DNA of 64,000 bases, taken from positions 3,639,098 to 3,703,097 of the forward strand of contig OX621164.1 of the NCBI GenBank assembly GCA_951640195.1, given 5' to 3'. The position numbers and the translations under genes were made by a program. Below are positions 1 through 64,000 of the stretch, piece after piece. The notes under the pieces are model-generated. The model saw only the letters and a program-made list of their open reading frames with translations, was not told the origin of the DNA and searched no databases. Each line of letters starts with the position of its first letter. Position 1 is the stretch's first letter. This DNA is from Porpolomopsis calyptriformis (taxonomy: Eukaryota; Basidiomycota; Agaricomycetes; Agaricales; Hygrophoraceae).

Positions 1-34
1 TCCTGTCACTCTATGTTCTTCTTACTCTTGACAG

Positions 35-884
35 GTATATAAACACATTTGGAAAGCAAGAGCTGTGTGGCTCTGATTCTACAGATATCATTGATGCGCA
101 AGCCTTGGAAGGTGAGGGTTATTATATCGAGAAGCAGATATAAAAGAATGAACTGAACTGAACTGAAAATTAAACTGTAGATACAATCGACATTGTTATT
201 ATTAAAAATCAGATTGAAGATCAACCTCCAGTAACCGCGTATTACATGCGGTAAGCTTGACGATAATACCAACCCATCTATTATACTAAAATTTCTATTA
301 GATACTTCTGGGATGGGCATAGGCAGGCATTGAAGGTGCATTCATTGAACTAAACATATACCCTGTAGTAATCTATTGGGTGGTAGGGCGAGCCAGAAAT
401 ATGTGGCGCAACTCACTGTTATTCACTTTGGTCCCCCGATACAGAGGAACAACGCTACTGCTGGTCCTGCAAAAGATGGTCCCATCTTACTTGCCTAGGA
501 ACCCCTGCCAACATTACCCAGCAGCAGTATCTTAACAATCTCTATGCTATAGAGAAGTTTGCCGACACCCCAAAAATTATACTTCAAGTTGCTTTCCAAC
601 CCACAGCTAGGGGAGGTCTCACTTATTTTACAGCCGGAAATATTAGGATCGTGAACAAGGCTAGAAAGTTGCTTTCTTCACAGGAACGCAGTGTCGTCCA
701 AGCCTCTGGATGGATAGCTGCTCACCTCATTGAGGAGTCTCGGTTAAATATGATAGACACTGACTGGGAAAACTGGCTTGAGGCAGAATTCGGCATAGAT
801 AACACAGACTCTTATGAGCCATTAGTCGTTACAGACCAAACATACTATACTTGCCCTCGGTGTAGCTCAGATTTGCTTATTTGA
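35..884 (+). CDS. BAH-PHD chromatin reader, copy 1 (5' end outside window)
   Basis: This is the 3' part of the gene complete at 33141-34506. Exons 35-111, 181-250, 302-335 and 387-884 keep frame. They encode the end of a BAH domain (a YYMRYFWDG block at 181-335) and then a PHD-type zinc finger in the last exon. Bases 1-34 are the end of an intron whose 5' half lies outside the window. The long open frame on the opposite strand at 6-341 runs across these exons and is a shadow. The product probably reads histone marks in the nucleus. Confidence 0.8.
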
Positions 885-956
885 TACCTTACCATTCTTC
901 TAGCTTATCTAATACCTACTATCCTTCACCGTGTTGCTGCTAAAAACTCAGCTATT

Positions 957-2107
957 ATGTTCCCCTCCACTATAAAACAAAGTGCAACAGATCTAATGGA
1001 TGGAATACTGAAAGCAAAGAGAATCGTCGTGCTCTGTGGTAAATCGACCCATCATCATGTTTCATTCAAATACTTACCTACTCTCTAGGAGCAGGAATAT
1101 CCGTGGCTGCAGGTATTCCATGTTTTAGAGGACCAGACGGCTTATATACTGGCAACGCACTATCTGGATTTACCGGAGTCAACCTGACTGATCTGCTTAC
1201 TAGCTCATCCCTCGTAGTGAGAAATATATGTTCAAGTGAGGATTAGTTGACCAAGTTAATGTTCTAGACCCAAAAGCAACAATCACTGCATTGTCAGCTC
1301 ATTGCCACCCTTGCTGAGAAAGCGGCGATCGCACAACCCACTGCCTTCCACCATTTCCTTCGTGCTCTAGACCTCCAAGGAGTGTTACTCCGTGTTTACA
1401 CTCAAAATATCGATGGTTTGGAGCTCAAGGCTGGGTTACATATGTCCTCAGAAATTCACCCCAGTGATGGACCAGCCTGATGCATTCCATTGCATGGATC
1501 CCTAGAGGAACTACGATGCCCTGGCTGCTCCTCCATTTTTATCCTCGAACCATACTACCCCTCTTTGAAAGAGGGCCAACTACCAGAATGCACTGAATGT
1601 CAAATCAATATGGAAAAGAGGGTAGAGCAGGGCAAACGCAGAACGACTGTGCCTCGACTCCGACCCAATATCATTCTTTACGGAGAACCACATCCTCGAG
1701 GAGAAGAAATAGCAAACGTGCAGCAAAATGATCTTGGGTTAACTACCACCCCCAGTCGCCAACTAGATCTTCTCCTTGTGGTTGGCACTAGCTTGAAAGT
1801 GAAGGGTACTACTGACTTTATCAAGCAGTCCGCTAGAATCTTAGCAAAAAATTCCCCCAAATCCAGTTTACAAGCATCGCCTCAAGTTATATATCTCAAT
1901 AATACCTTTACAAACACAGCTACGTGGGCTGGTATATTCGACGCTTGGATAGACATGGACTGTGAAGAGTTTGCACGGTTGGCATTGAAAAGGATGGAGG
2001 AGATGATTGCGTCAGGTGAAATGCTCGAAAGCAACCACACTCAGGTTCAGGTTCTCTATGGAGACAGAAAGCTTAACTACAGACCATCATGGAGGTTATG
2101 GTCTTGA
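957..2107 (+). pseudogene. Sirtuin (Sir2 family deacetylase), copy 1, nonsense-broken
   Basis: Exons 957-1038, 1089-1216 and 1268-2107 would encode 349 residues of an NAD-dependent protein deacetylase, most like fungal class I Hst3/Hst4 enzymes. Visible motifs are GAGIS (29-32, NAD binding), an FRGPDGLY block, TQNID (115-119), LHG with catalytic His146, two zinc CxxC pairs (154/157 and 178/181) and VVGTS. In this copy codon 141 is TGA at 1478-1480, where copy 3 has CGA (Arg). The product would stop after 140 residues, before the catalytic His and the zinc site, so it should be inactive. The change is a C to T at a CpG. There are no other breaks, so the lesion looks recent. Confidence 0.87.
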
Positions 2108-2641
2108 TAAAATTACTGAATTAGCATCTATTACGCTGCATGCATGTCGCATCAAACTTTCCACAAATATTAATCAACTTGTATTGCTGCATTCCAAGCT
2201 AGTTACTATATAAGTCTACTACATACGATTTGTGCTAAACCTGTGTAGACATGTTGAGCTGTGTGCAGGTGTAAATTAGCAAGTTCACATGCGCCACTCC
2301 CATCCCATTTTGGTATGCAAATGTGATGTCACGCATAACATATCAAGTTGCTTTGATACTGTATTGATTAACTCCCAGCTATCTTGTCTGTGTATGCGTG
2401 AATATCAACTAGCTGTTATGTACTTATGAAGTGATGTGCTATGAAGTGATGTGTGAGGAGCCTAAGTAGTGATCAAGAGCTGTGACTCACACACGAAACT
2501 ACTTCCAGCACCACAATGGCTATACGCATGCGATTGAATGAATGCTTATTTTTTCACCACATCTAGATAAATTTTATGCTGATTATCTTGTTTTCATGCA
2601 GTTATCCACCCACCCCCAAATGTAACTACCCTTGGAACCAA
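2108..2641. other. Intergenic region between sirtuin and HSFGHS gene 1
   Basis: About 530 bases, AT-rich, with short direct repeats (two near copies of TATGAAGTGATGTG around 2426-2452) and no recognisable gene. It should hold the sirtuin 3' end and the promoter of the next gene. I see no CACGTGA box here. Confidence 0.5.
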
Positions 2642-3726
2642 ATGATGTGTTCTTCTCGATGCTTGGATGCGGATAATAATCGGTGGTCGAACGATCGCTC
2701 TCCTGTTCCACCAAGCGACACCATCTGGCTCTTTGAGGAAATCAGCCACCCTTTCACACAACCTGACTTGACCCTCAAATTGAACCAGCAAAAGCAGATC
2801 ATTTTACATGCTTTTTGCAAAAGCAGAAACAAACATCGACACTACACTCTCCCTCTATCGACCACACTTCAGATCGCTCTTCTTGACCTTGAATACTGGG
2901 CGAATGTTGCTAACCCTCATCCCAGTGCAAATCGTATCACACGTTACCTGGAAAGGCTCAGGTCTGATCTCTGGGTTGAGTTATCACAAAACCATGGCAG
3001 CTTTGGCTCTAGCTTCCAACCTAAAACGACAATACCGTGGGCAGTTAGAATGAATCACTTTTTTGGCCACTCTTTCTTCGGCAGACGGGAGTACCTTCAG
3101 AAATGCAAGGCAAATGGGTGGACTCCATACACCCATGAAGACCCAACCTTATACCGTAAGAGGCAGCTTCTGCATACACAAGCTTCCCTTATCTCATCAT
3201 GCTTTCCAATTCAAACTACATAGAATGGCATACTTTATTCGAAACCCATACAAACTGGCTAAGCAGGGGGTTCCAGCTATGTCTCCAGCAGCTAGAATCA
3301 CACACGAAACCTCCCCGGTTTGACAGAGGGCACTCTGTGACCTGTGCGCTTGCTTTGTTCCTTGGAGTTAACGGTGAGAGTAAATGAAATCAACATCTTG
3401 GCTTAGGGATGCTCTAATGCTATATGCTTCTCTTTGCTACTGGCATCAATGAAAATACAGCCCAACAGTGGGCTAACGATGTTCAGGAGAAGAATATCAA
3501 CCCAGATTCCCATGGATACGGTGTAAATACATCATCACCTACCCATGAGGCTGATCTTGGGTAGGTCTGTAAGACACACATGGTTCACATTCACTCATTG
3601 TGATCATTTAGTATTTCACAGCTAGCAATGAATCTTTCAGCTGATAATGATCAGCCAGTGGGATCCCATGGTGCATTTCATTCAGATGAATTTACCAAGC
3701 TGATACTGATCCAAGATCCAAGCTGA
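2642..3726 (+). CDS. HSFGHS-family protein 1 (unknown function, stand-alone)
   Basis: Exons 2642-3155, 3224-3373, 3461-3560 and 3612-3726 total 879 bases and close in frame to 292 residues. ATG codons at 2642 and 2645 are both possible starts, chosen because paralogues begin at the same place. The N-terminal half carries the shared domain: LLDLEYWA, RYLERLRSDLW, PWAVRMNHFFGHSFFGRREY, a Cys, then EDPTLY. The intron after that Tyr codon (phase 1) falls at the same place in the paralogues at 4214, 7893, 13560 and 17308. No enzymatic motif is visible. A 3' variant may continue to about 3962 through a Glu/Asp-rich stretch encoded near 3789-3830. Confidence 0.68.
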
Positions 3727-4183
3727 GATAGAGGGGGGGCAGCCTCAATTCTCCGATAACAGTGTTACCATTCCTCCACGATTCGAAAGGAAGATGAAGA
3801 CGAAGATGAAGACGAAGATGATAATGAAAGTTTCTTGATGTTTTTTGTTTTTTTACATGCGAACAGCAGCTGCAAGTTACCATGGGACTTACAGATCATT
3901 GTAGCCACCTTTCCTCAGCGGTATACCTCACACCTCCACAATCTGTATCCTTCACTTCAATAAATTATAATGAGGATGATGGTTTTCACCGTAATATTTA
4001 TAACTCCTTCAACCAGATGAAGGAGTAGTGGAATGAATCAAATGGCAAAGAAAACGTCAGGGCTTCTTTGTCACCCTCAAACTTGAGAATACGGCATTCA
4101 TTTATAGCACATGATCTAATCCAAGTCCTGGATAGAATCATATCGTCTTTGTAGCTTTCAAACTCTTTAATCGAATAAATACC
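3727..4183. other. Region downstream of HSFGHS gene 1, with acidic-repeat DNA
   Basis: It contains a GAAGATGAAGAC-type repeat at 3789-3830 that could encode a short acidic tail in an alternative last exon of the upstream gene (open to a stop near 3962). The rest looks like spacer. Nothing else is recognised. Confidence 0.4.
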
Positions 4184-4190
4184 CACGTGA
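4184..4190. promoter_or_regulatory. CACGTGA box upstream of HSFGHS-JmjC gene
   Basis: CACGTGA lies 24 bases before the ATG at 4214, just downstream of an AT-rich TATA-like run (4172-4180). It is an E-box of the type bound by bHLH factors such as Cbf1 or USF. The same core precedes several other genes in the unit. Confidence 0.4.
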
Positions 4191-4213
4191 CCCCCACACA
4201 TACGTTCATTATC

Positions 4214-6893
4214 ATGGCCACCCAACCGATAGCCAACAAAGAAGGAGAGCTATTTGATGATGAGGCTTTATGGCCAGCCAAGACATCCACCCTCTTGAAT
4301 AAACCGTCCAATTTCTGGCGCTTCTCAGAATTATCAACCCAAACAACATTCAAGCTCTTTTTCTACCACAACAACTCACTGCGATCTCGCGAAATACACA
4401 TCCATTACCGCTCTATCCTTGCTTTCCTTGACCTGAGTCATCGCCACAGCTGCCTTGAAGCAGAGAACCAGGTACGACATGCAGGACGAATCAAACAGTA
4501 CCTCCAGAACCTCTGTTTGGCCGTGCAGCATGAGTTGTGGTTTGAGGATCGTAAACTGCTCACTCAAGCATCATTGCGATTGAAGACGGTGAAGCAATGG
4601 GCCGTCAGAGTCTACCATTCATTTGGACACTCTCAAACAGGTCGCCAACTCTATGCCGATCGTTGCAAAAACGAGAACCGTCTGCCTTATGAAGATGACG
4701 ATCCGACTCAATATGGTGAGTAATCTTATCAATATTGGGTGCAACAGCTGATATTAAATCGCTCACTGAAGATTGGAAGAGTCACATATCCAGGGTCGTG
4801 TCATTTGGGAACGAGATGCTTGCGACCGACACTTGGTCAGACTCTCCAGCGACGGCTGGCACTTCAAGCGATGCCGCTCAAGAGAAATCTGACTCACTGC
4901 AATATCTTATTGCGATCGGATTCATCAACCATCCCAATGAACTGGGCCAAGGAGTGAGCGCCGCTAGTCTTCCCCAAAAACGATCTTTGTCCGATGATGA
5001 AGAACCCACGAGTCGAAAAAAACATCAACCAGCTACGATATCTGGTATGTGAAGTTATTCGCATCGCATCATCCTTATGAAGAAGAAGATAACGCATAAC
5101 ATCAGCACCCCTCACCCAGAATAAGCACGACTACTTTACTTCGTTGAGGGGAGTGAACTTTCCCCAGGACGCATCCTCGATTCAATGGGCCAATGGGTCG
5201 CAAACCGTACTTCCATGGGTTCACGTTCCGGGCCATCAAAATGCAGTCCGTCCATCATTTTGTGCTCGTTCTTGATCAGCTAACTGAAGCTTTGTTAAGG
5301 ACGCTAAATTAGTTGAGGTGCTTGCCAAATCACCTGATGGTTCATCTGCAACCCATTCGATAAACAACTGGGACTTGGATGAAACTAACTATGTCGTTAT
5401 CCCACCAAGAGAACCTTCCCAACCACTTCATGCCATCGATGAAGCCGTGCGACTCCATCTCGCTAATCAGCGATGCATTATATTACAGGGTCAACATCTT
5501 GAAGGTCCGGAGACGTTTTGTAAGGAGGAGATCGAGGCAGCAAGGGGTCCATTAAGCCAGCCAGTTCAGTGGCATGGTACGTAAAATCCATCTCTACGAT
5601 TACTGTGGTTTAATATTGTATAGACGCAAGATTGCGTGCAGTCGGTAGGTCCAAGAAGGAGTCAGATGGCATCATCCACAGCCACTCTTCCCTGGGGGAG
5701 TTTATCGAGGCATCTGAGGATGTAGACATCTGTGGAAATATCCTGGATGCCCCTTCACTGAGAAATGCCGCCCCCTCTATTATATGGTAAGAGTGCTGAG
5801 AGCTTGTACATTGGCTTATTTCAACAAGTAACCTTAACAGTCGAATAAGTGACGAAGCACTCGCATTCCAGCTCACAAAACATGAATCATTCGCGAAGTT
5901 TTGGAAGCACCCTCCAAAGGACAAGTCGAAGCATCACAAGATGCCGAATACTCGACAAGAACTAGTCCTTCCAGGGCCACAGGTTATTCGGATGTGCACC
6001 TGGCAAATGATGCAGTGGAACCTGCTGACGCATGCTGGCTTCGTAACATTCCCCCACAAGGATGCTAACGGCTTGTGTACCTGGATCTATGCGCACGCCG
6101 GGATAAAAATTTGGGCCATTATTCGACCTAGATACACAAAAAGTCACAACTCCCGGAACAAGTTGCGCAGCCTGCACAAGGATATTTGCTTCAGTCAACT
6201 ACACCAACTGAATCAACATGCTCAGATTTTCACGACGTTTCTTTCTGCAGGGGAGATTCTGTAAGTTTTTATATTATTAACGCTCTAAAAATTGATTACT
6301 CATGCTCATATATTGATTCTATGTGTCAGAATTATGCCTCCTGGCATTTGGCATGCCGTATACACCCCCACGCCAAGCTATTGTTCGGGAGGTCACTTTT
6401 ATACCTATGAGACGCTTCACCTCACTGAACAATCGCGGGACTTCGACCATATGCATGGTCATTTTTCAACAAATGCAAATCACCACGTCTCAAGGTTGCT
6501 TTCTCGCATGGTTTTAGCGCTTCCACATGTCGCCAAAAGTCGAAGTGAGCACATGAATGAATGATATCCCCTCATTTTTGTTTAAAAGCTAGCTTTCCAG
6601 AAATATATCGACGGCCATTCTTGGCGCTGGCCAGAATGATTCTCAAATCGAATGAGTACCTTTTGCCGGGTGAGCAGAAAAGGCCAGACCTTCCGATGAC
6701 CGAGTGGGATGTCCTTTTTCAGGAGGAAGAAGGAGAAATCAACGAGGCCCAGAAACAGATCAAGGCGATACTAGAAAGGGCAGGAATCAGCCTGACAGCT
6801 ATGGAGTCAGAAGTACTCGTCAGTGGAGAGCATTGGATGGCGCTCAGTGAAGAAAAATGTTTATCCACTGAACTTTTTCTTCCACCGCCATAG
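4214..6893 (+). CDS. HSFGHS-JmjC fusion protein (putative 2-oxoglutarate oxygenase)
   Basis: Exons 4214-4715, 4772-5044, 5106-5261, 5313-5576, 5624-5786, 5841-6260, 6330-6544 and 6589-6893 total 2298 bases, giving 765 residues in frame. Residues about 1-170 are the shared domain (QWAVRVYHSFGHS, then DDPTQY), interrupted by the family phase-1 intron. A polar linker with a basic RKKH patch follows. Residues about 500-640 form a JmjC-like cupin: HKD near residues 525-527 supplies His and Asp for Fe(II), and PPGIWHAVYTP supplies the distal His near 601, followed by SGGHFYTYETLHLTE. The enzyme probably hydroxylates or demethylates a nuclear protein, perhaps histone lysine, but the substrate is inferred. 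The splice at 4771/4772 was chosen because it restores the conserved Trp after DPTQY; the alternative acceptor at 4747 would give a 32-base intron. Confidence 0.8.
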
Positions 6894-7892
6894 GGACAGT
6901 TTCTATTCATTATCTATTGATGTGCTGCTATCATATGCCTGTACTTTGTTACAGTCTTACAATCGATACAATTGAGTTGGACTTTGATGCTCATGTCTCA
7001 CGTGAAAAAAAAAAAACATACATGAATACATACATTACCTTGCCTGCGATGAAACCAATTACAACCTCATGTAACCTAGTAGATATGCCGAACACAATCT
7101 GCTTTATTTACATATACAGAAAGGTGGCAGCTTCTGGACTCCCTATCCCTTAGGGAGATAGAGCCCCACGTTGTACTTGCGGTTAGTGTTTGGCCCAGCA
7201 GATGCGCTACACCCTTGAAGCTATTATCTCCCTCGGTTCACCCGTGTGGTTGAATGGTTGGGTCGCATTGGTTGGCTGGGTGGGTTGCGCGCAGCTAACT
7301 CAGCCTCTGTCTCTCGTAATAGAGCTGCCTTCATTTTCTTCTTTTTATTCCGCTTCCACTTGTTTTGTTTGTAGTTTTTCCCTCATTCAACCTGTGCTGT
7401 TGAAGTGGGAGAGAAATAAGAATAAGAATAAGTTAATAAATCAATACGCAATAAATAAATTCACGTTGAGTAGCCTGCCTACTTGGAGGTTCCGAGGTTC
7501 GTACCATGGCCACACGTGTAGATGATTGTCTGCTATACAGTAGTCAAAGGATGCTAAGTTATCGAGCGGCTGAATGAACTAACTTGTTTGGCTGCACAAT
7601 GCATGTTGGCAACGGAGCCCTAAGCCTCTGTTCGATTTCGCCTGCGAATGAAGAAGAAATCTCCTCTGTGGCTGATCATCATCATCAGTCTAGATATTTG
7701 ATATCTGGTGTGGCATGAGACCCATAGATCCCATTCACGTACCAGCTTTTGAGGTAGAATGTGCCAATGCGACATCCAATGGTGATTTATCCACATGTGT
7801 TGGGTCGATACTTATATCGAACTCAGGGATCTTGACTGTGGCTGATCGTTTAGTCAGGATATCTGATGTAGCATGAGAGCGATGGATCCCAT
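6894..7892. other. 1 kb convergent intergenic region, possible degenerate retroelement
   Basis: It lies between two convergent gene ends. It contains TCACGTGA running into an A12 run (7005-7016; 15 A in copy 2), a G/T-rich stretch at 7230-7300, and an (AATAAG)n/(AATAAA)n stretch at 7410-7460 of the kind found at retroelement tails. GGTTAGTGT near 7180 also occurs in the LINE-related element at 21355-22239. I see no coding gene. A SINE remnant is possible but not shown. Confidence 0.35.
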
Positions 7893-8658
7893 TCACACAC
7901 CAGCTTGTTGTGCCAAACAGGTGTCGCCTTTGTCGAGAAGGTCGGCTGCAGAGAGTAAAACGTTTGAAGGGCCCACAGAGATATGTTCCCTCGCTTTGTT
8001 CAGTGCGCTTGCAAGGCTGTCTATAATATGATGACCCGAATTCATCCAGGTATTTTGTTTTTTATATTTGTTGAAAATATCTGTCCATCCTATTATAGAA
8101 CGTAGTATAAACCATCAGGACTTTGGGAGCGATTCATCACGTACGATATTCCAATGGGTCGCCATGCATATAACTCTCCCAGCCCTGTTCTCTGCATGTG
8201 GTGAGATAAGCGTCACGGTCAGGCTTCGAGTGGCCAAAGGAGTGCATCGTTCGAACGGCCCAAGGCCGGGTACTCCAAGGTTGTTCATTAAAGCTGGAAG
8301 GGGGTTCCATTGCGAAGAATTCTTCAAGGAGGTCATCCCTTAGCAGCTCTAAATAGCGCGACATCGATTTATCTCCAGAAACCAGGCTAGCCCAATATTG
8401 AAGATCAAGAAACGCAACCTGTTGGCACAGCATGAATGGCAAGGAAAAGTGGCGAGACTGATTCGTGATGATATTAAAGGCAATGAATTCCAATGGAAAA
8501 TACTTCCAGCGTATCTTTGTATCGGAACCCATCGGTTTGAACAGGTAGTTCTTTGAATTCTCCAATTCAAATAGACACAGCCAGCTGCTTGGTTGAACCT
8601 CTGAGATGCCATCCTGCCATCTATGGGTATCGTTGAGAATAAAATCGAGATTTGCCAT
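7893..8658 (-). CDS. HSFGHS-family protein 2 (unknown function, stand-alone)
   Basis: Exon 1 is 8658-8145 (514 bases, the same length as exon 1 of the paralogue at 2642) and exon 2 is 8089-7893, together 236 residues in frame. The domain is complete: LDLQYWA, RYLELLRDDL, RPWAVRTMHSFGHS, then DPLEY and, after the phase-1 intron, the conserved Trp. The tail of about 60 residues is unlike the JmjC or protease partners of the fused paralogues. It is either a stand-alone domain or a gene that lost its partner. The function is unknown. Confidence 0.68.
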
Positions 8659-9896
8659 TGGATTCGGATTCGGTAGTGCTTTTGGAACTTGTGAATGTTT
8701 GTTAATCCTATATTTGGTAGGTGTTCAAATCGAGCCCAGCATAACTTATGCTTGGCTGCGCACTTCAAAAGAGGCAGTTTGGACAATCGTGAGTGTAATT
8801 ATAAAAGAAGGATGAACCATAAAATCAAGTGAGATGTTGAGGTCATCTCCATTGGAACTAAAATCGATGAAATTTTATCACCGAAGGTCTCTTTTTCTCG
8901 TTTGAATAGTAGCGACTTTCTCATTGTATTACAGCATTCGTAACTGAAATTTACTGATAAACAGATCAACTGGCACTGATTCGTGGTGATCATGCAATGA
9001 TTAGATGTACTTTGGGCATGGTGAAGTCAATTTAATGTAGACTAGTCAGCTGCCGCCTTAGCTAAATGTAAGTTTTCCAATTTGCTAATGATCCGCACCT
9101 ACAAACCTACTCTGTGGTATTGTTTTTCAGTAACTAGAAATTTTCATCACTGAAAAGATGTGAGGGGGTGATTGAGTGATTTAGTTACTGTTTTTCGTTG
9201 ATTTCCCTTCCCTTCCTTCCAACAGTCTCATTTTGGCAAAGGTTTGCTAATGTCTTCAACCTTATCGATAGCCTGTATTATGGAACGCAATACTTGCCTG
9301 CTAAGAAAACTTTAAATGCCGTCAATCTACGACATGCCGAGGTAAAGGGCCTCGGGTACACCTAGTATAGCAACATAAGATTAAAGTATGGCTGAAAGAC
9401 ATCTTTGTGCTTCTTCAGACAACTCAGAATCACTTATTTCTCACTTTGTAATGGAGCGTGACTGCCATCCTTGATGATGTTGGAGAAGCGGTGAATGGTT
9501 TGCACCTTGGTGAGTGGTCATCTGGATACCAACACAAAAGGTCATAATGAAAATTCAATTCATAGGGAATATCCGACGTGCGTGAGCAGATGAAATGTAG
9601 GAAAAGAGAGTGCGGGAGTGAGAATGGGTACGAGGGCCACCCTGAGAAGAAGGTAAAGAGGAAGTTGGCTAAGGGAGAACAAGGTGGAATCTACAGACGG
9701 GAGGGATGGCAAGGGTCACCATCCATGCTTCTCTACTGCATCCGAGAGATTGCGTGCCGAATCTTGATAACCATATTATTCAACACAGGGGCCTGATATT
9801 CAGATTTTTTAATGAAAGCCTTACCGTTCGATCCCAACCTCAGCATTTCCATCCTCTCGCCGTAACCGTTTGAAATCGTTTTGATCTCTCTGACCC
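8659..9896. other. Gene-poor region with a dispersed repeat copy
   Basis: About 1.2 kb with no gene I can support. It should contain the promoter of the minus-strand gene starting at 8658. It includes a copy of the dispersed repeat at 9283-9370. A 72-codon open stretch at 9578-9796 is rich in Arg/Lys/Gly but starts at a non-ATG codon and has no homologous motif, so it is not called. Confidence 0.45.
9283..9370 (+). repeat. Dispersed repeat, copy A
   Basis: The stretch starting TATGGAACGCAA, passing TTGCCTGCTAAGAAAAC and ATGACATGCCGAGGTAAAGG-like sequence and ending in GGGTACAC matches 24236-24327 with few differences and one small insertion. It is non-coding and probably a transposon remnant. 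The copy 2 equivalent is at 42908-42995. Confidence 0.65.
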
Positions 9897-10462
9897 CTAA
9901 CCATCAATCCCATGGCTCTCCGTCGACTGTGGTCCAATGGGGTCATTATCAGTCCCCGGCTGGGTTGGCGCAGTGACGATCCCACAGTGGATTGTTTGCT
10001 GGATCTCTTCGGCTATCTTGCCATCGCCATCCGTTGTCGACTGGGTGTTTACCGACGGCTCTGCTATGGTTGTCATCTTCGTGTTCTTTGAATTGACATA
10101 GACGGTCGGTAGTGTTTCTTCAGTTTCCTCATCCGACAAAAATTTGGCCTTCCATTGCTTTCTTCTTCTCGGGCTGACAGCTTTGGGGATGTTCATCTCA
10201 TTCGCCTAACACGTCCCCTCTGTCAACCTGAAAAAAAGGAAAAGAGCAAGCTCACCTGGTGATGTTGGGCAGCGTGACTTTGATTCCCCGCAGATCCTGG
10301 TCCCATGGGGTTTCCCTCACCCTCCATCTGGTCTGAGGTCGTAACCCTCTGAGATTGAGATCTAGTGGCCAAGTGAGGCGACGCGGACACAGTCATGAAG
10401 AAGACTGCTGGAGATGGTCGTAGTAGAGGACCGTTCAGGTTCACCCTGTCAAACTGTGGCAT
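9897..10462 (-). CDS. Small hypothetical protein
   Basis: Exon 1 is 10462-10256 and exon 2 is 10205-9897, with a 50-base intron. The 171-residue product keeps frame. The N-terminal part is Ser/Gln/His-rich, and exon 2 opens with a basic SPRRRKQWK stretch that could be a nuclear localisation signal, followed by an acidic and Thr-rich tail. No known domain is recognised. The gene is divergent from the F-box gene at 10578, sharing a 115-base promoter that holds one CACGTGA box. Confidence 0.5.
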
Positions 10463-10478
10463 TTTAAGCGACCCTAGC

Positions 10479-10485
10479 CACGTGA
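10479..10485. promoter_or_regulatory. CACGTGA box between divergent genes
   Basis: CACGTGA lies 17 bases upstream of the minus-strand start at 10462 and about 93 bases upstream of the F-box ATG at 10578. It matches the core found upstream of the JmjC, PHD, TET and BAH-PHD genes. Confidence 0.35.
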
Positions 10486-10577
10486 ATAATCGATTTTAGT
10501 TGAGAGTGAGTCAAAGTGTCGAGGTCGACTTAGTATATAGAGCAGCCGAAAGTCTCCCAAAACCACCATCATCCATC

Positions 10578-11381
10578 ATGATTTCCCTTCCCATAGATCT
10601 GTGGCTCAAAATTATCCCCTACATTCAGAACTCGTCCCAAGATCTGCTCGCACTGGCACTAGTAAACAGGAACTTTGCCTCCGTTGTGTTTCCATTCCTG
10701 GCCCGATACATGCTTGTCGATCCAATGCCAAAGCCGCAACACCCGATTCGTTTCCTTGAATTCACCTCCATCAGGAATTGGCACGGCGGTTGGGTTCAGC
10801 AAAATTTGAAGAGGGCTGGGAGCAACCTGAGGGTCACCAGGTTGGGATTCAATACGTCCGGTTGTCAGTGTTTCAGGTTATTCCTATGTGTCTGGGTTTT
10901 ATCGCTAACCCCGCATGAAGATGACTGCGTCGAACTCACGCACCTAAACTTTTTCCACAACGTGTGGCTCAGGGAAGTTACCCTCTCTGGATTACGACTA
11001 AGACGGCCGGGTAACGTCAACCTAATCGATATCTCGAGGATATTTGCTGGATGTTCTATGGAAGATTTGACCAAGTTCACTCTCGATCTTACACGGGCCA
11101 ACTGGGATAACTGCATCAAAGTCAATTGGGCCCTCCTCGACGCATATCTTTCCTCGAGACCTTCCCTTCAATCTGTGCACATTTTAGGCCCTCTGTCTGT
11201 GATGGAGGTCAGCGATATCATGCCACTGGTCACCGCGAAGGGCATCCTTGATGTCACGTTCAGGCCAACTTTGCCGGAACCATCGGTACCATTGGTACCA
11301 TGGCCATCTATATCTGGGCGGATACGTAGGAGGAAGTTTCGAAGAAGGAAGGGGAGTGGAACGGGGCAGGATACAGGTTGA
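10578..11381 (+). CDS. F-box protein 1 with leucine-rich C-terminal region
   Basis: A single exon of 267 residues. The start at 10578 begins directly with the F-box (MISLPIDLWLKIIPYI, then LLALALVNRNFASVVFPFL), the SKP1-binding motif of SCF ubiquitin ligases. An upstream in-frame extension exists but has no ATG. The middle has irregular leucine-rich segments typical of basidiomycete F-box proteins, and the C-terminus is basic (RRRKFRRRKGS). It is paralogous to the inverted gene at 12158-12901. Copy 2 has Arg changed to Gln at its equivalent of base 11320. The target is unknown. Confidence 0.78.
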   Translation: MISLPIDLWLKIIPYIQNSSQDLLALALVNRNFASVVFPFLARYMLVDPMPKPQHPIRFLEFTSIRNWHGGWVQQNLKRAGSNLRVTRLGFNTSGCQCFRLFLCVWVLSLTPHEDDCVELTHLNFFHNVWLREVTLSGLRLRRPGNVNLIDISRIFAGCSMEDLTKFTLDLTRANWDNCIKVNWALLDAYLSSRPSLQSVHILGPLSVMEVSDIMPLVTAKGILDVTFRPTLPEPSVPLVPWPSISGRIRRRKFRRRKGSGTGQDTG

Positions 11382-12157
11382 ATAGGAACGGGGCAATGTT
11401 ATCCTGTAACAATCTGTTGAAATGGATCCGTTATGACCCTGGCTGATACTGACCAGTCCGAAGTGGAAGATATTGTCCTCTTGAGACTACCCAAGCCAAA
11501 GTCAGAGAACACAGAGAGAGATCGTTGTCATTGTTACTACATACATTTGCATCTGTGTCTACTTTTTATATGTATGCGACATCAAAGGGGTCAGGGCTTT
11601 GTGATCCTTTGATAGCACGATAGCCGATTGGTTGTTTGAAAAGATAGTTGAGACGGGATTGGGCCAAATACTTCACCAATAAAGGTGCGGAGCCATAAGG
11701 CTTCCTTTGCAGCACGAGTTGCTACATATTTAGCTTTAGGGATCTCTCCGATGGGAAATGGCAGGGCGAATCTGCGTGGGTGACAAAAGCAACAGTTCGA
11801 TATTACTTGCAGCCGCTGCGCAATCCAACAATCTTTCTTCTCAGTAATATCGTGCTATCAAAGGATCACAAAGCGCTTCGCTTTGTAGGTTAGACCCCTT
11901 CGATGTCGTATACATATAAAAAGTAGACACAGATGCAGCAACAATGACAACGATCTCTCTCTGTGTTCTCCGCCTTGGGCTTGGGTCGTCTCAAGAGGAC
12001 GATATCTTCCAATCCAGACTCATCAGTATCAGGCAGGGTCATCATACGCGATCCATTGCAACAGATGGCTACAGGATAACGTCACCACATTCCCATTCAA
12101 CCCGTATCCTGCCCCCTTCCACTACCCTTCCTTCTTCAAAACTTCTTCCTGCCTCGC

Positions 12158-12901
12158 TTACATACCCACCCACGATAGGGATGGCCATGGTACCGATGGT
12201 TCCGGCAGGGTTGGCATGGATGTCACCCTAAGGATGCCCTTGGTGCCAATCAGTGGCATGATATCGTTGACCTCTATCACAAACAGAGGGCCTAAAATGT
12301 GCACAGATTGAAGGGAAGGTCTCGAGGAAAGATATGCGTCGAGGAGGGCCCAATTGACGTTGACGCAGTTATCCAGGTTGGCCCGTGTAAGATCCAGAGT
12401 GAACTTGGTCAAAGCACTCATCAGACATCCAGCAAATATTCTCGAGATATCGATTGTGTCGTAGTGACCCGGCATTTTTAGTCGTAATCCAGAGAGGGTA
12501 ACTTCCCTGAGGTATAAGTTGCGGGAAAAGCTTAACCGCTCGAGTTCTAGGCAGTCATCTTTATGCGGGATTAGTGATAAAGCCCAGACATATAGGAATA
12601 AACTAAAACACTGACATCCGGAGGCATCGAATCCCAACCTGGCGACCCACAGGTTACTCCCGGCCATCTCCAGATGTTCCTGAACCAAATCGCCGCCCCA
12701 CTCCGAAATGGCGGTGAACTCAACAAGGTGGATAGGGTGTCGCGGCTGTGGCAATGGATTGACGATGGCATATTGGGCCAGGGAGGGCAACACAGCGGAG
12801 GAAACATCCCTATTCACTAGGGATAGTGCGAGTAGATCCCTGGGCCTGTCCTGAATGTGGGAGATTATTTTGAACCACAGCTCTAGGGGAAGGAGGATCA
12901 T
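12158..12901 (-). CDS. F-box protein 2 (inverted paralogue)
   Basis: A single exon of 247 residues with the same layout as the gene at 10578: F-box at the very N-terminus (MILLPLELWFKIISHI, LLALSLVNRDVSS), then leucine-rich segments and the shared ISRIFAGC and RPSLQSVHILGPL blocks. It lacks the basic C-terminal tail of its partner. The two genes converge, so read-through transcripts would be complementary over the palindrome arms. It probably acts as an SCF adaptor; the substrate is unknown. Confidence 0.78.
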   Translation of the reverse strand: MILLPLELWFKIISHIQDRPRDLLALSLVNRDVSSAVLPSLAQYAIVNPLPQPRHPIHLVEFTAISEWGGDLVQEHLEMAGSNLWVARLGFDASGCQCFSLFLYVWALSLIPHKDDCLELERLSFSRNLYLREVTLSGLRLKMPGHYDTIDISRIFAGCLMSALTKFTLDLTRANLDNCVNVNWALLDAYLSSRPSLQSVHILGPLFVIEVNDIMPLIGTKGILRVTSMPTLPEPSVPWPSLSWVGM

Positions 12902-13559
12902 GATGGATGGTGGGTGGTGGCTTAGGGAGAAAGTGGAGAATTGGGGTCGAGAAAAAATGAGGGGATTTTATAGTGTGGATGCCACGATTATTGTGGCTTG
13001 TGGCAAACGAGCTCTGCCCACGCTCACTGTCGATTGGCTTGGTTTTCTCGCCCCTTAATTCTCAGACCGCGGTAGGTTCATGTCCTGTCAGCGAACGCTG
13101 CATGCGTCATGCAGTTAGTCAGTGCTACACAGCGCTATGTTACCATTCACCTTCGGTCGGCCTGGTTCTTGCCTCTTAGCTTCACTGCACCACAATGTAT
13201 CACCACCTTTTAACCAAGTACACTCTGTTCGGAACAGAGCGGTTCGGTTCAGAGGAGTACACTGAAACTCTGTTAGACTGCTCTCCAACCTTTGCTTCAA
13301 ACGGAATGCATTTATTTCAGCCAGGCCTCTAAGTGAACGCAAGGGAGAAGGGCAGGTAGAAGAAGGTGGCAGGATCAGGATCGAATGGCGCAGTGTTATT
13401 CCACAGTTGTCCTCTACTTTTTAGCTCAATCTACAGCTCCATCGACTCAATACGGTATATGCAGTGAAGTATAGCAGGCGTAGCTGATAAATCTCGACAA
13501 ACAAACCATACTTGCCCCGATCACTTTAGTGCATCTTGCTAAATCTCTTGATAAAATCC
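12902..13559. other. Intergenic region
   Basis: It holds the promoter side of F-box 2 and of the AT-hook gene. A short perfect hairpin (TCTGTTC-G-GAACAGA near 13227) lies inside. No gene is recognised. Confidence 0.45.
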
Positions 13560-15566
13560 ATGGAGACTGATTTGCATGCTCTCGAAACTAGCTGGTGGCC
13601 TGTTGGAAAGGTCCCGCAGGCCACGGTTCCGCTATCCTCACGATGCTATATCAAAAACACCACCCAGGATGGACTCATGTCAGTCCAAGCGGCCCAACAT
13701 ATTTGTTCTCTCCCGATAAAGTGGAGGCCAATATTCACCGTCATTGACTTGTGCCAGCTTCAGCTGCAATTTCAAAAAGAGGATGGAGGGAGTCATCTTG
13801 GAAAGTTGATGGTATGGTATGACATGCTTAGGACGTATATCATAAAGGAAGCGCAAAGAGAAAAGCCTGCGTCTGGCAGTCTTTGGATTCCTGATGTCGT
13901 TCATCGGTTCTGTGTTCGACTGGAGCTAGGGAAGGCCCACCAGCCCAAAAAACTCAAAGCATTCGAAGCCGAGCTTAGAAGCCATTATTCTTCCAGACAA
14001 CACTGGTGGTATGGTAAGATATCGATATTTTCAAGGCTAGGCTTGAGTAATAAATGCTTGTATACCCAGACCTTTTATCCTGGAAGCAGAGCAAAGAATT
14101 CTACTGGCTTCCCCAAGTCCTAAAATCCGTTGATCCTTTCAGTGACCAATCGAATTGCACCACCTGGCTTGACGGTTTCGAAGCAGACTGCATCTTATTT
14201 GGGTTCACCAATCGTTTGGAGGCTGTCGCGATCTCCTCCGTGGAACTTGAGCGTGTACCTGAGCTTGAACTTGGACCTGGGTATGAACACGAACACGAAT
14301 ATGAACAAGATGATAACGATCAAGGTGAGGGTGAAGGTGAAGGTGTGTGATCCTGATGTCAATTCGATAGCTTGTTAAGTACTTATCATTCAATTAATTT
14401 CATGAGCTCCAAAAAGGAAGCGAGGACGCCCACGCAAGGACAAGCATGTTGAATTATCTAATGATTTCCCCAAAGCACGGATTCTGAGGAGTGGAGAGAG
14501 GGTTGCATCTTGCCCTATGGATTTCTTTCAGACCCTCCCTGCATTAACGGGGGGTGATGTCCCCAGAAAAAAGGCCATGAGAAAGGTACCGACTATGTTA
14601 TTTTTCAATGGCGTCATATTCACCATACACAGAGAATTCAAGCGAATACAAAACCAGAAGCAGAAGCAGGCGTCTCAGCAAAGTCACTACCTGCTTCTCC
14701 TGGCAAGGACTTCCAGGTTTGTTTGTAGTTTTATGTTTGTATTTGAATGATTTGTACAGGTAAGACGCCCTAAGCAGCCCTCATTGGCAAGGCGTATACC
14801 CTCCTCAGCTATACCATCTGTGAATCACCCTCAGCAGGTGGGTCTTATCTTCTTCATACCTAGTCAGAAGCAATGGCGATTTATCCAAGAATTCGTCCAG
14901 AAAAATCGAAATCGAAATCTATCCGAAAGCCTGCTTGTAGGTCTGGATCCAGAAATAGAGGTTGAGAAAAGGAAAAGGGTATAGTATTTTCCCCATCATG
15001 TGCCTCGTGTATGCTTATATGTATGTCTCCTAGGATACGAAGGGGAAGGGGCGCGCTACAGACACCACTCTGGTGGGTATCAGGCTTGCATTCGAGTCAT
15101 TCGGAGTACAAGTCCAGATGGATGGTGACGGTAGCCATCCTTTTTCTTCTAGGTCGTGGATGATGGTCACGATAAGCTAGAACCAGAACCCATCCCACGT
15201 TGGGTGAAATTGCTCCTTCAGCCACTCAGCGGTAATACAGATGACCTCGCAACCCACCTCCTTGATCTATCGGATGCAACGAAAGGATACGACAAGAAAG
15301 GCATATGGGTCGATTTGTCACACTTTGATGTAGACATGGTATGTCTTTCTGTCGAATATGGGGGTATTGCATCCATCCATTTTTCTGACTAGATCAAGAA
15401 TCTGGTGATGGAGTGGAAAAAGCGACAAGACTTGGCAAATTTCACTATGTTTGAGGACAACGACGAGTTGGTTTTCATGAAGAGAACGTTCAAAGGCATA
15501 CACGCCCTCATTGCCAAAGGTGCCATGCACAACTTTCATAAGTATGTTGAGGAAATGATGAAATGA
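13560..15566 (+). CDS. AT-hook protein with divergent HSFGHS-like N-terminus
   Basis: A multi-exon gene starting at ATG 13560. Exon 1 is 13560-14013 and ends in the same phase-1 position after a Tyr codon as the other family members. Exon 2 is 14070-14324 and exon 3 starts at 14407. Later exons follow, ending with 15156-15338 and 15392-15566. Residues 1-150 resemble the shared domain (IDLCQL, MLRTYIIKEA, then a VHRFCVRLELG segment in place of PWAVR-HSFGHS). A Glu/His/Tyr repeat follows, then an AT-hook (KRGRPRKD, about 14415-14440) that binds the minor groove of AT-rich DNA. The C-terminus has no known domain. Internal exon borders between 14580 and 15150 are less certain. Copies 1 and 2 differ at Q/R (14148) and T/A (15237). 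Confidence 0.68.
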
Positions 15567-15700
15567 AGACAAGGTTGCGATGCACAAATGAATAGAATGG
15601 CTGAATGAACGAATGCTGAACGAATGCTGAATGCTATTACAGCTAATAAAGCTACCCCATCTTCAGACAAAAACCAGGTGAATAGTACAGTGAGTGTATA

Positions 15701-17308
15701 TTAAGATTCCTTGCGATCGCCAATCCTAAGCTTCCCAGAAACCAGCTCCATGATCATCATATTCCGAAAATCAGCAACATCAGCCTCTTCCAAAACTGAA
15801 GGTATAGCCATACCGTTGACCAGCCACTTGAGATATTGACAGGTATACACCCCGCAATCTGTGGACCCTTTTTGTTGCGGCACAGACATATCTGTTTCGC
15901 AATTCCACCCAGAGAGATTATAATTCACCTCAGTGGTGAGATAATCGCTGACAGCCTTTTTCGACACCTGTCAGCATTTAATCAGGAACTCTGTGGCTTG
16001 AAAATCTCACTTTAATAATGCCTGCCCGGGTCTTCGCATTTCCGCATGCAGTCATACTATCATAGAACTCCCAGCGTCGATCCGTGAAGTTCATCCTCAG
16101 CAGCAGCCAGTGATTTTGGTTTTGGTTTACGGGGATATAAAGGGACTTCAAGGTTTCCAACGTCTCGTTGATGGAGGACAAAGCAGCTGCATACCATCCA
16201 CGTTTGACCTTTTGGCCATTCTTGGTAACCTGTCAGATCGATGGAAGGAAGGAAACGTTTGGGAAAAGGGCTTACCAACTCTGCAGAGAGCAACCTTGTT
16301 GCGCCACCATAATCCTTGTGGTCTAGGTTTGATACCTGAGGCCAGAAATATGTCGATATCAGTTTTACTTCTTTATCCTTATTCTGAGCCCGACAGAGAT
16401 CGATGTATGAGCCTAGGATAGAGTCATCCAATTCGGCGCCTGGGTTAAGCTTTTGTAGAGCTTTGTGGTCAACGAGGGAGGTGGAGCGTGGGCATACCAA
16501 GGATGGGTCTGCAAGCAGACGTATCCAAGGCATCGTGGAATGCTCTTCCTTGGAGAAAAAGGCATAGATCGGGGTGTCGACAAATTTCAATGGTTTGTTT
16601 GCCTCTTTTACACCAAATAGTTAGTCTTCAACAAGCAGAGAAAACGCAATGTCTTACCAGCTGCAATAGTACTGCTTGGGCATGCTCGCAAAAACACATG
16701 GAATTGCCAGGCGTAAAGTCTTGTCTTTTTCTCTGGGAAGCCTAGGTGGTCTTTTGAAATTTCTAGCCACCTGGGCAGATAAAGCTGGACACTGGGGGTT
16801 TTTAAAGCCCTTTCCCACTCTGCGTGTCAATTAAAATTAAAATCGAAGCGTGAATAAATATCTCATTACACTCACCGTCCAGAGAGGGTGCAGGCATGCC
16901 TTCATCCTTCCAGGCACCATATCTCTTAATGAGTTCCATAAAGTCATTGCGGCCCTCTGGGATATGGGTGCATCCACAGAATGTTCGCCATAGCCATGGG
17001 GTGAGGACTTCAGGCGAGCGCAAATTATGCCCCTTCACCCCCTTGAAGTAGTCCTCTATGGCAGCACGCAACCGAGTGTGGTAGTTGTAGTTATGGCTGT
17101 ACTGGCCAGTAGCACTTGTATGCCAATACATGTAGTGCGCATCAAAGAGCGCAAGCTCGAATGCTGGGAGGCCATCATCATGCAATTCGCAGCATATCGT
17201 GCCTATCCAGATGAAATTACGTCCAAAGGTCCATTTAGTGAACTTGCTAACGGGGGGGGTTGTCGACTGATTCCAGAGGCTTTCATCGTTGGCGAAAACT
17301 TCAGCCAT
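15701..17308 (-). CDS. HSFGHS-Ulp1 fusion: C48 SUMO-protease-like enzyme
   Basis: Exons 17308-16876, 16819-16658, 16604-16276, 16229-16011 and 15967-15701 sum to 1410 bases, 469 residues in frame. Residues 1-145 are a divergent member of the shared domain with the family phase-1 intron and conserved Trp just after it. The C-terminal half is a Ulp1/C48 cysteine protease with triad His348 (NQNHW), Asp365 (FYDSM) and Cys419 (STDCGVY), and Gln412/413 for the oxyanion hole. These enzymes remove SUMO or related modifiers from proteins. It is convergent with the AT-hook gene (135 bases apart) and divergent from the PHD gene. In copy 2 exon 1 is deleted. Confidence 0.85.
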
Positions 17309-17491
17309 TCCTTAATTCCAGCTTAAGTTGATTCGCGTACACTAACGGAACCCACACATAAACACTCACCTCACAAAGCGACTCTATGTGAGGCTTCGGG
17401 GTTTCCTAGAAATCCTTATAGGACTAGCCACCAGTTCACTTTACTTCACTTCTTGCAGCCTTCGTTTGCCTGTCGATTAAATCAAATCACG

Positions 17492-17650
17492 ACACAACTC
17501 ATGAAACTCACTGCGTGAGCCAAAGCCCTGGGACAACCCACTTATAAGGCTGCGAACAAAGTTGCAGAGTTGGTTGTGTATAGTAATATAGAACTAACTA
17601 GTGCATCTTAGCGCATACATTTGCTGAATTCAAAAAAAAAAAAAAAAAAA
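17492..17650 (+). mobile_element. 5'-truncated LINE insertion A
   Basis: About 140 bases of LINE 3' sequence end in a 19-base poly(A). The body (CTCACTGCG, CCAAAGCCC, GCATCTTAGCGCATAC, TTTGCTGAA) matches the 3' end of element B at 21355-22239. A 10-13 base target duplication (TCAAATCACG) flanks it at 17482-17491 and 17651-17660. This is a typical dead-on-arrival copy made by target-primed reverse transcription. Confidence 0.85.
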
Positions 17651-17655
17651 TCAAA

Positions 17656-17663
17656 TCACGTGA
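17656..17663. promoter_or_regulatory. TCACGTGA box at LINE A target, upstream of PHD gene
   Basis: The sequence TCACGTGAGTCT immediately follows the LINE poly(A). The same 12 bases follow LINE B before the TET gene. The palindrome spans the right target duplication and the undisturbed flank, so it existed before insertion. Confidence 0.45.
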
Positions 17664-17717
17664 GTCTCTTTTTCCTTAGCGCCGTTACAACAGACTTTTC
17701 ATACACGATTAGCTGCA

Positions 17718-20700
17718 ATGCCCCATACACAATCAGCGACTAGCAACTTTCATGGGGATGATTACTCTGATAGTGATTCCTCCCAAGGCAACCCACCCTC
17801 TCCGATGAATATCTCCCCGACCCAAGGCCACACAACCAATCAACCTTCACCACGCTATACCCCTGAACCCAATGAAGGTGGTTGGAATCCCAACGATTTC
17901 CTGAACATCTCACCTTCTCCCAAAATTTCTGCACGCGGCATAGAGTATGAACAAACAAACAAACATATCTTTATGTCTCTTTATTAACATATCATCACCA
18001 ACTAGCACGCAGCCAAATGCCCTCATCCACCAACCACCCCTTACCCAAGCCACCCAGCCTCCTTCCGATCCTGGCCAAGAGCGCCAAGTAGGTGAACAGA
18101 CCCACCAGTCGGCTCCATCTCCATCTACCTCCACATCTCGGCCCATCGATCTCACGAAAGACAAGGCCGACTCACACAGGTATGTATTGGATCTGATCTG
18201 TGGCATAGCATAATGACCCACATTCTGTGGTAGTCTAGAGCCATTGTTGGCAGCATTGGAACAGGTGCAAGTCGGAAACAAACTAACGCTCGCAACATTT
18301 GAAAATACCGGCAACCAAGCCACCGCCCCAGCCCAGCCCATTCCTGCATCCAAACCCACCGCCCCTGCCAAACCCGCCGCCCGAGCCCAAACCACCGCCC
18401 CAGCTAAAACCGCCGCCCGAGCCCAAACCACCGCCCCAGCTAAAACCGCCGCCACCGCCAACCCTGCTGCCCCAGCCAAATCCGCCACTGTCAACCCCAC
18501 TGCCCCTGCCAAATCCACCGCCCCTGCCAAACCCGCCGCCCCAGCCCAAACCACTGCCCCAGCCAAACCCGCCGCCACCGCCAACCCTGCTGCCCCAGCC
18601 AAATCCGCCCCCCCAGCCAAATCCGCCCCCCCAGCTAAATCCGCCCCCCCAGCCAAATCCACCGCCCCTGCGACACCTGCCGCCCCAGCCAAGGATACAG
18701 CTAATCAACCTGCTGCTGTGATGCGCGGCAGTATAGCAGAGAACCAGCCCGAGTTCAATTTCGACCTCGGTGACTTGGCAAACATTCCATGTACATCATC
18801 CTACATTGTTTCTTTGATGAACAGTTGTTGACATTACACACTCTTTTTAAACAAAGCAACCAGCTCGAGCGGAGGCAAGCCAACATCACCTCCACTTCAG
18901 GATGAAAACTTCGGCATTGATCCGATGCTCACAGCATCATCTTCAATCAACAACCATCCGTTGCCTGCATCCTCCCCCTCCCTGGATCCACCATCTCAAC
19001 CCAATGCGAAGCATGTGGGTGCAGAGAGGAGGAGTTCGTCAAGTGGAGCGACGAAAAAACAGACTTCCAACCGTGTGCCCGAGAAGAGGAAGAGGAAGGC
19101 TGCTGCAGGTGGCCGTGCAGTGAAGCGACGGCGCTATGGGTTTCACACGTCAACCTGCATCACGGATGCACTGCCAGGAAACCCTGGCGAAGACTTTCTC
19201 CATTCATTGGAGAACATGGATAAACTGACGTCGGAAACGGCATCATCATCTCAAGATGATGATGAAGCACAAGGCAAGGGGTCGGCAAAGATGGTAAGAA
19301 GATGGGAGGAAAAATAATTTATTACGAGTCCCGCTAATATGCTGCATGTTTTGGATAGTTTTGCCAATATTGTAGTGATGGTGGGTCATTTGTGGTATGC
19401 AGTGAACCAGGGTGTGGTGTCATGCTGTGTGTTTCCTCGGACTCGACTGCGTGTGTCCAGTGGGATGTTCCTGAGGGAACTCCATGGTACTGCCTGAGGC
19501 ATTGTCGCCTCAAAAAAATACTTCCCAAGGTTTGGATCTACTTCATGCAAGACAACACCACTGATTTTCCTTCTTCAGTATACAATCAACTCACGAATAA
19601 AATCATTCTTCCACGGGGGGAGGGTTATAACCCCCCTCCTCTACATCCACATATACACATGTGAGGCAAGAATGGTCAAAGAGACACTAACCGCCCCGAA
19701 TATCGCAGGGCGATTGAAAGACTTTTACAAGCACGAGCAGGATGACCAGGTGAGGGACGTTTCCTCGAATGACCGAGTGATTTAGGCTTATGGTATTCTA
19801 TAAACAGCTCCAGACTATATACGTTTACTTGAATAATGGACGCACTCTCAAAGCATTGCGCTCACAAGCGGTGGAGTGGATAAAGCGATTCCCGAACTCA
19901 GCAGTCCTTGTCGTCCTTGAAGGCCATACTACAGTTCAAACGGGGGAGTTAGTCTACGCATTCCCAGGGGCCAAAACCAACCGCCACGCCCACATCACCG
20001 AAGTAAGTAGTTGTTGGAGGACTTCATAAGAAGATGCTATCGTCGAACTGGAACTGAACCGGAACCGGTTTCCCCAGATTCTACGCGCTACTATGCAGGA
20101 TGCATACGATCCCGTGTTTATGCAGAACCCATCAATCAAGGGCTTGATTGCCCTGTGCTGTGGGCACACATTTCACCACGAGGGAAGTCTACAGTCGTGG
20201 AAGTCCCTGGTTGAAAGGTATGCAGGATTTCCCTCTTCCCCTTCCCCTTTGCGACTTCTGCCCAACAATCAATAAACCGTTTTATCCCTCCTTCTAGTAA
20301 TATCTTCACTTGGGTCATTGGATTCTCCGCAAAGGTGTTATCGCCTATCAAAGTCACATCTGCATTGCCGTTATTCGTTGAGCTGGCATTCCTTCAGCAA
20401 GAGAAGAACATGCAGGATGTGGAGGAAGCGCTGCATCGGTCATTTGACCGAGTAGACATCCTCTCACACACACCCGTCCTGCTCATTCGTGCATGGAAGG
20501 GATCGGAATCGGAATCAGGAGGTGACATTTCCGTCACGCAATTCGCGCTCTCCAACGAGGACTGCCCATGGGGATTGGATCCTCCGGCATGTCCGACATG
20601 TGGTGTGGGCTGTTTTGTAACGTCAAGCATGCTTGATAAGAAGGGCGATTGGTGCCGCCTTTCATGTGGATTCTGCAAGTCGCGTGTGCAGAAGGTTCGT

Positions 20701-20850
20701 CGACCTAACTTTGTACAGGACTGTGACAAAAAGCACTTGCGGCCATACAAGTACTGTATTTTGCTGTTCCCTGTGCCACCTGACGCCTGGGCACACGCTA
20801 AGTGGAAGGAAGGTGGAAGGAAGAAGGTGGGCGAAACCCAATCAACATGA
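17718..20850 (+). CDS. PHD-finger protein with Ala/Pro/Lys-rich tail region
   Basis: A multi-exon gene starting at ATG 17718. An N-terminal Ser/Pro-rich segment is followed by PIDLTKD (about 18146-18166), which looks like a SUMO-interacting motif. Then comes a long Ala/Pro/Lys/Thr repeat (18310-18700) like a linker-histone tail, and a basic KRKRK/KRRR nuclear signal. Next is a PHD-type finger (19361-19530) with CQYC, a CSEPGC pair, further Cys and WYCLRHC. Downstream exons encode a conserved-looking region (TIYVYLNNGRTLKALR; CCGHTFHH; a second Cys-rich CPTCGVGC) that I cannot name. The end may be 20850 or, with one more intron, 20965. It is probably a chromatin reader. The gene is absent from copy 2. 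Confidence 0.65.
18310..18700 (+). repeat. Coding minisatellite (Ala/Pro/Lys-rich)
   Basis: C-rich short repeats built on CCCGCCGCCCCAGCCAAA-type units inside the PHD gene. Frames on both strands are open over this stretch, so apparent Pro-rich and Gly/Trp-rich open frames are artefacts. Only the frame continuous with the PHD exons is supported. Confidence 0.75.
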
Positions 20851-21340
20851 GTGGTGTGGACCTGCCCATGTATACGACTATATTGTACCACATCTTCCTT
20901 TGATACAAGTTGCCTCCTGAGCATGGGGCAGTGTTCGATAGTATCCTCTGTGTGATCAACAGATAAGACCTTCCTTTGTTGCAAGTCTGAGCATCATCTT
21001 TTACAAGCTTCTTCCAAGTTCAGTGTGGCAGAGGCCAGCATTTATTGGTCAAAATCTAGTATTTATATATCGGTGGTATGTTGTTCGCAATACAGTATTA
21101 GGCCCTGCCTATTCGCCCACACCCATCCTCATTCCCGCCGTTGACTCTGATCCTCGCCTTGCCTGCTCCTTCTCAATCTTTCTCCCCTCCCGTCATGTAT
21201 TTGGATAGTATTCTCGGCTACTGCAGCTTAGTAGGCCAAGTCATTGATACTGATTAACTGAACTGGAACTGAACTGTGACTGGAGGCAAAGAAAGAAGGG
21301 AACGTTAATCGAAACATTCCTTTCTACAGCCTTTCTACAG
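20851..21340. other. Intergenic region upstream of LINE B
   Basis: It contains the possible last exon of the PHD gene (to 20965) and spacer sequence. No separate gene is recognised. Confidence 0.4.
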
Positions 21341-21354
21341 AAATGTGTGTCACG

Positions 21355-22239
21355 TTGCCCTGGAGTCATTCACTGGGCCGTAGCCAACTAGGGAGAAAAT
21401 CCCTGGTTGGGCTCGAGAGGTCAAAATCCATCGCCGGTGGGTCTCTGAGAAAGGCAGAGCGTACCCATCCATGTTGTTACCACGTCGGTGCAGTGGTTAG
21501 TGTCCGTGTGTGTGTGCAGCTGGGTGTGATCCCCACCTGTACCCTTTAGGGAGGTCGTAATGACCAACTCTGCTATTGGACTGTACCTAGCTGGGAGGTC
21601 TTTGGACCGCTGGTTTCTTTGCCACACCAATTAGGGAGACTTATGTCGACCTGGTCCAGGTAGTACACCTATAGGGGAGATGCTACATCGCTGAGGGCCA
21701 CACACGTCAAGAAGCATTGCCTTACTGCACTCAGGGTGCCCACAAGGGACCCTTTAGACGGGTTACAAACGCGAGAACACATAATACAAGAGTGCCCGCA
21801 ATACGACGAACACCAAAACCTCCTCCGGAAAGCATCAAGAAATATCTCACTGCCAGAGATCGTTCATACTCAAACCTGGAGCGTTCACCAAGACAGGCAG
21901 ACCCTATGCCAAACCCAAATCCCCCACGTTCGATGAAGAACCCACAGTCCCAGTCCAACAGGATGACGACACAACCGAGGGCAACCTAGCCCAGGAAGGC
22001 CAACCTATGGCCACACCCCCAAATGCCGAAAACGGTGCAACTCCAGCACAATAAGAAAACACCCAACTCAACCCACAAATCACGAGACTCACTGCGTCAC
22101 CCAAAGCCCCAGGGATTGACCCCCTCATATGTATATAAACAAAGTAGCAGGGCTGGTCATAGATAACCAGCCACCACGTCTTAGCACGTACGCTTGCTTG
22201 TTGCGGTATATAAATGCTGAAATCAAAAAAAAAAAAAAA
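21355..22239 (+). mobile_element. LINE-related insertion B (internally deleted)
   Basis: An 885-base insertion flanked by a 14-15 base target duplication (AAATGTGTGTCACG at 21341-21354 and 22240-22253) and ending in poly(A). Bases about 21700-21940 encode the end of a LINE ORF2 (TREHIIQECPQYDEHQNLL), common in agaricomycete non-LTR elements. The 5' third is non-coding with GTGCAGTGGTTAGTGT and GTGTGATCCCCACC segments loosely like pol III A and B boxes. Most of ORF2 is missing, so it is either an internally deleted LINE or a SINE-like hybrid using a LINE tail. Confidence 0.8.
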
Positions 22240-22248
22240 AAATGTGTG

Positions 22249-22256
22249 TCACGTGA
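22249..22256. promoter_or_regulatory. TCACGTGA box at LINE B target, upstream of TET gene
   Basis: TCACGTGAGTCT is identical over 12 bases to the sequence after LINE A. It lies roughly 75-110 bases before the first recognisable TET-gene exon. GTGAGT within it could also act as a splice donor, so its role is not settled. Confidence 0.4.
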
Positions 22257-22328
22257 GTCTAAGTTGAAGCCCACTGTGAGTTGCAAAGTCGTCAAGTACT
22301 ACCCATTCTTAAAGTGAAATGCCTGTGA

Positions 22329-24149
22329 GAGGAACCCCACAAGTTCCACAACGAATGCATTGACTCATGGCTAACATTAAAGGATTTGCTACGCAGTAAC
22401 ACATTGTTGGAAGCTTCTGGCATACCGATCCAGACCAACATCCTCCTCCTCCCTCGCCTCCAGGCTGCAATTGACATCGAGCAGCATCCAGACTATGACC
22501 CGACTGAAGGGCAGGCATTTTTGCCCTATAATCAGCCTCCTCCGGTAGGGGATATGTCATATATGATAGAACCCAACGATCTCGATGGTAAGGCAGAAAT
22601 ATCGTAACTATTAAATGAAAACATAACATTCCTATACAGGACATCCAGGAGATACATGCTGGGGAACAAAGAAAGCCAACCTCTTACCAATGATCAGAGG
22701 TATGAACATACTGGCCAATAAGGGACCAAACCCGCCCCTTTCCCCCCTGCATGTAAGGAAGAGTATTCCCTCTGTCAAAGGTCACCCTCGAACAACTTCA
22801 ACTGTCAAGAGGTCAAAGAAATCAAGCCACAAGCATCGCAGGGAGCGACGGCAGGAAGCATCCCTCCACACGATAAAAGTGGGATGCGTCAAGCCTACCA
22901 ACGTCAGACTGAAACACATCGCGTCATCCATCCCAATATCGACCACGGTAGCAACGGAGACCCTTCCTGTGACTGGCCCTGGGTTCACAGCTCTGCGGTC
23001 AGAGAAGAGCAAGAGGATCGAGATAAAGGAGTATTCTCTGGAGGATGTGTTGAGAAACGCACCCCAATTTGGGTTTAGAATCCAGGAATGGGATGGCATG
23101 TAGGTCGATTTCTACCCAATCAAACAAGATTCTCGATCTGATTCGGTGAAAATGTACTGCTAGTCGTGCGACGCCAATCCTCGATTCTGAGGGGCGTGTG
23201 GTAGCTCTTCTAGGTGGACGTCCCCAGTCTCCTGAATGGGAAATCATACACAATGAGGCTGCCCAAAGAATCTCAGAAGCTCGGGGGCTTTGCGAATTTT
23301 CTGCAAAGGATGCATCCCACCGCCGGTGCCGCTCTCCATCCCTCGCCTGCGGTTTTTCATTCGGAGGAGGACAAAAAGTACAGTATACTTTTCCTCTGCC
23401 GCTATGTTTTTTTAATCACGATCTTGGAACATTTTCGTAAAGGTTCCAGGAAATCTTGGCCTTACACACAACAATCACGCGGTCATGACGGATTTGATAC
23501 AATGCTCTGCCATCCAAAGGATAGCAGGGTTCTCGAACGGGCTGTTTGCAGCTTGGGCACCACGCCTGTACAAGTACTACTCTACCACGATGTCGGGGCT
23601 CCTAGGCCACCATCCACAGCTTAGGATGAACTTCAAAAATAGCGTCTGGAGTGCTATGACCTTCAACTTTGGTCCTAAGACGATATGTCTGCCTCATCGC
23701 GACTTCTCGAACCTTGCCTTTGGGTGGTGTGCTATTACTGCGTTAGGAGACTTTGATCCGAAAAAAGGAGGCCACCTTTTACTTTGGGATATTAAGTTGG
23801 CGATAGAGTTTCCCCCCGGTTCCACGGTGCTTATCCCTTCCGCAATATTCTGTCACTCCAACACCAAGGTGCAGGCACACGAGACCCGTGTTTCGTGTAC
23901 ACAGTATGCAGCTGGAGGGCTGTTCAGATGGGTCGAGCATGGATATCGGACAGCGAATGATTTCATGATGCAGGATCCGATTGGGAAACTAGCCTGCGAC
24001 TTGCAATCCTCCCCACGATGGAAGAGGGCATCGGAACTTTTCTCTACCTATTCAGAGCTAAGAGGGGTAAGCAACTTTCCATACTGCGACTCTTGCATGG
24101 CTCCGTTACCCAACAACAACTTTTTCAGGAATCTCCCTCCGGTTCATAG
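22329..24149 (+). CDS. TET/JBP-family 5-methylcytosine dioxygenase
   Basis: Exons about 22329-22587, 22640-23099, 23164-23377, 23443-24066 and 24129-24149 keep frame for roughly 525 residues. The start is unresolved: the first exon has no convincing ATG, and LINE B sits just upstream. A basic Lys/Arg-rich segment precedes the catalytic region. Family hallmarks are visible: WDG, then RVVALLGG, HRRC, a GFSFGGGQK-VPGNLG junction, and the 2-oxoglutarate/Fe(II) core with HRD (His codon 23694, Asp codon 23701), a distal His at 23854 and Arg in TRVSCTQY at 23887, then AAGGLFRWVEHGYR. All metal and cosubstrate residues are present. Related basidiomycete enzymes oxidise 5-methylcytosine in DNA. The gene is absent from copy 2. 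Confidence 0.9.
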
Positions 24150-25402
24150 CAGCATATCTACTGTATAGAGGCTATGTCGCAGTGAAATATGTTTAGATTT
24201 TGATTTTTTACAAAGCTACTTCTTCGTTGTATACAGTATGGAACGCAAGATTTGCCTGCTAAGAAAACTTTAAATGCCGTCAACCTGTCAATCTATGACA
24301 TGCCGAGGTAAAGGACCTTGGGTACACTGTATGATATTTACTGTTTGAAGTATAGTAATACATGACAATCCGAACAGAAAAAAAAAAAACCTACACCTTC
24401 GCGCTCACGCGAGTATGAGAGACGCGCCCCGATCAAACGATTGAGCTGAACCCGCTCCTTTCGTTTCTGACCATATCGGTGACGAAACTTTGCGGGAAAG
24501 TTAGCGCGAAGGAGAATCCCATGTTTAAAAAAAACTCACTGGAAGAATTTGCGGGAAACGCGGATAAAAAATCGCGCGGCACGGACGGTGAGTGTTTTGA
24601 GGAAATGGGCTGGGTCCGAAGGATTTTTACGCGTGACAAATGGCTCGGGGGGATGCTCCGGGAGATGGATGTTAAGAATGTCACCTCCAGCTAAGTAGAG
24701 GTTGCATTGATTGAACTGAATGGCGGACATGGCGGTGGTGAAGCGGGATAGGGCAGCGCAAGAAAGAAAGGTGGTGTGTAATAGAAAAACAAAGACTTGC
24801 TCGCTGTACTCTTTGCAATGTCCCTGCATTGTATGAATGTATGCACTTCGAGTTTCATTGAGGTAGTGATATTCTCATCCTAATACTCCCTTGATAAACT
24901 TGAGCCTGTTATGTCCCATACAGCTTGTAGTTGAGGAGGAAAGTGTCTGATTCTGTTAGCCAAGTAGGTTCCTTGGCTGTAGTGTCTGCACTTTACACAG
25001 TGATCAGCATGAGCACGAAGGGTTGACGAATGACTCGATGCCTAGAAGTTAGAGTTGTAGCCATTCTTTAGTGCGTTTCACTGCAATCAGGGTGCTGGTT
25101 GAAGTTTCCTGACTTAGTCATTCACTCGTGCCCACTTCAACACAAAGCAGCAATTGAACGACCATCCAGCTCACAAGTATCGGCTTCGAAACTCACTGAG
25201 AGACCTCCAGGTTAACCTAGAGATTGGTTGGTTCACCATGCAAGGCTAATTCAATAGCAATCTGCAACTCAAGCTCAAATAACCATTACAACGAAAAGAA
25301 ATTAAATTTGGAGATTAAAGTGAGGTATCTGAATTAAATAAAGGGAATGAAAGCGTACGAGAGTATACGTGCATGAGTATGATTGAGTGTGCGAGAGTGT
25401 AT
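24150..25402. other. Non-coding region after TET gene (end of segment missing in copy 2)
   Basis: It includes the second dispersed-repeat copy at 24236-24327, an A12 run at about 24380, and a CpG-rich stretch at 24400-24680. The long open frames there have no recognisable motif. The segment ends at the deletion breakpoint seen in copy 2. Confidence 0.45.
24236..24327 (+). repeat. Dispersed repeat, copy B
   Basis: It matches 9283-9370 with a small inserted stretch (CCTGTCAATC region) and scattered transitions. It is non-coding and lies just downstream of the TET gene. Confidence 0.65.
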
Positions 25403-25639
25403 CAGGGACCCATTATCAACAAAATGACCAAAATGCTGGCACAAAATTAATTCAAAATTCTTTGGGGGATCGTTAGGGCATCCCAATAAAATCAGTTTAA
25501 GCCATAAATTAAAAAAATCGGCGGTCCCATTCTTGAGATATATGTAAAATACTCCATTTATACCATTATGCAGCCCAGCTATTGTATTGCACTCTATAAA
25601 TCACAATTTCATGTCCATTCGATAGGCACAGTGAACTAA

Positions 25640-27640
25640 TGGTGGGCCCACAGAAAATTCCGATTTTTAGAGCATTTGGTATGTCGTGGTGGAAGATAGT
25701 AAGGTTTTAGGAGGAGGCATAAGTATAAGTAGCTATAGACTGCTCTAAAAATCGGGGTTTCATATTCAATCGATAGCCCCAGTGTCATAGAGGTGGGGAA
25801 TACAAAAATCCCGATTTATGGACCATTTGGGGTACCGCAATCAGTGATATAAGGGGTATGGGGGGGTATATCTCCAACTTATCACAGAGCTCTTTAAAAA
25901 TCAGGATTTTATGTTCAATCGATAGCACTAGTGTCACAGATACTGGGAATACAAAAATCCTGATTTATAGACCATTTGGGGTACCGCAATAAGCTATATA
26001 AGGGGTATGGGGGGGTATATCTCCAACTTATCACAGAGCTCTTTAAAAATCAGGATTTCATGTTCAATCGATAGCAGTAGTGTCATAGAGGCTCGGAATA
26101 ACAAAATCCTGATGTATAGGCAGAATAAGGTACCGCAATAAGCTATATAAGGGGTATGGGGGGGTATATCTCCAACTTATTACAGAGGTCTTTAAAAACC
26201 TGGGTTTTATATTCAATCAATAGCCCCAGTGTCATAGAGGTGGGGAATACAAAAATCCTAAGTTATAGACCATTTGGGGTACCGCAATCAGTTATATAAG
26301 GGGTATGGGGGGGTATATCTCCAACTTATTACAGACATCTTTAAACATCATAATTTCATGTTCAATCAATAGCACTAGTGTCATAGATGCTCGGAATAAC
26401 AATATATGGGTAGAATAAGGCACTCCAATAAGGTATATAAAGGGTATGAGGGAGTATATCTCCAACTTATCACAGACCTCTTTAAACATCACAATTTCAT
26501 GTTCAATCAATAGCACCAGTGTTATAGATGCTCGGAATAACAATATATGGTCAGAATGAGGTACTGCAATAAGCTATATAAGGGGTATGGGGGAGTATAT
26601 CTCCAACTTATCACAGACCTCTTTAAACATCACAATTTCATGTTCAATCAATAGCACCAGTGTTACAGATGCTCGGAATGACAATATATGGACAGAATGA
26701 GGCACTGCAATAAGCTATATAAGGGGTATAGGGGGGTATATCTCTAACTTATCACAGAGCTCTCTGAGCATCAGGATTTCATGTTCAATCAATAGCACCT
26801 GTGTTACAAACATTGGGAATAGTCCAATCATCATGTGTAGATAGACTGGGGTGCCGCAAGAAGTATACAGGAGGTAGGGGGGGGTATACCTTCAAGTTAT
26901 CACAGAGCTCTCTGAGCATCAGGATTTCATGTTCAATCAATAGCATTAGTGTTATAAACATTGGGAATAGTCTAATCCTCGTGTATGGATTGACTAGGGT
27001 GCCGCAATAAGTATATAAGATATCATGGGGTGGTATACCTTTAACTTATCAGAGAGCTCTCTAAGCATCGGGATTTTATGTTAAATCAACAGCATTAGTG
27101 TTACAAAGGTCAGGAGTAGTCTAATCCTCATGTGTGGAATGATTGGGGTATAGTATGTAAGAAGTATCGGATGATATACCTTCAACTTATCACAGAGCTC
27201 TCCGAGTATCAGGATTTTATGTTCAATCAATAGCATGAGTATTACAAAGGTTAGGAATAGTTCAATCATCATGTGTGGATTAACTAGGGTGCCGCAATAA
27301 GTATACAACAGGTATGGGAGGGTATACCTTCAACTTATCAGAGAGCCCTCTAAGCATCAGGATTTTATGTTCAATCAATAGCATTGGTGCTACAAACATC
27401 AGGAGTAGTCCAATCCTCATGTGTGGAATAATTGGGGTACCGTAATTAGCATGCAAGAGGTATCAGAGGTTATACCTTCAACTTCTCACCGAGCTCTCTA
27501 ACCATCAGCATGTTATGTTCAATCAATAGCATTAGTGTGATAACATCCCAGAATAACCACATCCCCATGGGCAGACTGATTGGGGTACCACAATGAGCAG
27601 TGTAACACATATAGGTAGAATAGACCTGTGAATATATAAT
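25640..27640. repeat. Satellite of about 12 units, 141-149 bases each
   Basis: The landmark TCTCCAACTTAT (drifting to CCTTCAACTTAT) recurs near 25871, 26020, 26169, 26318, 26459, 26600, 26741, 26889, 27038, 27179, 27327 and 27474. Early units are 149 bases and later ones 141-148. Units also share TTCAATCRATAGC, GGGGTACCGCAATAAG and a run of G. In better-conserved units AAATCAGGATTT and AAATCCTGATTT form a 12-base inverted repeat about 55 bases apart. Divergence grows towards the large minus-strand gene, whose 3' end abuts the array. Confidence 0.9.
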
Positions 27641-27655
27641 CTTCAAATCGATACA

Positions 27656-30600
27656 TTAGCTACTAGATTGCTCTGATCCTGGCTCATCTGTGTACTCTAA
27701 TGAATCGGAATCGGAATCAGACTCTAAATCTGCCCGTTCCCTAGCAGCCTTGACTCTTGACTGAGATCTACCTACTATATGTCTTCCTGAACCTGAATCT
27801 TCTCTCTCCGCATCTTTCCTAGCAGCGTTCATTCTTGACCGAGTTATCCGCACACCACTCACCCCCTTTCTTCCCTCGTCTTTCTGGGCAGCCTTGGCCT
27901 TTGAGCGAGTAACCCTAACCTGTTGCTCTTTCCCGCTCTCTGAACCTGAAGGATTGTTGTCTGCTTTCTGTCTCACAGGAGGCTTTCGTTTTTGGTAGAT
28001 TTTGGCAGACTTTCGGCTCCGAATAGGTGGTTTTATCGATCTCCCCAAGGTTTCATCTAGTCGTCTCTGAAGTATATTCTTTGAAGCATGAGGCCTTTTT
28101 AGGACCTGAGTTCGTGGACGCGCAGCCACCTCTTTCCCAATTTCTTCAATCCGATAGAACTTTGAATTCGAAATAAAGTTGATCTTGCCTGATTTCATCC
28201 CCCATATGACTTGTTTCCCCTTTTTATTCGATAGGCCACCTACAGGAAGGCATTGTAACTGGCCAAATATATTGTCCAATTCACGGCAGAGCTGATCACC
28301 TTCATCCATATCCCAATCCACAAGATATTGGTGGTAAGTGGAGATATATCCTCCAGGCTGGGTGTATGGTTTCCAGACTGAATTCTCTGGGATCTGGATA
28401 GTTTGTTCAGGGAAGAAGGTTGCCCGACGTGCTGAAAATGATAGATCATGGGAGTGACTCAAAGGAAGCTTTCCTTTAAGGCCACAGCTCGAAGGAAGGA
28501 ATCGGCAATGGTCAATGCCTATGATATGCTGAATCGCAGGTACCGTCCAAGTCTCCATTGCTTCCTGAACTGTGGTTGGCTTGGGTAAAACACCTGCTGA
28601 TGCAAACTGCTCTGCCAGACTTAGCCACAGCTGATGCGTGAACTCAACAAACAACAGCTTTGTGTAAAGCAGTTCAGGAGCTTCCCAGTCATCATCCAAC
28701 CTCCATTCCCTAAGGAAAATCTCTGGCTCGGTTTCCAACAGTTTCTGAATTCTTGACCAAGATGGATCAGGACCCCAAGGGCACGCATCTTGCTGATACA
28801 TTTGAATAAGGTGATATGGCTGGTTGGCTTGAGTTGCCTGTGGCTTCTTCAAGGACTGTCCATACGCTTGGATAACCTCAGCTGGATCCTCCTCCGGTAG
28901 TTCTCTTAGAGATAGCACTCCTTTCTTCAACTTGAGGTCGTGAAGAAAGAACATTCCGAACCTCCACATTATCGAACTGAAACGAAGGTCTCGCAACACA
29001 TCATTCAAGAATGTGTGCTTTATCCTTGGCGTGACCATGGTGTGCTTAATCAGGTGGATGATAAGCGTAGCCATCATCCCATAGTTGCTTGGTCGATTTC
29101 GTGAAAGGTGTAGTTGGACGTTTTGAAACTCTGCTAGCCTTCTTGCCAACAACTTGAAAAAGAGGCTTGACTTGATCCAAATGATAGGGTCAGACGACAT
29201 ATAGTCTTGTGCCTGGCAATCATTAGACATTTCTAGTTTGCAGTTATTTCGCTGCTTACCTTTTCAGATGCTACATCAAGAAGCTTTATAATGGCTAACC
29301 CACTCCCTCTAACTTCTTCTCTAACGCCGAATGACTGGATTTGAGAAGATTGAAACAGCTTTTTCCAGTGATCACAGCTAGTCATGAATCGGTCATTTGT
29401 CTTGACTGCATCACAGTCATCACATAGGTAGTTCGTTTGGCCAGGAAGTCGCACCACCTCAAAGCAAAGGTTGTAGCTGGATCGGAAGCAAAGGTGTACA
29501 AGCCGACTTTTCTTCAACTTGGTTTCAGCCTGTCTCCCTCCATAAGCTCCAAACATGGCAGTATAATGGGTCATTCCTTTTTTCATCCCCATAAGGTCGT
29601 ACGAGTCGTCGATCCTATCTAACCTCCACAGCCCTACCAATGGCTCCTGATCCTCCCTAGAAGGAGGATGGTATGAAATCCCAAGATCAAGCAAGAGTTC
29701 TCCATGCGATCGGTCCTTCATATAATCCCAGTCCATGTTAGGAATCATCGAACAGAGTGCCTGATATATATTCTCGGTTGGGTGGTGCTGCTTAGAGAGC
29801 AGTTTGATACCTCGAGCATCTACAACAAAGAAAAAGGACCCGAATCGGCCTAGGAGATCGGGCTGGTTATTTATGATGTCGCAGAGAGTGGTTCGCATGG
29901 AAGAAAATGCTTCAGGTGTGAGGGGAATGGTCTTGGTCGTACGTCTTGTCCCTATTTTCCATTGGAGATTACTGACGCTTGTAGGAAGATACTCCATAAT
30001 TCCGGTGTAGTTGGCTAAAACCACTGGCAGAGCAGGCATGATCACTTGTGAGAACCACAACTCCTGTACCTCCCTTGGCATCAGAGTAGTCATTCTATGC
30101 GTTCCTGGGTCTTTCCTAATCATACGAGGGAAGAAGACGTAGGTGTTAAATTGGCCTGATCCTTGACCCATCTGCCCGAAATGGGTATGTGGCAAGGCAC
30201 TAAGTGGATACCTTTTAGACCTCTGCCTAGGATTTCGAGTGGTAGGTGGTTGTAGAACCTGGACATAGACATGATTGTTGATAGAGAATGGAGGTTTGTC
30301 GTCTAACAGTGGAAGAAGGTGAATATTGATTGGACCAATGAACTGTGGTTTATGCGTGACCCATATGACGCTGTCGATATCCACCGACACTGACACTTCT
30401 TCATCGTCCAGGTTTACTCTATCCTTCTCCAAGTCGAAGTAGATGAATTTGTTGTTGCGTGCTTTACCTTTTACAAACACACCCTGGCTCTCTGATGTCC
30501 CTTCCACCCCTCCCGCCTCATCCAACATATCCTGAGCACCCATCACAGTCACATCTGGGTTGTCCATAGCTGGTAGGGAATTCAGCACCTCAGAAGAATG

Positions 30601-33011
30601 AGAAGATAACGAGGATGGGTATGCAACTGGAGATGATGGTAAACATCCACTTGCTTGATCACTTGAATCCCAGTGTGGAAGAAGGTGGTCATTGAGGAGA
30701 ACCGGTTCCTGGTTATTGAACATAGAGAAAAAATCGGCCTGCAACCTATAGCCTCTATCCCTCCAGATACTCCAGTGCTTGCCCAATACAAGCATTCCAT
30801 TGGTGTCAAAGGTCCACGTGTTTGGAATGATATCAGCTTGATCCTTGGAGCAAACCAACATAGCTGATTCGTAGTCATCAAAAGGCTGCTCATCAACGCT
30901 TGTTGCTAATGCTTCTTCACCCCCATTCCCATTTAGCTCAACCTCTGGAAGTTGGATTTCAGGTAGAGACCTTCTGGAAGGCTGAGGTGGTAGGTTGATT
31001 ACAATGGAATCATCATCGTTGTCATCATTGTCATTGTCATTGTCATTGTTGTCGTCATTGCTGGCATTGCCATCCTTGTCGTGACTATCCAGAAGATGGC
31101 CTAGTTGATTAATATAGGTAGCCTCTTTAGATTGATTATCACAGGTAATCGGAATGAGATAATACTCACACTTCATACGAGCAGTTGCAAGCGCAAGTGC
31201 TATTACCTCGAAACGCTTGAATTTTAAAAGCCCAGCCTTCATATCATTCACAACCTCAGAATTGGGTTCCATGGAATACCGAAGCAGGGTCTGAGTCTTG
31301 TTCCAGAAGTCATATGATTTTTGTACAGTTTGAAGTGCAGTGAGAAATATTCTCTCTCGCATCGCATGAACACATTGCAATTTGGGTGCAAGTGGGTGTT
31401 GGTTAATGTCTGTGGAATACATCCAACCATTATCAAAGATTTCTTGGCAAAGCGATGCCATCCAGGAACCAGTGTCGGCCTCACTCTGTTGAAATATGTA
31501 TATGAATATGCTTCTTCTGTATAGAAACGAGATTTTCACCGTATTCCAATTCGGTTCGATTACTTGGGGACCTCGCTCATCCAACTCACTACCCAGGATC
31601 CACCCAAACACATTAGCAATAGCCCTCCAATAGTAGTTGCCATTCCACTCCGTCCAATCTGAGTACATATTGGTTTCGAGTGGAGCTCCATGGCTAAAAA
31701 CAAGAACCTTCTCCTGCTGGTAATCAAATAAAGCTAGCCTTTGGGTTGCAGAAGATTGCCATGATAGTGGAGGGAAAAATAACACAGGCTTTTTCGGGAT
31801 AGCAACGTGAGGTGGAAGAAGGAGAGTTTTATGGATTTCGGTAGACAGGATGTCTTCTTCTTCTCTTATTACCCTGCTCACCGTTTCCGAGTCTAGATAG
31901 TAGGAATATCTCTGAGATGGCATCTGGGGTTGAATGGACATATACCATGATTTCAAAAGGTAAATTTCTATGACCGCGTGATCCAGGTGGTTTCCAGGCT
32001 TAGCAGATCCCAATGATTGACAAGCTGAAGCCCATATCCTTGGATCTGCTAGCTTCGTGTCTAATATCCTTAATGAGTCTAATCACCACCAATAATATAA
32101 GAACATACCTATAAAAAGCTCTTGCTCAGATCGTGGTAGATTCAATCGAATGGCATTTTTTGCTAGTAAATGAGAATGAGCGCTGTCACTTTCACTGGAT
32201 CCAATGAAATCTGATCCGTTATTGCTAGCTGGCGACAATGATCGGCTTGTTGAGCTTCTAAAAGTTTAGTATTTAACCTAACATTTCGAATGATAGATTT
32301 ATTCACCGGTGTCTGGTTTCAAATCGCGAGTTGTTCCTTCTAATATCCACCGAAGGCTCTGAAGGAGAGCTATAATCACTAAACCTAACCAGTATTAATA
32401 CGCAAGTATCTTATGATTTCTCTTAAAATACATACCATGCTTTCGCCACCTGGAAAATAAATAAATGTAAGTTATTATTGTCATAGGTTAATTGAGACAT
32501 ACAGCGTCATTATCCTTTCTACTTATTGCGTTTTGGACCCTTGAAGGACCTGGCTGGGGACCTAAGGGAGCCAATGGAGGTATCGATATATATTGCTGAT
32601 CCGAATTCTGGATGTTAAGATGATTTAGGCTAATTAACGTTGTCTGTAATAATGTGAGCACTTTAACCTTGAAAACAGATATACACTTACTGAGTATACT
32701 GGCTTTTTGTTGATTAATATATGTTTTTTGGAAGGCATATGTTTTTCTCCTAGCATCGGTATTGGCATTGGCATCTTCTCTGCACAAGGCATATTCAGGA
32801 TATTACGTATATCACTATCATCTGAACCACTAGAAGTCGAATCCCCTTCCTGGTTTATTATGGTTTTATTAGCCTCGTAATGATTTAATTGTGTGAATCG
32901 AATTAGATACATAACTACTAGGGATAGGCTTACCTTGGCTAGTGAGGACATAGCTATGATCCTATCTATATCACTGTCATAATCTGCACCTTCATTTGCC
33001 TGGTTTGCCAT
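27656..33011 (-). CDS. Very large protein of unknown function
   Basis: One multi-exon gene from ATG at 33011 to a stop at 27656, roughly 1,600 residues. Exon 1 is 33011-32934, and several small Ser-rich exons follow. The main exon ends near 29268, where a 49-base intron (with an in-frame stop) joins it in phase to the final long exon. A second 57-base intron near 31492-31548 is hidden because it is open in frame. Visible features are an Asp/Asn run at about 31010-31070, a Cys-x2-Cys at about 29415, and a C-terminal basic tail with three RxTRSxxxAA-like repeats ending in Ser/Asp/Glu. A segment around LPPH, FPPLSW, LALFDYQQEKVLVF and EADTGSW faintly resembles a Ulp1 fold lacking the catalytic Cys. 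Copies differ at K/E (30845). Confidence 0.65.
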
Positions 33012-33140
33012 ATTGGAGGTTAAGATCGAGAGCTATGTTTGTGCAATAGTCGAGACAAAGTGTATCTACATTCACGTGACATATATATAGCTGTGGGAAT
33101 ATAATACGAATAATCAACATTGGTCCGTAGATTTATTATT
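33012..33140. promoter_or_regulatory. 129-base bidirectional promoter with TCACGTGA
   Basis: It separates the divergent starts at 33011 (-) and 33141 (+). It contains TCACGTGA at 33072-33079 followed by ATATATATAG, a TATA-like run. Both genes must draw on this short region. It is identical in copy 2/3 at 58066-58194. Confidence 0.55.
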
Positions 33141-34506
33141 ATGGCACCTACAACCGAGGAAAAACAATGGAAATCTGCAAAAGTCGTAGAATACCTCGAG
33201 GTTCCTAATCCAAATGATGGTGAGATATCACCTATGCCTTGTTCTATTTGTTCCGAATCAAAACTTTATAGGCTCTCCTTGCAAATTCGTTAAGAATGAC
33301 TTGTAAGTGTTTATCGATAATGCTTGAATAGTAGTCATTTGATTATTTCCCTCAAACACAGCTGCCTCATCCGTCACCTTGGCCTCCATGCAAAGGAAGA
33401 AAATAATATTATAATGGACGACTACTGGAAAGGTTTGATCCTACAAATAAGAAAAACTACTAAGGTGATACACCTGCTCAAGCTACCCTACCCAATGTTG
33501 ACAATGTGCTTTAGAACAAGTATCTTGCTAAGGTTTCATGGATGTATACAGCCAAGCAGTTGTTGGAGAGAAGTGATGTTAAGGCTGATACTAAAAGGTT
33601 GCATCTCAAAACCTACTCCTTCTCCTGTCACTCTATGTTCTTCTTACTCTTGACAGGTATATAAACACATTTGGAAAGCAAGAGCTGTGTGGCTCTGATT
33701 CTACAGATATCATTGATGCGCAAGCCTTGGAAGGTGAGGGTTATTATATCGAGAAGCAGATATAAAAGAATGAACTGAACTGAACTGAAAATTAAACTGT
33801 AGATACAATCGACATTGTTATTATTAAAAATCAGATTGAAGATCAACCTCCAGTAACCGCGTATTACATGCGGTAAGCTTGACGATAATACCAACCCATC
33901 TATTATACTAAAATTTCTATTAGATACTTCTGGGATGGGCATAGGCAGGCATTGAAGGTGCATTCATTGAACTAAACATATACCCTGTAGTAATCTATTG
34001 GGTGGTAGGGCGAGCCAGAAATATGTGGCGCAACTCACTGTTATTCACTTTGGTCCCCCGATACAGAGGAACAACGCTACTGCTGGTCCTGCAAAAGATG
34101 GTCCCATCTTACTTGCCTAGGAACCCCTGCCAACATTACCCAGCAGCAGTATCTTAACAATCTCTATGCTATAGAGAAGTTTGCCGACACCCCAAAAATT
34201 ATACTTCAAGTTGCTTTCCAACCCACAGCTAGGGGAGGTCTCACTTATTTTACAGCCGGAAATATTAGGATCGTGAACAAGGCTAGAAAGTTGCTTTCTT
34301 CACAGGAACGCAGTGTCGTCCAAGCCTCTGGATGGATAGCTGCTCACCTCATTGAGGAGTCTCGGTTAAATATGATAGACACTGACTGGGAAAACTGGCT
34401 TGAGGCAGAATTCGGCATAGATAACACAGACTCTTATGAGCCATTAGTCGTTACAGACCAAACATACTATACTTGCCCTCGGTGTAGCTCAGATTTGCTT
34501 ATTTGA
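33141..34506 (+). CDS. BAH-PHD chromatin reader, copy 2 (complete)
   Basis: Exons 33141-33219, 33272-33302, 33362-33464, 33515-33597, 33657-33733, 33803-33872, 33924-33957 and 34009-34506 total 975 bases, 324 residues exactly in frame. Residues about 25-150 form a BAH domain (DDYWKGLILQI, AKVSWMYTAKQLL, YYMRYFWDG). From residue 160 a PHD-type finger shows Cys165/170, Cys184/187, His192 and Cys195, with a late CPRC pair at 315/318. BAH and PHD modules bind histone tails or nucleosomes, so a nuclear reader role is likely. It starts 129 bases from the divergent large gene and ends 72 bases before the sirtuin. Confidence 0.83.
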
Positions 34507-34578
34507 TACCTTACCATTCTTCTAGCTTATCTAATACCTACTATCCTTCACCGTGTTGCTGCTAAAAACTCAGCTATT

Positions 34579-35729
34579 ATGTTCCCCTCCACTATAAAAC
34601 AAAGTGCAACAGATCTAATGGATGGAATACTGAAAGCAAAGAGAATCGTCGTGCTCTGTGGTAAATCGACCCATCATCATGTTTCATTCAAATACTTACC
34701 TACTCTCTAGGAGCAGGAATATCCGTGGCTGCAGGTATTCCATGTTTTAGAGGACCAGACGGCTTATATACTGGCAACGCACTATCTGGATTTACCGGAG
34801 TCAACCTGACTGATCTGCTTACTAGCTCATCCCTCGTAGTGAGAAATATATGTTCAAGTGAGGATTAGTTGACCAAGTTAATGTTCTAGACCCAAAAGCA
34901 ACAATCACTGCATTGTCAGCTCATTGCCACCCTTGCTGAGAAAGCGGCGATCGCACAACCCACTGCCTTCCACCATTTCCTTCGTGCTCTAGACCTCCAA
35001 GGAGTGTTACTCCGTGTTTACACTCAAAATATCGATGGTTTGGAGCTCAAGGCTGGGTTACATATGTCCTCAGAAATTCACCCCAGTGATGGACCAGCCT
35101 GATGCATTCCATTGCATGGATCCCTAGAGGAACTACGATGCCCTGGCTGCTCCTCCATTTTTATCCTCGAACCATACTACCCCTCTTTGAAAGAGGGCCA
35201 ACTACCAGAATGCACTGAATGTCAAATCAATATGGAAAAGAGGGTAGAGCAGGGCAAACGCAGAACGACTGTGCCTCGACTCCGACCCAATATCATTCTT
35301 TACGGAGAACCACATCCTCGAGGAGAAGAAATAGCAAACGTGCAGCAAAATGATCTTGGGTTAACTACCACCCCCAGTCGCCAACTAGATCTTCTCCTTG
35401 TGGTTGGCACTAGCTTGAAAGTGAAGGGTACTACTGACTTTATCAAGCAGTCCGCTAGAATCTTAGCAAAAAATTCCCCCAAATCCAGTTTACAAGCATC
35501 GCCTCAAGTTATATATCTCAATAATACCTTTACAAACACAGCTACGTGGGCTGGTATATTCGACGCTTGGATAGACATGGACTGTGAAGAGTTTGCACGG
35601 TTGGCATTGAAAAGGATGGAGGAGATGATTGCGTCAGGTGAAATGCTCGAAAGCAACCACACTCAGGTTCAGGTTCTCTATGGAGACAGAAAGCTTAACT
35701 ACAGACCATCATGGAGGTTATGGTCTTGA
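34579..35729 (+). pseudogene. Sirtuin, copy 2, nonsense-broken
   Basis: Identical in structure to copy 1, with the same TGA at codon 141 (35100-35102), upstream of the catalytic His and the zinc site. Because copies 1 and 2 share the stop and copy 3 lacks it, either the array grew after the mutation or gene conversion spread it. Confidence 0.87.
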
Positions 35730-36263
35730 TAAAATTACTGAATTAGCATCTATTACGCTGCATGCATGTCGCATCAAACTTTCCACAAATATTAATCAAC
35801 TTGTATTGCTGCATTCCAAGCTAGTTACTATATAAGTCTACTACATACGATTTGTGCTAAACCTGTGTAGACATGTTGAGCTGTGTGCAGGTGTAAATTA
35901 GCAAGTTCACATGCGCCACTCCCATCCCATTTTGGTATGCAAATGTGATGTCACGCATAACATATCAAGTTGCTTTGATACTGTATTGATTAACTCCCAG
36001 CTATCTTGTCTGTGTATGCGTGAATATCAACTAGCTGTTATGTACTTATGAAGTGATGTGCTATGAAGTGATGTGTGAGGAGCCTAAGTAGTGATCAAGA
36101 GCTGTGACTCACACACGAAACTACTTCCAGCACCACAATGGCTATACGCATGCGATTGAATGAATGCTTATTTTTTCACCACATCTAGATAAATTTTATG
36201 CTGATTATCTTGTTTTCATGCAGTTATCCACCCACCCCCAAATGTAACTACCCTTGGAACCAA

Positions 36264-37348
36264 ATGATGTGTTCTTCTCGATGCTTGGATGCGGATAATA
36301 ATCGGTGGTCGAACGATCGCTCTCCTGTTCCACCAAGCGACACCATCTGGCTCTTTGAGGAAATCAGCCACCCTTTCACACAACCTGACTTGACCCTCAA
36401 ATTGAACCAGCAAAAGCAGATCATTTTACATGCTTTTTGCAAAAGCAGAAACAAACATCGACACTACACTCTCCCTCTATCGACCACACTTCAGATCGCT
36501 CTTCTTGACCTTGAATACTGGGCGAATGTTGCTAACCCTCATCCCAGTGCAAATCGTATCACACGTTACCTGGAAAGGCTCAGGTCTGATCTCTGGGTTG
36601 AGTTATCACAAAACCATGGCAGCTTTGGCTCTAGCTTCCAACCTAAAACGACAATACCGTGGGCAGTTAGAATGAATCACTTTTTTGGCCACTCTTTCTT
36701 CGGCAGACGGGAGTACCTTCAGAAATGCAAGGCAAATGGGTGGACTCCATACACCCATGAAGACCCAACCTTATACCGTAAGAGGCAGCTTCTGCATACA
36801 CAAGCTTCCCTTATCTCATCATGCTTTCCAATTCAAACTACATAGAATGGCATACTTTATTCGAAACCCATACAAACTGGCTAAGCAGGGGGTTCCAGCT
36901 ATGTCTCCAGCAGCTAGAATCACACACGAAACCTCCCCGGTTTGACAGAGGGCACTCTGTGACCTGTGCGCTTGCTTTGTTCCTTGGAGTTAACGGTGAG
37001 AGTAAATGAAATCAACATCTTGGCTTAGGGATGCTCTAATGCTATATGCTTCTCTTTGCTACTGGCATCAATGAAAATACAGCCCAACAGTGGGCTAACG
37101 ATGTTCAGGAGAAGAATATCAACCCAGATTCCCATGGATACGGTGTAAATACATCATCACCTACCCATGAGGCTGATCTTGGGTAGGTCTGTAAGACACA
37201 CATGGTTCACATTCACTCATTGTGATCATTTAGTATTTCACAGCTAGCAATGAATCTTTCAGCTGATAATGATCAGCCAGTGGGATCCCATGGTGCATTT
37301 CATTCAGATGAATTTACCAAGCTGATACTGATCCAAGATCCAAGCTGA
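36264..37348 (+). CDS. HSFGHS-family protein 1, copy 2
   Basis: Same exons and 292-residue product as 2642-3726; I see no difference in the coding sequence. Confidence 0.67.
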
Positions 37349-37835
37349 GATAGAGGGGGGGCAGCCTCAATTCTCCGATAACAGTGTTACCATTCCTCCA
37401 CGATTCGAAAGGAAGATGAAGACGAAGATGAAGACGAAGATGATAATGAAAGTTTCTTGATGTTTTTTGTTTTTTTACATGCGAACAGCAGCTGCAAGTT
37501 ACCATGGGACTTACAGATCATTGTAGCCACCTTTCCTCAGCGGTATACCTCACACCTCCACAATCTGTATCCTTCACTTCAATAAATTATAATGAGGATG
37601 ATGGTTTTCACCGTAATATTTATAACTCCTTCAACCAGATGAAGGAGTAGTGGAATGAATCAAATGGCAAAGAAAACGTCAGGGCTTCTTTGTCACCCTC
37701 AAACTTGAGAATACGGCATTCATTTATAGCACATGATCTAATCCAAGTCCTGGATAGAATCATATCGTCTTTGTAGCTTTCAAACTCTTTAATCGAATAA
37801 ATACCCACGTGACCCCCACACATACGTTCATTATC

Positions 37836-40515
37836 ATGGCCACCCAACCGATAGCCAACAAAGAAGGAGAGCTATTTGATGATGAGGCTTTATGGCCAGC
37901 CAAGACATCCACCCTCTTGAATAAACCGTCCAATTTCTGGCGCTTCTCAGAATTATCAACCCAAACAACATTCAAGCTCTTTTTCTACCACAACAACTCA
38001 CTGCGATCTCGCGAAATACACATCCATTACCGCTCTATCCTTGCTTTCCTTGACCTGAGTCATCGCCACAGCTGCCTTGAAGCAGAGAACCAGGTACGAC
38101 ATGCAGGACGAATCAAACAGTACCTCCAGAACCTCTGTTTGGCCGTGCAGCATGAGTTGTGGTTTGAGGATCGTAAACTGCTCACTCAAGCATCATTGCG
38201 ATTGAAGACGGTGAAGCAATGGGCCGTCAGAGTCTACCATTCATTTGGACACTCTCAAACAGGTCGCCAACTCTATGCCGATCATTGCAAAAACGAGAAC
38301 CGTCTGCCTTATGAAGATGACGATCCGACTCAATATGGTGAGTAATCTTATCAATATTGGGTGCAACAGCTGATATTAAATCGCTCACTGAAGATTGGAA
38401 GAGTCACATATCCAGGGTCGTGTCATTTGGGAACGAGATGCTTGCGACCGACACTTGGTCAGACTCTCCAGCGACGGCTGGCACTTCAAGCGATGCCGCT
38501 CAAGAGAAATCTGACTCGCTGCAATATCTTATTGCGATCGGATTCATCAACCATCCCAATGAACTGGGCCAAGGAGTGAGCGCCGCTAGTCTTCCCCAAA
38601 AACGATCTTTGTCCGATGATGAAGAACCCACGAGTCGAAAAAAACATCAACCAGCTACGATATCTGGTATGTGAAGTTATTCGCATCGCATCATCCTTAT
38701 GAAGAAGAAGATAACGCATAACATCAGCACCCCTCACCCAGAATAAGCACGACTACTTTACTTCGTTGAGGGGAGTGAACTTTCCCCAGGACGCATCCTC
38801 GATTCAATGGGCCAATGGGTCGCAAACCGTACTTCCATGGGTTCACGTTCCGGGCCATCAAAATGCAGTCCGTCCATCATTTTGTGCTCGTTCTTGATCA
38901 GCTAACTGAAGCTTTGTTAAGGACGCTAAATTAGTTGAGGTGCTTGCCAAATCACCTGATGGTTCATCTGCAACCCATTCGATAAACAACTGGGACTTGG
39001 ATGAAACTAACTATGTCGTTATCCCACCAAGAGAACCTTCCCAACCACTTCATGCCATCGATGAAGCCGTGCGACTCCATCTCGCTAATCAGCGATGCAT
39101 TATATTACAGGGTCAACATCTTGAAGGTCCGGAGACGTTTTGTAAGGAGGAGATCGAGGCAGCAAGGGGTCCATTAAGCCAGCCAGTTCAGTGGCATGGT
39201 ACGTAAAATCCATCTCTACGATTACTGTGGTTTAATACTGTATAGACGCAAGATTGCGTGCAGTCGGTAGGTCCAAGAAGGAGTCAGATGGCATCATCCA
39301 CAGCCACTCTTCCCTGGGGGAGTTTATCGAGGCATCTGAGGATGTAGACATCTGTGGAAATATCCTGGATGCCCCTTCACTGAGAAATGCCGCCCCCTCT
39401 ATTATATGGTAAGAGTGCTGAGAGCTTGTACATTGGCTTATTTCAACAAGTAACCTTAACAGTCGAATAAGTGACGAAGCACTCGCATTCCAGCTCACAA
39501 AACATGAATCATTCGCGAAGTTTTGGAAGCACCCTCCAAAGGACAAGTCGAAGCATCACAAGATGCCGAATACTCGACAAGAACTAGTCCTTCCAGGGCC
39601 ACAGGTTATTCGGATGTGCACCTGGCAAATGATGCAGTGGAACCTGCTGACGCATGCTGGCTTCGTAACATTCCCCCACAAGGATGCTAACGGCTTGTGT
39701 ACCTGGATCTATGCGCACGCCGGGATAAAAATTTGGGCCATTATTCGACCTAGATACACAAAAAGTCACAACTCCCGGAACAAGTTGCGCAGCCTGCACA
39801 AGGATATTTGCTTCAGTCAACTACACCAACTGAATCAACATGCTCAGATTTTCACGACGTTTCTTTCTGCAGGGGAGATTCTGTAAGTTTTTATATTATT
39901 AACGCTCTAAAAATTGATTACTCATGCTCATATATTGATTCTATGTGTCAGAATTATGCCTCCTGGCATTTGGCATGCCGTATACACCCCCACGCCAAGC
40001 TATTGTTCGGGAGGTCACTTTTATACCTATGAGACGCTTCACCTCACTGAACAATCGCGGGACTTCGACCATATGCATGGTCATTTTTCAACAAATGCAA
40101 ATCACCACGTCTCAAGGTTGCTTTCTCGCATGGTTTTAGCGCTTCCACATGTCGCCAAAAGTCGAAGTGAGCACGTGAATGAATGATATCCCCTCATTTT
40201 TGTTTAAAAGCTAGCTTTCCAGAAATATATCGACGGCCATTCTTGGCGCTGGCCAGAATGATTCTCAAATCGAATGAGTACCTTTTGCCGGGTGAGCAGA
40301 AAAGGCCAGACCTTCCGATGACCGAGTGGGATGTCCTTTTTCAGGAGGAAGAAGGAGAAATCAACGAGGCCCAGAAACAGATCAAGGCGATACTAGAAAG
40401 GGCAGGAATCAGCCTGACAGCTATGGAGTCAGAAGTACTCGTCAGTGGAGAGCATTGGATGGCGCTCAGTGAAGAAAAATGTTTATCCACCGAACTTTTT
40501 CTTCCACCGCCATAG
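37836..40515 (+). CDS. HSFGHS-JmjC fusion protein, copy 2
   Basis: Same eight-exon model and 765 residues as the copy at 4214, preceded by CACGTGA at 37806-37812. Arg150 (CGT) has become His (CAT at 38284), a CpG transition inside the shared domain next to the conserved Cys. Fe(II) ligands are unchanged. Silent CpG differences from copy 1 lie at the equivalents of 4896 and 6869. Confidence 0.8.
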
Positions 40516-41517
40516 GGACAGTTTCTATTCATTATCTATTGATGTGCTGCTATCATATGCCTGTACTTTGTTACAGTTTTACAATCGATACAATTGAGTT
40601 GGACTTTGATGCTCATGTCTCACGTGAAAAAAAAAAAAAAACATACATGAATACATACATTACCTTGCCTGCGATGAAACCAATTACAACCTCATGTAAC
40701 CTAGTAGATATGCCGAACACAATCTGCTTTATTTACATATACAGAAAGGTGGCAGCTTCTGGACTCCCTATCCCTTAGGGAGATAGAGCCCCACGTTGTA
40801 CTTGCGGTTAGTGTTTGGCCCAGCAGATGCGCTACACCCTTGAAGCTATTATCTCCCTCGGTTCACCCGTGTGGTTGAATGGTTGGGTCGCATTGGTTGG
40901 CTGGGTGGGTTGCGCGCAGCTAACTCAGCCTCTGTCTCTCGTAATAGAGCTGCCTTCATTTTCTTCTTTTTATTCCGCTTCCACTTGTTTTGTTTGTAGT
41001 TTTTCCCTCGTTCAACCTGTGCTGTTGAAGTGGGAGAGAAATAAGAATAAGAATAAGTTAATAAATCAATACGCAATAAATAAATTCACGTTGAGTAGCC
41101 TGCCTACTTGGAGGTTCCGAGGTTCGTACCATGGCCACACGTGTAGATGATTGTCTGCTATACAGTAGTCAAAGGATGCTAAGTTATCGAGCGGCTGAAT
41201 GAACTAACTTGTTTGGCTGCACGATGCATGTTGGCAACGGAGCCCTAAGCCTCTGTTCGATTTCGCCTGCGAATGAAGAAGAAATCTCCTCTGTGGCTGA
41301 TCATCATCATCAGTCTAGATATTTGATATCTGGTGTGGCATGAGACCCATAGATCCCATTCACGTACCAGCTTTTGAGGTAGAATGTGCCAATGCGACAT
41401 CCAATGGTGATTTATCCACATGTGTTGGGTCGATACTTATATCGAACTCAGGGATCTTGACTGTGGCTGATCGTTTAGTCAGGATATCTGATGTAGCATG
41501 AGAGCGATGGATCCCAT

Positions 41518-42283
41518 TCACACACCAGCTTGTTGTGCCAAACAGGTGTCGCCTTTGTCGAGAAGGTCGGCTGCAGAGAGTAAAACGTTTGAAGGGCCCA
41601 CAGAGATATGTTCCCTCGCTTTGTTCAGTGCGCTTGCAAGGCTGTCTATAATATGATGACCCGAATTCATCCAGGTATTTTGTTTTTTATATTTGTTGAA
41701 AATATCTGTCCATCCTATTATAGAACGTAGTATAAACCATCAGGACTTTGGGAGCGATTCATCACGTACGATATTCCAATGGGTCGCCATGCATATAACT
41801 CTCCCAGCCCTGTTCTCTGCATGTGGTGAGATAAGCGTCACGGTCAGGCTTCGAGTGGCCAAAGGAGTGCATCGTTCGAACGGCCCAAGGCCGGGTACTC
41901 CAAGGTTGTTCATTAAAGCTGGAAGGGGGTTCCATTGCGAAGAATTCTTCAAGGAGGTCATCCCTTAGCAGCTCTAAATAGCGCGACATCGATTTATCTC
42001 CAGAAACCAGGCTAGCCCAATATTGAAGATCAAGAAATGCAACCTGTTGGCACAGCATGAATGGCAAGGAAAAGTGGCGAGACTGATTCGTGATGATATT
42101 AAAGGCAATGAATTCCAATGGAAAATACTTCCAGCGTATCTTTGTATCGGAACCCATCGGTTTGAACAGGTAGTTCTTTGAATTCTCCAATTCAAATAGA
42201 CACAGCCAGCTGCTTGGTTGAACCTCTGAGATGCCATCCTGCCATCTATGGGTATCGTTGAGAATAAAATCGAGATTTGCCAT
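41518..42283 (-). CDS. HSFGHS-family protein 2, copy 2
   Basis: Same two exons and 236 residues as 7893-8658. One silent CpG transition separates the copies at the equivalent of 8413. Confidence 0.67.
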
Positions 42284-43521
42284 TGGATTCGGATTCGGTA
42301 GTGCTTTTGGAACTTGTGAATGTTTGTTAATCCTATATTTGGTAGGTGTTCAAATCGAGCCCAGCATAACTTATGCTTGGCTGCGCACTTCAAAAGAGGC
42401 AGTTTGGACAATCATGAGTGTAATTATAAAAGAAGGATGAACCATAAAATCAAGTGAGATGTTGAGGTCATCTCCATTGGAACTAAAATCGATGAAATTT
42501 TATCACCGAAGGTCTCTTTTTCTCGTTTGAATAGTAGCGACTTTCTCATTGTATTACAGCATTCGTAACTGAAATTTACTGATAAACAGATCAACTGGCA
42601 CTGATTCATGGTGATCATGCAATGATTAGATGTACTTTGGGCATGGTGAAGTCAATTTAATGTAGACTAGTCAGCTGCCGCCTTAGCTAAATGTAAGTTT
42701 TCCAATTTGCTAATGATCCGCACCTACAAACCTACTCTGTGGTATTGTTTTTCAGTAACTAGAAATTTTCATCACTGAAAAGATGTGAGGGGGTGATTGA
42801 GTGATTTAGTTACTGTTTTTCGTTGATTTCCCTTCCCTTCCTTCCAACAGTCTCATTTTGGCAAAGGTTTGCTAATGTCTTCAACCTTATCGATAGCCTG
42901 TATTATGGAACGCAATACTTGCCTGCTAAGAAAACTTTAAATGCCGTCAATCTACGACATGCCAAGGTAAAGGGCCTCGGGTACACCTAGTATAGCAACA
43001 TAAGATTAAAGTACGGCTGAAAGACATCTTTGTGCTTCTTCAGACGACTCAGAATCACTTATTTCTCACTTTGTAATGGAGCGTGACTGCCATCCTTGAT
43101 GATGTTGGAGAAGCGGTGAATGGTTTGCACCTTGGTGAGTGGTCATCTGGATACCAACACAAAAGGTCATAATGAAAATTCAATTCATAGGGAATATCCG
43201 ACGTGCGTGAGCAGATGAAATGTAGGAAAAGAGAGTGCGGGAGTGAGAATGGGTACGAGGGCCACCCTGAGAAGAAGGTAAAGAGGAAGTTGGCTAAGGG
43301 AGAACAAGGTGGAATCTACAGACGGGAGGGATGGCAAGGGTCACCATCCATGCTTCTCTACTGCATCCGAGAGATTGCGTGCCGAATCTTGATAACCATA
43401 TTATTCAACACAGGGGCCTGATATTCAGATTTTTTAATGAAAGCCTTACCGTTCGATCCCAACCTCAGCATTTCCATCCTCTCGCCGTAACCGTTTGAAA
43501 TCGTTTTGATCTCTCTGACCC
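42284..43521. other. Gene-poor region, copy 2
   Basis: Counterpart of 8659-9896, including the dispersed repeat at 42908-42995. It holds five CpG transitions relative to copy 1 (equivalents of 8789, 8983, 9339, 9389 and 9421). No gene is seen. Confidence 0.45.
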
Positions 43522-44087
43522 CTAACCATCAATCCCATGGCTCTCCGTCGACTGTGGTCCAATGGGGTCATTATCAGTCCCCGGCTGGGTTGGCGCAGTG
43601 ACGATCCCACAGTGGATTGTTTGCTGGATCTCTTCGGCTATCTTGCCATCGCCATCCGTTGTCGACTGGGTGTTTACCGATGGCTCTGCTATGGTTGTCA
43701 TCTTCGTGTTCTTTGAATTGACATAGACGGTTGGTAGTGTTTCTTCAGTTTCCTCATCCGACAAAAATTTGGCCTTCCATTGCTTTCTTCTTCTCGGGCT
43801 GACAGCTTTGGGGATGTTCATCTCATTCGCCTAACACGTCCCCTCTGTCAACCTGAAAAAAAGGAAAAGAGCAAGCTCACCTGGTGATGTTGGGCAGCGT
43901 GACTTTGATTCCCCGCAGATCCTGGTCCCATGGGGTTTCCCTCACCCTCCATCTGGTCTGAGGTCGTAACCCTCTGAGATTGAGATCTAGTGGCCAAGTG
44001 AGGCGACGCGGACACAGTCATGAAGAAGACTGCTGGAGATGGTCGTAGTAGAGGACCGTTCAGGTTCACCCTGTCAAACTGTGGCAT
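43522..44087 (-). CDS. Small hypothetical protein, copy 2
   Basis: Same two-exon, 171-residue model as 9897-10462. The two CpG transitions in exon 2 (equivalents of 10056 and 10107) do not change the protein. Confidence 0.5.
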
Positions 44088-44202
44088 TTTAAGCGACCCT
44101 AGCCACGTGAATAATCGATTTTAGTTGAGAGTGAGTCAAAGCGTCGAGGTCGACTTAGTATATAGAGCAGCCGAAAGTCTCCCAAAACCACCATCATCCA
44201 TC

Positions 44203-45006
44203 ATGATTTCCCTTCCCATAGATCTGTGGCTCAAAATTATCCCCTACATTCAGAACTCGTCCCAAGATCTGCTCGCACTGGCACTAGTAAACAGGAACTT
44301 TGCCTCCGTTGTGTTTCCATTCCTGGCCCGATACATGCTTGTCGATCCAATGCCAAAGCCGCAACACCCGATTCGTTTCCTTGAATTCACCTCCATCAGG
44401 AATTGGCACGGCGGTTGGGTTCAGCAAAATTTGAAGAGGGCTGGGAGCAACCTGAGGGTCACCAGGTTGGGATTCAATACGTCCGGTTGTCAGTGTTTCA
44501 GGTTATTCCTATGTGTCTGGGTTTTATCGCTAACCCCGCATGAAGATGACTGCGTCGAACTCACGCACCTAAACTTTTTCCACAACGTGTGGCTCAGGGA
44601 AGTTACCCTCTCTGGATTACGACTAAGACGGCCGGGTAACGTCAACCTAATCGATATCTCGAGGATATTTGCTGGATGTTCTATGGAAGATTTGACCAAG
44701 TTCACTCTCGATCTTACACGGGCCAACTGGGATAACTGCATCAAAGTCAATTGGGCCCTCCTCGACGCATATCTTTCCTCGAGACCTTCCCTTCAATCTG
44801 TGCACATTTTAGGCCCTCTGTCTGTGATGGAGGTCAGCGATATCATGCCACTGGTCACCGCGAAGGGCATCCTTGATGTCACGTTCAGGCCAACTTTGCC
44901 GGAACCATCGGTACCATTGGTACCATGGCCATCTATATCTGGGCAGATACGTAGGAGGAAGTTTCGAAGAAGGAAGGGGAGTGGAACGGGGCAGGATACA
45001 GGTTGA
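44203..45006 (+). CDS. F-box protein 1, copy 2
   Basis: Same 267-residue product as 10578-11381, except Arg to Gln just before the basic C-terminal tail (CpG transition). Confidence 0.78.
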   Translation: MISLPIDLWLKIIPYIQNSSQDLLALALVNRNFASVVFPFLARYMLVDPMPKPQHPIRFLEFTSIRNWHGGWVQQNLKRAGSNLRVTRLGFNTSGCQCFRLFLCVWVLSLTPHEDDCVELTHLNFFHNVWLREVTLSGLRLRRPGNVNLIDISRIFAGCSMEDLTKFTLDLTRANWDNCIKVNWALLDAYLSSRPSLQSVHILGPLSVMEVSDIMPLVTAKGILDVTFRPTLPEPSVPLVPWPSISGQIRRRKFRRRKGSGTGQDTG

Positions 45007-45782
45007 ATAGGAATGGGGCAATGTTATCCTGTAACAATCTGTTGAAATGGATCCGTTATGACCCTGGCTGATACTGACCAGTCCGAAGTGGAAGATATTG
45101 TCCTCTTGAGACTACCCAAGCCGAAGTCAGAGAACACAGAGAGAGATCGTTGTCATTGTTACTACATACATTTGCATCTGTGTCTACTTTTTATATGTAT
45201 GCGACATCAAAGGGGTCAGGGCTTTGTGATCCTTTGATAGCACGATAGCCGATTGGTTGTTTGAAAAGATAGTTGAGACGGGATTGGGCCAAATACTTCA
45301 CCAATAAAGGTGCGGAGCCATAAGGCTTCCTTTGCAGCACGAGTTGCTACATATTTAGCTTTAGGGATCTCTCCGATGGGAAATGGCAGGGCGAATCTGC
45401 GTGGGTGACAAAAGCAACAGTTCGATATTACTTGCAGCCGCTGCGCAATCCAACAATCTTTCTTCTCAGTAATATCGTGCTATCAAAGGATCACAAAGCG
45501 CTTCGCTTTGTAGGTTAGACCCCTTCGATGTCGTATACATATAAAAAGTAGACACAGATGCAGCAACAATGACAACGATCTCTCTCTGTGTTCTCCGCCT
45601 TGGGCTTGGGTCGTCTCAAGAGGACGATATCTTCCAATCCAGACTCATCAGTATCAGGCAGGGTCATCATACGCGATCCATTGCAACAGATGGCTACAGG
45701 ATAACGTCACCACATTCCCATTCAACCCGTATCCTGCCCCCTTCCACTACCCTTCCTTCTTCAAAACTTCTTCCTGCCTCGC

Positions 45783-46526
45783 TTACATACCCACCCACGA
45801 TAGGGATGGCCATGGTACCGATGGTTCCGGCAGGGTTGGCATGGATGTCACCCTAAGGATGCCCTTGGTGCCAATCAGTGGCATGATATCGTTGACCTCT
45901 ATCACAAACAGAGGGCCTAAAATGTGCACAGATTGAAGGGAAGGTCTCGAGGAAAGATATGCGTCGAGGAGGGCCCAATTGACGTTGACGCAGTTATCCA
46001 GGTTGGCCCGTGTAAGATCCAGAGTGAACTTGGTCAAAGCACTCATCAGACATCCAGCAAATATTCTCGAGATATCGATTGTGTCGTAGTGACCCGGCAT
46101 TTTTAGTCGTAATCCAGAGAGGGTAACTTCCCTGAGGTATAAGTTGCGGGAAAAGCTTAACCGCTCGAGTTCTAGGCAGTCATCTTTATGCGGGATTAGT
46201 GATAAAGCCCAGACATATAGGAATAAACTAAAACACTGACATCCGGAGGCATCGAATCCCAACCTGGCGACCCACAGGTTACTCCCGGCCATCTCCAGAT
46301 GTTCCTGAACCAAATCGCCGCCCCACTCCGAAATGGCGGTGAACTCAACAAGGTGGATAGGGTGTCGCGGCTGTGGCAATGGATTGACGATGGCATATTG
46401 GGCCAGGGAGGGCAACACAGCGGAGGAAACATCCCTATTCACTAGGGATAGTGCGAGTAGATCCCTGGGCCTGTCCTGAATGTGGGAGATTATTTTGAAC
46501 CACAGCTCTAGGGGAAGGAGGATCAT
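45783..46526 (-). CDS. F-box protein 2, copy 2
   Basis: Identical in protein sequence (247 residues) to 12158-12901. Confidence 0.78.
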   Translation of the reverse strand: MILLPLELWFKIISHIQDRPRDLLALSLVNRDVSSAVLPSLAQYAIVNPLPQPRHPIHLVEFTAISEWGGDLVQEHLEMAGSNLWVARLGFDASGCQCFSLFLYVWALSLIPHKDDCLELERLSFSRNLYLREVTLSGLRLKMPGHYDTIDISRIFAGCLMSALTKFTLDLTRANLDNCVNVNWALLDAYLSSRPSLQSVHILGPLFVIEVNDIMPLIGTKGILRVTSMPTLPEPSVPWPSLSWVGM

Positions 46527-47184
46527 GATGGATGGTGGGTGGTGGCTTAGGGAGAAAGTGGAGAATTGGGGTCGAGAAAAAATGAGGGGATTTTATAGTG
46601 TGGATGCCACGATTATTGTGGCTTGTGGCAAACGAGCTCTGCCCACGCTCACTGTCGATTGGCTTGGTTTTCTCGCCCCTTAATTCTCAGACCGCGGTAG
46701 GTTCATGTCCTGTCAGCGAACGCTGCATGCGTCATGCAGTTAGTCAGTGCTACACAGCGCTATGTTACCATTCACCTTCGGTCGGCCTGGTTCTTGCCTC
46801 TTAGCTTCACTGCACCACAATGTATCACCACCTTTTAACCAAGTACACTCTGTTCGGAACAGAGCGGTTCGGTTCAGAGGAGTACACTGAAACTCTGTTA
46901 GACTGCTCTCCAACCTTTGCTTCAAACGGAATGCATTTATTTCAGCCAGGCCTCTAAGTGAACGCAAGGGAGAAGGGCAGGTAGAAGAAGGTGGCAGGAT
47001 CAGGATCGAATGGCGCAGTGTTATTCCACAGTTGTCCTCTACTTTTTAGCTCAATCTACAGCTCCATCGACTCAATACGGTATATGCAGTGAAGTATAGC
47101 AGGCGTAGCTGATAAATCTCGACAAACAAACCATACTTGCCCCGATCACTTTAGTGCATCTTGCTAAATCTCTTGATAAAATCC
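46527..47184. other. Intergenic region, copy 2
   Basis: Counterpart of 12902-13559; no gene recognised and no difference noticed. Confidence 0.4.
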
Positions 47185-49191
47185 ATGGAGACTGATTTGC
47201 ATGCTCTCGAAACTAGCTGGTGGCCTGTTGGAAAGGTCCCGCAGGCCACGGTTCCGCTATCCTCACGATGCTATATCAAAAACACCACCCAGGATGGACT
47301 CATGTCAGTCCAAGCGGCCCAACATATTTGTTCTCTCCCGATAAAGTGGAGGCCAATATTCACCGTCATTGACTTGTGCCAGCTTCAGCTGCAATTTCAA
47401 AAAGAGGATGGAGGGAGTCATCTTGGAAAGTTGATGGTATGGTATGACATGCTTAGGACGTATATCATAAAGGAAGCGCAAAGAGAAAAGCCTGCGTCTG
47501 GCAGTCTTTGGATTCCTGATGTCGTTCATCGGTTCTGTGTTCGACTGGAGCTAGGGAAGGCCCACCAGCCCAAAAAACTCAAAGCATTCGAAGCCGAGCT
47601 TAGAAGCCATTATTCTTCCAGACAACACTGGTGGTATGGTAAGATATCGATATTTTCAAGGCTAGGCTTGAGTAATAAATGCTTGTATACCCAGACCTTT
47701 TATCCTGGAAGCAGAGCAAAGAATTCTACTGGCTTCCCCAAGTCCTAAAATCCGTTGATCCTTTCAGTGACCGATCGAATTGCACCACCTGGCTTGACGG
47801 TTTCGAAGCAGACTGCATCTTATTTGGGTTCACCAATCGTTTGGAGGCTGTCGCGATCTCCTCCGTGGAACTTGAGCGTGTACCTGAGCTTGAACTTGGA
47901 CCTGGGTATGAACACGAACACGAATATGAACAAGATGATAACGATCAAGGTGAGGGTGAAGGTGAAGGTGTGTGATCCTGATGTCAATTCGATAGCTTGT
48001 TAAGTACTTATCATTCAATTAATTTCATGAGCTCCAAAAAGGAAGCGAGGACGCCCACGCAAGGACAAGCATGTTGAATTATCTAATGATTTCCCCAAAG
48101 CATGGATTCTGAGGAGTGGAGAGAGGGTTGCATCTTGCCCTATGGATTTCTTTCAGACCCTCCCTGCATTAACGGGGGGTGATGTCCCCAGAAAAAAGGC
48201 CATGAGAAAGGTACCGACTATGTTATTTTTCAATGGCGTCATATTCACCATACACAGAGAATTCAAGCGAATACAAAACCAGAAGCAGAAGCAGGCGTCT
48301 CAGCAAAGTCACTACCTGCTTCTCCTGGCAAGGACTTCCAGGTTTGTTTGTAGTTTTATGTTTGTATTTGAATGATTTGTACAGGTAAGACGCCCTAAGC
48401 AGCCCTCATTGGCAAGGCGTATACCCTCCTCAGCTATACCATCTGTGAATCACCCTCAGCAGGTGGGTCTTATCTTCTTCATACCTAGTCAGAAGCAATG
48501 GCGATTTATCCAAGAATTCGTCCAGAAAAATCGAAATCGAAATCTATCCGAAAGCCTGCTTGTAGGTCTGGATCCAGAAATAGAGGTTGAGAAAAGGAAA
48601 AGGGTATAGTATTTTCCCCATCATGTGCCTCGTGTATGCTTATATGTATGTCTCCTAGGATACGAAGGGGAAGGGGCGCGCTACAGACACCACTCTGGTG
48701 GGTATCAGGCTTGCATTCGAGTCATTCGGAGTACAAGTCCAGATGGATGGTGACGGTAGCCATCCTTTTTCTTCTAGGTCGTGGATGATGGTCACGATAA
48801 GCTAGAACCAGAACCCATCCCACGTTGGGTGAAATTGCTCCTTCAGCCACTCAGCGGTAATGCAGATGACCTCGCAACCCACCTCCTTGATCTATCGGAT
48901 GCAACGAAAGGATACGACAAGAAAGGCATATGGGTCGATTTGTCACACTTTGATGTAGACATGGTATGTCTTTCTGTCGAATATGGGGGTATTGCATCCA
49001 TCCATTTTTCTGACTAGATCAAGAATCTGGTGATGGAGTGGAAAAAGCGACAAGACTTGGCAAATTTCACTATGTTTGAGGACAACGACGAGTTGGTTTT
49101 CATGAAGAGAACGTTCAAAGGCATACACGCCCTCATTGCCAAAGGTGCCATGCACAACTTTCATAAGTATGTTGAGGAAATGATGAAATGA
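47185..49191 (+). CDS. AT-hook protein with HSFGHS-like N-terminus, copy 2
   Basis: Same exon plan as 13560-15566. Compared with copy 1 it has Arg instead of Gln after the FSD segment, Ala instead of Thr in the GNxDD segment of the C-terminal exon, and Met where copy 1 has Thr in the AT-hook exon (ACG to ATG-type change at the equivalent of 14478, depending on frame). The AT-hook core is intact. Confidence 0.65.
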
Positions 49192-49325
49192 AGACAAGGT
49201 TGCGATGCACAAATGAATAGAATGGCTGAATGAACGAATGCTGAACGAATGCTGAATGCTATTACAGCTAATAAAGCTACCCCATCTTCAGACAAAAACC
49301 AGGTGAATAGTACAGTGAGTGTATA

Positions 49326-50444
49326 TTAAGATTCCTTGCGATCGCCAATCCTAAGCTTCCCAGAAACCAGCTCCATGATCATCATATTCCGAAAATCAGC
49401 AACATCAGCCTCTTCCAAAACTGAAGGTATAGCCATACCGTTGACCAGCCACTTGAGATATTGACAGGTATACACCCCGCAATCTGTGGACCCTTTTTGT
49501 TGCGGCACAGACATATCTGTTTCGCAATTCCACCCAGAGAGATTATAATTCACCTCAGTGGTGAGATAATCGCTGACAGCCTTTTTCGACACCTGTCAGC
49601 ATTTAATCAGGAACTCTGTGGCTTGAAAATCTCACTTTAATAATGCCTGCCCGGGTCTTCGCATTTCCGCATGCAGTCATACTATCATAGAACTCCCAGC
49701 GTCGATCCGTGAAGTTCATCCTCAGCAGCAGCCAGTGATTTTGGTTTTGGTTTACGGGGATATAAAGGGACTTCAAGGTTTCCAACGTCTCGTTGATGGA
49801 GGACAAAGCAGCTGCATACCATCCACGTTTGACCTTTTGGCCATTCTTGGTAACCTGTCAGATCGATGGAAGGAAGGAAACGTTTGGGAAAAGGGCTTAC
49901 CAACTCTGCAGAGAGCAACCTTGTTGCGCCACCATAATCCTTGTGGTCTAGGTTTGATACCTGAGGCCAGAAATATGTCGATATCAGTTTTACTTCTTTA
50001 TCCTTATTCTGAGCCCGACAGAGATCGATGTATGAGCCTAGGATAGAGTCATCCAATTCGGCGCCTGGGTTAAGCTTTTGTAGAGCTTTGTGGTCAACGA
50101 GGGAGGTGGAGCGTGGGCATACCAAGGATGGGTCTGCAAGCAGACGTATCCAAGGCATCGTGGAACGCTCTTCCTTGGAGAAAAAGGCATAGATCGGGGT
50201 GTCGACAAATTTCAATGGTTTGTTTGCCTCTTTTACACCAAATAGTTAGTCTTCAACAAGCAGAGAAAACGCAATGTCTTACCAGCTGCAATAGTACTGC
50301 TTGGGCATGCTCGCAAAAACACATGGAATTGCCAGGCGTAAAGTCTTGTCTTTTTCTCTGGGAAGCCTAGGTGGTCTTTTGAAATTTCTAGCCACCTGGG
50401 CAGATAAAGCTGGACACTGGGGGTTTTTAAAGCCCTTTCCCACT
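49326..50444 (-). pseudogene. Ulp1 fusion gene, copy 2, promoter and exon 1 deleted
   Basis: Exons 2-5 (50444-50283, 50229-49901, 49854-49636, 49592-49326) remain with the catalytic His, Asp, Gln and Cys codons, but exon 1, its promoter and the donor side of intron 1 are gone. The breakpoint at 50456 falls inside intron 1, 12 bases beyond the acceptor. Unless a new start is used, no full protein can be made. One missense CpG difference from copy 1 (Arg versus His in the EExSTM segment) lies in exon 3. Confidence 0.85.
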
Positions 50445-50454
50445 CTGCGTGTCA

Positions 50455-50456
50455 AT
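50455..50456. other. Deletion junction with 2-base microhomology (AT)
   Basis: Left of here copy 2 follows 16831 (GTGTCAAT) and right of here it follows 25403 (CAGGGACCC). The shared AT occurs at both copy 1 breakpoints (16830-16831 and 25401-25402), giving a net loss of 8571 bases. No transposon end or target duplication is present. Confidence 0.9.
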
Positions 50457-50693
50457 CAGGGACCCATTATCAACAAAATGACCAAAATGCTGGCACAAAA
50501 TTAATTCAAAATTCTTTGGGGGATCGTTAGGGCATCCCAATACAATCAGTTTAAGCCATAAATTAAAAAAATCGGCGGTCCCATTCTTGAGATATATGTA
50601 AAACACTCCATTTATACCATTATGCAGCCCAGCTATTGTATTGCACTCTATAAATCACAATTTCATGTCCATTCAATAGGCACAGTGAACTAA

Positions 50694-52694
50694 TGGTGGG
50701 CCCACAGAAAATTCCGATTTTTAGAGCATTTGGTATGTCGTGGTGGAAGATAGTAAGGTTTTAGGAGGAGGCATAAGTATAAGTAGCTATAGACTGCTCT
50801 AAAAATCAGGGTTTCATATTCAATCGATAGCCCCAGTGTCATAGAGGTGGGGAATACAAAAATCCCGATTTATGGACCATTTGGGGTACCGCAATCAGTG
50901 ATATAAGGGGTATGGGGGGGTATATCTCCAACTTATCACAGAGCTCTTTAAAAATCAGGATTTTATGTTCAATCGATAGCACTAGTGTCACAGATACTGG
51001 GAATACAAAAATCCTGATTTATAGACCATTTGGGGTACCGCAATAAGCTATATAAGGGGTATGGGGGGGTATATCTCCAACTTATCACAGAGCTCTTTAA
51101 AAATCAGGATTTCATGTTCAATCGATAGCAGTAGTGTCATAGAGGCTCGGAATAACAAAATCCTGATGTATAGGCAGAATAAGGTACCGCAATAAGCTAT
51201 ATAAGGGGTATGGGGGGGTATATCTCCAACTTATTACAGAGGTCTTTAAAAACCTGGGTTTTATATTCAATCAATAGCCCCAGTGTCATAGAGGTGGGGA
51301 ATACAAAAATCCTAAGTTATAGACCATTTGGGGTACCGCAATCAGTTATATAAGGGGTATGGGGGGGTATATCTCCAACTTATTACAGACATCTTTAAAC
51401 ATCATAATTTCATGTTCAATCAATAGCACTAGTGTCATAGATGCTCGGAATAACAATATATGGGTAGAATAAGGCACTCCAATAAGGTATATAAAGGGTA
51501 TGAGGGAGTATATCTCCAACTTATCACAGACCTCTTTAAACATCACAATTTCATGTTCAATCAATAGCACCAGTGTTATAGATGCTCGGAATAACAATAT
51601 ATGGTCAGAATGAGGTACTGCAATAAGCTATATAAGGGGTATGGGGGAGTATATCTCCAACTTATCACAGACCTCTTTAAACATCACAATTTCATGTTCA
51701 ATCAATAGCACCAGTGTTACAGATGCTCGGAATGACAATATATGGACAGAATGAGGCACTGCAATAAGCTATATAAGGGGTATAGGGGGGTATATCTCTA
51801 ACTTATCACAGAGCTCTCTGAGCATCAGGATTTCATGTTCAATCAATAGCACCTGTGTTACAAACATTGGGAATAGTCCAATCATCATGTGTAGATAGAC
51901 TGGGGTGCCGCAAGAAGTATACAGGAGGTAGGGGGGGGTATACCTTCAAGTTATCACAGAGCTCTCTGAGCATCAGGATTTCATGTTCAATCAATAGCAT
52001 TAGTGTTATAAACATTGGGAATAGTCTAATCCTCGTGTATGGATTGACTAGGGTGCCGCAATAAGTATATAAGATATCATGGGGTGGTATACCTTTAACT
52101 TATCAGAGAGCTCTCTAAGCATCGGGATTTTATGTTAAATCAACAGCATTAGTGTTACAAAGGTCAGGAGTAGTCTAATCCTCATGTGTGGAATGATTGG
52201 GGTATAGTATGTAAGAAGTATCGGATGATATACCTTCAACTTATCACAGAGCTCTCCGAGTATCAGGATTTTATGTTCAATCAATAGCATGAGTATTACA
52301 AAGGTTAGGAATAGTTCAATCATCATGTGTGGATTAACTAGGGTGCCGCAATAAGTATACAACAGGTATGGGAGGGTATACCTTCAACTTATCAGAGAGC
52401 CCTCTAAGCATCAGGATTTTATGTTCAATCAATAGCATTGGTGCTACAAACATCAGGAGTAGTCCAATCCTCATGTGTGGAATAATTGGGGTACCGTAAT
52501 TAGCATGCAAGAGGTATCAGAGGTTATACCTTCAACTTCTCACCGAGCTCTCTAACCATCAGCATGTTATGTTCAATCAATAGCATTAGTGTGATAACAT
52601 CCCAGAATAACCACATCCCCATGGGCAGACTGATTGGGGTACCACAATGAGCAGTGTAACACATATAGGTAGAATAGACCTGTGAATATATAAT
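50694..52694. repeat. Satellite, copy 2
   Basis: Counterpart of 25640-27640 with the same unit order and number. I saw one CpG transition in its first degenerate unit and no unit gain or loss, so the satellite has not expanded since the array duplicated. Confidence 0.88.
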
Positions 52695-52709
52695 CTTCAA
52701 ATCGATACA

Positions 52710-55700
52710 TTAGCTACTAGATTGCTCTGATCCTGGCTCATCTGTGTACTCTAATGAATCGGAATCGGAATCAGACTCTAAATCTGCCCGTTCCCTAGCA
52801 GCCTTGACTCTTGACTGAGATCTACCTACTATATGTCTTCCTGAACCTGAATCTTCTCTCTCCGCATCTTTCCTAGCAGCGTTCATTCTTGACCGAGTTA
52901 TCCGCACACCACTCACCCCCTTTCTTCCCTCGTCTTTCTGGGCAGCCTTGGCCTTTGAGCGAGTAACCCTAACCTGTTGCTCTTTCCCGCTCTCTGAACC
53001 TGAAGGATTGTTGTCTGCTTTCTGTCTCACAGGAGGCTTTCGTTTTTGGTAGATTTTGGCAGACTTTCGGCTCCGAATAGGTGGTTTTATCGATCTCCCC
53101 AAGGTTTCATCTAGTCGTCTCTGAAGTATATTCTTTGAAGCATGAGGCCTTTTTAGGACCTGAGTTCGTGGACGCGCAGCCACCTCTTTCCCAATTTCTT
53201 CAATCCGATAGAACTTTGAATTCGAAATAAAGTTGATCTTGCCTGATTTCATCCCCCATATGACTTGTTTCCCCTTTTTATTCGATAGGCCACCTACAGG
53301 AAGGCATTGTAACTGGCCAAATATATTGTCCAATTCACGGCAGAGCTGATCACCTTCATCCATATCCCAATCCACAAGATATTGGTGGTAAGTGGAGATA
53401 TATCCTCCAGGCTGGGTGTATGGTTTCCAGACTGAATTCTCTGGGATCTGGATAGTTTGTTCAGGGAAGAAGGTTGCCCGACGTGCTGAAAATGATAGAT
53501 CATGGGAGTGACTCAAAGGAAGCTTTCCTTTAAGGCCACAGCTCGAAGGAAGGAATCGGCAATGGTCAATGCCTATGATATGCTGAATCGCAGGTACCGT
53601 CCAAGTCTCCATTGCTTCCTGAACTGTGGTTGGCTTGGGTAAAACACCTGCTGATGCAAACTGCTCTGCCAGACTTAGCCACAGCTGATGCGTGAACTCA
53701 ACAAACAACAGCTTTGTGTAAAGCAGTTCAGGAGCTTCCCAGTCATCATCCAACCTCCATTCCCTAAGGAAAATCTCTGGCTCGGTTTCCAACAGTTTCT
53801 GAATTCTTGACCAAGATGGATCAGGACCCCAAGGGCACGCATCTTGCTGATACATTTGAATAAGGTGATATGGCTGGTTGGCTTGAGTTGCCTGTGGCTT
53901 CTTCAAGGACTGTCCATACGCTTGGATAACCTCAGCTGGATCCTCCTCCGGTAGTTCTCTTAGAGATAGCACTCCTTTCTTCAACTTGAGGTCGTGAAGA
54001 AAGAACATTCCGAACCTCCACATTATCGAACTGAAACGAAGGTCTCGCAACACATCATTCAAGAATGTGTGCTTTATCCTTGGCGTGACCATGGTGTGCT
54101 TAATCAGGTGGATGATAAGCGTAGCCATCATCCCATAGTTGCTTGGTCGATTTCGTGAAAGGTGTAGTTGGACGTTTTGAAACTCTGCTAGCCTTCTTGC
54201 CAACAACTTGAAAAAGAGGCTCGACTTGATCCAAATGATAGGGTCAGACGACATATAGTCTTGTGCCTGGCAATCATTAGACATTTCTAGTTTGCAGTTA
54301 TTTCGCTGCTTACCTTTTCAGATGCTACATCAAGAAGCTTTATAATGGCTAACCCACTCCCTCTAACTTCTTCTCTAACGCCGAATGACTGGATTTGAGA
54401 AGATTGAAACAGCTTTTTCCAGTGATCACAGCTAGTCATGAATCGGTCATTTGTCTTGACTGCATCACAGTCATCACATAGGTAGTTCGTTTGGCCAGGA
54501 AGTCGCACCACCTCAAAGCAAAGGTTGTAGCTGGATCGGAAGCAAAGGTGTACAAGCCGACTTTTCTTCAACTTGGTTTCAGCCTGTCTCCCTCCATAAG
54601 CTCCAAACATGGCAGTATAATGGGTCATTCCTTTTTTCATCCCCATAAGGTCGTACGAGTCGTCAATCCTATCTAACCTCCACAGCCCTACCAATGGCTC
54701 CTGATCCTCCCTAGAAGGAGGATGGTATGAAATCCCAAGATCAAGCAAGAGTTCTCCATGCGATCGGTCCTTCATATAATCCCAGTCCATGTTAGGAATC
54801 ATCGAACAGAGTGCCTGATATATATTCTCGGTTGGGTGGTGCTGCTTAGAGAGCAGTTTGATACCTCGAGCATCTACAACAAAGAAAAAGGACCCGAATC
54901 GGCCTAGGAGATCGGGCTGGTTATTTATGATGTCGCAGAGAGTGGTTCGCATGGAAGAAAATGCTTCAGGTGTGAGGGGAATGGTCTTGGTCGTACGTCT
55001 TGTCCCTATTTTCCATTGGAGATTACTGACGCTTGTAGGAAGATACTCCATAATTCCGGTGTAGTTGGCTAAAACCACTGGCAGAGCAGGCATGATCACT
55101 TGTGAGAACCACAACTCCTGTACCTCCCTTGGCATCAGAGTAGTCATTCTATGCGTTCCTGGGTCTTTCCTAATCATACGAGGGAAGAAGACGTAGGTGT
55201 TAAATTGGCCTGATCCTTGACCCATCTGCCCGAAATGGGTATGTGGCAAGGCACTAAGTGGATACCTTTTAGACCTCTGCCTAGGATTTCGAGTGGTAGG
55301 TGGTTGTAGAACCTGGACATAGACATGATTGTTGATAGAGAATGGAGGTTTGTCGTCTAACAGTGGAAGAAGGTGAATATTGATTGGACCAATGAACTGT
55401 GGTTTATGCGTGACCCATATGACGCTGTCGATATCCACCGACACTGACACTTCTTCATCGTCCAGGTTTACTCTATCCTTCTCCAAGTCGAAGTAGATGA
55501 ATTTGTTGTTGCGTGCTTTACCTTTTACAAACACACCCTGGCTCTCTGATGTCCCTTCCACCCCTCCCGCCTCATCCAACATATCCTGAGCACCCATCAC
55601 AGTCACATCTGGGTTGTCCATAGCTGGTAGGGAATTCAGCACCTCAGAAGAATGAGAAGATAACGAGGATGGGTATGCAACTGGAGATGATGGTAAACAT

Positions 55701-58065
55701 CCACTTGCTTGATCACTTGAATCCCAGTGTGGAAGAAGGTGGTCATTGAGGAGAACCGGTTCCTGGTTATTGAACATAGAGAAAAAATCGGCCTGCAACC
55801 TATAGCCTCTATCCCTCCAGATACTCCAGTGCTTGCCCAATACAAGCATTCCATTGGTGTCAAAGGTCCACGTGTTTGGAATGATATCAGCTTGATCCTC
55901 GGAGCAAACCAACATAGCTGATTCGTAGTCATCAAAAGGCTGCTCATCAACGCTTGTTGCTAATGCTTCTTCACCCCCATTCCCATTTAGCTCAACCTCT
56001 GGAAGTTGGATTTCAGGTAGAGACCTTCTGGAAGGCTGAGGTGGTAGGTTGATTACAATGGAATCATCATCGTTGTCATCATTGTCATTGTCATTGTCAT
56101 TGTTGTCGTCATTGCTGGCATTGCCATCCTTGTCGTGACTATCCAGAAGATGGCCTAGTTGATTAATATAGGTAGCCTCTTTAGATTGATTATCACAGGT
56201 AATCGGAATGAGATAATACTCACACTTCATACGAGCAGTTGCAAGCGCAAGTGCTATTACCTCGAAACGCTTGAATTTTAAAAGCCCAGCCTTCATATCA
56301 TTCACAACCTCAGAATTGGGTTCCATGGAATACCGAAGCAGGGTCTGAGTCTTGTTCCAGAAGTCATATGATTTTTGTACAGTTTGAAGCGCAGTGAGAA
56401 ATATTCTCTCTCGCATCGCATGAACACATTGCAATTTGGGTGCAAGTGGGTGTTGGTTAATGTCTGTGGAATACATCCAACCATTATCAAAGATTTCTTG
56501 GCAAAGCGATGCCATCCAGGAACCAGTGTCGGCCTCACTCTGTTGAAATATGTATATGAATATGCTTCTTCTGTATAGAAACGAGATTTTCACCGTATTC
56601 CAATTCGGTTCAATTACTTGGGGACCTCGCTCATCCAACTCACTACCCAGGATCCACCCAAACACATTAGCAATAGCCCTCCAATAGTAGTTGCCATTCC
56701 ACTCCGTCCAATCTGAGTACATATTGGTTTCGAGTGGAGCTCCATGGCTAAAAACAAGAACCTTCTCCTGCTGGTAATCAAATAAAGCTAGCCTTTGGGT
56801 TGCAGAAGATTGCCATGATAGTGGAGGGAAAAATAACACAGGCTTTTTCGGGATAGCAACGTGAGGTGGAAGAAGGAGAGTTTTATGGATTTCGGTAGAC
56901 AGGATGTCTTCTTCTTCTCTTATTACCCTGCTCACCGTTTCCGAGTCTAGATAGTAGGAATATCTCTGAGATGGCATCTGGGGTTGAATGGACATATACC
57001 ATGATTTCAAAAGGTAAATTTCTATGACCGCGTGATCCAGGTGGTTTCCAGGCTTAGCAGATCCCAATGATTGACAAGCTGAAGCCCATATCCTTGGATC
57101 TGCTAGCTTCGTGTCTAATATCCTTAATGAGTCTAATCACCACCAATAATATAAGAACATACCTATAAAAAGCTCTTGCTCAGATCGTGGTAGATTCAAT
57201 CGAATGGCATTTTTTGCTAGTAAATGAGAATGAGCGCTGTCACTTTCACTGGATCCAATGAAATCTGATCCGTTATTGCTAGCTGGCGACAATGATCGGC
57301 TTGTTGAGCTTCTAAAAGTTTAGTATTTAACCTAACATTTCGAATGATAGATTTATTCACCGGTGTCTGGTTTCAAATCGCGAGTTGTTCCTTCTAATAT
57401 CCACCGAAGGCTCTGAAGGAGAGCTATAATCACTAAACCTAACCAGTATTAATACGCAAGTATCTTATGATTTCTCTTAAAATACATACCATGCTTTCGC
57501 CACCTGGAAAATAAATAAATGTAAGTTATTATTGTCATAGGTTAATTGAGACATACAGCGTCATTATCCTTTCTACTTATTGCGTTTTGGACCCTTGAAG
57601 GACCTGGCTGGGGACCTAAGGGAGCCAATGGAGGTATCGATATATATTGCTGATCCGAATTCTGGATGTTAAGATGATTTAGGCTAATTAACGTTGTCTG
57701 TAATAATGTGAGCACTTTAACCTTGAAAACAGATATACACTTACTGAGTATACTGGCTTTTTGTTGATTAATATATGTTTTTTGGAAGGCATATGTTTTT
57801 CTCCTAGCATCGGTATTGGCATTGGCATCTTCTCTGCACAAGGCATATTCAGGATATTACGTATATCACTATCATCTGAACCACTAGAAGTCGAATCCCC
57901 TTCCTGGTTTATTATGGTTTTATTAGCCTCGTAATGATTTAATTGTGTGAATCGAATTAGATACATAACTACTAGGGATAGGCTTACCTTGGCTAGTGAG
58001 GACATAGCTATGATCCTATCTATATCACTGTCATAATCTGCACCTTCATTTGCCTGGTTTGCCAT
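52710..58065 (-). CDS. Very large protein of unknown function, copy 2
   Basis: Same exon plan as 27656-33011. Differences include Glu for Lys in a CSxDQ segment and several silent CpG transitions. The satellite lies directly downstream. Confidence 0.65.
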
Positions 58066-58194
58066 ATTGGAGGTTAAGATCGAGAGCTATGTTTGTGCAA
58101 TAGTCGAGACAAAGTGTATCTACATTCACGTGACATATATATAGCTGTGGGAATATAATACGAATAATCAACATTGGTCCGTAGATTTATTATT
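58066..58194. promoter_or_regulatory. Bidirectional promoter, second visible copy
   Basis: Same sequence as 33012-33140; TCACGTGA at 58126-58133 and TATA-like run after it. Confidence 0.55.
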
Positions 58195-59560
58195 ATGGCA
58201 CCTACAACCGAGGAAAAACAATGGAAATCTGCAAAAGTCGTAGAATACCTCGAGGTTCCTAATCCAAATGATGGTGAGATATCACCTATGCCTTGTTCTA
58301 TTTGTTCCGAATCAAAACTTTATAGGCTCTCCTTGCAAATTCGTTAAGAATGACTTGTAAGTGTTTATCGATAATGCTTGAATAGTAGTCATTTGATTAT
58401 TTCCCTCAAACACAGCTGCCTCATCCGTCACCTTGGCCTCCATGCAAAGGAAGAAAATAATATTATAATGGACGACTACTGGAAAGGTTTGATCCTACAA
58501 ATAAGAAAAACTACTAAGGTGATACACCTGCTCAAGCTACCCTACCCAATGTTGACAATGTGCTTTAGAACAAGTATCTTGCTAAGGTTTCATGGATGTA
58601 TACAGCCAAGCAGTTGTTGGAGAGAAGTGATGTTAAGGCTGATACTAAAAGGTTGCATCTCAAAACCTACTCCTTCTCCTGTCACTCTATGTTCTTCTTA
58701 CTCTTGACAGGTATATAAACACATTTGGAAAGCAAGAGCTGTGTGGCTCTGATTCTACAGATATCATTGATGCGCAAGCCTTGGAAGGTGAGGGTTATTA
58801 TATCGAGAAGCAGATATAAAAGAATGAACTGAACTGAACTGAAAATTAAACTGTAGATACAATCGACATTGTTATTATTAAAAATCAGATTGAAGATCAA
58901 CCTCCAGTAACCGCGTATTACATGCGGTAAGCTTGACGATAATACCAACCCATCTATTATACTAAAATTTCTATTAGATACTTCTGGGATGGGCATAGGC
59001 AGGCATTGAAGGTGCATTCATTGAACTAAACATATACCCTGTAGTAATCTATTGGGTGGTAGGGCGAGCCAGAAATATGTGGCGCAACTCACTGTTATTC
59101 ACTTTGGTCCCCCGATACAGAGGAACAACGCTACTGCTGGTCCTGCAAAAGATGGTCCCATCTTACTTGCCTAGGAACCCCTGCCAACATTACCCAGCAG
59201 CAGTATCTTAACAATCTCTATGCTATAGAGAAGTTTGCCGACACCCCAAAAATTATACTTCAAGTTGCTTTCCAACCCACAGCTAGGGGAGGTCTCACTT
59301 ATTTTACAGCCGGAAATATTAGGATCGTGAACAAGGCTAGAAAGTTGCTTTCTTCACAGGAACGCAGTGTCGTCCAAGCCTCTGGATGGATAGCTGCTCA
59401 CCTCATTGAGGAGTCTCGGTTAAATATGATAGACACTGACTGGGAAAACTGGCTTGAGGCAGAATTCGGCATAGATAACACAGACTCTTATGAGCCATTA
59501 GTCGTTACAGACCAAACATACTATACTTGCCCTCGGTGTAGCTCAGATTTGCTTATTTGA
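58195..59560 (+). CDS. BAH-PHD chromatin reader, copy 3 (complete)
   Basis: Same eight exons and 324 residues as 33141-34506, with no coding change noticed. It bridges the arbitrary boundary between units 2 and 3. Confidence 0.83.
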
Positions 59561-59632
59561 TACCTTACCATTCTTCTAGCTTATCTAATACCTACTATCC
59601 TTCACCGTGTTACTGCTAAAAACTCAGCTATT

Positions 59633-60783
59633 ATGTTCCCCTCCACTATAAAACAAAGTGCAACAGATCTAATGGATGGAATACTGAAAGCAAAGAGAAT
59701 CGTCGTGCTCTGTGGTAAATCGACCCATCATCATGTTTCATTCAAATACTTACCTACTCTCTAGGAGCAGGAATATCCGTGGCTGCAGGTATTCCATGTT
59801 TTAGAGGACCAGACGGCTTATATACTGGCAACGCACTATCTGGATTTACCGGAGTCAACCTGACTGATCTGCTTACTAGCTCATCCCTCGTAGTGAGAAA
59901 TATATGTTCAAGTGAGGATTAGTTGACCAAGTTAATGTTCTAGACCCAAAAGCAACAATCACTGCATTGTCAGCTCATTGCCACCCTTGCTGAGAAAGCG
60001 GCGATCGCACAACCCACTGCCTTCCACCATTTCCTTCGTGCTCTAGACCTCCAAGGAGTGTTACTCCGTGTTTACACTCAAAATATCGATGGTTTGGAGC
60101 TCAAGGCTGGGTTACATATGTCCTCAGAAATTCACCCCAGTGATGGACCAGCCCGATGCATTCCATTGCATGGATCCCTAGAGGAACTACGATGCCCTGG
60201 CTGCTCCTCCATTTTTATCCTCGAACCATACTACCCCTCTTTGAAAGAGGGCCAACTACCAGAATGCACTGAATGTCAAATCAATATGGAAAAGAGGGTA
60301 GAGCAGGGCAAACGCAGAACGACTGTGCCTCGACTCCGACCCAATATCATTCTTTACGGAGAACCACATCCTCGAGGAGAAGAAATAGCAAACGTGCAGC
60401 AAAATGATCTTGGGTTAACTACCACCCCCAGTCGCCAACTAGATCTTCTCCTTGTGGTTGGCACTAGCTTGAAAGTGAAGGGTACTACTGACTTTATCAA
60501 GCAGTCCGCTAGAATCTTAGCAAAAAATTCCCCCAAATCCAGTTTACAAGCATCGCCTCAAGTTATATATCTCAATAATACCTTTACAAACACAGCTACG
60601 TGGGCTGGTATATTCGACGCTTGGATAGACATGGACTGTGAAGAGTTTGCACGGTTGGCATTGAAAAGGATGGAGGAGATGATTGCGTCAGGTGAAATGC
60701 TCGAAAGCAACCACACTCAGGTTCAGGTTCTCTATGGAGACAGAAAGCTTAACTACAGACCATCATGGAGGTTATGGTCTTGA
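59633..60783 (+). CDS. Sirtuin (NAD-dependent deacetylase), copy 3, intact
   Basis: Exons 59633-59714, 59765-59892 and 59944-60783 total 1050 bases, 349 residues in frame. Codon 141 is CGA (60154-60156), so translation continues through His146 and the two zinc Cys pairs. NAD motifs GAGIS and TQNID, catalytic LHG and a VVGTS segment are present, which fits a class I Sir2 enzyme of the Hst3/Hst4 type removing acyl groups from histones or other proteins. It is the only sirtuin copy in the window able to make an active enzyme. Confidence 0.86.
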
Positions 60784-61317
60784 TAAAATTACTGAATTAG
60801 CATCTATTACGCTGCATGCATGTCGCATCAAACTTTCCACAAATATTAATCAACTTGTATTGCTGCATTCCAAGCTAGTTACTATATAAGTCTACTACAT
60901 ACGATTTGTGCTAAACCTGTGTAGACATGTTGAGCTGTGTGCAGGTGTAAATTAGCAAGTTCACATGCGCCACTCCCATCCCATTTTGGTATGCAAATGT
61001 GATGTCACGCATAACATATCAAGTTGCTTTGATACTGTATTGATTAACTCCCAGCTATCTTGTCTGTGTATGCGTGAATATCAACTAGCTGTTATGTACT
61101 TATGAAGTGATGTGCTATGAAGTGATGTGTGAGGAGCCTAAGTAGTGATCAAGAGCTGTGACTCACACACGAAACTACTTCCAGCACCACAATGGCTATA
61201 CGCATGCGATTGAATGAATGCTTATTTTTTCACCACATCTAGATAAATTTTATGCTGATTATCTTGTTTTCATGCAGTTATCCACCCACCCCCAAATGTA
61301 ACTACCCTTGGAACCAA

Positions 61318-62402
61318 ATGATGTGTTCTTCTCGATGCTTGGATGCGGATAATAATCGGTGGTCGAACGATCGCTCTCCTGTTCCACCAAGCGACACCAT
61401 CTGGCTCTTTGAGGAAATCAGCCACCCTTTCACACAACCTGACTTGACCCTCAAATTGAACCAGCAAAAGCAGATCATTTTACATGCTTTTTGCAAAAGC
61501 AGAAACAAACATCGACACTACACTCTCCCTCTATCGACCACACTTCAGATCGCTCTTCTTGACCTTGAATACTGGGCGAATGTTGCTAACCCTCATCCCA
61601 GTGCAAATCGTATCACACGTTACCTGGAAAGGCTCAGGTCTGATCTCTGGGTTGAGTTATCACAAAACCATGGCAGCTTTGGCTCTAGCTTCCAACCTAA
61701 AACGACAATACCGTGGGCAGTTAGAATGAATCACTTTTTTGGCCACTCTTTCTTCGGCAGACGGGAGTACCTTCAGAAATGCAAGGCAAATGGGTGGACT
61801 CCATACACCCATGAAGACCCAACCTTATACCGTAAGAGGCAGCTTCTGCATACACAAGCTTCCCTTATCTCATCATGCTTTCCAATTCAAACTACATAGA
61901 ATGGCATACTTTATTCGAAACCCATACAAACTGGCTAAGCAGGGGGTTCCAGCTATGTCTCCAGCAGCTAGAATCACACACGAAACCTCCCCGGTTTGAC
62001 AGAGGGCACTCTGTGACCTGTGCGCTTGCTTTGTTCCTTGGAGTTAACGGTGAGAGTAAATGAAATCAACATCTTGGCTTAGGGATGCTCTAATGCTATA
62101 TGCTTCTCTTTGCTACTGGCATCAATGAAAATACAGCCCAACAGTGGGCTAACGATGTTCAGGAGAAGAATATCAACCCAGATTCCCATGGATACGGTGT
62201 AAATACATCATCACCTACCCATGAGGCTGATCTTGGGTAGGTCTGTAAGACACACATGGTTCACATTCACTCATTGTGATCATTTAGTATTTCACAGCTA
62301 GCAATGAATCTTTCAGCTGATAATGATCAGCCAGTGGGATCCCATGGTGCATTTCATTCAGATGAATTTACCAAGCTGATACTGATCCAAGATCCAAGCT
62401 GA
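61318..62402 (+). CDS. HSFGHS-family protein 1, copy 3
   Basis: Same four exons and 292 residues as the copy at 2642; no difference noticed. Confidence 0.67.
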
Positions 62403-62889
62403 GATAGAGGGGGGGCAGCCTCAATTCTCCGATAACAGTGTTACCATTCCTCCACGATTCGAAAGGAAGATGAAGACGAAGATGAAGACGAAGATGATAA
62501 TGAAAGTTTCTTGATGTTTTTTGTTTTTTTACATGCGAACAGCAGCTGCAAGTTACCATGGGACTTACAGATCATTGTAGCCACCTTTCCTCAGCGGTAT
62601 ACCTCACACCTCCACAATCTGTATCCTTCACTTCAATAAATTATAATGAGGATGATGGTTTTCACCGTAATATTTATAACTCCTTCAACCAGATGAAGGA
62701 GTAGTGGAATGAATCAAATGGCAAAGAAAACGTCAGGGCTTCTTTGTCACCCTCAAACTTGAGAATACGGCATTCATTTATAGCACATGATCTAATCCAA
62801 GTCCTGGATAGAATCATATCGTCTTTGTAGCTTTCAAACTCTTTAATCGAATAAATACCCACGTGACCCCCACACATACGTTCATTATC

Positions 62890-64000
62890 ATGGCCACCCA
62901 ACCGATAGCCAACAAAGAAGGAGAGCTATTTGATGATGAGGCTTTATGGCCAGCCAAGACATCCACCCTCTTGAATAAACCGTCCAATTTCTGGCGCTTC
63001 TCAGAATTATCAACCCAAACAACATTCAAGCTCTTTTTCTACCACAACAACTCACTGCGATCTCGCGAAATACACATCCATTACCGCTCTATCCTTGCTT
63101 TCCTTGACCTGAGTCATCGCCACAGCTGCCTTGAAGCAGAGAACCAGGTACGACATGCAGGACGAATCAAACAGTACCTCCAGAACCTCTGTTTGGCCGT
63201 GCAGCATGAGTTGTGGTTTGAGGATCGTAAACTGCTCACTCAAGCATCATTGCGATTGAAGACGGTGAAGCAATGGGCCGTCAGAGTCTACCATTCATTT
63301 GGACACTCTCAAACAGGTCGCCAACTCTATGCCGATCGTTGCAAAAACGAGAACCGTCTGCCTTATGAAGATGACGATCCGACTCAATATGGTGAGTAAT
63401 CTTATCAATATTGGGTGCAACAGCTGATATTAAATCGCTCACTGAAGATTGGAAGAGTCACATATCCAGGGTCGTGTCATTTGGGAACGAGATGCTTGCG
63501 ACCGACACTTGGTCAGACTCTCCAGCGACGGCTGGCACTTCAAGCGATGCCGCTCAAGAGAAATCTGACTCGCTGCAATATCTTATTGCGATCGGATTCA
63601 TCAACCATCCCAATGAACTGGGCCAAGGAGTGAGCGCCGCTAGTCTTCCCCAAAAACGATCTTTGTCCGATGATGAAGAACCCACGAGTCGAAAAAAACA
63701 TCAACCAGCTACGATATCTGGTATGTGAAGTTATTCGCATCGCATCATCCTTATGAAGAAGAAGATAACGCATAACATCAGCACCCCTCACCCAGAATAA
63801 GCACGACTACTTTACTTCGTTGAGGGGAGTGAACTTTCCCCAGGACGCATCCTCGATTCAATGGGCCAATGGGTCGCAAACCGTACTTCCATGGGTTCAC
63901 GTTCCGGGCCATCAAAATGCAGTCCGTCCATCATTTTGTGCTCGTTCTTGATCAGCTAACTGAAGCTTTGTTAAGGACGCTAAATTAGTTGAGGTGCTTG
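62890..64000 (+). CDS. HSFGHS-JmjC fusion protein, copy 3 (3' end outside window)
   Basis: It begins at ATG 62890 with CACGTGA at 62860-62866. Exons 1-3 and the first 12 bases of exon 4 are inside the window; the JmjC catalytic part is not. Residue 150 is Arg as in copy 1. Confidence 0.77.

Follow-up and report, generated by a model that had tools for sequence, protein, structure and literature searches.

Yeast Y' elements are gene-bearing units repeated at many chromosome ends, and we know of no exact joining end with many flanks either in them or in the fungal subtelomeric RecQ helicase repeats. In Drosophila, HeT-A, TART and TAHRE form head-to-tail outward arrays with a constant end toward the chromosome body and variably truncated outer ends. 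The available text of PMC5537684 describes these three as the telomeric retrotransposons of Drosophila. In the bdelloid rotifers, telomere-associated terminons of up to 40 kb are 5'-truncated and lie in head-to-tail arrays with extra genes (PMC6431247, in the sections available), and in Pyricularia the MoTeR and telomere-failure arrays lie at chromosome ends and include truncated copies, with internal relics as well (excerpts of PMC8381367).

The locus analyzed here resembles each of these systems and differs from each. With HeT-A, TART and TAHRE it has in common the array layout, the constant inner end and the truncated outer ends, whereas the fly lacks telomerase and here telomerase is present, no reverse transcriptase was found and the unit is close to 50 kb in size. 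Terminons and our unit alike show one constant end, variable truncation and outward chromosome-end arrays, but the Penelope-type reverse transcriptase, the hammerhead ribozyme and the 3' telomere repeats that the available terminon text names were not found in it. Fungal chromosome-end arrays with truncated copies are common to Pyricularia, where, as far as the excerpts go, boundaries are telomere repeats, the foxtail-strain unit measures 4 kb and MoTeRs are retrotransposons. An element-borne TET/JBP-type gene in a basidiomycete is shared with the fungal TET-carrying DNA transposons (KDZ/Kyakuja and others; PMC12730594, in part), which in that text belong to known transposase or Helitron lineages, whereas 0 of 19 KDZ matches lie in our units. 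Gene-bearing units at many chromosome ends are likewise a trait of the RecQ helicase repeats (PMC7473861, in part). Unlike RecQ repeats and Y', our unit contained no helicase that we could find. Searches of open-licence PubMed Central papers brought up no earlier description of the element.

The window, by which we mean the whole stretch of 64,000 nucleotides analyzed, is located at 95-160 kb from an end of contig C2 and contains three partial copies of one unit, all of them truncated. The genome measures 33.5 Mb and is that of a mushroom-type fungus, judging by the relatives of its sirtuin and by the original prediction; a search for 5.8S rRNA gave no match. Positions 1-16831 repeat 33623-50456 with 99.84% identity, 25401-38946 repeat 50455-64000 (99.91%) and 1-5324 repeat 58677-64000 (99.94%). 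At its longest the unit measures 49-52 kb (C16 has it at 49,281 bp and C1 at about 52 kb), of which 15-24 kb is missing from the window copies. Neither this missing part nor the exact end and the gene of about 1,400 aa next to it, both described below, had been noticed in the original prediction. The original prediction had proposed a repeated block of 25-34 kb; the repeat is real, and the lengths of 33.6 and 25.1 kb arise because the units are truncated. Its interval 957-33141 is not a natural unit, as it runs from the sirtuin start of one copy to the PHD gene start of the next. The units and their terminal features are:

1-25401, + strand: unit 1, distal part; its start at C2:3630876 is outside the window, its cut at element coordinate 33,639
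25402-50455, + strand: unit 2, 25.1 kb long owing to truncation at element coordinate 25,051
25402-25429, + strand: constant end of unit 2, TCAGGGACCCATTATCAACAAAATGACC
25737-27599, no strand assigned: subterminal repeat array (period about 149 bp) at a distance of 335 bp from the constant end; recurs at 50791-52653
27656-31941, - strand: gene T, with 3 predicted exons encoding 1,394 aa (ORFs 27656-29263 and 29233-32082); found again 25,054 positions further on
50456-64000, + strand: unit 3, running on to C2:3714606; truncation identical to that of unit 2
50456-50483, + strand: constant end of unit 3, pattern match (104 genome copies, control 0)

Since units 2 and 3 are truncated identically, unit 3 is probably a tandem duplicate.

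Only one end of the unit, W|TCAGGGACCCATTAT, is exact; the opposite end varies. With up to 3 mismatches allowed, 104 copies of the exact end were counted in the genome and none with a reversed-pattern control. At least 43 distinct upstream flanks were joined to it; the base preceding TCAGGG was W in all 43 (A in 24, T in 19), and telomere repeat arrays were absent from every one of the 43 flanks read. At the 15 distinct junctions that fell within another copy, the displaced sequence started with T in 15 and with TC in 12, the chance expectation of W|TC being 3.9% per site. Short copies retained the exact end and stopped near coordinates 145, 194, 346, 682, 1092, 1362 and 1529. Across 7 distinct short copies (8 displayed, two with an identical junction) no clean target-site duplication was observed; one short-copy type showed a possible imperfect 17-bp target duplication (13/17 by hand count). 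The terminal 200 bases did not fold better than shuffled sequences, and CpG observed/expected in the subterminal array was 0.29.

Copies of the unit gather near most chromosome ends, a location absent from the original prediction and, in our view, the main point of this analysis. Of the 28 ends of C1-C14, 24 have one or more outward-pointing units within 250 kb, and among constant ends within 250 kb of contig ends 69 of 79 face the chromosome body and 10 the opposite way. All 19 head-to-tail intervals measured, not all of them independent, consisted of one unbroken unit from coordinate 1 with no left-over second half. The exact-end junction is present mid-C9 too. An exact match to the C16 unit was lacking at the starts of C6, C7 and C17. 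Placeable contig starts stop within units, and the real chromosome ends are therefore not visible in the assembly. In total, unit sequence may account for up to about 2.8 Mb of the 33.5-Mb genome, an upper estimate drawn from the 100 ends listed. The sequence (TTAGGG)4 was not found anywhere in the assembly; with a more permissive pattern the one hit was 19 bp long and lay inside C12. This absence had suggested a loss of telomerase, an idea that was dropped when a telomerase gene was found (a TERT RNA-binding domain with a nearby WIDDY motif). With telomerase present, the fungus need not depend on the element for its ends.

The constant W|TCAGGG terminus, the W|T(C) target, the variable loss of the other end, the mostly outward head-to-tail arrays and the short copies elsewhere lead us to favor, with a probability of roughly 60%, the view that the block belongs to a mobile element of 49-52 kb, which is added through its one exact end to chromosome ends that have broken or eroded, later tandem duplication of units adding to the arrays. 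The proposal of a large element was borne out by copies of the block at many sites, next to differing flanks; as to its defined ends, one is exact and the other is not. In the mechanism that we envisage, a 3' end finishing ...WTC (or W) would be joined to the TCAGGG end of the element, which would be copied in the outward direction up to the point where copying halts or the end is eroded, and the next copy would be added to the resulting stump. Should end addition hold, it would be an unusual way to extend chromosome ends, with arrays laid out like those of the Drosophila telomere retrotransposons, yet without a visible polymerase.

The best candidate for the mobility protein is gene T, which adjoins the exact end; its product of about 1,400 aa, without any Pfam domain, may make the join. 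The 949-aa ORF of T was open in all 48 scored copies (75 candidates), with the sirtuin beside T in 48 of 48. One older copy of the C-terminal part of T carried two stops and had a dN/dS of about 1. Search retrieved 7 homologous proteins, and an alignment-based search gave the same 7 (8,000 candidates scored in each). Among the matches listed, the closest homologs of T and of the sirtuin were each on a contig of 9,176 bp in length; judged by this shared length, the two seem to lie together in another species too. A PDB sequence search with the T alignment gave chance-level matches only (best E 0.11), and the AlphaFold model of T showed no usable fold (mean pLDDT 34).

The remaining genes, whose exon structures are predictions, are listed with the results of a Pfam scan that covered 20 ORFs and 8 gene models:

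957-2107, + strand: sirtuin of unit 1, SIR2 109.9 bits, premature stop
2645-6893, + strand: predicted single gene, perhaps two, for an unnamed protein type and a JmjC-like oxygenase (JmjC 22.2 bits, cut-off 24)
7224-8658, - strand: gene prediction, by eye a paralogue of the unnamed protein encoded from 2645
10578-11381, + strand: F-box-like protein, weak (F-box-like 17.9 bits, cut-off 24.3); inverted partner of 12158-12901
12158-12901, - strand: counterpart, in inverted orientation, of the F-box-like gene at 10578-11381 (DNA complementarity 82%)
13560-15566, + strand: protein without a Pfam match that has, by eye, an AT-hook-like motif (KRGRPRK)
15701-17308, - strand: Ulp1/C48-type SUMO protease, Peptidase_C48 75.1 bits
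17717-20867, + strand: predicted gene(s) encoding a stretch rich in Pro and Ala and a cysteine-rich part; a scan of the latter gave no Pfam match
23416-24165, + strand: TET/JBP-like dioxygenase exon (domain 23512-23907, Tet_JBP 28.1 bits, cut-off 34.9)
33141-34507, + strand: PHD-like protein gene of unit 2 (PHD 17.5 bits, cut-off 24); the unit 1 counterpart ends near 885

The scan confirmed the sirtuin and the SUMO protease that had been proposed. The TET/JBP, JmjC and F-box assignments (the last for the first of two genes) recurred as matches under their cut-offs, the AT-hook as the motif only, and the supposed BAH-PHD reader as a weak PHD with no BAH domain found in the gene model. The TET-like exon has, read by eye, HxD and a later H/R, and a comparison with structures by sequence matched no TET structure. 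A premature stop is present also in the sirtuin of unit 2 (from 34579) and not in that of unit 3 (from 59633). By position, 65 of the 74 SIR2 matches in the genome belong to units, and together with the constant T-sirtuin pairing this means that separation of the genes at syntenic sites, which would speak against an element, was not seen for the sirtuin. CpG transitions made up 43 of 58, 35 of 43, 41 of 51 and 32 of 52 substitutions between units (40 of 73 in an older copy); as copies differ mainly by such transitions, the element is likely methylated at CpG.

The arrays may be kept as CpG-methylated subtelomeric chromatin, on whose state the sirtuin, Ulp1, JmjC-like and TET-like cargo could act. 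For the idea in the original prediction that the element edits its own chromatin, the support is indirect, consisting of the decay by CpG transitions and of catalytic motifs recognized by eye, and the idea is not supported in the form proposed. More tentatively, and with doubt on our part, the element may represent a new class of giant element without its own reverse transcriptase, in which T would mediate one-ended addition at W|TC, the chromatin toolkit (sirtuin, SUMO protease, JmjC, TET-like) would set the chromosome-end state, and the arrays would serve as a telomerase-independent back-up for end maintenance. It offers a natural test case for the idea that sirtuin, SUMO-protease and TET-like genes travel with a selfish element so that it can manage its own methylation.

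Of the alternatives, the one that survives best, although unlikely, is a telomeric retroelement of the terminon/HeT-A type, whose exact end would correspond to the 3' terminus of a minus-strand RNA for which the chromosome 3' end acts as primer, with ordinary 5' truncation and a polymerase acting in trans; it implies long minus-strand transcripts ending at GGGTCCCTGA. The constant end with variable truncation and the outward arrays agree with it, as do an overlap of 1-5 nt at the join, the orientation of T, which reads toward the constant end, the tandem repeats just inside that end and the possible imperfect duplication in one copy type. It is opposed by units that reach 52 kb and have genes in both orientations, by the absence of telomere repeats from the flanks read and by the enzyme and ribozyme searches: no RVT match was obtained among the 20 ORFs and 8 models, and four [FY]xDD strings in ORFs of at least 60 aa were, by eye, not in a reverse transcriptase context. 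The RVT_1 scan scored 150 of 820 candidates, which leaves room for a helper reverse transcriptase elsewhere. Rfam at gathering scores gave nothing anywhere in the window, and a scan of 25380-27800 with E up to 5 gave three chance-level matches and no ribozyme, hammerhead included.

Distinctly less probable is rolling-circle replication of the Helitron kind, in which a 5' TC end would be joined at A/T sites and replicated to the chromosome end without a 3' stop, with Rep from Helitrons elsewhere. The exact end starts with TC and lands before T, and, according to the available text of PMC6431247, Helitrons run on beyond their 3' end and pick up genes. The genome holds 35 Helitron Rep matches (36 candidates, all scored), but none lies on the C16 array and none of the 100 exact ends listed is at a Rep locus. 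Moreover, the preceding base is A or T and not A alone, C is preferred at the second target base, and the short copies end variously, with no consistent CTRR and no constant 3' end found.

Amplification of a subtelomere by recombination or break-induced replication after telomere failure, with no mobile element, is the least probable of the three, for although several arrays resemble plain tandem duplicates (spacing 29,310 bp on C5 and 49,281 bp on C16, which is itself an array of the unit) and excerpts of PMC8381367 report Pyricularia subtelomeric tandem arrays with truncated copies reminiscent of TERT knock-outs, the boundary there is a telomere tract, whereas here it is one exact sequence with 43 different flanks, also mid-C9, that holds at best one imperfect telomere hexamer (TCAGGG) in an assembly without (TTAGGG)4.

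Returning to end addition, several observations run counter to it: neither a polymerase nor a helicase nor a recognisable transposase was found in the unit (no Walker A string occurs in unit ORFs of at least 60 aa), 10 of the 79 near-end copies are reversed, and large pairs of facing copies are located inside C1 and C9. Also counting against it are the telomerase gene, the lack of a usable fold for T, the contig starts that stop within units and the two stops in the older copy of T. Facing + and - ends 28.7-28.9 or 51.8-52.7 kb apart had raised the possibility of a transposon of about 52 kb with terminal inverted repeats. It was rejected because, in the 2 pairs tested of 9, the right end was a reversed unit over the 3.0 and 4.4 kb read and not a short repeat. 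The earlier remark that no KDZ-like transposase is visible agreed with the Pfam scans and with a genome search for KDZ (20 candidates, all scored), in which no match fell on C16 or, by position, in units; three of the matches sit about 1.6 kb from classical TET genes outside the units.

The window (C2:3639098-3703097) lies 95-160 kb from the end of contig C2 (3,798,509 bases), in a genome of 17 contigs totalling 33,544,692 bases, and it is composed of pieces of one repeat. On contig C16 (219,000 bases, of which 70 kb were read), the same repeat forms a tandem array with 49,281 bp per unit in the stretch read, and four exact ends are spaced 49,281 bp apart. Compared with this C16 unit, 15.6 kb are missing from unit 1 of the window and 24 kb from units 2 and 3; some units on contig C1 are longer by 2.9 kb, reaching about 52 kb, and the extra portion looks, from its sequence, like a degenerate Copia element. 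The original prediction of a large selfish or accessory element with chromatin genes was borne out in its size and gene content, and had overlooked the full extent of the unit and its key property. The unit carries the following genes:

window 27656-31941, minus strand: gene T, adjoining the exact end and reading toward it, 1,394 amino acids predicted
after T: PHD-like protein
after the PHD-like gene: sirtuin (109.9 bits)
JmjC-like protein (22.2, below the cut-off of 24)
two F-box-like genes, inverted to each other (weak matches)
AT-hook-like protein (motif read by eye)
C48 protease (75.1)
TET/JBP-like exon (28.1, under the cut-off of 34.9)
unit portion outside the window: alpha-kinase-like ORF (34.7 bits, cut-off 21.3)
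unit portion outside the window: large P-loop-like protein (by eye)

The F-box-like pair constitutes an 82% inverted repeat within the unit (window 10566-11292 and 12187-12913).

The sequence TCAGGGACCCATTATC opens the unit junctions in the window, and also the array at C2:3630876, where the chromosome body gives way to it. A genome-wide pattern search with the first 28 bases of this exact end, allowing up to 3 mismatches, recovered 104 copies (48 plus, 56 minus; 100 of them listed), and the reversed control gave 0. Among the exact ends whose flank was read there were 43 distinct 12-bp upstream sequences, in which the base before the exact end was A in 24 and T in 19, and position -2 was C in 27. 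In the 15 distinct junctions where the target was another copy with known continuation (two of them neighbours within one stretch, separated by 6 bp), the displaced sequence began with T in all 15 and with TC in 12. Since W|TC (W, A or T) is expected by chance at 3.9% of random element sites, element joining prefers W|TC targets. At many chromosome positions the exact end comes after a shared flank that ends in TTTTTTGCACA, as at C4:72100-75100 and on the left side of 8 of 9 facing pairs; in two places read, the copy behind this flank stops at coordinate 1362 and is bracketed by an imperfect 17-bp duplication. This flank is possibly a subtelomere shared by copying between chromosome ends.

The other end of the unit is variable. 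Short copies with 90-99% identity to the unit, found from near contig ends through to the middle of C9, retain the exact end and stop at approximately coordinates 145, 194, 346, 682, 1092, 1362 and 1529. The length of head-to-tail intervals equalled the cut coordinate of the unit, within 665 bp, in all 19 measurable cases (some being tandem duplicates and hence non-independent), so that each interval is a single unit starting at coordinate 1; the discrepancy was put down to the copy number of a 219-bp repeat. No remaining second halves of interrupted units were seen in these 19 intervals. The shortest stacking steps were seen at C7:2215088 and C6:2274957, where stumps of the exact end measuring 14 bp (judged by eye) and 57 bp were followed at once by another exact end. 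Six ends on C5 (33208-179758) follow one another at exact intervals of 29,310 bp, which looks like recent tandem amplification distinct from the end-addition pattern.

An inverted-repeat element, suggested by facing pairs of ends, was rejected, as the right ends were reversed units in the two of nine pairs tested (3.0 and 4.4 kb read). The same large facing-unit pair with matching inverted flanks occurs inside two contigs (C9:505605-558261 and C1:3543808-3596457), pointing either to a segmental duplication or to an old fusion of two ends.

Within 250 kb of the ends of C1-C14, the exact end faced the chromosome body in 69 of the 79 listed ends (p 3e-12 versus a coin; the one copy on C14, whose length is not known, was treated as a left-end copy). 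At least one outward unit was present at 24 of these 28 contig ends, the right end of C14 not being assessable. Contigs C1, C3, C4, C5, C8, C9, C10, C11 and C15 start inside a unit, and none of the starts of C6, C7 and C17 matched the C16 unit exactly over 30 bases. (TTAGGG)4 was absent from the entire assembly, a looser telomere pattern gave a single 19-bp match inside C12, and TERT is present in the genome. Either the chromosome ends are telomeric but unassembled, or the array itself is the end.

In its anatomy, with one exact end, a target preference and truncated arrays that point outward, the unit corresponds to elements that are added at the ends of chromosomes. The HeT-A group adds to chromosome ends using reverse transcriptase. 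Terminons likewise add to them via reverse transcriptase, as described in PMC6431247. The unit is like both in this anatomy and differs in that no reverse transcriptase was found in it by Pfam scans of ORFs and gene models or by motif search. Because neither this enzyme nor a Rep-helicase was found in the unit, one-ended transfer is favoured: we infer that the TCAGGG end would be transferred to a 3' end lying at W|TC, and T is the candidate enzyme for this step. The unit fully matches none of the known kinds of element that it resembles.

The 949-aa and 535-aa ORFs of T had no Pfam match, relatives of the 949-aa ORF gave only chance-level matches against Pfam, and structure prediction yielded no usable fold. 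The 949-aa ORF was open in all 48 scored copies (75 candidates); in an older copy on C7, the C-terminal part of T contained two stops, with a dN/dS of about 1. Scoring 8,000 candidates gave seven T homologs, and in no case was the source label NCBI, nr or UniRef. The best of them is 67% identical and the best sirtuin homolog 71%; the source of each is a 9,176-bp JGI contig, probably one and the same, belonging to another species. The next eight sirtuin matches carried only jgi, lgn or ena labels, followed by named mushroom proteins at about 40% identity, some annotated HST3 or hst4. In the genome, a sirtuin lay within 9 kb of T, on the expected side, in 48/48 scored T copies, and 65 of 74 SIR2 matches were assigned to units by position. 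The sirtuin of units 1 and 2 has a premature stop. The C16 copy has GIPCFR in place of the usual sirtuin motif GIPDFR and keeps the LHGS and TQNID motifs, a change by which NAD binding may be altered.

TET/JBP matches above the cut-off numbered 7 in the genome. Proximity of KDZ transposases to TET/JBP genes is a known association, and three of these seven classical matches have a KDZ match some 1.6 kb away (C3:1394972, C14:425708 and C2:2266459); judged by position, no KDZ match in the genome fell within a unit.

Among substitutions relative to the C16 unit, CpG transitions made up 43/58, 35/43, 41/51 and 32/52 in four C2 units, which share ancestry and are non-independent, and 40/73 in an older copy on C4. 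The CpG observed/expected ratio was 0.73 in the unit, 0.89 in a C2 flank, 0.96 at the TERT locus and 0.54 for seven loci around classical TET matches. This pattern of transitions and depletion fits methylated, deaminating DNA. For the 149-bp repeats that adjoin the exact end (window 25737-27599), the ratio was very low, at 0.29, as computed on the C16 copy. The TET-like exon of the older C4 copy showed 4 non-synonymous and 3 synonymous changes, a dN/dS of 0.37 from few sites.
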